NCBI GenBank assembly: GCA_021298895.1 | Contig: JAJTHK010000090.1 | Coordinates: 1 to 35,491, forward strand | Source: Luteolibacter sp. | GTDB lineage: Bacteria; Verrucomicrobiota; Verrucomicrobiia; Verrucomicrobiales; Akkermansiaceae | Length of the DNA: 35,491 nt | Reading direction: 5' to 3' | Part shown: positions 1-35,491 of the stretch, piece by piece | Numbering within the stretch: the first letter of the stretch is position 1 | Layout: every line of letters starts with the position of its first letter | The notes under the pieces: model-generated | What the model was told of the DNA's origin: nothing | The model's database searches: none | Seen by the model: the letters and a program-made list of their open reading frames with translations, nothing else | Position numbers and translations under genes: made by a program

Positions 1-50
1 ATGGAGCAGTTTTCGGGATTTGGGTGATGGCGCTTGCGACCGATGCATAA
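1..50 (+). CDS. possible 3' end of an upstream gene (truncated by window edge)
   Basis: The frame starting at base 3 is open from the window edge and ends at a TAA at 48-50. It reads GAVFGIWVMALATDA. A hydrophobic stretch followed by a short polar end is plausible for a C-terminus, perhaps of a membrane protein. Fifteen codons are too few to identify a family or to exclude chance. If real, it is convergent with the Nudix gene, and the gap between them is the structured stretch at 78-195. Confidence 0.25.
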   Translation, partial: GAVFGIWVMALATDA

Positions 51-77
51 TCAAAGGAGGTGTTCAAAATAGTACAA

Positions 78-195
78 GTAAAAAATTTGGTTTTTTACGC
101 ACGGACTTTTGGCAAACGGTCTAGACTGGTTTTTCCTACAGACCGCGTGAGTCCACTCGCGCAGTTGATCAGGGCGCGACTGGAGTCGCGCGGTC
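78..195. repeat. inverted repeats in a convergent intergenic gap
   Basis: Bases 78-85 and 91-98 form a perfect 8-bp A/T-rich inverted repeat (GTAAAAAA/TTTTTTAC). Bases 141-147 (GACCGCG) pair with 189-195 (CGCGGTC). Inside that, 174-181 (GCGCGACT) is the exact reverse complement of 184-191, with only 2 nt between. The last two pairings overlap by three bases, so they compete. The stretch holds no convincing gene. It may be a transcription-end region for the flanking convergent genes, a REP-like palindrome, or a structured RNA. No U-tract follows the GC-rich stem on either strand, so a classic intrinsic terminator is not supported there. Confidence 0.4.
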
Positions 196-252
196 CATTT
201 TCTTTGGATACGGGGTCGTTTACATTTTTGCCATTTATCAGAAAAGCCGGAT

Positions 253-822
253 CTACGTGCTTTGATAAACCAACTGCTTGCTCCACTTTGCCACCATGCG
301 CATCATGGAGGGTTCGGTGGTGAGTGTTTTCACTCCATTCAATTTCACCCATCGCAGGTCGTGTGACTCTTCACTAACCGTAAAATCCAGGCAGCCGTTG
401 GCGCGGAGAACATAGCGGACATCGTAGTGAAAATGCGCAGGGTCTCCCTTGCGTTCTGGGATGAGGTGGATATCGATATCGAAAATACCTGAGCTAATGT
501 GAGTTAAATCTGTTAGACCGGATTCTTCTTCCGCCTCTTTCATCGCGACGCCAAGCACATCGCTTTCGCCATCGGCGTGACCACCTAACTGCAGCCATCG
601 ATCCAGTTTGCGATGATGCGTGAGCAAGACTTCACAGCCTGTTGCATTCACGACCCAAGCAGATCCGGTGATGTGGCCAGTCGCTAGAGAGCGCTCAAAA
701 CAACGAGGTTCCGATTTTACGAAGTTGGTGAATTCACGGATCACCTCTGCTTCTTCCGGATGACGCAGAGCGTATTCTGAAAGTTGGTTGAGAAGTGATT
801 GTCGATGCACGGGGCGGATCAT
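253..822 (-). CDS. Nudix hydrolase
   Basis: Predicted 189-residue soluble hydrolase of nucleoside-diphosphate-linked compounds; the substrate cannot be read from sequence. The Nudix box is visible as GGHADGES followed, at the usual spacing, by KEAEEESGL, which keeps the catalytic glutamates. The first consensus Glu appears as Ser if the box is registered on the second Gly, and the usual Arg is Lys. The preceding GHITGSAWVVN and LTHHRKLDRWLQLGG blocks are typical of a common bacterial Nudix subfamily with a helical N-terminal extension. The open frame runs further upstream, to 957, but that would overlap ppdK and include the ppdK terminator. The ATG at 822, just after that hairpin, is therefore chosen. 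No clear ribosome binding site precedes it. Confidence 0.85.
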   Translation of the reverse strand: MIRPVHRQSLLNQLSEYALRHPEEAEVIREFTNFVKSEPRCFERSLATGHITGSAWVVNATGCEVLLTHHRKLDRWLQLGGHADGESDVLGVAMKEAEEESGLTDLTHISSGIFDIDIHLIPERKGDPAHFHYDVRYVLRANGCLDFTVSEESHDLRWVKLNGVKTLTTEPSMMRMVAKWSKQLVYQST

Positions 823-834
823 GTTCAGGTATGA

Positions 835-880
835 TAAAAAAGCAAACCGCCTCTTCCAGAAATCTGAAAGAGGCGGTTTG
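835..880 (-). terminator. intrinsic terminator of ppdK
   Basis: Bases 844-855 and 868-879 form a perfect 12-bp GC-rich stem (AAACCGCCTCTT with its complement) around a 12-nt loop. On the minus strand it is followed by a run of T from 841 down to 836. It lies 40 nt beyond the ppdK stop codon and between ppdK and the Nudix start. Confidence 0.9.
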
Positions 881-919
881 TGATTTTGATGATTCGACGT
901 TTCAGAAACGTCGCTCTGA

Positions 920-3724
920 TTATTTCTTAGCAGCTGCCTTGGCTTGCTTTTCAGCAATGGCGGCTTGTGCTGCAGCGAGGCGGGCGACCGGCACGCGGTA
1001 AGGCGAGCAGGAAACGTAGGCGAGGCCGAGCTTGTGGCAGAAGGTCACGGAGTCTGGATCGCCACCGTGCTCACCGCAGATACCGAGTTTGATACCTGGT
1101 TTGGTTGCACGACCTTTGGCTACAGCGATTTCCATCAACTGGCCAACACCAGTGGTGTCGAGCGAAGCGAACGGGTTTTTCGGATAGATATCGTTTTCCT
1201 GATAGCTATTGAGGAAGGAGCCCATGTCGTCGCGGCTGACGCCGAGTGCGGTTTGGGTGAGGTCGTTGGTTCCAAACGAGAAGAACTCAGCGTGTTTGGC
1301 GATTTCATCTGCGGTGACCGCGCCACGTGGGACTTCGATCATGGTGCCGACGAGGTAGTCAAACTTGACGCCTTTAGCAGCTTTGACCTCTGCAGCAACG
1401 CGATGAATGATTTCAACTTGAAGTTCAAGCTCACGTGCGTAACCGACGAGTGGAACCATGACTTCAGGTTTCACTTTGATGCCTTTTTTCACGCATTCAG
1501 CCGCGGCTTCGAAGATGGCCTGTGCCTGCATCTCGGCGATTTCTGGATAGGAAATCGCAAGACGGCAACCACGGTGACCGAGCATTGGGTTGAACTCGTG
1601 CAGGTCGTGAACGCGTTGCATGATTTGCTCCACTTTCACGCCGAGTTTCTTCGCAAGACCGAGCTGTTGCTCTTTGCTGTGTGGAAGGAATTCATGGAGT
1701 GGTGGATCCAGAAGACGGATGGTCGCTGGCTTTCCTGCAAGTGCTTTGAAGATTCCAAAGAAATCTTTGCGCTGATGCGGAAGAAGTTTCTTAAGGGCTT
1801 TTTTACGATCCACCTCGGTGGTCGCGAGGATCATCTCACGCATCGAGTCGATACGATCACCTTCGAAGAACATGTGCTCGGTGCGGGTGAGGCCGATGCC
1901 TTCTGCGCCGAATGCAACTGCGTTCTGAACTTGCTCCGGAGTGTCAGCATTGGTGCGGACGCCCATGCGGGTGGCTTTGGAGCACCAGTCCATGAGTTGG
2001 ACGAAGTTTTTGTATTTCTCGGTAGCCTGTGAAGCCTTCTTGTTGAAGATGAGGCCGGTGATGATTTCGGAAGGCTCGGTAGCGAGCTCGCCGCCGTAGA
2101 CGGTTCCAGCAGTACCGTCGATGGAGAGGTAGTCACCTTCTTTGAAGGTTTTGCCACCGGCAGTAACGGTTTTCTTATTGTAATCCACTTCGACACCTGA
2201 GGCACCGCAGACGCAGACTTTGCCCATCTGACGAGCCACGAGAGCTGCGTGTGAGGAAACACCACCGCGTGAGGTAAGGATACCTTCGGCAGCGATCATA
2301 CCGCGAAGATCTTCCGGTGAGGTCTCAACACGAACGAGGAGAACTTTTTCACCGCGATGGGAAGCGGCTTCAGCGCGATCCGCATTGAGGTAGATTTTTC
2401 CAGAAGCAGCACCAGGACCGGCTGGGAGACCTTTGGCAATGATGGTCGCCTTCTTGGTCTGAGCAATGTCGAAGACAGGTGCGAGGAGCGCGTCGAGCTG
2501 ATCAGCAGGATTGCGCATCACGGCAGTTTCCCAATCGATGAGTTTTTCTTTCACCATGTCTGCAGCGAACTTCAGAGCGGCAGCGGCGGTGCGTTTGCCG
2601 TTACGGGTTTGAAGCATGAAAAGTTTACCTTCTTGGATGGTGAACTCAACGTCTTGAACATCACGGAAATGTTTCTCAAGAATCTGACGAACTTTCATCA
2701 GGTCTTTGAATGCGGCTGGAAGAGCTTTCTGCATACCTGAAACTGCATCCGGAGTGCGAACACCAGCAACCACGTCTTCGCCCTGAGCGTTAACGAGGAA
2801 TTCACCGTAGAGAACATTTTCACCGTTCGCTGGGTTACGTGTGAAAGCAACGCCGGAACCGGAGTTTGATCCAGTGTTTCCGAAGACCATCGCTTGCACG
2901 TTTACTGCGGTGCCCCATGCGGCTGGGATACCGTATTTGCGGCGATACACGATCGCGCGGTCATTCATCCATGAGCTGAACACGGCGCCAGCTGCTCCTT
3001 CGAGCTGCTCCCATGGATCTTCTGGGAAGCTGTGACCGGTGCGGTCTTTCACGAGTTTTTTGAAAAGGGCAACCATCGCCTTATTGTCTTCAGCCGTAAG
3101 CTCGGAATCGACGATGTCTTTTCCATACTTCTTGTGTTTGTAGGATTCGATCGTGTGCTCGAATGGCTCGTGATCTTCGTTCGCACGTTTCTGCACACCG
3201 AGAACAACGTCACCATACATCTGGATGAAACGGCGATAGCAATCCCATGCGAAACGCTCGTTCTTGGTTGCCTTGGATAGTGCTTCAACGGTCTTGTCGT
3301 TGAGGCCGAGGTTGAGGACGGTGTCCATCATGCCTGGCATCGAGTCACGAGCACCCGAGCGAACTGCTAGAAGAAGTGGGAAACCTTTTGAGTCACCGAA
3401 TTTGTAGCCCATGATTTTCTCCATGTTGGCAACACCTGCTTCCATCTGCGAACGCAGAACTTTTGGATAGGTTTTCTTGTGATCGTAGTAATAGGTGCAA
3501 ACCTCTGTGGTAATTGTGAAACCTGCTGGAACGGGAAGACCGATCAAGGTCATCTCTGCAAGGTTGGCTCCTTTACCTCCGAGTAGGGCTTTCATTTTGC
3601 CGTGTCCATCGGCTTTACCTGCGCCCCAGGTGTAAACGTATTTGGTTTCTCTAGCGGAGGATTTCTTCGCAGCGGATTTCTTCGCGACCGGTTTCTTGGT
3701 AGCTGGCTTCTTCTTAGTTGGCAT
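920..3724 (-). CDS. ppdK: pyruvate, phosphate dikinase
   Basis: Cytoplasmic enzyme interconverting pyruvate + ATP + phosphate with phosphoenolpyruvate + AMP + pyrophosphate, linking glycolysis and gluconeogenesis. The length of 934 residues is slightly above the usual 870-890. The N-terminal nucleotide-binding domain shows [11 protein letters not shown] (about 48-58) and [15 protein letters not shown] (about 121-135). The central phosphohistidine loop [15 protein letters not shown] places the swivelling histidine near residue 492. The C-terminal PEP domain contains [10 protein letters not shown] with the catalytic cysteine near residue 883. The extra length is a Lys/Ala-rich N-terminal tail (first 25 residues, KK-x-A repeats) and a short Lys/Ala C-terminal tail. 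Both resemble bacterial histone-like tails and are unusual for this enzyme. The ATG is preceded by an A/T-rich leader without an evident Shine-Dalgarno sequence. Confidence 0.97.
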
Positions 3725-3861
3725 CGTAATTATGATTGTCGGGTTGGATAGCGCACCTTGATAACACGAAACAGAAAGTCCCGAATGTCCTCGGCGCGGG
3801 GCGGCAGAATAGCTAGGGATGCCTTGGTGTCAATCGACCAATTACCTCTAAAAGAAGGAAT

Positions 3862-4707
3862 TCATAGACTCATCCGATAAGCCTGAAAAATCAGCCCCGG
3901 GACCAAGAAACACGCGCTGGTCAAAAGCTTGATATCGTTACATTCGAAACGATGAAAAGTGCGGTTCAAAACTTGAAGCAACGCAGCCGCCGTGAGGACA
4001 CAATAGAAATAAGGACGTGTCGTCTGACTTTCTGCCTGGCTGTCTGCCTGAACTGCGAAAACCAAAGCAGCGGCTCCCAATAAGGTCAGCGGCAAGGATA
4101 TTTGCCATTCATCAGGAAAGCGACTTTTCTGGTTTTGTTTAGACCGCATCCAATGCTCCACCGCCGCGGAGGCGATCGTGCAAAGCAATCCAAAGCAAAT
4201 GAATTCTCGCGATCTAAACAGCTCTAGGAGCCCCATAGAAGGCAGGTAAATATGTGCCATCATTGAAATCCCGAAGGCAAAGGCCAAACCTGCCAATATA
4301 TGTTTGGGATAAGATATCTGTCCTTCTGTTTCAGTCGCAAAATTGGCGAGAGCAAAATAGGCAGTGATGAATACCCCTAAAATAAGCAAGCGCGTATAAA
4401 TCGCCATCGGGAAAAAGATAATGATCAATAAGAGCGATAGAATGACGGCATAAATTGCAAATCGTGTCAGCCACTTGCGCATATCATGAAGTGGGTCATT
4501 CGGATCGGTAATCATCGCGCTCTTCAAAAGCTTGGTGGCAATCCTTGCCGACCATACCAACAAGCCCAAAACAACATATGCTTCCCATGGGTGGTAGTTA
4601 ACTCTCCAAGTCTTGGCTAAAAGAAATAGCCAAACGATCCCAATCAGCGGGGCATCGAATCCCAGCAGATAAATATTTCGCCACCATGGCTTTTGAATTC
4701 CCTCCAC
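3862..4707 (-). CDS. polytopic inner-membrane protein, unknown function
   Basis: 281 residues with about seven or eight hydrophobic segments, so an integral membrane protein. The N-terminal block LLGFDAPLIGIVWLFLLAK followed by LLVWSARIATKLL resembles a group of planctomycete/verrucomicrobial membrane proteins that look distantly like UbiA prenyltransferases. The Asp-rich prenyl-diphosphate motifs expected of UbiA are not evident. The only polar cluster near the second helix is DPNDPLHD, where a UbiA-like motif might sit. It follows the M48 peptidase gene by 67 nt on the same strand and could be cotranscribed with it. Enzymatic function is not assigned. Confidence 0.6.
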   Translation of the reverse strand: MEGIQKPWWRNIYLLGFDAPLIGIVWLFLLAKTWRVNYHPWEAYVVLGLLVWSARIATKLLKSAMITDPNDPLHDMRKWLTRFAIYAVILSLLLIIIFFPMAIYTRLLILGVFITAYFALANFATETEGQISYPKHILAGLAFAFGISMMAHIYLPSMGLLELFRSREFICFGLLCTIASAAVEHWMRSKQNQKSRFPDEWQISLPLTLLGAAALVFAVQADSQAESQTTRPYFYCVLTAAALLQVLNRTFHRFECNDIKLLTSACFLVPGLIFQAYRMSL

Positions 4708-4774
4708 ACCTGAAAGTTTCCAATGAAAGTTCGTAAACGCAAGCGCCGATACAGCTTATGTAACTGGATTTAGC

Positions 4775-6667
4775 TCAAGCTACCATCCGAACCATCTCGG
4801 GAATGGGTGCTCCAATCGCTTCCGCGGTAGCCCGTAACAATTCGATCTCCAAATCGTCGACCTTGCCATCATCGACAACGACTAATGAACAAAGGCGCAG
4901 GATCTGTTGTTTCACTAGGGGTGTGGAAGCATTGATTTGACTCAAAGCCTCTGCGACATGGCCCAGACCGACTTCGGTCTTATATGGCTCGCGCCCTGTG
5001 TGCTCACGGTATTCTTGAAATGCTTTATCTAACACCCCCTGCCCTCCTGAAATTTTTCCAAAGGCAGATAAAATATTCATGACCTCTGCTTCGAGTTCTA
5101 TGATTTTCCGGAATTTCATTTTAGGAACGGCGACCAATCCCAAACCAATTTCTACATGTCTGCGGATGACTTGCTGCAGCATAAACTCAAACATGTCGAT
5201 TTGTCCGTCCGCCTCGATCAACACTTGTGTCAGTGCAATAAATTCATGTGCTTCATCGACACTCATGCGCCTTAACCAAGCCAAGGAAAGATCCACCATG
5301 GTTAATTTTTCGACAGATTTTTTCTGCGCCAACTTTTCACTCCATTCAATCACTTCGCTAATTTGTAACGAATTATATCCACGAGAGATTAAAACCTGCT
5401 GGACTGCTTGGACATCGTGCTGATTCTGCCCGATCAATAATCCCAGCAACAACGATTTGGCCTGATCTTTGGAGAAATTACCGCTTTCATTTCCTATCAA
5501 TTCATCTGTCTTACTGAGTTCAGGCACTTCGGAATCGTCATCCATGCCAACGGATGAATCACTCTCAACTTCTTCTTGAACCTGACCAGCAAAGCCCATC
5601 GCTCCATAAAACTCCTGCTGACTTTTCACAGGTTTCGCTTCCAACATCACACCATTCCAACTCGGATCGATCGCTTTAATTCGCTGACTGAGAGGCGGAT
5701 GAGTTGCCATCAATGAACTCAAGCTGCTACCAGCAAAAAACATGTGTCGGGCTTCTGCAGCCGCAGGCGCAATGATGTGGCCGTGCTCTGCAAAACCACC
5801 GATCTTTTTCAACGCTCCCGATATTCCATCTGGCAATCGAGTAAACTGTACGGCCGAGGCATCTGCCAAGAATTCACGTTGCCGTGAAATCGCAGCTTGG
5901 ATCATGCGTGCAAAAAGAACTCCAACTGATCCAACCAACCAAAGAACCAACCCTGCGGCTAATATGGCAATAATCAAACCGCCACCATTTTTTGAATTTC
6001 GTGAACCACGGAAATGCCGCAGCGATTCCAGAAGAAAGCGACCTATGACTGAAACCATCACCAATCCAAAAATCCATCCCATCAGGCGGATATTCAGTTT
6101 CATGTCACCATTGAGAATGTGACTGAACTCATGCGCGATCACACCTTGTAGCTCCGAACGATTCAAGCGCTCCAGAGTTCCACGGGTCACTCCTATCACT
6201 GCGTTGGCAGGATCTGTTCCCGCAGCAAATGCATTGATTCCAGGCTCTTCATCCATGATCCACACCTCTGGAATCGGAACTCCTGAAGCGATCGCCATTT
6301 CTTCCACCACATTCAACAATCGTCGCTCATAATGATTCCTCGTATCCGGCTCAACGAGTCTACCTCCCAAATTTTCCGCCACCACTTTTCCACCACCTGA
6401 AAGTTGTGAAAGCTTCGTGAGGCTACCAATAAAAATCACACCTCCAACTAAAACCGTGGTCCATAACAACAGCTCAGGATTCCAAAGACCTAACTGACTA
6501 ACTTCTGTCGCAACATAGATACTATGTTGATCAGGGCTACTCATTTGCAAGGCGATCGTAGCGCAGACATAAATCACCAAGATCACGCCGATGACAGCCA
6601 GCGCAAACCACAAGACCAGCAAGCGGCTGGATTTTCTAGCACGTTCTTGTGCCTCGAAAAAGTTCAT
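4775..6667 (-). CDS. M48 (HtpX-like) membrane metallopeptidase with C-terminal TerB-like domain
   Basis: 630 residues. Two N-terminal transmembrane helices (about 15-40 and 68-85) precede a zinc peptidase domain with HEFSH at 179-183. The third zinc ligand is Glu265 in REFLADASAV. A Gly-rich loop and another pair of helices lie between 195 and 255, as in HtpX. Residues from about 400 onward form an acidic helical region ending in a domain with EADGQIDMFEF and DDGKVDDLEIELL, typical of TerB-like modules that sense or bind metal. The family degrades misfolded membrane proteins. The fusion to TerB is known from larger M48 proteins but less common than plain HtpX. It lies 22 nt after lemA on the same strand, so the two form an operon. 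Confidence 0.9.
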   Translation of the reverse strand: MNFFEAQERARKSSRLLVLWFALAVIGVILVIYVCATIALQMSSPDQHSIYVATEVSQLGLWNPELLLWTTVLVGGVIFIGSLTKLSQLSGGGKVVAENLGGRLVEPDTRNHYERRLLNVVEEMAIASGVPIPEVWIMDEEPGINAFAAGTDPANAVIGVTRGTLERLNRSELQGVIAHEFSHILNGDMKLNIRLMGWIFGLVMVSVIGRFLLESLRHFRGSRNSKNGGGLIIAILAAGLVLWLVGSVGVLFARMIQAAISRQREFLADASAVQFTRLPDGISGALKKIGGFAEHGHIIAPAAAEARHMFFAGSSLSSLMATHPPLSQRIKAIDPSWNGVMLEAKPVKSQQEFYGAMGFAGQVQEEVESDSSVGMDDDSEVPELSKTDELIGNESGNFSKDQAKSLLLGLLIGQNQHDVQAVQQVLISRGYNSLQISEVIEWSEKLAQKKSVEKLTMVDLSLAWLRRMSVDEAHEFIALTQVLIEADGQIDMFEFMLQQVIRRHVEIGLGLVAVPKMKFRKIIELEAEVMNILSAFGKISGGQGVLDKAFQEYREHTGREPYKTEVGLGHVAEALSQINASTPLVKQQILRLCSLVVVDDGKVDDLEIELLRATAEAIGAPIPEMVRMVA

Positions 6668-6689
6668 CGGCGTGTAAATCTATGTGAGT

Positions 6690-7298
6690 TCAGAATTGAA
6701 CTTTTGGAGCAACGCGCTCAGCGGATGCTTCGATTTCAAACAATGCCGCTTCTTGGAACGAAAATATTCCTGCGACGATATTGTTAGGAAAAACCTCACG
6801 CTTGTTGTTAAATGCCAAAACCGAATCATTGTATGCTTGGCGTGCGAAAGCGACCTTGTTCTCTGTCGTTGTGAGTTCTTCGGTCAACTGCATCATGTTC
6901 TGATTTGCTTTGAGATCTGGATAAGCTTCAGAAACCGCGAACAAGCGGCCCATCATTCCGGTGAGTCCCGCATCAGCATGGCTTAGTTGGCTCAGCGCGG
7001 CTGCACTTCCTGGATTAGCCGCAGCAGCCTCACGCGCCGTAGACGCCGAATTTCTAGCTGCAATGACTGCCTCAAGTGTTTCGCGCTCATGACTCATGTA
7101 AGCTTTGGCGGTTTCGACCAAATTCGGAATCAAATCATAGCGGCGCTTCAACTGCACATCGATTTGCGAAAATGCATTTTTATACATGTTACGCAACTGC
7201 ACGAGGCCGTTATAGACAACCATCACAAAAATACCGATGATTGCTAACAATCCAATGATGACAATAAGGATGATAAATATACTGGGACCCGCACTCAT
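6690..7298 (-). CDS. lemA: LemA family protein
   Basis: 202 residues: one N-terminal transmembrane helix (about 7-29), then a long coiled helical domain with the family signature VQLKRRYDLIPNLVE at about 48-62 and AARNSAS at about 79-85. The protein is anchored in the inner membrane with the helical bundle outside. LemA genes are commonly paired with M48/HtpX peptidases, as here with a 22-nt gap, and the product is thought to assist or regulate that peptidase. The molecular role is not settled. The start is the only ATG that includes the complete membrane helix. Confidence 0.93.
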   Translation of the reverse strand: MSAGPSIFIILIVIIGLLAIIGIFVMVVYNGLVQLRNMYKNAFSQIDVQLKRRYDLIPNLVETAKAYMSHERETLEAVIAARNSASTAREAAAANPGSAAALSQLSHADAGLTGMMGRLFAVSEAYPDLKANQNMMQLTEELTTTENKVAFARQAYNDSVLAFNNKREVFPNNIVAGIFSFQEAALFEIEASAERVAPKVQF

Positions 7299-7336
7299 GA
7301 TGGTCTGTTGTTTAATCCAATCAGAATTCGATTGCT

Positions 7337-7363
7337 ATGATAAAATGATAATAATTTAGTCAA
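7337..7363 (-). promoter_or_regulatory. candidate sigma-70 promoter for lemA-M48
   Basis: On the minus strand TTGACT (7363-7358) is followed after 15 nt by TATCAT (7342-7337), about 39 nt upstream of the lemA ATG. Both boxes are five-of-six matches, but the spacer is shorter than the usual 17 nt. The -35 box abuts the stop codon of the upstream repeat protein. Confidence 0.4.
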
Positions 7364-7364
7364 C

Positions 7365-8732
7365 TTAGCGCCCACGTCCACGTCCACCACCCCACATGGA
7401 TTTACCGCTGAGAAGACGCTCTTTCATTTCAGCAGAAATCGAATCCGTCGAATTGATGTAATCCGTAGCCGCCGCTTTATCTTCCTGCATCCAGCGTGCA
7501 GCAACGATACCTGTAGAGCGGTTACGAGATCCTTCATCACTAATCATTCCTGCGACTTCAACAAGCTCTGCAGGTGTACTCGTACGATTGCTCCAAATGT
7601 AGCTTTCCGCCGCGCGATCTTTTACCTCAGGTGTCGTTTGGGTTTTGATGAAATTCAGCGCAGCCGCCGAATCCGCAGATGCCCACACTGGCATCACCTC
7701 ACGCATCGACTCACGCTTCGCTGCATCATCCAATGAATTCAACCAAGTCATCGAGCCTTGCACATCCGTCTTGGCATAATTTTTGGCAACCATAGGCACG
7801 GCATCCGCACGGGCTTCAAGATCGGTCATTTTTCCCAACTCAGCAGCTGCTAATGCTGGATTACTACTGGCAAGCCCCTCGACGGCGGCAGACATCGCTG
7901 CAGCACGATCTCCTTCCGGAAGGCCCGCAACCCAAGACGCAGCTTCATTGAAATCTTTCTTCGCCCACTGCTTAGCAATACTTTGATAGGCTTCACCTCG
8001 TGCATCCTCTTTCATCTCTCCAGCCATGCTTGCAGCTTTGATGGGATCGGTCTTTGCTACTTCAGAAACCACCGTGCTCATCGCAGCTGAACTATTACTC
8101 GCTAAACCCGATGCCCAAGCCATGGCTCCTGCTGGATCCTGCTTCGCCCACTCACCTGCAATGATTTCAGCCGGCCCTTGCGTACCCATACCGCCTCGAC
8201 CCGCGCCACCCATCATATTCATCATCGCGAATTGAGCGGGATTCTCAGAATAATATTTAGCCGCATTCACTGGATCCGTACTTGCCCAACCTTGCAGGAC
8301 AGTCGGTCTAACAAACGCACCACCGAATCCCATGGTATCGGTGTAAGCCATAGCAGCTGTCGGATCGACTTCCGCCCATTTTCCAAAAAGCAGCACTCCG
8401 GCAAGAATGCGTTCATTGAATGGCAGTGCTTCAAGCTTATCCGCCTCTGAAGAAAATTGCGCCGGGCTGAGATTGGTATAAAAATCTAACAATGATTGAA
8501 TTCGATTGCTCTGACCAGGCTGACGGTAGATATCATCCAAACTACGAACTTTCTTATCATCCTTGGAATCGCGTGAGGAATCCAAACTTCCGCGATCCGA
8601 ACCACGAGTGCGCATTTGATTTTCAATGGTAGAGATGTCGGATTCGGCTCCACCTCCAGAATTCCCGACCCCAAAGCCCACACCCAAACCAATTGCCAGC
8701 GCAGCACCAGGAAGTAATAAATTTGTTTTCAT
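7365..8732 (-). CDS. exported helical-repeat protein (degenerate WAxxDPxxA repeats)
   Basis: 455 residues. A hydrophobic N-terminus (MKTNLLLPGAALAIGLGVGFG) acts as signal peptide or membrane anchor. It is followed by a Gly/Ser/Asp-rich linker, then about nine degenerate repeats of roughly 28-38 residues. Their core reads small-x-x-W-A-x-x-D-P-x-x-A-hydrophobic; examples are GKWAEVDPTAAMAY, QGWASTDPVNAAKYY, GEWAKQDPAGAMAW and KQWAKKDFNEAASW. The protein ends in GGGRGRGR. It is probably an alpha-solenoid outside the cytoplasm, a type frequent in Verrucomicrobiota with no known function. The frame extends upstream to 8774, but the extended -10 at 8789-8781 would start transcription near there, so the ATG at 8732 is preferred. 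Confidence 0.75.
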   Translation of the reverse strand: MKTNLLLPGAALAIGLGVGFGVGNSGGGAESDISTIENQMRTRGSDRGSLDSSRDSKDDKKVRSLDDIYRQPGQSNRIQSLLDFYTNLSPAQFSSEADKLEALPFNERILAGVLLFGKWAEVDPTAAMAYTDTMGFGGAFVRPTVLQGWASTDPVNAAKYYSENPAQFAMMNMMGGAGRGGMGTQGPAEIIAGEWAKQDPAGAMAWASGLASNSSAAMSTVVSEVAKTDPIKAASMAGEMKEDARGEAYQSIAKQWAKKDFNEAASWVAGLPEGDRAAAMSAAVEGLASSNPALAAAELGKMTDLEARADAVPMVAKNYAKTDVQGSMTWLNSLDDAAKRESMREVMPVWASADSAAALNFIKTQTTPEVKDRAAESYIWSNRTSTPAELVEVAGMISDEGSRNRSTGIVAARWMQEDKAAATDYINSTDSISAEMKERLLSGKSMWGGGRGRGR

Positions 8733-8780
8733 ATGATACGTCTTAAACACCGAATCATTCCGAATGTTGCGCAAATATGA

Positions 8781-8789
8781 ATTATAGCA
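8781..8789 (-). promoter_or_regulatory. extended -10 promoter element of the repeat-protein gene
   Basis: The minus strand reads TGCTATAAT, a perfect -10 hexamer with the TG extension. Its predicted transcription start is near 8774, giving a leader of about 40 nt to the ATG at 8732. No good -35 is visible because the region upstream is the rpsI terminator, which fits an extended -10 promoter. Confidence 0.55.
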
Positions 8790-8792
8790 AAA

Positions 8793-8824
8793 GAAAAAAG
8801 CCGCATCGTGTGATGCGGCTTTTG
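8793..8824 (-). terminator. intrinsic terminator of rplM-rpsI
   Basis: A perfect 9-bp stem AGCCGCATC/GATGCGGCT (8799-8807 with 8812-8820) encloses a 4-nt loop. On the minus strand it is followed by six T and more pyrimidines. It lies 28 nt beyond the rpsI stop. A short T-run on the + side makes it weakly bidirectional. Confidence 0.9.
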
Positions 8825-8847
8825 TGAAAATTGACTCGAAAGTGAAA

Positions 8848-9243
8848 TTAACGTTTCGAGAACTGGAAGCGGGCGCGCGCGCCTGGCTGACCTGGCTTCT
8901 TGCGCTCTTTCATGCGTGGGTCACGGGTAAGGAAACCTTCTGGCTTCACCAAACCACGGTTCGCTGGGTCAACTTTGGTGAGAGCGCGGGAGATCGCATG
9001 GCGAATTGCAATCGCTTGTGCGTTTTTGCCACCACCTTTGACGATGACTTGCACGTCAAACTTGTTGACCATGTTTACCACTTGGAAAGGAGCGATAACT
9101 GCATTCTGAAGATCGATCGTAGGAAAGTATTCTTCAAAGGAGAGACCGTTGATGGTCATTTCTCCGGAACCTTCGGTGACCCGTGCGTGGGCAACAGCGG
9201 TTTTGCGGCGTCCGGTGGAACTATGAGTGACAGTAGCTGGCAT
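8848..9243 (-). CDS. rpsI: 30S ribosomal protein S9
   Basis: 131 residues, the usual length. It begins with a short extension and then the conserved STGRRKTAVAHARV. It ends in a basic tail RFQFSKR, matching the S9 C-terminus that reaches the P-site tRNA. It follows rplM by 20 nt, the near-universal L13-S9 order, and is closed by the hairpin at 8793-8824. Confidence 0.98.
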   Translation of the reverse strand: MPATVTHSSTGRRKTAVAHARVTEGSGEMTINGLSFEEYFPTIDLQNAVIAPFQVVNMVNKFDVQVIVKGGGKNAQAIAIRHAISRALTKVDPANRGLVKPEGFLTRDPRMKERKKPGQPGARARFQFSKR

Positions 9244-9263
9244 AATATGAGGAAAAATAAAAA

Positions 9264-9695
9264 TTAGCGGACTTCGTGAACGGTCGGTTGTTGCGCTTCG
9301 TGTGGGTGGGAGGCACCGGCGTAAACTTTGAGTTTACCGAACTGTGCGCGTCCGAGACGGGTTTTGGGAATCATTCCCCAAACCGCACGCTCAACCAACA
9401 TGGTAGGACGGCGCTCGCGGAGTTTATGAGGAGTTTCAACTTTCTTACCGCCGACATAACCTGTGAAACGGGTGTAGATCTTTTCAGTCTCCTTGGTTCC
9501 ACTGAGTACGCATTGGTCTGCATTGATCACGACGACGAAATCGCCTGTGTCAACGTGGGTGGTGAAAATTGGCTTGTTCTTGCCACGCAGTAAACGTGCA
9601 GCTTCAACGGCAACTTGGCCGAGAACTTTGCCTTTGGCGTCGATCACATACCATTTGCGTTCAACTTCGTGTGGCTTGGCGGAAAATGTTTTCAT
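9264..9695 (-). CDS. rplM: 50S ribosomal protein L13
   Basis: 143 residues, full length. Family blocks are present: RKWYVIDAKGKVLGQVA near the N-terminus, DTGDFVVVINAD in the middle, then GYVGGKKVETPHKLRERRP and AVWGMIPKTRLGR. It is the first gene of the L13-S9 operon. The leader between the candidate promoter at 9756-9784 and the ATG is about 50 nt and contains complementary GGGA/TCCC stretches. Whether L13 autoregulates here cannot be judged. Confidence 0.98.
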   Translation of the reverse strand: MKTFSAKPHEVERKWYVIDAKGKVLGQVAVEAARLLRGKNKPIFTTHVDTGDFVVVINADQCVLSGTKETEKIYTRFTGYVGGKKVETPHKLRERRPTMLVERAVWGMIPKTRLGRAQFGKLKVYAGASHPHEAQQPTVHEVR

Positions 9696-9755
9696 TTCGA
9701 TATAATATAGAGTCCTGGAGGGAACTTTTGACTGCTCCCAACTGAAGGGGCGCGA

Positions 9756-9784
9756 AAACTAGGCAGTCGGCTGCAGCGTGTCAA
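9756..9784 (-). promoter_or_regulatory. candidate promoter of rplM-rpsI
   Basis: The minus strand has a perfect TTGACA (9784-9779), a 17-nt spacer and TAGTTT (9761-9756). The -35 and spacing are ideal, but the -10 matches only at three positions. The gap to ychF (9785-9910) presumably also holds the divergent ychF promoter, for which I see no clear boxes. Confidence 0.5.
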
Positions 9785-9910
9785 TCGGGAAATCTTGAGA
9801 ATTTTTGTAATTCTTTTTCACCCCCCTCCGAAGCTCCCATTCTAAAAGAATCAAGCGATTGAAATATTTCTCTCGCCCAAGCCCCCCAACCCGCCCAATC
9901 TCCGCCCGCT

Positions 9911-11026
9911 ATGCTCAAAGCAGGAATTGTAGGTCTACCAAACGTCGGAAAATCCACCCTTTTTAACGCTGTCACCCGGACCCGCAAGGCCGAGGCGGCA
10001 AATTATCCCTTTTGCACGATCGACCCCAATGTGGGCATTGTGATGGTCCCAGACGAGCGCTTGGCCATACTTTCCAAAATATCTGGCTCCCAGAAACTCG
10101 TCCCAACTGCCATCGAATTTGTCGATATCGCCGGTCTCGTCGCCGGCGCTTCGGAGGGTGCAGGCCTTGGAAACAAGTTCCTCGCCAATATTCGCGAGAC
10201 CGATGCGATCGTCCAAGTGGTGCGTTGCTTCGAGAATGACGACATCATCCATGAACTTGGCTCGGTCGACCCCATCCGCGACATCGAGATCATCAATGCC
10301 GAGCTCATCCTCGCCGATATGTCGGCCCTTGAGAAACGCCGCTCCACCCGCGAGAAAAAGGCCAAAGGTGGGGATAAGGAGTCCAAGAAGGAGGTCGAAC
10401 TTATCGACATCATCATGCCGCATCTCGATCAAGGCAAACCCGCATTGACCATCGATTTCTCGGAAGATGACCTCGAGATCGTAAAAGGATTTTTCCTCCT
10501 CTCTTCTAAGCGCACGATTTATGCCTGCAACGTCTCAGAAGATGAACTCGCAGCCGCAGTGGAAAATCCTGATTCCCATCCGCAAGTTGCCAAGGTTCGG
10601 AAATACGCAGCCGAACATTCTGGAGCAGAAGCTGTGGTGATCTCGGCACGCATTGAAGAAGAGCTTTCTGACTTATCTCACGAAGAAGCCGCCGAATTCC
10701 TCGCCGATATGGGCGTAAAAGATTCCGGCGTATCAAGCTTGATTCGCGGGGTGTATCACTTACTCGGCCTCCGAACCTACTTGACCACGGGTGTTCAAGA
10801 AACTCGCGCATGGACGATCATCCAAGGCGATAAGGCCCCCGCCGCCGCTGGCGTGATTCATAGCGATTTCGAACGCGGATTCATCGCCGCAGAAATCGTC
10901 CACTATGACGATCTCGTCGCCGCTGGCTCAAAAGTCGCAGCGAAAACCGCCGGCAAAGTCCGCATCGAAGGTAAAGAATACGTCGTCAAAGATGGCGATG
11001 TCATCGAGTTCAGATTTAACGTCTAA
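9911..11026 (+). CDS. ychF: redox-regulated ATPase/GTPase YchF
   Basis: 371 residues, a typical length. The N-terminal G domain has a P-loop GLPNVGKST at 8-16 and the switch DIAGLVAGASEGAGLGNKF. Instead of the usual NKxD there is NVSED, consistent with this family's preference for ATP. The C-terminal TGS domain begins around RTYLTTGVQETRAW and ends with KDGDVIEFRFNV. YchF binds ribosomes and takes part in translation and stress responses. It is divergent from rplM, and its stop lies 11 nt from the end of the convergent FHA gene. Confidence 0.97.
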   Translation: MLKAGIVGLPNVGKSTLFNAVTRTRKAEAANYPFCTIDPNVGIVMVPDERLAILSKISGSQKLVPTAIEFVDIAGLVAGASEGAGLGNKFLANIRETDAIVQVVRCFENDDIIHELGSVDPIRDIEIINAELILADMSALEKRRSTREKKAKGGDKESKKEVELIDIIMPHLDQGKPALTIDFSEDDLEIVKGFFLLSSKRTIYACNVSEDELAAAVENPDSHPQVAKVRKYAAEHSGAEAVVISARIEEELSDLSHEEAAEFLADMGVKDSGVSSLIRGVYHLLGLRTYLTTGVQETRAWTIIQGDKAPAAAGVIHSDFERGFIAAEIVHYDDLVAAGSKVAAKTAGKVRIEGKEYVVKDGDVIEFRFNV

Positions 11027-11037
11027 TCAAAGCTGGA

Positions 11038-11898
11038 TCACTCGGCACCGTCTTTGGACTTGTCCTTATTATCGACATCACTCGGAGCGTCTTTTTTCGC
11101 ATTCTCTTTGTTGACGATGCCTTTCAAAAGTTTCTCGCCCGTATCTTTTTCGTGGCGGGTGCTAGCCCCATAGAAAAAGGTGGTAGCAGCTGCGATGAGA
11201 GTGAATAAAATAAATCCGGAACCGATAGTAACCGCTTTGGACTCGGAATACTCATCCCTCTCATTGGATTTTTCCGAACTCTCACGCTTCTTGCGTCTCT
11301 CAGATCTTTGATCCTTCACTTTTTGCTGAGCCTTTTCCTCTTTGTCGGCTTTCTCTTGCCTTTTTGCGCGCTCTTTCTCTTCAGCTTTTTTCTGCTTTGC
11401 CGCTTCCTGCTCCTCTTTCTCCTTACTCTTATCAAGTCGGGCGGGTCGTAACTCAGGAAGTTTATCTAAATCATCCTCTTCTTCCTCGTCATCTTCTTCT
11501 GCGTCCTCTTGCTTTTCGGAAACTTTTTTCTCAGAAAATTCCACTTCATTTTCCTCTTCTTCGCTCAAGGCCTCTCTCTCAGTATCAATTACGGCCAATT
11601 CTTCTTCATTAAGGGTGAATCCAAACTCCACATCACCGAGTTTGACGGTCATGCCATTTTTTAAGCTGACCTTTTGTTGACGAACCCCGTCCACCTTAAT
11701 GCCGTTGGTTGATCCTACATCGATCAAGTGGTATCCACCCTCCACGCGACGCATTTCCGAGTGTTTTCCTGAAACCGAGCCGCATGCGACAACGATGTCA
11801 TTATCAAGACCGCGCCCAATGGTGACAATTTCGCGCTTTAAATCAAATCGATAGGGTTGCGGGCCTTTTTCTGCTATTGTAATGGTGACTCGTGGCAT
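11038..11898 (-). CDS. FHA-domain protein with charged coiled region and one transmembrane helix
   Basis: 286 residues. The N-terminal forkhead-associated domain (about 1-100) contains GRGLDNDIVV, the Ser-Gly-Lys-His turn and VGSTNGIKVDG, the phosphothreonine-binding surface. Residues about 105-220 are extremely acidic, then Lys/Glu-rich (EEDDEEEEDD, KQKKAEEKERAKRQ), probably extended or coiled. A single transmembrane helix lies at about 223-245, followed by a 40-residue charged tail. It therefore looks like a cytoplasmic FHA reader tethered to the membrane. No kinase or phosphatase gene is adjacent. It is divergent from a bactofilin gene, with 125 nt between the starts. Confidence 0.85.
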   Translation of the reverse strand: MPRVTITIAEKGPQPYRFDLKREIVTIGRGLDNDIVVACGSVSGKHSEMRRVEGGYHLIDVGSTNGIKVDGVRQQKVSLKNGMTVKLGDVEFGFTLNEEELAVIDTEREALSEEEENEVEFSEKKVSEKQEDAEEDDEEEEDDLDKLPELRPARLDKSKEKEEQEAAKQKKAEEKERAKRQEKADKEEKAQQKVKDQRSERRKKRESSEKSNERDEYSESKAVTIGSGFILFTLIAAATTFFYGASTRHEKDTGEKLLKGIVNKENAKKDAPSDVDNKDKSKDGAE

Positions 11899-12023
11899 TG
11901 GATTACGGGGTGCTGTATCTATGACTAACTCATATTTTCGGAATGTGGAGCAGTAAATTTAGCGAACAAACACAATTCTTTGCAGTTGCAAGCCAAGCAA
12001 GCATCTGCTTCTTTTTCCAAGCT

Positions 12024-12344
12024 ATGTCAAATGCTACCAACGTTCTCTCCACAGGAATTGAAATCATCGGCTCCATTCGTTTTTCGAATGACATGATCAT
12101 CGATGGCAAAGTTGAAGGTCAAATCACATCTGACAAAGGCAAAGTAACCATTGGCGAGAATGCCCAAATCAAAGGCGATATCACCGCTGGTGAGGTCAAA
12201 GTCTTCGGTAAAATTGAGGGCAAAATCACTTCTCATCGTTGTGAGCTTAAAGATAAGTCCAAGATCACTGGCGACATCAAATCCAAGGTGTTCTCCATGG
12301 AAGAAGGTGCCCAGCTTACAGGTCGCACCGAAATCGGTAGTTAA
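12024..12344 (+). CDS. bactofilin
   Basis: 106 residues of the polymer-forming bactofilin (DUF583) family. The right-handed beta-helix is visible as repeats of about 18 residues: SIRFSNDMIIDGKVEGQI, then TIGENAQIKGDITAGEVKV, then GKIEGKITSHRCELKDKS and KITGDIKSKVFSMEEGAQL. Bactofilins form cytoskeletal filaments at the inner membrane that guide cell shape or envelope synthesis. The open frame extends upstream to 11943, but the residues before MSNATNVL do not match the family, so the ATG at 12024 is used. It is convergent with the phosphodiesterase gene, 8 nt away. Confidence 0.93.
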   Translation: MSNATNVLSTGIEIIGSIRFSNDMIIDGKVEGQITSDKGKVTIGENAQIKGDITAGEVKVFGKIEGKITSHRCELKDKSKITGDIKSKVFSMEEGAQLTGRTEIGS

Positions 12345-12352
12345 TCCGGTAG

Positions 12353-13171
12353 CTAATCTCTTTCCACTCTCATCGCGAATCTTTCGATCTCGAGACATCT
12401 CCCCGTTGCGCTATCTGCCGCAACAATCACGCCACACATTTTGACGGCACCTTTTGCAATAGGAAATCGCGTCGGCATACCTGATTTAAAACGCCAAACC
12501 ACAGATTCCACGCAACGTCCAAGCACAGATTCTTCAGGTCCGCACATTCCGGCATCCGTTAAATATCCCGTGCCGCCCGGAAAAATCGTTTCATCTGCCG
12601 TTTGAACATGAGTGTGAGTCCCAACCACCAAGGTCGCTTTCCCATCTAACATCCTACCCATCGCAATTTTCTCGGAAGTGGTCTCCGCATGAAAATCCAA
12701 AACGATGACATTCACTCCTAAGGCTTTCAATCGAGCAATTTCATCTTCGACTGCAATAAAAGGATTTTCCAGAGGTGGTTGAATAAAACTTCTGCCCTGA
12801 GCTTGAATAACCGCCACTTTGCATTTCCCTGTTTCCAATACGACACTGCCATTTCCCGGAGTCCCCTCGGGATAATTGATGGGTCGCAGCAAACGGGGTT
12901 CGGTTGGAAAATAATCCACAATCTCTTGCTGATCCCAAACATGATCTCCTGTGGTAATCACTGCAGCCCCAGCACGCAGCAAATCGATGCTAATCTTTGA
13001 AGTGATCCCCTTACCTGCGGCCGCGTTCTCACCATTCACAATGACAAAATCAATCCCATGCTGCTCACGGATCTTGCCCAAGCTTTCGATGACTGATTGC
13101 CGCCCAGGCTCACCTACAATATCACCAAGAAATAAAATCTTAATGCGCTCAGCTGTCGGTTTGTTATTCAT
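12353..13171 (-). CDS. YmdB-family metallophosphoesterase
   Basis: 272 residues matching the TIGR00282/YmdB family of calcineurin-like phosphodiesterases; Bacillus YmdB hydrolyses 2',3'-cyclic nucleotides and cAMP. Metal-binding blocks in order are LFLGDIVGEPGR (N-terminus), VIVNGENAAAGKG, TTGDHVWDQQE, DFHAETTSEK and VGTHTHVQTADE. All expected Asp, Asn, His and Glu ligands are present. The product is cytosolic. It is convergent with bactofilin and lies downstream of the secreted HEAT/TPR gene's opposite end (57 nt), so it is probably transcribed alone. Confidence 0.93.
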   Translation of the reverse strand: MNNKPTAERIKILFLGDIVGEPGRQSVIESLGKIREQHGIDFVIVNGENAAAGKGITSKISIDLLRAGAAVITTGDHVWDQQEIVDYFPTEPRLLRPINYPEGTPGNGSVVLETGKCKVAVIQAQGRSFIQPPLENPFIAVEDEIARLKALGVNVIVLDFHAETTSEKIAMGRMLDGKATLVVGTHTHVQTADETIFPGGTGYLTDAGMCGPEESVLGRCVESVVWRFKSGMPTRFPIAKGAVKMCGVIVAADSATGRCLEIERFAMRVERD

Positions 13172-13227
13172 CTGAAACTCATTGTTCGTGATTCAACCTT
13201 TCAGACAACCCTAAACATGCTGAGATG

Positions 13228-15858
13228 CTAATTCTTCGGCAAGGGTGCCGTCCGGAAACGATCATGCTGTGAGCGTATCATGTCTTCAAATGGAGCAAAT
13301 GAAACCGAACGTTGAGACCACTCCAACGCAGCCTTACGGTTACCTTGAGCAAATTTCAGTTCAGCTATTGTATCCAAATACGCCGCTTGCTCGGGTGCCA
13401 TCTCAATCGCCTCCAACAAGTATTTTTCTGCCTCCTTGAGCTTGATGCCAGCACGCGAAGCAAACCATGCCGCAGTATTTCTGGAATTATGAGATTTCGG
13501 ATATTTCTCAATCACCGCTTCCATGAAATTCCAAGACTCCATAAACCAAGTTTGCAGTTCATTATCCAATCCACCCTCTTTCAAAGCAGGGAAAAAATTA
13601 TCCGCTAAGACACCATCGGGCATAAAATCTTGATGAATCACCTTTAACATTTTTAAGGCACGCTCTTTGTTTTCAGGAAGAATCGTCATCGCCCTAGCAA
13701 GATCAGCATTCATTCTCGCCTTTGGGACTGTCCCCATTAAACTTTCTCGATATTGATTGCCAACGTCACCCGCATTGATATGCACAATCACCTCGTGACA
13801 CGAAGCTGCTATCTTCCAGTTTCGATTCCTGACATTTTTTTGTGCGCACATTTCCAAAGCCGTCAGAAACTCACCCTCTGACGGATTGGCTTCAAGCATC
13901 GCTCGCTGAAACCAGATATCAGCGCGTTCATAATCGCCACCATAAACATAATATGCCCCGATCCGCATCGAGCTAGCGGCCGAGCCAAGGCATAATTTAT
14001 CAGCCATCAGATCATGAAATTTTGCTTCTTCCTCCATTCCACCACGTCGCAAAGTAGCAGCCATATGGGCGTGAATTTCTGGCGAAGCGTGCTTCTTATC
14101 TTCGGTAAAACTGATCAAAAGCTTGGCCGCTTCTTCCCAACGTCCCAAAGCTGTTAAATACATATCAATCGATCCCCAACGCGCCGTTTTCTTACGCTCC
14201 TCATCTAGCAGATCCCATGCTTTCAATGTATTTTGCGCATCTTGCTGCGAAATGCTAAGCTGCATAACACGCATCGCCAACTCCATCTTGCTATCTTCGT
14301 TTTTCTCAGCCTTAACAACTTTCCAGATCCGATTCATCCACTCCTCACGCAACCTGCCTGGGGTGCTGTTCATTTTAAATATCGCCAACATCGCCTCCAG
14401 AGCCTCCCGATCTTTCATTTTAGGATCAATCTCCCTTATCCATACGAGCCATTCCATCGTCGAATCGTCACTTCCAAGCGCTGATGAAAACACTTCCCCC
14501 CAACGCGCTTCATCTTCACCCGCCCATTTCGTAATATGCTTCAATGCAAAATTGGGTGCACCCAAATCTCCCATAAAAAATGTGGAAATGATCTCCCAGT
14601 AAACATCCATATCAACATTTTGAATATCAGCCAGTTGAGGATCAAAAGCCTCCTCAAACTCTTTTTCCAGACCGCGCTTTTCCATAAAAGACGCCAACAT
14701 CGTGATCTCCATAATAAGAGTATCAGAGTCTTCATCCTTCTTAAGTTTATCAAACTTCGACTTCACCCATTTTGCGAAATCCGGCTTGTTCGAATCCAAT
14801 CCAAGAGCTTCCAATGCTTTATCGATCTCCTCTCGGGAAACATAATACAAATAAGCAAGCGTCGGGTTTTCCGCATTCTGCGCTTTTTGCACCATGGAAA
14901 ATTTTCCTAACGAAGCCAACGATCCCATCGCATAACTCCTTTGCAACCTATTGTTGGATTTTAGCAATTTAACAAGTGGTTCAAAATCCCTTTCATCAAC
15001 CTCTTCACCACGCCAACGCTTCAAAGCAATATCTACATAAGCTTGTTGTGCGTGCTGTGGATTCTCCGGTCTGTCACCCGGCGTATTATTTAACTCCAGC
15101 CAAGGGATCGGGTCCCCTTTAAGCACTTTAAGACCCGCCAATATTTGAGGTTGGTTCGTTTGCTGCGCATTTGCTATCGCGCCATCCAAGTCGCCCTTCG
15201 CACGCAACAAATAACCTCTCCATATTTCCGGAGCCACATTCTTGGGCGGAGTCATTTTAGTAAACTGGGCATCCAATTGTCCCAAACTTCGATACAGGCA
15301 AGCCAACGCCATCATCTCGTTATGATTTGCTGGAGCCAAATTCAATATTTCAACGGCATAGTTCACATCTTCTGCCATGATCGCTTCTCGAGCTGCAACC
15401 AACGCAACATCATAAACCACTGAAGCAAGTTCACGTTGCTCCTCCGCATTCTCCATCGAGTAGAGTTTCAACAGTTGGAAATAAGCTTTCTCCTCTTTCA
15501 ACTCAGACAGAATGGACATCTTAGACCTCGATGGCGCTTTCCGGTAAGATTCAATCAACGATAGAATTCTCTCCGAAGTATTTTCAGATATTTTTAATTC
15601 CACTTTGTCTATTGCTTCCTTCGCCCTCATCGAGACTTCAGGATCGCTCGATGACATGGCTTCACGCAAAGCCGGCAACGCGGCATCACCTAATTTCCAC
15701 AATTCCCGAGACGCTTTCTCACGAACCTGATAGACTTCCGATAACAAATCTTTGATCAACGCGCCCATCTGATCCTTTTCGGGTTCCGCGGATCCCGAGA
15801 AACTCATTAAACATAGCCCAATCAAATGAATGGCATAAGCTGTGGAAATCACTCGCAT
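13228..15858 (-). CDS. secreted HEAT/TPR-repeat protein
   Basis: 876 residues with a signal peptide (MRVISTAYAIHLIGLCLMSFSGSAEP). Residues about 25-85 form HEAT-like helices (DLLSEVYQVREKASRELW, LGDAALPALREAM). The remainder is helical with tetratricopeptide character, clearest at the C-terminus: AEKYLLEAIEMAPEQAAYLD and GNRKAALEWSQRSVSFAP. Such large exported repeat proteins are frequent in Verrucomicrobiota and probably act as protein-interaction scaffolds. No catalytic motif is visible. The frame can be opened 12 codons earlier at a TTG, but the ATG at 15858 gives the cleaner signal peptide. The gene stands alone and probably has its own promoter in the 15859-16205 gap. Confidence 0.75.
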   Translation of the reverse strand: MRVISTAYAIHLIGLCLMSFSGSAEPEKDQMGALIKDLLSEVYQVREKASRELWKLGDAALPALREAMSSSDPEVSMRAKEAIDKVELKISENTSERILSLIESYRKAPSRSKMSILSELKEEKAYFQLLKLYSMENAEEQRELASVVYDVALVAAREAIMAEDVNYAVEILNLAPANHNEMMALACLYRSLGQLDAQFTKMTPPKNVAPEIWRGYLLRAKGDLDGAIANAQQTNQPQILAGLKVLKGDPIPWLELNNTPGDRPENPQHAQQAYVDIALKRWRGEEVDERDFEPLVKLLKSNNRLQRSYAMGSLASLGKFSMVQKAQNAENPTLAYLYYVSREEIDKALEALGLDSNKPDFAKWVKSKFDKLKKDEDSDTLIMEITMLASFMEKRGLEKEFEEAFDPQLADIQNVDMDVYWEIISTFFMGDLGAPNFALKHITKWAGEDEARWGEVFSSALGSDDSTMEWLVWIREIDPKMKDREALEAMLAIFKMNSTPGRLREEWMNRIWKVVKAEKNEDSKMELAMRVMQLSISQQDAQNTLKAWDLLDEERKKTARWGSIDMYLTALGRWEEAAKLLISFTEDKKHASPEIHAHMAATLRRGGMEEEAKFHDLMADKLCLGSAASSMRIGAYYVYGGDYERADIWFQRAMLEANPSEGEFLTALEMCAQKNVRNRNWKIAASCHEVIVHINAGDVGNQYRESLMGTVPKARMNADLARAMTILPENKERALKMLKVIHQDFMPDGVLADNFFPALKEGGLDNELQTWFMESWNFMEAVIEKYPKSHNSRNTAAWFASRAGIKLKEAEKYLLEAIEMAPEQAAYLDTIAELKFAQGNRKAALEWSQRSVSFAPFEDMIRSQHDRFRTAPLPKN

Positions 15859-16205
15859 GTGAGTTAAACGTGAACCGCAAAATAAATAATTCAAGCTTCA
15901 GAAGAAAAAGAAAACCGCTGTGCCGTCCTTGGAGCTATGAGCCACGTTCCGGTTGCTCAACAAGTGGGGTCGTCCAAAGGGTTGCATGTCTTCCTGAGAA
16001 GGCATGACAATGGCCAATCGGATAATGATCCCGTATTTTATTACATCGGTCCGGGCATGCTTCCAAAACAGTCGAACACAGCAGTAGAGACCTATCTTAT
16101 CTTACCTCTGGATTTGCGCAAAGAAAATTTCATAATACCGTCAGGAAAAGATTTCCAAGCAGATCACAGCTTGCAACATTTTCCGCCTTCTCCCATCTTC
16201 AACCC
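15859..16205. other. intergenic gap between divergent genes
   Basis: This stretch separates the divergent HEAT/TPR and holB-like genes and must carry both promoters. I see no consensus -35/-10 pair with good spacing on either strand. The only coding candidate inside is the 115-residue frame listed at 15937-16284. No RNA gene, repeat or terminator is evident. Confidence 0.5.
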
Positions 16206-16284
16206 GTGTCACATTCCGCCGAGAAATCCTTCGAACTCATCAAATCCGCCCACGAGCGTCAACGCCTTGCGCACGCATTCTTGA
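15937..16284 (+). pseudogene. possible remnant of a DUF3427-like protein
   Basis: A 115-codon frame opens at an ATG preceded by TTGGAG. Its middle (GLHVFLRRHDNGQSDN, then VFYYIGPGMLPKQ, then YLILPLDLRK) resembles the C-terminal DUF3427 module of some helicases, where a 'LFVR...F.YLGP' pattern precedes a beta strand of alternating residues. The last 26 codons run in the wrong frame through the holB start, so the original end seems lost. It may be a decayed fragment, or the similarity may be chance. No other part of a helicase gene is present nearby. Confidence 0.25.
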
Positions 16285-17216
16285 TCACAGGCGCTCTTGG
16301 TAGCGGCAAAGAACAACTCGCCTCCCGCCTCATCACCCTCGTCAACGGCTCATCCGACAACGGTGGCGTAGATCTCTTCGGCGAACCCACCGAAGAAAAA
16401 ATCCTCCCGCTCGATGAACAAGAAAATGGCTGGATCCGCATTCTTCGTCCTCGATCAAAAAGCCGACAGATCTCCATCGATGATATTCGCGACCTCGAAC
16501 ACACCCTCCAACTCGCCGCACCTTCTGGACAAACCAAAGTCGGGGTCATCGTCGATGCCGATCGCATGAACGAAAAAGCCGAGAACGCTTTCCTGAAAAC
16601 ATTGGAAGAGCCGCCCGACCGCACACTACTCATGCTTCTTACGACCAAGTCGCAGCGATTATTACCCACGATTCTCTCTCGTTGCGTTCAGGTCAATCTC
16701 CTCGGAGGTCGCAGCCTAGATCTCGATGGTGGCGAAGAACTCGTTGCCGCGCTCAATCAAGTCGCCAAAAAAGGTTTCGGAAATCCTATCGCTGCTCTGC
16801 ACCTCAAAGCCGTGTTCTCCGAATTCCTAGCCGCAAAGAAATCCGAAGTCGAAGTCGCCGCTAAAGCGGCGGCAAAAGAAGAATCCGCAGCCTATAAAGA
16901 CGCAACCGATGGCACCTGGCTCAAAGCTCGTGAAGATTTTCATGATGCTGCAGCTCAAGCGGATTACCTCGAAGCTCGCGGCCGCTACCTTGATGTCATC
17001 CTCGCCTGGCTCGGCGATATCATCCGCATCAAAAACAACGCCGGCGGCCTGGATTTTCCAGAATCCGCTTCCCTCCTGAAAACCATCGCGGATTCCGAAA
17101 GCGTCCTCAAAATCACCCAACGCCTCGAGTCACTGGAAAGCCTCCGCCAAACTCTCGAAACCAACGCCTCAGAGCCACTAGCTCTTGAGGTCGGCTTCCT
17201 CAAAACCTTCGGCTAA
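16206..17216 (+). CDS. holB: DNA polymerase III delta' subunit-like clamp-loader ATPase
   Basis: 336 residues. An AAA+ N-terminal part shows HAFLITGALGSGKEQLA (degenerate P-loop, about 23-39), IDDIRDLEHTLQLAAPSG, VGVIVDADRMNEKAENAFLKTLEEPP and a sensor-1-like LLTTKSQRLLPTILSRC. This is the delta' pattern: the Walker A is altered (GALGSGK) and the SRC box is retained. The role is loading the beta clamp during replication. The C-terminal third has an Ala/Lys/Glu-rich helix (about 215-230). It starts at GTG. No tmk gene precedes it, unlike many bacteria; instead bioD follows after 14 nt. Confidence 0.9.
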   Translation: MSHSAEKSFELIKSAHERQRLAHAFLITGALGSGKEQLASRLITLVNGSSDNGGVDLFGEPTEEKILPLDEQENGWIRILRPRSKSRQISIDDIRDLEHTLQLAAPSGQTKVGVIVDADRMNEKAENAFLKTLEEPPDRTLLMLLTTKSQRLLPTILSRCVQVNLLGGRSLDLDGGEELVAALNQVAKKGFGNPIAALHLKAVFSEFLAAKKSEVEVAAKAAAKEESAAYKDATDGTWLKAREDFHDAAAQADYLEARGRYLDVILAWLGDIIRIKNNAGGLDFPESASLLKTIADSESVLKITQRLESLESLRQTLETNASEPLALEVGFLKTFG

Positions 17217-17230
17217 ACTACACATACCTT

Positions 17231-17881
17231 GTGAATTTTTTTATTACTGGAACAGATACCGGCGTCGGCAAAACCTATATCACCAAACTTTTGGTAGAGT
17301 CCCTGCGTGCCGAGGGAAAATATGCCGTCGGCTTCAAACCCATTTCCTGCGGAGATCGCGATGATGCCGCCATCCTAGCCGCCGTATCTGGAAATCTCCC
17401 ACTCGACGAAGTGAACCCACTCCACTTTTCATCCGGCGTCGCCCCACACGTTGCTGCTCTGTTAGAAAACAAAACCATCCACCCCGCCGAGATCATCGCT
17501 TCTTACCAAACGATCTCGGAAAAATACGATCCCGTCATCGTCGAAGGTGCTGGCGGCTGGGAAGTGCCGATCACAGAAAACTATTTTGTCTCAGACCTCG
17601 CCAAAGACCTCAACCTCCCCGTCATCCTCGTCGCCGCCAACCGACTCGGCGCTATCAATCACATCCTCCTCACTCTAGCCGCCATCGAAGCCAAAGGTCT
17701 GAAATGCGCCGGCATCATCCTAAACCAACTCGAAGATGAAATGGACACCCCGATGATCACCAACAAGGGCATCATCGAATCTCTAACAAACATACCCCTA
17801 CTCGACCACATCATCCACAGCCAAGACTTCATCTCCCCAGAACTCATGGATGTGTTGTTAGAAATCCAACCTCTTCCTTGA
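17231..17881 (+). CDS. bioD: dethiobiotin synthetase
   Basis: 216 residues, a normal length. It catalyses the ATP- and CO2-dependent ring closure of 7,8-diaminopelargonate to dethiobiotin. The P-loop GTDTGVGKT lies at 7-15, with FKPISCGDRDD for diaminopelargonate binding and VEGAGGWEVPI in the middle. VAANRLGAINHILLT near 140 is the adenine-side segment. It starts at GTG, 14 nt after the clamp-loader gene and 27 nt before rsmB, so the three are likely one transcript. No other biotin gene (bioA, bioB, bioF) lies in the window. Confidence 0.94.
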   Translation: MNFFITGTDTGVGKTYITKLLVESLRAEGKYAVGFKPISCGDRDDAAILAAVSGNLPLDEVNPLHFSSGVAPHVAALLENKTIHPAEIIASYQTISEKYDPVIVEGAGGWEVPITENYFVSDLAKDLNLPVILVAANRLGAINHILLTLAAIEAKGLKCAGIILNQLEDEMDTPMITNKGIIESLTNIPLLDHIIHSQDFISPELMDVLLEIQPLP

Positions 17882-17908
17882 GGTTTATAGTTTAAAATTT
17901 AAAGTTTC

Positions 17909-19141
17909 ATGCCCGCCAAAAACTTCCACGTCCGCCAAGCCGCTGTCTCCGCTCTCCGTGCATGGGCCAAAGGCCACGATTACGCCGAAACTTTGGTCGA
18001 TCGCCACGCTCAACGCCGCAAACTCTCTTCATCCGATCGCGGACTCCTCCAATCCATCCTTTTCGGCGTCCTCCGCCACCGACGCATTCTCGATCACTGG
18101 ATCGGTAAACTCCGCGATGGCAAACTCGATGCCGATACCCGCGACATCTTACGCGTCGGCCTCTGCCAGATCCTCATTCTGAACATCCCCGATCACGCCG
18201 CGGTCAACGAAACCGTCGAAGCCGGAAAAACCAGCGTCCGCCCACTCATCAATGCCGTCTTGCGTAAAGCTATCACAGCCCGCAAACGCCTTCTCGAACA
18301 ACTCGATGACCTTCCACCTGCCGTCGTCCACTCCCATCCCGATTGGCTTTACAACCGCTGGCGCAAATCTTTTGGAAAAGCCAAAGCCCTTTCCATCATG
18401 GAATGGAACAACCAACCTGCTGAAACGTTTTTTCGCCTCAATCCACTCATCCCAACCGATGCCGAAATCCCAGGCACTCCCTGCGAACACGCACCGAATT
18501 ACTTTTTGTTAGATGGAAAGATTCCATCTAAACTTCTAGCCGATGGCAACCTCTACATCCAAGATCCCGCCACTCGTCATTGCGTCGCACTACTCAAACC
18601 GAAAGCTGGTGAAAAAATCCTCGATGCTTGCGCCGCCCCTGGAGGAAAAGCTTTTCTCATCGCCTCCGCCCTTGGTAGTGGCAAAGGCCTGACTTGTACC
18701 GACTCAAACGACAAACGCATCCCACGCCTCGAAGAAAACCTCGCACGCCTCGGTATCACCGCCGATGAAGTTTCCGTCCACGATTGGTGTAAACCCGCAC
18801 CCGAAAAATACCATCAAGCCTTCGATGCAATTTTGTTAGATGTCCCATGCTCCAACACCGGAGTGATTCGCCGCAGAGTCGATGTCCGTTGGAGACTGCA
18901 ATCCACCGACATCGATCAACTGACCCAAATCCAAACCGCTATCCTTACCAATGCCCTCCCCTGCCTCAAACCCGGCGGACGCATCATCTATTCCACCTGC
19001 TCCATCGAAGACTCCGAAAACATCGGCCTCGTCACCGCCTTCGCAGAAAAACACAACCTGAGCTTAGGCAAAACCATCCAAATCATTCCAGTCGATCACC
19101 ACACTGATGGTGCCTTCGCCGCCGTTCTCACCAAGGCCTAA
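17909..19141 (+). CDS. rsmB: 16S rRNA m5C967 methyltransferase-like protein
   Basis: 410 residues. An N-terminal NusB-like RNA-binding domain (about 1-130; FHVRQAAVSALRAW, VNETVEAGK, INAVLRKA) is joined to a Rossmann methyltransferase domain. AdoMet-binding DACAAPGGKAFLIA is followed by LLDVPCSNTGVIRRRVDVRW with a motif IV cysteine near residue 314. IIYSTCSIEDSEN carries the catalytic motif VI cysteine near residue 364. The two-cysteine arrangement is characteristic of RNA m5C methyltransferases. The target position C967 is inferred from the RsmB family. The protein ends shortly after the last strand with a short C-terminus. Confidence 0.93.
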   Translation: MPAKNFHVRQAAVSALRAWAKGHDYAETLVDRHAQRRKLSSSDRGLLQSILFGVLRHRRILDHWIGKLRDGKLDADTRDILRVGLCQILILNIPDHAAVNETVEAGKTSVRPLINAVLRKAITARKRLLEQLDDLPPAVVHSHPDWLYNRWRKSFGKAKALSIMEWNNQPAETFFRLNPLIPTDAEIPGTPCEHAPNYFLLDGKIPSKLLADGNLYIQDPATRHCVALLKPKAGEKILDACAAPGGKAFLIASALGSGKGLTCTDSNDKRIPRLEENLARLGITADEVSVHDWCKPAPEKYHQAFDAILLDVPCSNTGVIRRRVDVRWRLQSTDIDQLTQIQTAILTNALPCLKPGGRIIYSTCSIEDSENIGLVTAFAEKHNLSLGKTIQIIPVDHHTDGAFAAVLTKA

Positions 19142-19188
19142 AATAATTTAAACTCGCGTCTCCCCACATATCATCATTTTCTATACCC

Positions 19189-19341
19189 ATGAAAAATAAC
19201 ATCTTCATCCTTTTTATCGCCATGGTGCTAGCGGCCGTCATCATCGTTTCCGCCACCCTAGTTTATCTCAGTAAGAGCTCTGAATACTCCCGCGCCACAA
19301 GCACACCCGCCAGTATTTCGAGCGAATCTCCAACGAACTAG
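19189..19341 (+). CDS. 50-residue single-pass membrane peptide
   Basis: A small open frame of 50 codons begins MKNNIFILFIAMVLAAVIIV and continues with one transmembrane helix to about residue 27, then a Ser/Thr-rich polar tail ending at TAG. It lies 47 nt after rsmB on the same strand and could be cotranscribed. Codon usage (ATC, GCC, GTC) matches the neighbouring genes. The Lys-Asn-Asn start followed by a helix fits an N-in/C-out membrane peptide. No family is recognised, and no Shine-Dalgarno is seen. Confidence 0.5.
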   Translation: MKNNIFILFIAMVLAAVIIVSATLVYLSKSSEYSRATSTPASISSESPTN

Positions 19342-19407
19342 CCTTTCGTTTTGGTAATGCACTTCGCATCTTCCGCGCTCCGTCTTTTCTCTTTTCGAAA
19401 ATACTTC

Positions 19408-20535
19408 TTAACTCCCTCGCATTGCAAAAATCGATCCTGATTTAGCTCCTGTTGCGCTTTTCAATGGTTTTGCCGTTCTTTCCTTCTGTCTTTCGAACTG
19501 CGACTGATACCTCGCTGCCATTCCTTTCACATAATCCTCACTCCCTAGCGCAATCCCTTCGCTGAAACACTTTATCCGCTTGCGGATTTCTAACATGGGT
19601 AAAAATAAGAAATTCTCCACCGCAACTTGTTCAGCCTCTACTTGTGCTTCGGTATAACCTTTTCTTCGCGAGCCTTCAGCAACCGCGCCTTCTCCATACA
19701 GCCATTTTCTGTAATAGCCATGTGCCTTTGTATTCCAACTGTCTTGAGCAACTTCCAACACCTTGCAAAGCCCTCGCCGTGCGCGTTTGCTCCCGCCCAC
19801 TGCCTCTCCATAACCACTCCACGCATACATCGCAGGATCCCGCACAATCCCTGCCCGCACCGGATTCAAATCGATATAGCCCGCCATCGTCTGCAGTGCC
19901 TCACCCGTTTCCACCAGCACACTTTTAAATCGATCCATCCACAGCGTCCCACGTCGACTCTTCTGCTTGTTATACCAACGACTGAACCGCTCCTTGAGTT
20001 CTTTGACAAACAAACTCAGGTCGCAGAAGCGTTGTTGGAATCGCTCTAATAACACCTGCGCCGCGTCCTCCTCTTGGCGATTGCGTAACTCGGTGATTTC
20101 ACCTCGGAATTGCGCGATGAAAGCTTTAGAATACACCAATGAAAGATGCTCGAAGAATCTTTCCTCTCCCTCCTTGCCTTCGAAGCGTTTCAGCCAAATT
20201 TTTTGTTCAGGGACTTTGAGTAAAATGTGAAAATGATTGTCCATGATCGCGTAGGTCAGGATTTCGACCCCAGAAAACGTGGCCATCCGCCACATCATTC
20301 TCCGTAGCGCCTCTTTCTCAATCGAACCGAGTAAAAACTCGCCATTCACCACCCTCGACATCACGTGGTAGCACGCCGAGCCATCCGTCATACGCATCCG
20401 CTTGCGCCCTGAGAACCCTTTAGCACGCCGAATCTGCCCCAACCTCCGCCCAGTTTTCATCTCCGCCAACTCCAGGGGAGACCACACCTTTTTCTCCTCA
20501 AAATCCCTTTTTTTATCAACTTTTACCTTATTCAC
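19408..20535 (-). CDS. Y1/HUH transposase, REP-associated (RAYT) type
   Basis: 375 residues. The conserved core shows YHVMSRVVNGE, AIMDNHFHILLKVPE with the HUH histidines, and a helix LFVKELKERFSRWYNKQ carrying the candidate catalytic tyrosine. It is followed by GTLWMDRFKSVLVE and YIDLNPVRAGIVRDP, all hallmarks of the TnpA_REP family. It is longer than many RAYTs because of a roughly 50-residue basic N-terminal extension and a 90-residue C-terminal tail. It starts at GTG. These single-strand transposases mobilise or maintain REP-like palindromes; one such palindrome lies just upstream at 20580-20614. It appears intact, with no frameshift. Confidence 0.9.
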   Translation of the reverse strand: MNKVKVDKKRDFEEKKVWSPLELAEMKTGRRLGQIRRAKGFSGRKRMRMTDGSACYHVMSRVVNGEFLLGSIEKEALRRMMWRMATFSGVEILTYAIMDNHFHILLKVPEQKIWLKRFEGKEGEERFFEHLSLVYSKAFIAQFRGEITELRNRQEEDAAQVLLERFQQRFCDLSLFVKELKERFSRWYNKQKSRRGTLWMDRFKSVLVETGEALQTMAGYIDLNPVRAGIVRDPAMYAWSGYGEAVGGSKRARRGLCKVLEVAQDSWNTKAHGYYRKWLYGEGAVAEGSRRKGYTEAQVEAEQVAVENFLFLPMLEIRKRIKCFSEGIALGSEDYVKGMAARYQSQFERQKERTAKPLKSATGAKSGSIFAMRGS

Positions 20536-20579
20536 AGCGACACCCTACCAGCCCCAAAAAGCATCCGCAAGTCATATGT

Positions 20580-20614
20580 ATGCCTGGCAGTTAATAAGGC
20601 ATGGCAGTTAATAA
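20580..20614. repeat. REP-like palindrome with duplicated TGGCAGTTAATAA
   Basis: TGGCAGTTAATAA occurs twice, at 20585-20597 and 20602-20614, in direct orientation. ATGCC (20580-20584) and GGCAT (20598-20602) form an inverted pair around the first copy, giving a short hairpin with a 13-nt loop. The element lies 45-79 nt upstream of the RAYT start and is a likely recognition site for that enzyme. A looser repeat, CAAAAAGCATCCGCAAG (20555-20571) against CAAAAAACATCCGCctcCGCAAG (20705-20727), brackets the element. Confidence 0.6.
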
Positions 20615-20741
20615 AAAGATAAAAAATCTAGCCTCGCTTCCCTGCGTCTCGCCGCAAGGAACTATCGCGATCAAAGTTCATAACCCGAAGAGCGTGATCC
20701 ACTACAAAAAACATCCGCCTCCGCAAGCCACCTTGATCCAT

Positions 20742-21623
20742 TCACCGAAAGTGATCCCAGCCGCCTTTTAGCTCATCTCCCTCTCCGGGTTTTACCAAGC
20801 GTCCTATCTTGGTTAGCTTCAGCGCAGGAAATTTCTGCTGCCATTCACGCTCTAGGCCTTGTCCTTCTGGAAATGTGAAAAGTAATTCAAAATCTTCTCC
20901 ATCCTCCAGTGCCTGTTTCACATCGCAACCCTCGCACAGAGGCATCGCGGAAAGATCTAACTGAAATCCGCAGGATGATGCTTTTGCTAATCTTGGCAAA
21001 TCCCGAGCGACCCCGTCGGAAAGATCCATCATAGCGGTCGGTTTGAAATGTTTCACCAACCAACGTGCTTGATCGAGCCTAGGAGTGAAATCGAGATGTT
21101 TCCCTGCTAGCGATCCACCCAGCACACCCGTCACCCAGATCGCATCGCCGAGGTTTCCTCCTGATCTCATCACCACATTCCCCCGCTCCACCCTGCCCGT
21201 CGCTGCTATGGAAATAACTGCCGCCGAACCCACTGGAACCCGGCATGTTTCACCTCCTACTAAAACCGCGCCATAACGCTCAAAACACGTTCCCATCCCA
21301 CGATAGAAATTTTCAACCCAATCCAAAGTCATCGAAGCAGGCAATGCGAGGGTGACAAGAAATCGTTCTGGAGTTCCACCCATTGCCGCGAAATCAGAAA
21401 CCACCCGCGCCACCGCCTTCCAGCCAACCCTTCTTGCATCCGCATCTCTAACAAAATGAACACCCTCCACTAAAGCATCGGTTTTCAATAAAACCAAATT
21501 CATTCCCCCATCATCCATCACCGCACAATCATCGCCAGGCCCTTCCTCGGCTTGCCCTGTCGGCACCAATCGGACCAACCTTGCGATCAGTTCATCTTCT
21601 CCCATTCCTTCCAAAGGTTTCAT
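20742..21623 (-). CDS. thiL: thiamine-monophosphate kinase
   Basis: 293 residues, slightly short for the family (about 310-325). It phosphorylates thiamine monophosphate to thiamine diphosphate, the last step of cofactor synthesis. Visible blocks are MGEDELIARL at the N-terminus, GPGDDCAVMD (nucleotide and Mg binding), LKTDALVEGVHF, RVVSDFAAMGG, LVGGETCRV and MMDLSDGVARDLPRLA. The C-terminal GEDFELLFTF is also present. The start overlaps the stop of the upstream CPBP protease gene by 4 nt (ATGA), so translation is probably coupled. No TPP riboswitch is visible upstream. Confidence 0.95.
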   Translation of the reverse strand: MKPLEGMGEDELIARLVRLVPTGQAEEGPGDDCAVMDDGGMNLVLLKTDALVEGVHFVRDADARRVGWKAVARVVSDFAAMGGTPERFLVTLALPASMTLDWVENFYRGMGTCFERYGAVLVGGETCRVPVGSAAVISIAATGRVERGNVVMRSGGNLGDAIWVTGVLGGSLAGKHLDFTPRLDQARWLVKHFKPTAMMDLSDGVARDLPRLAKASSCGFQLDLSAMPLCEGCDVKQALEDGEDFELLFTFPEGQGLEREWQQKFPALKLTKIGRLVKPGEGDELKGGWDHFR

Positions 21624-22477
21624 TGAAGCGTTTGCTCAGGAATATAACCAAATCGCGTTAATAACTGCACAGTGACCGTGGCCGCGTTGAAAAGGAAATG
21701 CGCGCCGATGGGTGCCCAGATGGATCCTGTCCGTTCATATAAAAACACCAGTACTACGCCGAAGATAAACAAAGGCAGCAAAGCAGCTAAACTTCCGTGT
21801 GCTGCAGAGAAGATCAAGGCCGATACCAAAGCAGCAATCCATATTCCGTTAAATTTTTTCAAGGTAGGATAAATATACCCACGGAAAACTACCTCTTCAC
21901 AAAGCGGTGCCACAATAACAGCTGTGATCGACATCAGGATTAAAACACTTGTATCTTCAGTTGTCTGCAACAAATCAACCGAATCTTGAACAATTTCCAC
22001 TCCCAAGTTTTTCATCAATCCCTCGTAACCCATTGCGTAGAGTCCCGCAAAACACGCCCACATTGTTAGAACCGTAACGGGTGCGATAAGTGCAACCCAC
22101 GGCCATTGTCTCCATTTCAAACCCAACCATGTGACTGGGTGAATCCGACTTGCCAGCACCGCTATAACCAATCCAGCGAAAAAAAACTGTATACCGATAT
22201 TGAATACCAAATCCCACCCAGAAACCACATAATCCTTCATCTTATGGGCAAGCATCGCATTGGTTAGAACCATCAGATAATAAAATCCCACAATGATACC
22301 CACCACGAGCAGATCGAGCTTCCGATAATACCAATCTGAAATTTTACCCAATGGCAAAGCTGGCGGCAGACTTCTATTTTGTGCACGTGAGTACATCTTA
22401 GCCAAGGCAGCTCCTAAAAATATAGCTACCGCCAAGCCATATGAGGCATTCATGCTAATGACAGTTACAAGATCCAT
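21620..22477 (-). CDS. CPBP family intramembrane metalloprotease
   Basis: About 285 residues with seven or eight hydrophobic segments. The CPBP (Abi/CAAX-protease-like) active-site motifs are in order: EEVVFRGYIYPTLKK (EExxxR), FSAAHG (FxxxH) and GAHFLFNAATV (HxxxN), all in the C-terminal third. The family includes Rce1-like prenyl-protein proteases and bacteriocin-immunity proteins; the substrate here is unknown. The start is uncertain: an in-frame TTG at 22522, the ATG at 22477 chosen here, and an ATG at 22453 are all possible, none with a Shine-Dalgarno. It forms an operon with thiL (4-nt overlap) and is divergent from the metal-efflux locus. Confidence 0.87.
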   Translation of the reverse strand: MDLVTVISMNASYGLAVAIFLGAALAKMYSRAQNRSLPPALPLGKISDWYYRKLDLLVVGIIVGFYYLMVLTNAMLAHKMKDYVVSGWDLVFNIGIQFFFAGLVIAVLASRIHPVTWLGLKWRQWPWVALIAPVTVLTMWACFAGLYAMGYEGLMKNLGVEIVQDSVDLLQTTEDTSVLILMSITAVIVAPLCEEVVFRGYIYPTLKKFNGIWIAALVSALIFSAAHGSLAALLPLFIFGVVLVFLYERTGSIWAPIGAHFLFNAATVTVQLLTRFGYIPEQTLQ

Positions 22478-22540
22478 CGTGGCTAATAACTTAACCCCTA
22501 CTTCGCTCCAGCGCCACCGCAAAGTTTCTGGTATTAAAAA

Positions 22541-22569
22541 AATCCTTTCCTTATCGCATAAGGTGGATT
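22541..22569. promoter_or_regulatory. near-palindrome upstream of the metal-efflux locus
   Basis: CCTTA-TCGCA-TAAGG at 22549-22563 is a perfect 5-bp-arm inverted repeat. It is flanked by AATCC (22541-22545) and GGATT (22565-22569), whose centre is offset by one base. It lies 17-39 nt before the ATG of the His-rich protein and between divergent genes. It could be an operator for a metal-responsive repressor or a leader hairpin. No regulator gene is present in the window. Confidence 0.4.
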
Positions 22570-22579
22570 ATCGGAGGAC

Positions 22580-22921
22580 ATGGCATTTTTCCTCAAGCAG
22601 TTCCTCGCTTTCTGCGTTCTCGCAGGAATGGCGTCTGCTGTGATGCATGAAAATACCCATTCTGACCATGAAAGTTGCGCTCAAACCCATGAGCATCATG
22701 ATCATCACGACCACGACCATCATCCAAATCCCGATGATTGTGAAAATCATGACAGCACCCCGCATCACCATCATTGCTGCCATTTTCCTGTGGCGGATCG
22801 ACCTTCGATCGACCGCTGCTATCTCGCTACTTTCCATGGAAGTTTGTTGAAAATTTCCGTCGAAACCTCGCTCATTCCTGATGAGCCGTTTTTCTCCTTG
22901 GATAAACCCCCTCTGATTTAA
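22580..22921 (+). CDS. secreted histidine-rich, putative metal-binding protein
   Basis: 113 residues. A signal peptide (MAFFLKQFLAFCVLAGMASA) is followed by about 50 residues dominated by His and Asp, with His clusters HEHHDHHDHDHH and PHHHHCCH. About 18 His and five Cys lie in the mature part. Such composition binds Zn, Ni, Co or Cu; which metal cannot be told. It starts with a real Shine-Dalgarno (GGAGG, 2 nt before the ATG), rare in this window, suggesting strong expression. It is the first gene before the CzcC/B/A-like efflux genes and probably acts as a periplasmic metal buffer or sensor. The C-terminal 40 residues are not His-rich and resemble nothing I know. Confidence 0.75.
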   Translation: MAFFLKQFLAFCVLAGMASAVMHENTHSDHESCAQTHEHHDHHDHDHHPNPDDCENHDSTPHHHHCCHFPVADRPSIDRCYLATFHGSLLKISVETSLIPDEPFFSLDKPPLI

Positions 22922-23061
22922 CGCGCCATTCGGGCACCCTCGTGTCTCCGAATTTGTCGCTCGGTCATTACTGCGCACAGAACCAATCACTCTTGCGCGA
23001 TCTCGCGCACACCTGCGTCCTTCTGCGTTCTATTTCATTAACGGATTATCCATTTTATAAC

Positions 23062-24285
23062 ATGCATCCATCTATCACCGCTATTGCATCGCTGTGCTTA
23101 TTCGCAGCGCACCCACTAACAGCCTCGCCCTCAGAAATTCTTTCTTTCGAGAGCATTTCTTCGCGAATCCGCAACCACAACCCAGAGCTCGCCGCTGCCG
23201 GCTTCCGCATCGACGAAGCCTTAGGCCTCGCCAAACAATCGGGCCGACTCTCAAATCCGAGCCTCGAAAGTGGGATTTCAAGCAACACCCGCGCCAATGA
23301 GGGCAACATCGAAATCGGACTCACTCAGAAATTCCCGCTGACTGATCGGCTGCGTATCGAAAAGGAAATCAGCGCCACCGAAATCCAAGTTGCAGAGGCC
23401 GAAGTGAAAAATGTCGAGCGACTTCTGATTTCAGACGCTCGTCAGGAATTCGTGAAAATCCTAGCGATACGCGAACGGAAATCCCTCCTCAAGCAACAAC
23501 AGGAACTCGCCATCGAACTTGCTGAATTCATTTCTGAAAAATCCAAACAGGGTGAAATTTCTCCGCTCGATGCCGCACAAGCAAAGCTCGCTTCGCTACA
23601 ACTCACCACCCAAGAGCGATTATTAAACACGGAGGAAACCGCCGCCCTAGGAAAACTGCGACCTTTGTTAGGGATCGCTCCGGAAACCGCCGTCACCCTC
23701 TCGGGTAATCCTTCTACCATTGCTGCATCCAAAAACATATCCATCGAGCGTCCCGATCTGGCTGCCGCGAAGCTCCATCTCCGCGCCACAGAAGCCGGCA
23801 TCGCGCTCGAACGAGCCAACCGTCGGGAAGACATCGCCGCATCGTTTTTTGCCACAGAAGAACGCAGCGAAGACGCACCAAACGGTTTTGATAACGAAAC
23901 CATCATCGGTTTCAAACTCTCCATCCCGCTTCCTTTTTGGAACAACAACCAAGGCAACATCGATGCCGCAACGGCGCGCCACAACCGCAAGGAACAAGAA
24001 GTCAAAGCCCTCGCCAACCAGATCAACCACGAATCCAACACCGCCCTAACCGAAATCCGGCAATGGGCGGCGCTCATTACCGAACTCGAGGATAAACTTC
24101 TACCTCTCGCTAAAGAACAAACCGATCTTTTAGAAAAATCCTACAAACAAGGCCAAGGCGATCTTCAACTCGTTCTCAACTCCCGCCAACAAACGCTCGA
24201 ATTGCTCGCCTCAAAAATCGATGCCACTCGCGAATTCCACCTCGCCAACATCCGTCACCAAGCAAGCCGTGGCGGCAACTTTTAA
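23062..24285 (+). CDS. TolC/CzcC-family outer-membrane efflux channel
   Basis: 407 residues with a signal peptide (MHPSITAIASLCLFAAHPLTAS). Two outer-membrane-efflux repeats follow. The first has the typical NHNPELAAAGFRIDEALGLAKQSGRLSNP start and a coiled segment EFISEKSKQGEISPLDAAQAKLA. The second repeats the pattern with RPDLAAAKLHLRATEAGIA and KSYKQGQGDLQLVLNSRQQ. It would form the trimeric outer-membrane duct of the tripartite metal pump. The frame extends upstream to 22942, but the residues before 23062 are not signal-like, and the ATG at 23062 gives a clean leader. It lies 33 nt before the adaptor gene. Confidence 0.9.
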   Translation: MHPSITAIASLCLFAAHPLTASPSEILSFESISSRIRNHNPELAAAGFRIDEALGLAKQSGRLSNPSLESGISSNTRANEGNIEIGLTQKFPLTDRLRIEKEISATEIQVAEAEVKNVERLLISDARQEFVKILAIRERKSLLKQQQELAIELAEFISEKSKQGEISPLDAAQAKLASLQLTTQERLLNTEETAALGKLRPLLGIAPETAVTLSGNPSTIAASKNISIERPDLAAAKLHLRATEAGIALERANRREDIAASFFATEERSEDAPNGFDNETIIGFKLSIPLPFWNNNQGNIDAATARHNRKEQEVKALANQINHESNTALTEIRQWAALITELEDKLLPLAKEQTDLLEKSYKQGQGDLQLVLNSRQQTLELLASKIDATREFHLANIRHQASRGGNF

Positions 24286-24318
24286 TAAAACCTCTCTTAA
24301 TAAATCATTTCTAACATC

Positions 24319-25431
24319 ATGAAATTCATCTACCTATCAATTTTTTTAACGAGCAACGCCTTCGCTGCCACGCCTCCGCGCAACGAAACCACTGTACCAC
24401 TCGGCGAAGCTGGAGTTAAAAATCTAGGCATCGAAACCATCGCCGCTGAGGAATCCACTTTTGAACAAAACATTTCTGTGCTCGGTGAAATCGATCACAC
24501 TTGCGAAAGCCATTCCGTTCTCTCTAGCCGTATCCCGGGTAAAATCATTCAAGTCGGAATTCATAAAGGTGAGTTCGTCAAGAAAGGTGATGTCTTACTG
24601 CGCATCGAAAGCCGCCAGCCAGGTGATCCACCACCGATCATCGATCTGAAAGCCCCAGCCGATGGACTTGTGATTAAATCAGTAGGGCACCTCGGAGCAC
24701 CTGTTGAGCCAGAGTCTACTCTGATGGAAATCATGGATATTTCTAGCGTCTGGGTTATCGCTCGCGTCCCGCAACATCATGCCGCGATTTTAAATGAAAA
24801 TCTAACAGCAATAATTCGCATACCTTCAGTCGGCGATAAAATTCATAAAACCAAATTTTTACGACTCGGCACAGAAACCACAAATTCATCTACCGTGGAT
24901 GCAATATTTGAAATCCAAAATCCTGATTATAAAATACGTCCTGGTATGAGAGCTGAACTATCTCTGATTACATCAAAAAGAGAAAACGTTTTCAGTATCC
25001 CCCGTGCTGCTTTGCTGGGAGATCGCGCAAATCGCTTCGTTTTCATCAAAGACTATGAGCTAGAAAATACTTTTGTACGCACTCCAGTTGTTGTCGGAGA
25101 AATAAGTGATGAACGAGTTGAAATCATATCCGGTCTATTCCCAGGAGACGAAGTTGTGATTAAAGGCGCATACTCATTAGCTTTTGCTGGTAAGGGTAAT
25201 GTCTCATTGAAAGAAGCACTGGATGCCGCACACGGCCATCCTCACAACGAAGATGGGACGGAGATGACAGCAGAAGAAATCGCCGCTTCCAATAGTGTTC
25301 AAGACCATGGCCACGATCACCGCTCTAGCGATTCGATCGTTATGTTTCTCAGCATCATTAGTGGTGTGCTTCTGCTGCTACTGATCGCCAGTGTGTTTCT
25401 CCGCAAACCGCAAAATGGAAACGCTGCCTAA
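24319..25431 (+). CDS. CzcB-like membrane-fusion adaptor with His clusters and a C-terminal membrane helix
   Basis: 370 residues. A signal peptide (MKFIYLSIFLTSNAFAA) is followed by a lipoyl/barrel-sandwich segment (RIPGKIIQVGIHKGEFVKKGDV, LKAPADGLVIKSVGHLGAPV). Beta-barrel and membrane-proximal domains then run to about residue 290. This is the periplasmic adaptor of an RND efflux pump. Unusually, the C-terminus continues with HGHPHNEDG and DHGHDH clusters, then a strong transmembrane helix (about 339-361) and a short basic tail. Ordinary CzcB/CusB proteins lack a C-terminal helix. The adaptor is therefore probably anchored at its C-terminus, with its His clusters close to the membrane and the pump. 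Confidence 0.88.
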   Translation: MKFIYLSIFLTSNAFAATPPRNETTVPLGEAGVKNLGIETIAAEESTFEQNISVLGEIDHTCESHSVLSSRIPGKIIQVGIHKGEFVKKGDVLLRIESRQPGDPPPIIDLKAPADGLVIKSVGHLGAPVEPESTLMEIMDISSVWVIARVPQHHAAILNENLTAIIRIPSVGDKIHKTKFLRLGTETTNSSTVDAIFEIQNPDYKIRPGMRAELSLITSKRENVFSIPRAALLGDRANRFVFIKDYELENTFVRTPVVVGEISDERVEIISGLFPGDEVVIKGAYSLAFAGKGNVSLKEALDAAHGHPHNEDGTEMTAEEIAASNSVQDHGHDHRSSDSIVMFLSIISGVLLLLLIASVFLRKPQNGNAA

Positions 25432-25450
25432 TTTTTAAATATCCATTTTC

Positions 25451-28400
25451 ATGCTCAATCATCTCATCCGCTTCTCCTTGAAAAACCGCGCGCTGATCAT
25501 TGCGACAGCGTTGCTGGTCATTTTCATGGGCGCACGCACCGCGACTGAGCTTCCAGTTGAAGTTCTACCAGATATGACCAAACCCACGGTCACGGTTTTA
25601 ACTGAAGCCCCGGGCCTCGCTCCTGAAGAGGTCGAAACCCTCGTCACTCGTCCGCTTGAAAACACCCTACTCGGCATCGGCGGACTCGATAGACTCCGCT
25701 CCAACTCCGATGTCGGACTCTCTCTGGTATTCGTCGAATTCGCATGGGGCACTGATATTTATAAAGCCCGCCAACTTGTCCAAGAACGCCTGCAAGCTGC
25801 TAAATTGCCTGATAACACCCGTTCTGGAATGACTCCGGTTTCCTCGCTCATGGGTGAGATTCTTTTAGTTGGCCTGAAGTCAGAAGACAACTCCATCGCT
25901 CCGATGGATCTGCGCACCTTCGCGGAGTGGACGGTCGCACGACGTTTGCAAAGCATTCCGGGAGTTGCGGAAGTCCTGGCCATCGGTGGTGGCGTCAAAC
26001 AAGTCCACGTCGAGCCAGACCCTCTCAAAATGCAAGCAGAGGGAGTTTCGTTAGATGAGTTAGAAAATGCCGTCACTCTATCCGCCGGCAATGCGACCAG
26101 TGGCTACCTCCAATCTGGCCCACGCGAAATCATGGTGCGCAACCTCGCGATGACTGCGGATCCAGCAGACATCGCCGCATCCAATGTAAAGCGTATCGGC
26201 GACCGCAACATCACCATTGGCGACGTTGCTGAAGTGAAATTCGGTGTCGCCACCATGCGCGGCGACGCAGGGATCGCTTTCGAAGGCGATGAAAAAGAAA
26301 CTCCGGGCATCATTCTCAGCATCGATAAAGCACCTGGTTTTGATACCCTGAAACTTTCTGCTGATATCGAGAAAGCTCTGGCTGATTTACGACCCAGCCT
26401 ACCCGCCGGAGTCGAGGCGGAAATCCTTTTCCGCCAAGGTGACTTCATCGATAGCGCCATCGGCAACCTCAAAGAAGCTATCCGTGATGGTGCGATCATG
26501 GTCACGGTTATCTTGCTGCTTTTCCTACTCAATCTCCGCACTACCTTTATCACTCTAACAGCTATACCGCTGTCGTTTGCTATCACCCTGCTAACTTTCA
26601 AATGGTTTGGAGTTAGTGTCAACAGCATGACTCTCGGCGGTATCGCAGTTGCGATCGGGATGGTGGTGGATGACGCCATTGTCGACGTTGAAAATGTTTT
26701 CCGTCGTCTGAAAGAAAACGCCTCACTCCCCCTACCAAGACCTCGCCTAGATGTCATCGCATCCGCTTCCAGCGAGGTTCGATCCAGCATCCTCTACGCC
26801 ACCATACTGATCATCTTGGTGTTCGTTCCGCTCTTAGGTCTGGCAGGCCTCGAAGGCAGACTTTTCCAACCCATTGCCATAGCAACGATTGTCAGCATGA
26901 TCGCCTCCTTTGTGGTATCGCTCACGGTCATTCCTGTTCTCTGCTCGTTTTTACTTAAACCCAGAGAAGACAAGGAGCACCGCGACGGCTTTTTGGTAAG
27001 ATCACTTAAATCCTTCACCAAAACCACTTTCCTCCGCGCTGCATTCGGTGCTCCACTGGTCGTGATCGGTGTGGTCATCATGCTCGTGGTTGGTGCCGCC
27101 ATGCTTTATCCGAGCATGGGGAAAGAATTCCTCCCCACCTTCAACGAAGGCAGCGCAACCATATCCTTCGCCAGCGCACCGGGTAGTTCTCTCAAACAAT
27201 CCAACGAAGTCGGCGAAACCGCAGTCAAACTTCTGTTAGAGATAGACGAGGTGAAATCCGTCGGTCGCCGTGCCGGACGTGCCGAGCGCGACGACCATGT
27301 CATGCCGGTTTCAGTTAATGAGTTCGATGTTGAATTCCACAAGGGCGGACGCGACCGCGAAGTTGTGTTTGCAGAAATCCGCGACAAGCTAAAAACCATT
27401 CCGGGCACTTTCGTCAACGTCGGCCAACCGATTGGTCATCGTCTCAGCCACATGCTCAGTGGCGTTTCGGCGAAGATCGCAGTGAAAATCCACGGACCTG
27501 ATCTAACGACTCTCCGCCGCTTGGGCACACAAGTCAAAGAAGCCGGACAAACCATTTCCGGACTCACCGATGTGAACCTCGAAGCCCAAGTCCCCATTCC
27601 TCAAATCCGCATTGAGGTCAACCGAGTCCGCGCTCGCACCGAAGGACTCTTACCTGGAGAAATCAATCAACAAGTCTCCCGTCTGTTAGGTGGATCATTG
27701 CTCGGCGAGCTTCGTGAAGGAGAAACCACGGTAGACCTCGTTTTACGATTACCCGAATCATGGCGCACCTATCCGGAAAAAATTAGCGAATTACTTATTC
27801 AAACACCAGACGGACGGCATATACCCCTTTATCTGGTCGCAGATATATACGAAGTCACCGGCCCCAACGTTATCAATCGCGAAAACGGCCAGCGTCGTAT
27901 TGTCATCGGAGCGAATACGGATGAGCGCGACCTCGAGTCACTGGTGAAGAACTGGCAACTTGCCGTCGCCGATCAAGTGAAACTCCCGCCAGGCTATACC
28001 TTGCGCTTTGAGGGTGAGTATCTCGCTCGTCAACAGGCCTCAAAACGTATTCTCATCCTTTTCGGAATCGTCGCTGTGGTCATCGCCGTTCTTCTAACAG
28101 GTTACTTCCGCAGCGTTTCGCTTTCACTCCAAGTGATGCTCAATCTTCCGCTCGCACTTGCCGGAGCATTGGCTTTCACTTGGTGTAAAATCGATAACAT
28201 CAGCATCGCCACATTGGTCGGTTTCATTGCGGTGGGTGGCGTTGCCGCACGAAATGGAATCATGATGATTTCCCATTACCTGCATCTCATGCGTCATGAA
28301 GGTGAAACTTTCGGGATTGCCCTCATTACTCGTGGCACGCTTGAACGACTCGTACCCGTGCTCATGACCGCCCTCTCCGCAGGCATTGCGCTTATTCCGC

Positions 28401-28579
28401 TCGTCCTCTCACCCGGCGAACCTGGAAAAGAAATCCTTCACCCCGTCGCCGTCGCCATCGTGGGCGGACTGATTTCTTCTACCCTTCTCGACCTTGTCGT
28501 CACTCCCGCCGTGTTCTATCTCATTGGTAGAAAAGCCACAGAAAAAGCTCTCAGGCTGGACGCTCCAGCCACCCGCTAA
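25451..28579 (+). CDS. RND heavy-metal efflux pump, CzcA/CusA-like
   Basis: 1042 residues, a full-length RND protomer with two 6-helix halves and two large periplasmic loops. The N-terminus (MLNHLIRFSLKNRALII) and LPVEVLPDMTKPTVTV are typical. TM4 carries AIGMVVDDAIVDVEN near 400-415, the proton-relay Asp pair region. In classical CzcA this motif is DFGxxxDGAxxxVEN; the alanine-isoleucine-glycine and DDA version points to another heavy-metal branch, nearer CusA-like. GGVAARNGIMMISHY is the matching second-half motif. The metal exported (Zn/Co/Ni or Cu/Ag) is not determined. It lies 19 nt after the adaptor gene and is followed by the Cys-tailed small protein. Confidence 0.92.
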   Translation: MLNHLIRFSLKNRALIIATALLVIFMGARTATELPVEVLPDMTKPTVTVLTEAPGLAPEEVETLVTRPLENTLLGIGGLDRLRSNSDVGLSLVFVEFAWGTDIYKARQLVQERLQAAKLPDNTRSGMTPVSSLMGEILLVGLKSEDNSIAPMDLRTFAEWTVARRLQSIPGVAEVLAIGGGVKQVHVEPDPLKMQAEGVSLDELENAVTLSAGNATSGYLQSGPREIMVRNLAMTADPADIAASNVKRIGDRNITIGDVAEVKFGVATMRGDAGIAFEGDEKETPGIILSIDKAPGFDTLKLSADIEKALADLRPSLPAGVEAEILFRQGDFIDSAIGNLKEAIRDGAIMVTVILLLFLLNLRTTFITLTAIPLSFAITLLTFKWFGVSVNSMTLGGIAVAIGMVVDDAIVDVENVFRRLKENASLPLPRPRLDVIASASSEVRSSILYATILIILVFVPLLGLAGLEGRLFQPIAIATIVSMIASFVVSLTVIPVLCSFLLKPREDKEHRDGFLVRSLKSFTKTTFLRAAFGAPLVVIGVVIMLVVGAAMLYPSMGKEFLPTFNEGSATISFASAPGSSLKQSNEVGETAVKLLLEIDEVKSVGRRAGRAERDDHVMPVSVNEFDVEFHKGGRDREVVFAEIRDKLKTIPGTFVNVGQPIGHRLSHMLSGVSAKIAVKIHGPDLTTLRRLGTQVKEAGQTISGLTDVNLEAQVPIPQIRIEVNRVRARTEGLLPGEINQQVSRLLGGSLLGELREGETTVDLVLRLPESWRTYPEKISELLIQTPDGRHIPLYLVADIYEVTGPNVINRENGQRRIVIGANTDERDLESLVKNWQLAVADQVKLPPGYTLRFEGEYLARQQASKRILILFGIVAVVIAVLLTGYFRSVSLSLQVMLNLPLALAGALAFTWCKIDNISIATLVGFIAVGGVAARNGIMMISHYLHLMRHEGETFGIALITRGTLERLVPVLMTALSAGIALIPLVLSPGEPGKEILHPVAVAIVGGLISSTLLDLVVTPAVFYLIGRKATEKALRLDAPATR

Positions 28580-28600
28580 TCCATTAAAAAACACACATAT

Positions 28601-29035
28601 ATGAAAACAATACTACTCATTACCCTCCTTTCCCTGACTGCCGGCTTTGCCTTCGGCCATGGAGATATCGAACTCGGCCCGAACAAAGGCCACAATCTTG
28701 AATTCAGCACGAATGAAACTATGCATGGTGAAGTGACAGAGAAAGATGGAAAACTCTTCATCGCCGTTCTCGATAAAGACATGAAACCTGTCGCCCTCGC
28801 CGCGCAGGAAATCACCGCCACGGCAGGAACTCGCGATAAGCCCGTTAAAATTGAGGTTACCAAAGATGCTTCTGCTTTCAGCTTCACCGCTCCAAAAGCA
28901 GGCGAATGGATCATCCTCCAATACAAAGAAACCGCGGATGCCAAAGCCATCGTCGCACGCCTACATTATGATACCAAGGTTTGCGCACCCTGCGGTAATC
29001 CAGAATGGCGCTGTGCATGCCCTCCGAAAAAGTGA
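28601..29035 (+). CDS. small secreted protein with Cys-rich tail, metal-efflux accessory
   Basis: 144 residues. A signal peptide (MKTILLITLLSLTAGFAF) is followed by GHGDIELGPNKGHN, a beta-rich middle (about 35-120), and a C-terminal tail with four Cys at 128, 131, 138 and 140 (CAPCGNPEWRCAC). The N-terminal His residues and the Cys tail could bind one or more metal ions. It lies 21 nt after the RND pump gene in the same operon, so a role as periplasmic metal carrier or buffer is inferred. The middle resembles small periplasmic proteins often found near CusA-type operons. No enzymatic motif is visible. Confidence 0.7.
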   Translation: MKTILLITLLSLTAGFAFGHGDIELGPNKGHNLEFSTNETMHGEVTEKDGKLFIAVLDKDMKPVALAAQEITATAGTRDKPVKIEVTKDASAFSFTAPKAGEWIILQYKETADAKAIVARLHYDTKVCAPCGNPEWRCACPPKK

Positions 29036-29057
29036 CTTACCACGTTAGATGTGGATT

Positions 29058-29146
29058 TTAACCACTAAAAAAACGAATAACACAAAACGATTCTGAACCT
29101 GACAGATAAAATTCACTTTCGTGTCGTTTGTGTTTTTTGTGGTTAA
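29058..29146. repeat. long imperfect inverted repeat between convergent operons
   Basis: The left arm (29058-29090) begins TTAACCAC and contains ACGAATAACAC. The right arm (29118-29146) ends TTTTTTGTGGTTAA and contains TCGTGTCGTTTGTG. The two are imperfect reverse complements, strongest at the outer 8 bases. The words TTTCGTGT and TTTGTGGTTAA match the widespread bacterial intergenic repeats of the 'accacgaaaaacacgaaa' type, as I remember them. It sits between the stop of the efflux operon and the stop of the AsmA-like gene, so it may act as a bidirectional terminator. Confidence 0.5.
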
Positions 29147-29152
29147 TTCTTC

Positions 29153-30775
29153 TTACCTGCGACCCTTTTCATAGAGTTGCTTCGCGATACCTTCGGTCAA
29201 CTCATACAGCACACCTTGGATGGGGACGGAAATAGGAATTCTACCACCATCTGCAGTCCCGGGGAAAACAGCCTTCAACTCTGGTGCGCGATCAAACGCT
29301 GTTTGCATCAAGGTGATTTTAAATTCGCCTTCGTAGCGATAGGACTGGCTTAGCTTTTCCGCTTCGTATTCTAAAATCCGCCTGTTTATACTCATGATAG
29401 CCAACTTACCGAAGAGTGACTTATCATCATCTGTTTCAAAACCCGATTCACGATCGTTGGAGTCCTTACCTGCCTCAAGCAGCGAGATATTGATATCTTT
29501 TGCTAAATCGTCTTCCTTAACAGTCTCACCAAAGAAATCCGAGCCATCATCCAATACCAACTCCTCATCCGCCTTTGGTTTTCTAACAAACATATCGCCG
29601 ATCAAACTCATTTTATCATCCGCAAACATTTTTACGTCAGATATCATCAATCCTTTTTCCTGAAATTTTAACTTAAAGGATCCTGTTTTGAAATCCATTC
29701 GGCGATAATTGTTATTAGCATCCACGACAGTTAGAGCCCTGAGTAATAATATCCTGTCGCGCAAGGTGATCACATCGCCATTTTCCAAAATCACTTCTCC
29801 GTCAAAGGTAATTCCCTCCGTGGTATTAGTTGACCCAGCTACCTCAAAATTTCCCGATATCTTTCCATCTGCATAAGCCCTTGCCACTACTGGCAACATG
29901 CTCGAAATACTCATCGACTTCATTTTCATTTTTCCAGAAACTTTAGGAGTGTAACCGGCAACAATATCGAATTCTTCCAAGACCAGCAGCCCGCCATCTT
30001 TACTGAAAACCGCTTCTTCGAATTTGATTCCTTGCTTTGATACCAAGACATCGAGTCTTTCGATCTGAAGTTCTCTAAGCCAATTTTGTGAAAAAGTTCC
30101 TCCACGAAAACTCAACTTCCAACCATCGCCCTGAGGTATCGCCTTCATATTGCTCGATGTGATTGATCCTCTGGAGCGCTCTGTAAAACCCCATCTCATC
30201 GACATATTCGCCACATGAATCGCATCAGGCCTCAAATTACCCATTTCCTGAAACAGCACACCTGCAATCGCCTGAGCGCTCTCCTCTGAGTCCGCGCCAG
30301 CCCTTAGCGAGAGATTTGCCTTAGATATTTCAACAAGCCCCGGCTTCCAAGTCCTTCCAAAATCCACAAAAAAATCTCTCTGACAGACCAAATTTGAAAG
30401 CTCCAAGCCCGTAAAAAATGAGCTTTTGTCCGCAATCATTGCCAGCCGAAAGATCGTAAATTTGCCCCGCTCGCGACTTACCCCTTGGATCTCAATTTCA
30501 TCCGCAGCAAATTTTTTCTCTACCTGATCACTGAAAAGCTTAGTGAATTTCTCCTCTCCCGTGAATTTCACGACCCCCACCCAGACCAAACCCCCAAAAA
30601 TCAGAAAAATGACCAAACGGAGCGTCAAATGTACAAAATGTAGCATCAGCCCGGGCTTCTTCCCCCCTAAAAACAGGGAATATTTTAGCTGAAACCAAAA
30701 TCCTTGCTTGAAAATCCAATAGGTCAGCCGTTGGTTAAAGTTTTGCCATTGCTCTGAATCGATATTTCCGCTCAT
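29153..30775 (-). CDS. AsmA/TamB-like single-pass envelope protein
   Basis: 540 residues. After about 45 cytoplasmic residues comes one transmembrane helix (about 48-69, LHFVHLTLRLVIFLIFGGLVWVGVV). The long remainder is beta-rich and presumably periplasmic. Segments such as KMKMKSMSISSMLPVVAR, DGKISGNFEVAGSTN and DGEVILENGDVITLRDR have the alternating pattern and placement of the AsmA-like C-terminal region. AsmA-like proteins bridge the envelope and help move lipids. I see no detailed match, so only the architecture is assigned. It is divergent from scpA, with 76 nt between starts. Confidence 0.55.
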   Translation of the reverse strand: MSGNIDSEQWQNFNQRLTYWIFKQGFWFQLKYSLFLGGKKPGLMLHFVHLTLRLVIFLIFGGLVWVGVVKFTGEEKFTKLFSDQVEKKFAADEIEIQGVSRERGKFTIFRLAMIADKSSFFTGLELSNLVCQRDFFVDFGRTWKPGLVEISKANLSLRAGADSEESAQAIAGVLFQEMGNLRPDAIHVANMSMRWGFTERSRGSITSSNMKAIPQGDGWKLSFRGGTFSQNWLRELQIERLDVLVSKQGIKFEEAVFSKDGGLLVLEEFDIVAGYTPKVSGKMKMKSMSISSMLPVVARAYADGKISGNFEVAGSTNTTEGITFDGEVILENGDVITLRDRILLLRALTVVDANNNYRRMDFKTGSFKLKFQEKGLMISDVKMFADDKMSLIGDMFVRKPKADEELVLDDGSDFFGETVKEDDLAKDINISLLEAGKDSNDRESGFETDDDKSLFGKLAIMSINRRILEYEAEKLSQSYRYEGEFKITLMQTAFDRAPELKAVFPGTADGGRIPISVPIQGVLYELTEGIAKQLYEKGRR

Positions 30776-30851
30776 GTTCGCTCTACATCAAACCCTACCA
30801 CCATCGATCTTGCCAGATTAAATTCCCACAGATCCCCAACCTCTTTATCCC

Positions 30852-31616
30852 TTGGAAAACACCGATTACAAAGTTCAACTGGAAATCTTTGAAGGTCCGC
30901 TGGATCTCTTGCTCTATCTTATCAAAAAGGACGAGCTGGATATCCAGGCGATTTCGATCGAGAAAATCACAAAACAATACCTCGATTACATCAACACGTT
31001 CAAGCTTCTGAACATCGACCTCGCTTCCGAGTTCATTGTCATGGCGGCCAATTTGATGTATCTAAAATCCAGAACCCTGCTGCCACGCACCGAGCAACCC
31101 CCGGAAGAGGACATCGAGGAAGATGATCCGCGCTGGGAACTCATCCGTCAGCTCATCGAATACAAAAAATTCAAAGACGCCGCCGGCTTCCTCTCGCTCC
31201 GTGAGCTCGATCAACAAGGCCGTTTTGCCCTCCAGCCAGATCCCGCAGACAAACCTGAAGAAGAACCTGCTGCTCTCGCGGAAATTTCCATCTTCGACCT
31301 CATCCGTGCATTCCAAAACGTTCTCAAACGTTTCGAGGAATCCCATGACTTCGGCGACATCGTGGATGATCGCTTCACGGTCGCCGATAAGATCGAATTT
31401 CTGCTCGATCATTTCAAACCCGGCGAATCGCTCAGTTTTGATGCTCTTTTCAAATCCGCTACCACTCAATCGGAAGTCATCGTCACGTTCCTCGCTGTTT
31501 TGGAACTGATGAAACTCAATCAGTTCATCATCCGCCAAGATCACCTACTCGGAAACATCACCGTCATCCGCCGCACCGCCGTCGACATGCTGCACGAGGA
31601 TCCTAAGGAAGAGTGA
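30852..31616 (+). CDS. scpA: segregation and condensation protein A
   Basis: 254 residues. The N-terminus YKVQLEIFEGPLDLLLYLIKKDELDI is the ScpA kleisin signature that binds the SMC neck. It continues with IEKITKQYLDYI and FIVMAANLMYLKSRTLLP. The C-terminal winged-helix part (about 200-254) ends near FIIRQDHLLGNITVIR. ScpA joins Smc and ScpB in the bacterial condensin that organises and segregates the chromosome. It starts at TTG. scpB is not adjacent in this window, although the two are often linked elsewhere. Confidence 0.95.
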   Translation: MENTDYKVQLEIFEGPLDLLLYLIKKDELDIQAISIEKITKQYLDYINTFKLLNIDLASEFIVMAANLMYLKSRTLLPRTEQPPEEDIEEDDPRWELIRQLIEYKKFKDAAGFLSLRELDQQGRFALQPDPADKPEEEPAALAEISIFDLIRAFQNVLKRFEESHDFGDIVDDRFTVADKIEFLLDHFKPGESLSFDALFKSATTQSEVIVTFLAVLELMKLNQFIIRQDHLLGNITVIRRTAVDMLHEDPKEE

Positions 31617-31869
31617 AGAGTGAAAGCAGAGCGAACGCCAAGCGAGTGTTAACGAGCACTCAAAACATAGGCGAAGCAGAGATGGCTTGGACGTAACGAA
31701 GTGGAGTCAAGGGTGAAATTTTATATCCGCCTTTTGCTCATTTCTCCTCCCTTTTTTAAACCCGAACTCTGCTTCCCTCAGCCTCCTCTGCGTCTCTGCG
31801 GTGAAAAATTACCTCCTCTCCCGCGATTCACCCTTGCCACATCGGCTCATTCACAGGCACAACCAAGGC
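31617..31869. repeat. intergenic stretch with CTCTGCG-type repeat and inverted pairs
   Basis: No gene is seen here. GAGTG/CACTC surrounds a short loop near 31645-31663. CCAAGC near 31638 can pair with GCTTGG near 31687. Two related segments, CGAAGCAGAGATGGCTTGG and CGAAGTGGAGTCAAGG, follow each other. Further on, 31768-31804 reads CTCTGCTTCCCTC then CTCTGCGTCTCTGCGGTGA. That matches a short intergenic repeat style ('ctctgcgtctctgcggtga') seen in several unrelated bacteria. It lies between scpA and the FKBP gene. Confidence 0.45.
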
Positions 31870-32241
31870 ATGCTTGAAACTCCATCCGACGTTGCCGCCG
31901 CGCCAGTTGATGCCCAAATCACCGCTTCTGGCCTTGCATCCAAACTTCTTGCGAGCGGATCCGGCTCAAGACATCCAAAAGCCACCGACCTTGTCACCGT
32001 GCACTACTCCGGTTGGACCACCGATGGCGAACTCTTCGACTCTTCCGTGCAACGGGGTCAACCCACCAGCTTTCCTCTAAACGGAGTCATCGCTGGATGG
32101 ACCGAGGGACTTCAACTCATGGTCGAAGGCGAATCGCGCCGCTTCTGGATTCCTGCCAAAATGGCTTACGGCGAAAACCCACCCGCTGGTTATCCAGCAG
32201 GGGTTCTCGTGTTCGATGTCGAACTCATCAAAATCGCTTAA
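31870..32241 (+). CDS. FKBP-type peptidyl-prolyl cis-trans isomerase
   Basis: 123 residues with one complete FKBP domain: VTVHYSGWTTDGELFDSS, FPLNGVIAGWTEGLQLM, SRRFWIPAKMAYGE, and the closing VFDVELIKI strand. It catalyses prolyl isomerisation during folding. No signal peptide is visible, so it is probably cytoplasmic. The frame opens 23 codons earlier at a GTG inside the CTCTGCGGTGA repeat, but those residues do not fit the family, so the ATG at 31870 is preferred. Its last 26 bases overlap the start of the rhodanese gene. Confidence 0.92.
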   Translation: MLETPSDVAAAPVDAQITASGLASKLLASGSGSRHPKATDLVTVHYSGWTTDGELFDSSVQRGQPTSFPLNGVIAGWTEGLQLMVEGESRRFWIPAKMAYGENPPAGYPAGVLVFDVELIKIA

Positions 32242-32758
32242 TTTGAAAAACGACCCACAAGCATCGCATTCTAACAGACGGCAAATTTTTCATGTCGCTT
32301 GCCTCGTCGCTGCGTGCTTGAATGTTACATCGTGCTATGATCCGAAGGACAAGCCCATCCCACCTCTCAAGCCAGCGGCCGGAAAAGACGAGACTTCTGA
32401 GGTCCTCACCGCAACCGCAATCACTCCGGGAACCGTCACCCGCATGCCGCTCGGGACTCTGTATCAACTCCATCAAAGTAAGGCAGCACTGATCTTCGAT
32501 GTGCGCCCTCTCATTTTTTACAAAATGGGACACATCGATGGTGCAATCAGTTTTCCAAAAGCTGATTTCGATAAATCCATCGATAAACAAGAAACGCTGA
32601 TTAAAAACGCGATTAAAAATCAAATACCCGTAGTGCTTTATTGCACAGATCTTGCTTGCCCAGATGCAATCACGGTCGCTACCCGACTATCCGAGCGAGG
32701 TCATAGCGTATCCGTCCTCCAAGGCGGCTATGAAGCATGGAAAGCTGCCACCGAATAA
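32216..32758 (+). CDS. rhodanese-domain lipoprotein
   Basis: 180 residues. The N-terminus has basic residues, a hydrophobic core (FHVACLVAACLNVTSC) and a lipobox VTSC, so the protein is probably a lipoprotein anchored outside the inner membrane. A single rhodanese domain follows: LIFDVRPLIFYKMGHIDGAISFP, then VVLYCTDLACPDAITVATRLSERGH with the presumed catalytic Cys in CTDLAC, and VLQGGYEAWKAA. It may handle sulfane sulfur or serve as a binding module. The ATG at 32216 lies within the FKBP gene; a TTG at 32243 would give a shorter leader and no overlap. Confidence 0.8.
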   Translation: MSNSSKSLNLKNDPQASHSNRRQIFHVACLVAACLNVTSCYDPKDKPIPPLKPAAGKDETSEVLTATAITPGTVTRMPLGTLYQLHQSKAALIFDVRPLIFYKMGHIDGAISFPKADFDKSIDKQETLIKNAIKNQIPVVLYCTDLACPDAITVATRLSERGHSVSVLQGGYEAWKAATE

Positions 32759-32790
32759 ACCAATCTCTTATCATCATCTAAAATTCTAAC

Positions 32791-33108
32791 ATGAATTCAT
32801 TCTCAAACGTCACTGTCGATTCCATCGCAAATATTTATTTCGATGGCAAAGTTGTATCTCACACCATCCACCTTGCTGATGGCTCACGCAAAACCCTCGG
32901 TCTCATCGCGCCGGGTTCATTCTATTTCGGCACAGCCGCCGCAGAACTGATGGAAATCACCGCGGGTTCTTGTGAGGTCACCATCAAGGATTCTGGCAAA
33001 ACCGAAACGTACGCAGCGGGTAGTTCATTCCATGTTCCAGCCAACAGCGGTTTCGACATCAAGGTCAGCGAAGGTCTTTGCCAATACATCTGCTCGTTTC
33101 TTTCCTGA
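32791..33108 (+). CDS. ppnP: pyrimidine/purine nucleoside phosphorylase
   Basis: 105 residues matching the PpnP (formerly YaiE, DUF1255) cupin family in length and pattern. Visible are the KVVSHTIHLADGSRKTLG block, the PGSFYFGTAAAELMEITAGS stretch, and SSFHVPANSGFDIKVSEG near the C-terminus. It splits nucleosides with phosphate into base and ribose-1-phosphate, for purines and pyrimidines. The ATG is immediately preceded by TTCTAAC, one of the window's TCTAACA copies. No Shine-Dalgarno is present. Confidence 0.93.
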   Translation: MNSFSNVTVDSIANIYFDGKVVSHTIHLADGSRKTLGLIAPGSFYFGTAAAELMEITAGSCEVTIKDSGKTETYAAGSSFHVPANSGFDIKVSEGLCQYICSFLS

Positions 33109-33148
33109 GCGTTTAGCGTATCGAAGAACCTATAGCGGCAACCATCCA

Positions 33149-33877
33149 ATGAACCCATTGTTTATTAAATGGATCGCAACATGCTTAATGACTGGAGCAC
33201 TGAGCTCCTGCCATTTCCTTACCATGCCTCCTGCACCAGAACCAGCATCGTCTCTGGTGCAAAGAAACACCGTAGCCAAATACACCCCGGAGCGACCTCC
33301 TGAAGTACAAGTCTGGATGCTCGCCGACAAGCTACACACCGGCATGGTGTTTCCTTACGATTGGTTGTTAGAATCCGGTTTCAATCCTCCGCAAAATTTT
33401 CCTGATTGCAAATACGTCACCCTCTCATGGGGTGATCGCAATGCCTATGTGAATAAACGCTGGCTGAAACCAAGCGAAGTCTTTTACGCGATCTTCATGC
33501 CCTCTCCAGCCGTCATGGAATGTATCCCTATCCATGGAAATGTTGCCGAGGTATCACCGCATCAACAAATTTTCATGAAATCCATCCCTCGTGAACGCGG
33601 CCCTTACGTCGCTTCCTTTTTGAATCACTGCAGCGTTACAGACTCTAGCGGCAAACCCAGTATCGCCGGCCCATCGAGCTGGGGTAATGGTGTTTTAATT
33701 GATTCCCCTCAATCCTACTATTTCCCCAGAATCTGCAACGTCTGGACTGGTCACGCACTCGAAGCTTGTGGCGCAGAGATCAATCCCGTCATGTCCATTC
33801 ACCGAGATCTCATCATCAAAGAAATCGAACAAAACGGCTTCACCCAAGTCTGGGACGGCTCAGGCTTAAAACAGTAA
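33149..33877 (+). CDS. DUF2459-like lipoprotein
   Basis: 242 residues. A lipoprotein signal (CLMTGALSSC, lipobox LSSC) is followed by a Pro-rich linker. The main domain then has VWMLADKLHTGMVFPYDWL and YVTLSWGDRNAYV, which resemble the H-T and WGD blocks of the DUF2459 (TIGR02117) family. The function of that family is unknown. The C-terminal part contains FLNHCSV, RICNVWTGHALEACG and a charged end. The frame opens earlier, at 32972, across ppnP, but the ATG at 33149 starts the clean signal. Confidence 0.7.
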   Translation: MNPLFIKWIATCLMTGALSSCHFLTMPPAPEPASSLVQRNTVAKYTPERPPEVQVWMLADKLHTGMVFPYDWLLESGFNPPQNFPDCKYVTLSWGDRNAYVNKRWLKPSEVFYAIFMPSPAVMECIPIHGNVAEVSPHQQIFMKSIPRERGPYVASFLNHCSVTDSSGKPSIAGPSSWGNGVLIDSPQSYYFPRICNVWTGHALEACGAEINPVMSIHRDLIIKEIEQNGFTQVWDGSGLKQ

Positions 33878-33975
33878 ATAATTAAAAAACATAACGATAT
33901 AACTCAGTTTTTATCACGTATCCTTAAAAAATCATCTTACCTTTGCTCCTTCCTGCTAGATAAACTCTTATTATC

Positions 33976-35370
33976 ATGACACTAAAACAAAAACATCTCA
34001 TCGCCGCTATCTGCGCCCTTATCTCCCTCTCCGCCCAGGCTGCCGTGCGTAAACCCAATTTCATTTTCATCATCGCCGATGACCATCGCTGGGATGCCAT
34101 GGGCGTCGTCCAACGCGAACAAGGTGAAAACGCCCGCTACCCATGGTTCGAAACCCCTAATCTCGATCGTCTAGCCGCCGATGGCGTCCGCATGCGCAAT
34201 GCCTTCATCACACACTCGATCTGCTCACCGGGTCGCGCCAGTTTCCTCACTGGCCAATATACCCACGTCAACGGCGTGATGGATAACAATACTCCGTTTC
34301 CTGAAACGGCTGTCACCCACGCCAACTTACTCCGCGATGCCGGCTACCGTACCGCCTATTTCGGAAAATGGCACATGGGCGAGCAAAAAGGCCCACGCCC
34401 GGGCTTCCAACACTCGGCCAGCTTCATCGGCCAAGGTATCTACCAAGATTGCCCCTTTGAAATCAACGGAGTAATGACCGAAACCAAAGGTTGGGTCGAT
34501 GACGTCACTACCGACCTCGCGATCTCCTGGCTCAAGCAAAGCGATAAAACCCAACCCTTCAACATGGTCATCGGCTTCAAAAGCCCACACAACAAACGCG
34601 GCATGAACAACCTACCCGATCGTCTGCGCAACCTATACGAAGGCAAAACCACCAAGCCCACCCCCAACTGCAAGCTTGCAGCCATCTATCACAAACCTCT
34701 CACCCCCGAAGACGACGGCAAAGAACGCGGACTCTCCGCAAACTCGGTCCACCTCGATTACCTACGCCACGTCAAAGGCATCGATGAAAATCTAGGAAAA
34801 CTGTTAGATACCCTCGATACTCTCCAACTCACCCAAGACACCGTAGTTGTTTACTCAAGTGATAACGGATATTTCCTCGGCGAACGCGGACTCGGCGACA
34901 AACGCGCCCTCTACGAAGAAGGCCTGCGCCTGCCATTTATCGTCCGCTACCCACGGATGTTTGCTAAAGGTAAATTGGTCGATGAAATAGTTTTAAACAT
35001 CGACCTCGCACCCACCTGGCTCGACCTCGCAGGCCTCCCCGCCAACGCTGGCATGCAAGGCAAAAGTTTCAAAGAACTCGCCGCCGGCAAAAAGCCAGCC
35101 GACTGGCGCACGTCCTTCCTTTCCTACTACCGCAAAGAACTCGGCGACACCCCAACCTGCGTCGGCGTCCGAACCGCAACCCAAAAACTCATCCACTACC
35201 ACGGCAAACCCGATCTAACAGAAGCCTACGATCTGGCCAAAGATCCCTACGAACTCAATAACCTCGCCAAAGACAACGCTTTCACAGCACCACTAAGAAA
35301 AGAGATGAATCGCTTGGCGAATGCGGTGAAGTATCCGTTGCCTGAAGAGGTTGTGGTGCCGTTGAAGTGA
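33976..35370 (+). CDS. secreted arylsulfatase-family sulfatase
   Basis: 464 residues with a signal peptide (MTLKQKHLIAAICALISLSAQA). PNFIFIIADDHRWD at 28-40 supplies the metal-binding Asp pair. SICSPGRASFLTGQ contains the CxPxR signature with Cys83, the residue converted to formylglycine. FGKWHMG and FKSPHNKRG follow, and VYSSDNGYFLGERGLGDKR provides the late metal-binding Asp-Asn. The enzyme probably removes sulfate from a polysaccharide or glycan outside the cytoplasm, a common verrucomicrobial lifestyle trait. No anaerobic or FGE-type maturase is adjacent. The gene appears complete and monocistronic. Confidence 0.94.
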   Translation: MTLKQKHLIAAICALISLSAQAAVRKPNFIFIIADDHRWDAMGVVQREQGENARYPWFETPNLDRLAADGVRMRNAFITHSICSPGRASFLTGQYTHVNGVMDNNTPFPETAVTHANLLRDAGYRTAYFGKWHMGEQKGPRPGFQHSASFIGQGIYQDCPFEINGVMTETKGWVDDVTTDLAISWLKQSDKTQPFNMVIGFKSPHNKRGMNNLPDRLRNLYEGKTTKPTPNCKLAAIYHKPLTPEDDGKERGLSANSVHLDYLRHVKGIDENLGKLLDTLDTLQLTQDTVVVYSSDNGYFLGERGLGDKRALYEEGLRLPFIVRYPRMFAKGKLVDEIVLNIDLAPTWLDLAGLPANAGMQGKSFKELAAGKKPADWRTSFLSYYRKELGDTPTCVGVRTATQKLIHYHGKPDLTEAYDLAKDPYELNNLAKDNAFTAPLRKEMNRLANAVKYPLPEEVVVPLK

Positions 35371-35381
35371 TAGGAAATGCC

Positions 35382-35398
35382 GAGGTGAAATTCACCTC
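35382..35398 (+). terminator. possible terminator hairpin after the sulfatase gene
   Basis: GAGGTGAAATTCACCTC is a perfect palindrome with a single central base, 11 nt beyond the stop codon. It is followed only by TTCATTC, so the U-tract is weak. It could equally mark the edge of the following tandem repeat. Confidence 0.35.
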
Positions 35399-35415
35399 TT
35401 CATTCAAAAATCGGA

Positions 35416-35491
35416 AATCAACAATCAACAATCAACAATCAACAATCAACAATCAACAATCAACAATCAACAATCAACAATCAACAATCAA
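35416..35491. repeat. heptanucleotide tandem repeat (AATCAAC)n, truncated by the window edge
   Basis: The 7-bp unit AATCAAC is repeated without interruption for ten full units plus six bases and runs off the end of the window. The true length is unknown. It lies in intergenic DNA downstream of the sulfatase gene, reminiscent of the heptamer STRR repeats of cyanobacteria and likely to vary in copy number. Confidence 0.95.

Follow-up and report, generated by a model that had tools for sequence, protein, structure and literature searches.

The window analysed here, the whole stretch of 35,491 nucleotides from a contig of Luteolibacter sp., belongs to a fragmented Akkermansiaceae draft genome (G000) and carries 24 copies of the heptamer TGTTAGA, each found at the position listed for it in a first-pass annotation, which had read the word as a possible uptake-type signal. 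A simple gene caller placed 16 of these copies inside called genes and eight outside. Six of the eight fall in listed ORFs, four of which have Pfam matches, and were placed by hand. No RNA families or tRNAs were found in the window.

Proceeding along the forward strand, one plus-strand copy (511–517) lies antisense in an ORF on the minus strand (253–957), whereas the next four, all on the minus strand, are sense in minus-strand ORFs: one (5028–5034) in an M48 peptidase ORF (4775–6667), two (8307–8313 and 8485–8491) in an ORF without a Pfam match (7365–8774), and one (12645–12651), placed by hand, in an ORF (12353–13171) that lay outside the Pfam scan. A plus-strand AAA_26 ORF (17231–17881) holds two sense copies (17460–17466 and 17856–17862, plus strand) and one antisense copy (17782–17788, minus strand), and two further plus-strand copies (18507–18513 and 18834–18840) are sense in an RsmB/NusB ORF (17909–19141, plus strand). 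Three hand-placed copies follow in minus-strand ORFs, namely one sense copy (19589–19595, minus strand) in an IS200-like Y1 transposase ORF (19408–20535), one sense copy (21447–21453, minus strand) in an AIRS ORF (20742–21623), and one antisense copy (22064–22070, plus strand) in an Rce1-like ORF (21620–22522). The first of the two intergenic copies (24310–24316, minus strand) is flanked by an outer-membrane efflux ORF on one side and, on the other, by a HlyD-type ORF (24319–25431, plus strand) that itself contains an antisense copy (24801–24807, minus strand). The AcrB-type ORF (25451–28579, plus strand) contains two antisense copies (26554–26560 and 28093–28099, minus strand) and one sense copy (27234–27240, plus strand). 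A minus-strand ORF (29153–30775), in which the Pfam scan found no match, carries a hand-placed sense copy (29582–29588, minus strand). Farther along, an antisense copy (32270–32276, minus strand) lies in a rhodanese ORF (32216–32758, plus strand), the second intergenic copy (32785–32791, minus strand) lies past that ORF, a hand-placed sense copy (33366–33372, plus strand) lies in a DUF2459 ORF (32972–33877, plus strand), and a sulfatase ORF (33976–35370, plus strand) has one sense copy (34802–34808, plus strand) and one antisense copy (35214–35220, minus strand). The 16 sites placed by the caller comprise eight in sense phase 1, one in sense phase 2, six in antisense phase 2, and one in antisense phase 0; with the six hand-placed sites, the earlier phase tally of 11, 3, 7, and 1, plus two intergenic copies, was reproduced.

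The 24 copies compare with 2.4 expected in the window (sd 1.55), 0 of 100 dinucleotide shuffles reached 24, and TGTTAGA is the window's most over-represented 7-mer (24 versus 1.7 under an order-2 Markov model). Rather than falling back to Markov expectation genome-wide, the outcome that the first-pass annotation had set against a signal, the excess extends across G000, with 742 forward and 743 reverse copies compared to 138 and 136 of the reversed word (1485 versus 274).

Synonymous shuffling places this excess at the level of DNA. Within a 285-kb sample of G000, called genes contain 130 copies against 14.0 expected (sd 3.2; maximum 25 in 200 shuffles), and enrichment is found in all four stop-free phases (59 versus 6.9, 11 versus 1.1, 13 versus 4.1, and 47 versus 1.9) rather than in one, the pattern that had been named as speaking for codon or protein bias. 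With 100 shuffles each, three relatives behave likewise (G102, 174 versus 14.9; G141, 41 versus 5.8; G022, 10 versus 0.5), and in all four genomes every codon phase without a stop exceeds expectation. Inside genes, sense and antisense copies number 70 and 60 in G000 and 118 and 56 in G102; uptake words, too, show a preferred orientation in reading frames (PMC2346458). The intergenic count in the G000 sample (22 copies in 57 kb) is a maximum, since in the window alone no fewer than six ORFs escaped the gene caller. An artefact of codon-pair, amino-acid, or mutational composition could appeal to the rare leucine codon TTA, which the commonest phase yields and which lies within TGTTAGR in 78 of 623 cases in the called genes of the sample, but shuffles were exceeded in all four possible phases in G000 and G102 and single-letter neighbours changed at inner positions lack an excess; given the phase and shuffle tests, such an artefact is already refuted unless gene calling is grossly wrong, and we consider it exceedingly improbable. 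Codon, codon-pair, or protein bias is ruled out by the shuffles together with the four enriched phases, and the original claim of a DNA-level signal is well supported, both by strand symmetry in G000 and by the excess over shuffles in four genomes.

The suggested search for an extended consensus yielded yTGTTAGRw, without a longer repeat around it. Beyond about three bases from the core the flanks are close to background, as far as 25 bases out in G000 (155 aligned sites) and through the 7 to 8 displayed for G102, and these flat flanks rule out a longer repeat or mobile element. That the word is what remains of a dispersed repeat element, or marks its boundary (REP-like, or an IS target), might be proposed from the IS200/Y1-type transposase gene in the window, but is hardly credible given 155 aligned sites without a conserved flank past about three bases and the many copies in ordinary genes.

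Single-letter variants differ between genomes. In G102, a change to the first, third, or last letter mostly gives an enriched word (TGTTAGG, 67 versus 4.0; TGATAGA, 53 versus 11.8), and a change to any of the four inner letters does not; in G000, TGTTAGG is the sole clearly enriched variant (43 versus 14.7), and in G141 none is enriched. A core that is strict inside and tolerant outside is clear only in G102, which counts against an uptake role. The top 7-mers of two further samples are near-variants, CTGCTAG in G001 (20 versus 1.0) and CTGATAG in G017 (22 versus 3.5); in this survey, two samples consisting of masked letters only (G027 and G034) were skipped, and several were too short to inform. 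Genome-wide counts of these two words were judged by comparing genomes with each other, without the reversed-word control. Both variant words have most of their copies in a single codon phase (17 of 19 in G001 and 14 of 19 in G017), and CTGATAG shows no excess inside genes of G013 (3 versus 2.7); both observations also weigh against uptake.

Across the family Akkermansiaceae, 52 of 195 genomes show the excess and the other 143 do not, with the line drawn at 1.5-fold over the reversed word, a ranking aid only since this control is unmatched in composition. Of these rows, 108 were tallied and 87 (genera g19, g20, g24, g25, g30, g31, and g32) were read by eye, none of the latter reaching 1.5. Rows read by eye gave an excess in one genome (G051) among 22 others from the order and in none of 256 genomes of the phylum outside the family, where the highest ratio was 559 to 445 (G345). 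Within a single genus the excess is patchy (17 of 44 genomes), and the motif-free G004 has three copies in genes compared to 0.4 expected, a count matched by the highest of 100 shuffles, a point against uptake. The titles of ComEC relatives (Akkermansiaceae, Verrucomicrobiaceae, and similar) bear out the label Verrucomicrobiota, and the family and genus groups take their names solely from identical ComEC rows. On a tree of ComEC, motif state changes 21 times, whereas 200 shuffles gave a mean of 30.5 and a minimum of 25. States were assigned by cut-offs of our own (120 copies per Mb, or Poisson P < 0.01), and seven of 111 rows with too little DNA for a state were left out; among 18 rows that duplicate another, equal-state pairs favour clustering, and three pairs with differing states (short locus versus whole genome) work against it. 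TGTTAGA is a genuine word at the level of DNA. It is dispersed and strand-symmetric, occurs in all stop-free phases, and is both sharp and lineage-specific; some relatives lack it, and others prefer near-variants.

The positions of the word are not conserved. When G000 sites were aligned to motif-bearing relatives, four of 27 alignments were intact (3.7 expected), and two of 36 were intact against motif-free relatives (4.2 expected), a single site possibly counting in several alignments. The turnover indicates that TGTTAGA does not form a conserved binding-site set, and conserved regulatory sites are unsupported in both comparisons. Inverted pairs are a common secondary trait of DUS and USS that is unneeded for uptake. 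Among 227 sites in G000, one such pair lies within 60 bases, which is no excess and counts against uptake, and in G102 the close pairs number 28, 10 of them inverted, where 27.0 of any kind are expected by chance; terminator-like inverted pairs are not in excess in either genome. Gene ends likewise show no excess of the word, again a point against uptake. The longest stretch free of the word in the G000 sample (12.1 kb) contains respiratory and repair-like genes by eye; its interpretation as a mobile island was rejected because of this housekeeping-like content, which also weighs against uptake.

An abundant word may be kept so by a methylase, as part of methylation or restriction, in the manner of the abundant cyanobacterial palindrome named HIP1. 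Matches to N6/N4 methylases occur in 20 of 22 genomes searched, including four in G000, and the cyanobacterial palindrome, which has a methylase site, illustrates how abundant such words can become (PMC1939737). TGTTAGA, however, is not a palindrome, and no N6/N4 methylase of the PF01555 class tracks it, because motif-bearing G227 (898 copies, 96% complete) has no match and motif-free G031 has four; the family is also present in motif-free G032, G004, and G009. A methylase shared by the motif-bearing genomes was not seen among these 22 (PF01555), and we regard this explanation as unlikely.

Slightly better placed, though still improbable, is the idea that the word is bound by a protein that organises the chromosome or acts on DNA in some other way, and that uptake is not involved. 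Dispersal over both strands at positions that are not conserved would suit such a protein, as would the rarity of gaps below 200 bases in G000 (13 versus 28.5 expected, sd 4.8); yet the effect is opposite in G102 (96 versus 80.0, sd 6.3), and the patchiness of the word in one genus weighs against it. Even spacing was rejected: although short gaps are too few in G000, its gap coefficient of variation is ordinary (1.04 versus 1.00), and G102 is clumped beyond random (1.28 versus 1.01), the latter counting against uptake as well.

A Chi-like recombination signal, at which RecBCD or AddAB would stop degrading DNA and so enrich the word in the chromosome, has about the same modest chance. The word is an asymmetric 7-mer, dispersed and in coding DNA, and in the G000 sample 131 of 227 copies lie on the strand that is locally richer in G, a weak lean. 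Other bacteria, however, have Chi words that are G-rich and strand-biased, and G102, which has the densest motif, is balanced with respect to local GC skew (140 of 271). This strand test, made on local skew with no closed motif-bearing genome, is weak since the contigs are unplaced relative to the origin. By our own arithmetic, the fold excess at equal base frequencies is about 4.5 in G000 and 10.6 in G102; these 7-mer values are of the order of, and closer to, that of E. coli Chi (1008 copies versus 151; PMC1939737) than to those of 10-mer uptake words.

On balance, we somewhat favour the view that TGTTAGA (yTGTTAGRw) tags self-DNA across the genome in the manner of an uptake sequence (DUS/USS), independently of the two known families. 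The uptake-type label of the first-pass annotation is to this extent partly supported, as the best remaining reading in view of distribution, density, a short sharp core, and near-variants. Competence genes, which it proposed to look for, are represented in G000 by ComEC, DprA, an Amuc_1098-type pilus secretin, and PilB/PilC-type genes, but they do not discriminate: motif-free relatives also have ComEC, DprA, and the secretin, so that the machinery does not track the motif, which counts against a tag. The lack of a ComEC match in motif-bearing G019 (874 copies) counts likewise, in a genome only 59% complete. No receptor was found; the ComP_DUS Pfam model matched 0 of 59 and also none of its controls, making the result uninformative on ComP.

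If TGTTAGA serves as such a tag, the word would be bound by a DNA receptor on the cell surface, most probably a type IV pilus minor pilin. DNA bearing the word would be imported in preference to other DNA, would travel through ComEC to DprA and RecA, and would undergo recombination. Copies with the word would be taken up more often, and mutation together with biased uptake could raise and keep their number without any single site being essential. Variants of the T, C, and A types would then arise where the receptor's preference changes, and the word would fade where the preference is lost. A broader proposal is that natural transformation in this family of Verrucomicrobiota uses a code for recognising self-DNA that would be the third of its kind and would have evolved independently, with several dialects, repeated losses, and a putative receptor; judging from genome sequences, we are evenly divided on it. 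Such a code would add to Neisseria and Haemophilus a case from a distant phylum. It would then be possible to see which properties recur in every such code, to hunt for new DNA receptors by pairing each motif variant with a pilin, and to account for the way in which bacteria that are largely uncultured restrict gene exchange to their own kind. The 52 motif-bearing and 143 other genomes of one family form a natural comparison set.

Neisseriaceae and Pasteurellaceae are given in the cited part of a 2025 paper as the only known families selecting DNA by such words (PMC12616744); in agreement with it, and as the first-pass annotation supposed, none of the literature matches listed describes such a motif for Verrucomicrobiota. 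Like HIP1-type words, TGTTAGA is abundant, dispersed, and lineage-specific, but it is non-palindromic, whereas the former are palindromes linked to a methylase (PMC1939737). With Chi of RecBCD/AddAB it shares a short asymmetric form, dispersal in genes, and a similar fold excess (PMC1939737), but it is not G-rich and lacks a strand lean in its densest genome, G102. It resembles the Pasteurellaceae USS in being a dispersed word in genome-wide excess, which there occurs as two types in one family (PMC12616744), and differs in having neither AT-rich flanking segments within 25 bases nor a gene-end bias (compare PMC2346458). The Neisseriaceae DUS, of the GCCGTCTGAA type (PMC1939737), is another word in another phylum, longer (10 to 12 bases versus 7 to 9), and TGTTAGA is without its excess of inverted pairs; the DUS core CTG happens to fall in yTGTTAG if y is C. 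The DUS is nonetheless also a short contiguous dispersed word, present at about a thousand to several thousand copies per genome, with variants among relatives that keep a fixed inner core (PMC3630211), and the highest TGTTAGA count, 3313 copies in 3.0 Mb, lies between the published limits of 943 and 5918 copies per genome for that longer word (PMC3630211).

TGTTAGA is a real genome-wide signal in the Luteolibacter genome from which the window derives (G000). The 24 positions in the window listed by the first-pass annotation were all recovered, as was its tally of codon phases (11, 7, 3 and 1, plus two intergenic copies), with 16 sites placed in genes by a simple caller and six by hand in listed open reading frames. 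The expected count is 2.4, none of 100 dinucleotide shuffles reached 24, and the word is the most over-represented 7-mer of the window. The draft genome (2.76 Mb in 190 contigs, 89% complete, the window being contig C48) carries 742 forward and 743 reverse copies, versus 138 and 136 of the same word spelled backwards (the reversed word). A sample made up of the window and a further 249 kb in 20 stretches has 156 copies versus 17.9 expected under an order-3 Markov model, and TGTTAGA again ranked first among 7-mers.

Codons were shuffled synonymously within each of 198 called genes (228 kb) of the G000 sample. These genes contain 130 copies (70 sense, 60 antisense) versus 14.0 in 200 shuffles (sd 3.2, maximum 25). 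Two of the six codon phases would create a stop, and the four stop-free phases are all enriched (59 versus 6.9, 11 versus 1.1, 13 versus 4.1 and 47 versus 1.9). The two outcomes that the first-pass annotation had named as fatal to a DNA-level signal, a Markov-level frequency and enrichment in one codon phase alone, are both contradicted. All four phases were also raised in three other motif-bearing genomes, G102 (174 in genes versus 14.9), G141 (41 versus 5.8) and G022 (10 versus 0.5); motif-free relatives gave 3 versus 0.4 (G004, where 3 equals the largest shuffle) and 1 versus 0.3 (G009). The excess is a property of the DNA, not of the encoded protein.

The word is sharply bounded. Profiles of 155 G000 sites yield the consensus yTGTTAGA and, as the next base, A or T; columns are flat to 25 bases on each side, and there is no longer repeat. 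TGTTAGG alone stands out among single-letter variants in G000 (43 versus 14.7), and none is enriched in G141. In G102 (187 copies in 144 kb versus 5.2 expected, order 2), most variants that differ in the first, third or last letter remain enriched (TGTTAGG, 67 versus 4.0; TGATAGA, 53 versus 11.8; TGCTAGA, 27 versus 10.6), unlike those that differ within the inner G, T, A and G; the motif inflates the Markov expectation of neighboring words, so that seeming depletion is to be read with caution.

TGTTAGA could instead be bound by a chromosome-organizing protein or be linked to methylation, for which the methylase comparison covered one enzyme class. Gaps shorter than 200 bases are too few in G000 (13 versus 28.5, sd 4.8) and too many in G102 (96 versus 80.0, sd 6.3), where copies are clumped, and close inverted pairs show no excess in either. 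A Chi-like role would be another reading: of 227 copies in G000, 131 lie on the locally G-rich strand, as do 140 of 271 in G102, a weak test because the motif-bearing genomes sampled were not closed. In a few genomes forward and reverse counts are more unequal than usual (G080, 390/661; G107, 689/951; G020, 745/950), possibly a strand effect. Site turnover speaks against conserved regulatory sites: the word is intact in 4 of 27 site alignments between G000 and relatives that bear the motif (3.7 expected, judged by every 7-base window in those alignments) and in 2 of 36 with motif-free relatives (4.2 expected).

Among the closest relatives of G000, sites are gained and lost by one step, and at one site the flank is altered and TGTTAGA kept. 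Together with the near-expected number of intact sites, this indicates that copy number is maintained and individual sites are not, the pattern that uptake drive acting on a word would produce.

When a 1.5-fold excess over the reversed word is taken as the minimum, 52 of 195 genomes in the window's family are carriers, including 17 of 44 in the genus of the window and 11 of 12 in genus g26; their summed counts are 26137 forward and 26677 reverse, and G102 is the densest (3313 copies in 3.0 Mb). Genus g19, with many small genomes, shows no excess by eye. Outside the family, one of 22 genomes of the order has an excess (G051, 2323 versus 825; nearer sample), and none of 256 in the phylum sample, judged by eye, reaches 1.5 times. 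Loci from ComEC relatives agree (L209, 17 versus 0.3 in 12 kb; L216, 15 versus 0.3 in 19.5 kb). ComEC relatives assign G000 to Akkermansiaceae or to a neighboring group within Verrucomicrobiales: the nearest are two MAGs titled Prosthecobacter debontii (75 and 76% identity), and members of the window's genus share identical ComEC sequences with entries titled Akkermansiaceae bacterium and Luteolibacter sp.

Samples of G001 and G013 lack a clear TGTTAGA excess. CTGCTAG (C-type) is the top 7-mer of the former (20 versus 1.0) and is raised, without being the top word, in the latter (8 versus 1.0); CTGATAG (A-type) is the top word of G017 (22 versus 3.5). Whole-genome counts compared among genomes suggest a TGTTAGA (T-type) state in G000 and G016, C- and A-type in G001, G013 and G011, which form one clade on the ComEC tree, A-type in G017 and G015, and mixtures in G010, G029 and G034. 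The variants are likely dialects, a grade set by excesses mostly in one codon phase, by the lack of CTGATAG excess inside genes of G013, and by crude gene calling in GC-rich variant samples. The T-type state is clustered on the ComEC tree, yet often gained or lost (21 changes versus 30.5 in 200 shuffles, lowest 25); 18 rows duplicate others, equal-state pairs favoring clustering and three differing-state pairs opposing it.

Other repeats were seen in these loci. L172 (DBTN01000033.1, Akkermansiaceae UBA1315; 22 kb) has 61 copies of the palindrome ACCGGT versus 10.2 expected, dispersed and non-tandem, with AACCGGTT present 18 times; no other scanned locus of at least 5 kb shows this excess, which looks like a separate HIP1-like word of one genome. 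Tandem arrays of 7-base units are strikingly common: 21 have at least four perfect copies (some loci overlap, and adjoining arrays were counted separately), versus none of period 5 or 6, three of period 8 and four of period 9. They include window 35416-35491, where the contig terminates within 10.9 copies of AATCAAC, L244 1-98, L095 1-35, L121 14-97, L221 15558-15655 and L237 10050-10133, among others; besides the window's array, three start at or near a contig start. An IS200/Y1-type transposase reading frame (window 19408-20535, minus strand) contains one TGTTAGA copy, and a dense GAGACCTGA/TCAGGTCTC repeat family occupies L066 10234-13452 in G006 (21 copies in about 3 kb).

Of the machinery relevant to uptake, G000 encodes ComEC on contig C15 (above the Pfam and NCBIfam ComEC_N-term cut-offs, below that of ComEC_Rec2), DprA and a type IV pilus secretin of the Amuc_1098 family; it also has genes of the PilB and PilC types, together with a cluster for type II secretion. 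Among genomes tested, secretin matches occur in 22 of 22 (21 above cut-off), DprA in 17 of 17 and ComEC in 53 of 59; G019, a motif-bearing member of the window's genus that is 59% complete, lacks ComEC. Motif-free relatives share ComEC, DprA and secretin, so their presence indicates no more than that uptake could take place. No gene emerged as a clear candidate for the receptor; pilin-type N-terminal matches number 11 in G000.

TGTTAGA is most likely an uptake-type word, such that DNA carrying it would be taken up preferentially. Literature searches on TGTTAGA itself and on uptake words of Luteolibacter, Akkermansiaceae or Verrucomicrobia, in which subscription papers and preprints lay mostly outside coverage, returned nothing that bears on Verrucomicrobiota among the matches listed, in agreement with the first-pass annotation; this would most likely be an uptake-type word in a phylum for which those matches describe none. 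The literature drawn on for comparison covers uptake words and abundant words (PMC3630211, PMC12616744, PMC2346458, PMC1939737). TGTTAGA is a dispersed, symmetric, sharp and lineage-specific word whose number is kept despite the turnover of its sites.

Follow-up and report, generated by a model that had tools for sequence, protein, structure and literature searches.

The closest described counterparts of the locus reported here are CutF of Rhodobacter capsulatus (cutFOG; PMC9973294) and CruR of Bordetella pertussis (BP2923, DUF2946; PMC9426467). CutF has fewer than 150 residues, a Sec-type N-terminus, a Cys/His metal motif placed 45 residues before the ending and a PP pair in the last 15 residues, and the leader described below resembles it in these, with a hydrophobic N-terminal segment as its putative export signal. 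CutF-like proteins have been collected as proteins of <150 aa with an export signal, a PP pair among the final 15 residues and a TolC gene next (PMC9973294). As at our locus, an OEP gene is their commonest downstream neighbor, and a stem-loop follows the gene, to which the predicted hairpins of the leader's relatives correspond; Verrucomicrobiota are a minor phylum in that survey. CruR likewise heads a metal operon and places its PP ending a few residues from the C-terminus at a fixed distance from the Cys motif (45 +/- 1-2 residues), and its translation arrest has been demonstrated (PMC12992588). A small gene also precedes the CzcC-type gene of the HME-RND operons czcICBA and nieIC-cep-nieBA of Cupriavidus (CzcI and NieI; PMC7060636), and the Helicobacter pylori operon crdAB-czcBA encodes, together with the copper exporter CrdB-CzcB-CzcA, the periplasmic copper-binding protein CrdA (PMC9182242).

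The window analyzed here is a stretch of 35,491 nucleotides from Luteolibacter sp. (Verrucomicrobiota; contig JAJTHK010000090.1). We propose, with a probability of roughly 0.6, that it carries a metal-induced tripartite exporter with its own co-translational sensor and a CrdA-like periplasmic metal protein. The five open reading frames that the first-pass annotation had described as a metal-efflux operon with CzcC/B/A-like genes were all found on the + strand, with the positions, the single direction and the gap sizes that it had given (140, 33, 19 and 21 nt, in order). The features of the locus are as follows.

22580..22921, + strand: CutF-like leader gene for an exported peptide of 113 aa rich in His and Cys (length <150 aa, hydrophobic segment at the N-terminus, a PP pair among the final 15 residues, followed by the OEP gene)
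22763..22783, + strand: HHHHCCH cluster, a putative site of metal sensing at leader residues 62-68; the distance from Cys66/67 to Pro110 is 44/43 residues
22901..22921, + strand: C-terminal DKPPLI-stop, putative translation-arrest ending
22919..22965, + strand: site of the two-hairpin RNA element of relatives, degenerate in the window
23062..24285, + strand: TolC/CzcC-type outer-membrane factor (OEP), PF02321 at 1.7e-31
24319..25431, + strand: CzcB/CusB-type periplasmic adaptor, TIGR01730 above cutoff
25231..25428, + strand: C-terminal tail of the adaptor, with HGHPHNEDG and more His ahead of a hydrophobic segment
25451..28579, + strand: HME-RND metal efflux pump of the CusA/CzcA family
26651..26695, + strand: TMH4 signature AIGMVVDDAIVDVEN, pump residues 401-415; the same motif occurs in the 71 pump proteins surveyed
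27437..27451, + strand: HRLSH, pump residues 663-667; aligns to the region around CusA Met672 and to the HRLDH motif in pumps of the NieA type
28601..29035, + strand: 144-aa secreted beta-sandwich protein, predicted CrdA-like fold, post-pump position
28982..29020, + strand: Cys tail CxxC-x6-CxC (C128, C131, C138, C140)

Family profiles agree with the operon assignment, as the pump scores 737.8 bits with TIGR00914 (CusA/CzcA HME-RND; curated cutoff 701.45) and the adaptor 111.9 bits with TIGR01730 (cutoff 94.9), in addition to the PF02321 match of the OEP. The His-rich gene noted before the pump set and the Cys4-tailed gene noted after it are both present, the former encoding 18 His and 6 Cys among its 113 residues. 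Flanking genes on the opposite strand encode a CAAX-protease-like protein upstream and a 540-aa protein without a Pfam match downstream; no regulator gene adjoins the operon among them. Sigma-70 promoter matches were no commoner than chance in our scan. A contrast in Shine-Dalgarno sequences between leader and pump genes was considered and rejected, as it was inconsistent among loci. Judged by its predicted gene products, the locus is a complete heavy-metal RND export operon, in which the pump itself is ordinary and the front end is unusual.

Both small genes accompany a CusA/CzcA-type RND pump elsewhere in the Verrucomicrobiota, so that their tie to the pump, which the first-pass annotation had made dependent on co-occurrence in relatives, holds in this phylum. 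Members of the 144-aa family occur in 47 of 59 related genomes and in 34 of 288 genomes sampled over the phylum, and in every neighborhood read they directly follow the RND gene; this includes distant members (27-40% identity) that adjoin other pump types. By position, family and pump are adjacent at nearly all places listed for the 288-genome sample, with a distance of approx. 0.9 kb in the clearest exception (G132:C32). At the other end of the operon, nearly all loci that extend far enough have a small exported His/Cys-rich ORF directly 5' of the TolC-type gene, and these ORFs diverge in sequence almost past alignability. The arrangement exceeds chance, since related loci with sufficient flanking sequence have both small genes beside the same pump.

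Profile searches with the two small proteins, which had been suggested as a check, found no Pfam or NCBIfam family above cutoff for either. The leader has a sub-threshold match to the CopL family (NF033807; 20.1 bits, curated cutoff 40) and none to DUF2946 (PF11162), for which one relative scores 11.3 (gathering cutoff 23.7). With 113 aa, a DKPPLI-stop ending, an OEP gene 140 nt downstream and an N-terminal hydrophobic segment, judged as an export signal by hydropathy only, it nevertheless has the attributes by which CutF-like proteins were collected. It also has the Cys/His motif about 45 residues before the ending (44/43 residues in the window leader). Three leader features are fixed, i.e., the ending, the spacing and the position directly before the channel gene. 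Leaders of the window's group end in (D/E)KPPLI-stop, with 82% pairwise identity over the last hexapeptide, and a second group ends in WPxxLxxTIALRI-stop. Measured from the last Cys of the cluster to the first Pro of the ending, the spacing is 43-44 residues in 20 of the 21 distinct leaders of the window's group, and the single exception has a His near the expected Cys position. The distance from the start to the Cys varies from 60 to 95 residues among the same 21 leaders, and the spacer itself has a mean pairwise identity of 23% (median 18%). As the 43-44 residue spacing was not a criterion in collecting the leader family, it represents an independent match to the CutF/CruR mechanism.

We also searched the 59 genomes at the DNA level for anything coding (D/E)KPPLI-stop, with the reversed pattern as a control. 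The pattern gave 23 matches, as compared to 1 for the control, and all 23 are the end of a leader ORF with a Cys 43-46 residues upstream; the next gene is an OEP/TolC channel gene in 22 cases and an adaptor-type gene in one. The codons of PPLI differ synonymously among leaders, which indicates that the peptide itself is conserved and selected. Conservation at the peptide level would also be expected if (D/E)KPPLI were the protein tail of a periplasmic regulator like CzcI, serving some ordinary function in structure or sorting, with the spacing set by a folded domain, and CzcI has been suggested to be regulatory even though it has no PP ending. We regard this reading as quite improbable, since a folded domain would not be expected to have so little sequence conservation as the spacer, and since it leaves unexplained why there is RNA structure at the stop codon.

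This structure was observed in the relatives of the window leader. The 120 nt around the leader stop had mean z scores of -2.4 and -2.7 in two sets, compared to shuffled sequence, whereas means at the remaining junctions between genes of these operons were -0.7 to 0.1. RNAalifold found nothing in a first, badly aligned set; a shorter alignment of 21 rows gave two tandem hairpins that start at the leader stop codon in the 21 relatives, with 84% of cells pairing. The covariation score of the hairpins was 0.228, as compared to 0.133 +/- 0.015 for shuffled alignments, none of 500 of which reached it, and one pair position shows five pair types; these conservation and covariation statistics are inflated because the relatives are phylogenetically dependent. 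A covariance model of the element (R1) had 21 matches (E<1e-4) in the 59 genomes, few of which are independent as most come from model-building loci or close kin. Sixteen of the 21 coincide with matches of the peptide pattern, and the other five, all of which were read, lie at leader stops before a channel gene; one of these five is a second copy in the window's own genome (contig C174), whose leader ends in EKPPII-stop. Between leader and next gene, where CutF has a stem-loop, relatives have covarying hairpins, but the window copy is weak. Its intergenic RNA is weakly structured (z of -1.8) and has no significant match to R1, with part of the motif kept and the proper partner strand absent, and this degenerate element counts against the RNA part of the proposal at this particular locus.

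The first-pass annotation had read the whole set as a unit for capture, buffering and export of metal. For the 113-aa protein, this would mean a mature periplasmic protein that buffers or scavenges metal and delivers it to the pump, as the 18 His and 6 Cys of an exported protein of this size might suggest. However, a buffer would have no need of a conserved ending directly at the stop codon with a fixed spacing of 43-44 residues, or of hairpins that covary and start at that stop, and most of the leader sequence drifts freely. Buffering as the role of this protein is thus probably wrong, and we hold it to be decidedly unlikely as an account of the leader, although some binding role is possible. 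By analogy, the front end is very probably a cis-acting metal-sensing leader of the CutF/CruR type, which would account better for the 113-aa protein.

Under the proposed mechanism, the first gene would yield a short exported His/Cys-rich leader, the His/Cys cluster of which would emerge at the translocon or in the periplasm before the ribosome has let go of the leader, with about 44 residues between the cluster and the Pro-Pro-Leu/Ile-stop ending. Metal on the cluster would then alter the duration of a ribosome pause at the ending, and ribosome occupancy at the stop codon would decide whether the hairpin forms and hence whether the pump genes are expressed. As the 5' arm of hairpin 1 contains the leader stop codon, a ribosome paused on PP would cover this arm. 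The TolC-type protein, the adaptor and the RND pump would subsequently export the metal, and the 144-aa CrdA-like protein may bind periplasmic metal and either pass it to the pump or sequester it. Metal binding, ribosome pausing and regulation by the leader are parts that we infer from the likeness to CutF and CruR; pausing at the ending is not assured, since in CutF the bare Pro-rich ending alone was not a strong arrest sequence.

The leader might alternatively govern transcription rather than translation, with ribosome release or arrest gating an intrinsic or Rho-dependent terminator between the leader and the pump genes, as in CruR. The location of the stop codon within the 5' arm of hairpin 1 fits this possibility, as do the precedent of CruR, which uses Rho, and a U-run after the second hairpin in several relatives (L029, L030, L096, L141). 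In most relatives, however, the hairpin is not followed by a U-run, no match and no attenuator were found in Rfam, and metal turns the CruR operon off while an exporter should be turned on; we consider transcriptional control somewhat unlikely. Returning to translational gating, we further suggest, tentatively and at slightly less than even odds, that a class of metal-sensing arrest peptides with the ending (D/E)xPP(L/I)I-stop, so far undescribed, exists in Verrucomicrobiota; the 5' arm of the hairpin would include the leader's own stop codon, a ribosome paused on the ending would directly gate the hairpin and switch on whole metal-efflux operons, and a genome would have more than one copy.

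The His clusters reported for the adaptor are present and conserved, as 72 of 78 adaptor relatives have a His-rich tail and a C-terminal hydrophobic segment. The Met triad of the Cu(I)/Ag(I) pump CusA (HME4), which we take to be Met573/Met623/Met672, aligns on CusA structures to Ser, Val and His667 of the window pump, which thus lacks the HME4 triad. The DFG motif of the Zn/Co/Ni pumps CzcA and CnrA (HME1/HME2 consensus DFGX3DGAX3VEN; PMC3637150) is also absent from the window pump, which has AIGMVVDDAIVDVEN instead. Among the features of the NieA/HME5 type, a pump type proposed for nickel (AxG...VDDA..DVEN in TMH4, HRLDH and HAEGVH), the window pump shows the TMH4 pattern and HRLSH but not HAEGVH, and most of the plasmid pumps with which it shares 43-49% identity possess the full set of three HME5 motifs. 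Copper, nickel or another divalent ion are candidate metals for the operon. In Hymenobacter, relatives adjoin copper genes.

For the 144-aa protein, metal handling is a plausible role. Residues C128, C131, C138, C140, E135, P27 and G30 are invariant in 42 sequences of its family, down to 27% identity. An AF2 model (pLDDT 87) is a beta-sandwich, for which the best structural match was H. pylori CrdA, apo and silver-bound (PDB 9ll2, 9ll4; Z of 9.8 over 90 residues, 2.5 A), followed by a DUF4426 protein (Z of 8.8) and, below it, the copper-binding FetP/FtrA proteins. Foldseek alone gave only weak Ig-like matches and no E below 0.001. Two candidates were rejected, namely DUF4198 (14.5 bits, cutoff 34) and the N-terminal mature His as a universal histidine-brace site, which is missing in distant members; a tblastn search for plasmid homologues returned a single fragment (E=1). 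The strict synteny with the pump and the Ig-like fold would also suit a protein that serves in the structure or assembly of the tripartite pump rather than as a metal carrier, and its four invariant Cys could form disulfides. Since CxxC-x6-CxC might plausibly bind metal as well and, among solved structures, the closest fold belongs to a copper-resistance protein crystallized with silver, we consider such a role unlikely. The fold by itself does not establish the function of the protein, for which, on the predicted CrdA-like structure, the handling of metal in the periplasm is plausible.

Overall, the Verrucomicrobiota leaders form a large and easily recognized set with a precise geometry (Cys cluster, 43-44 residues, PPLI, stop codon, hairpin), which may serve as a second natural system for testing how translation inside responds to metal bound outside the membrane. 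Ending and geometry together would give a simple DNA signature for metal-efflux operons that have no transcription-factor gene, and with the 144-aa family the accessory parts of HME pumps would gain a periplasmic protein of CrdA-like fold in a Cys4 version.

Compared to CrdA, with which it shares the beta-sandwich fold and membership in a CzcBA-type pump operon, the 144-aa protein is linked by fold only, as its family did not match CrdA among PDB sequences; the proteobacterial post-pump proteins had no CrdA sequence match either. The 144-aa protein has a Cys4 tail, lacks the Met-rich motif MxxEMPGM and is encoded after rather than before the pump. Post-pump proteins of 125-185 aa occupy the same operon position in Proteobacteria (Cupriavidus EM10, Variovorax RA8, Thiothrix) and match the 144-aa family in a profile-profile comparison (96% probability, E of 5e-9), but have no Cys4 tail. 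At the head of the operon, CzcI has no PP ending, and the cep gene that lies between C and B in nieIC-cep-nieBA is absent from the window operon. The accessory parts, which the first-pass annotation did not recognize from standard czc or cus operons, are less foreign than first thought, as comparable genes are known at the heads of czc/nie operons and after pumps of Proteobacteria. CruR ends in RAPP (the tested endings being RAPP and RGPP) rather than in KPPLI as in the window leader, and it controls an importer, which copper turns off in a Rho-dependent manner. CutF has CxxxC where Verrucomicrobiota leaders have CC or CxC within a His-rich stretch; these leaders end in (D/E)xPPLI-stop, head an RND operon and have a hairpin that begins at the stop codon, and those of the window type, unlike CutF-like proteins, are unmatched by the DUF2946 and CopL models. 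Relative to the CutF/CruR type, what is new in the Verrucomicrobiota leaders, as read from their sequences, is an ending and predicted hairpins of their own.

A second leader (L162), preceding a TolC-type gene, was observed in the window's own genome; it ends in EKPPII-stop, and its operon is cut off by the contig end. The covariance model also recovered the hairpin element here (E = 1.8e-10). This locus and other individual features are as follows.

G000:C174:1343-1394, minus strand: second leader with hairpin element and TolC-type gene
Window 19408-20535, minus strand: gene of the IS200-like (Y1_Tnp) transposase family
Window 22870-22886: terminator-like hairpin with T-run, within the leader gene, just 5' of the PPLI codons
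Window 25231-25428: conserved HGHxHNEDG stretch and hydrophobic segment, adaptor C-terminus
L029:5150-5832, minus strand: pair of small antisense ORFs in the gap separating the adaptor gene from the pump gene

As the scan detected terminator-like sites at only approx. twice the rate of shuffled sequence, the hairpin within the leader gene may represent a chance occurrence. The transposase-family gene is possibly a REP-associated transposase. By eye, the antisense ORF pair in the related locus L029 looks like a VapBC-type toxin-antitoxin pair; gaps of similar size were also found at the adaptor-pump junctions of L030, L034, L065 and L073.

The adaptor's C-terminal tail is unusual for such a protein; related proteobacterial operons encode a similar His-rich and hydrophobic tail, but on a separate small exported protein. 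Leaders of a second group (L040, L042-L047, L051, L052, L063, L074, L075, L078 and L081) terminate with WPxxLxxTIALRI-stop, and their HxH cluster typically lies ~70-75 residues ahead of the stop; gene order is the same as in the window's leader group, whereas the putative ending differs. Finally, RAPx or RGPx occurs close to the leader C-terminus in L060, L084, L086, L088, L089, L094, L115 and L117; these sequences resemble the known arrest motifs RAPP/RGPP, and other pump types are located downstream of the leaders.
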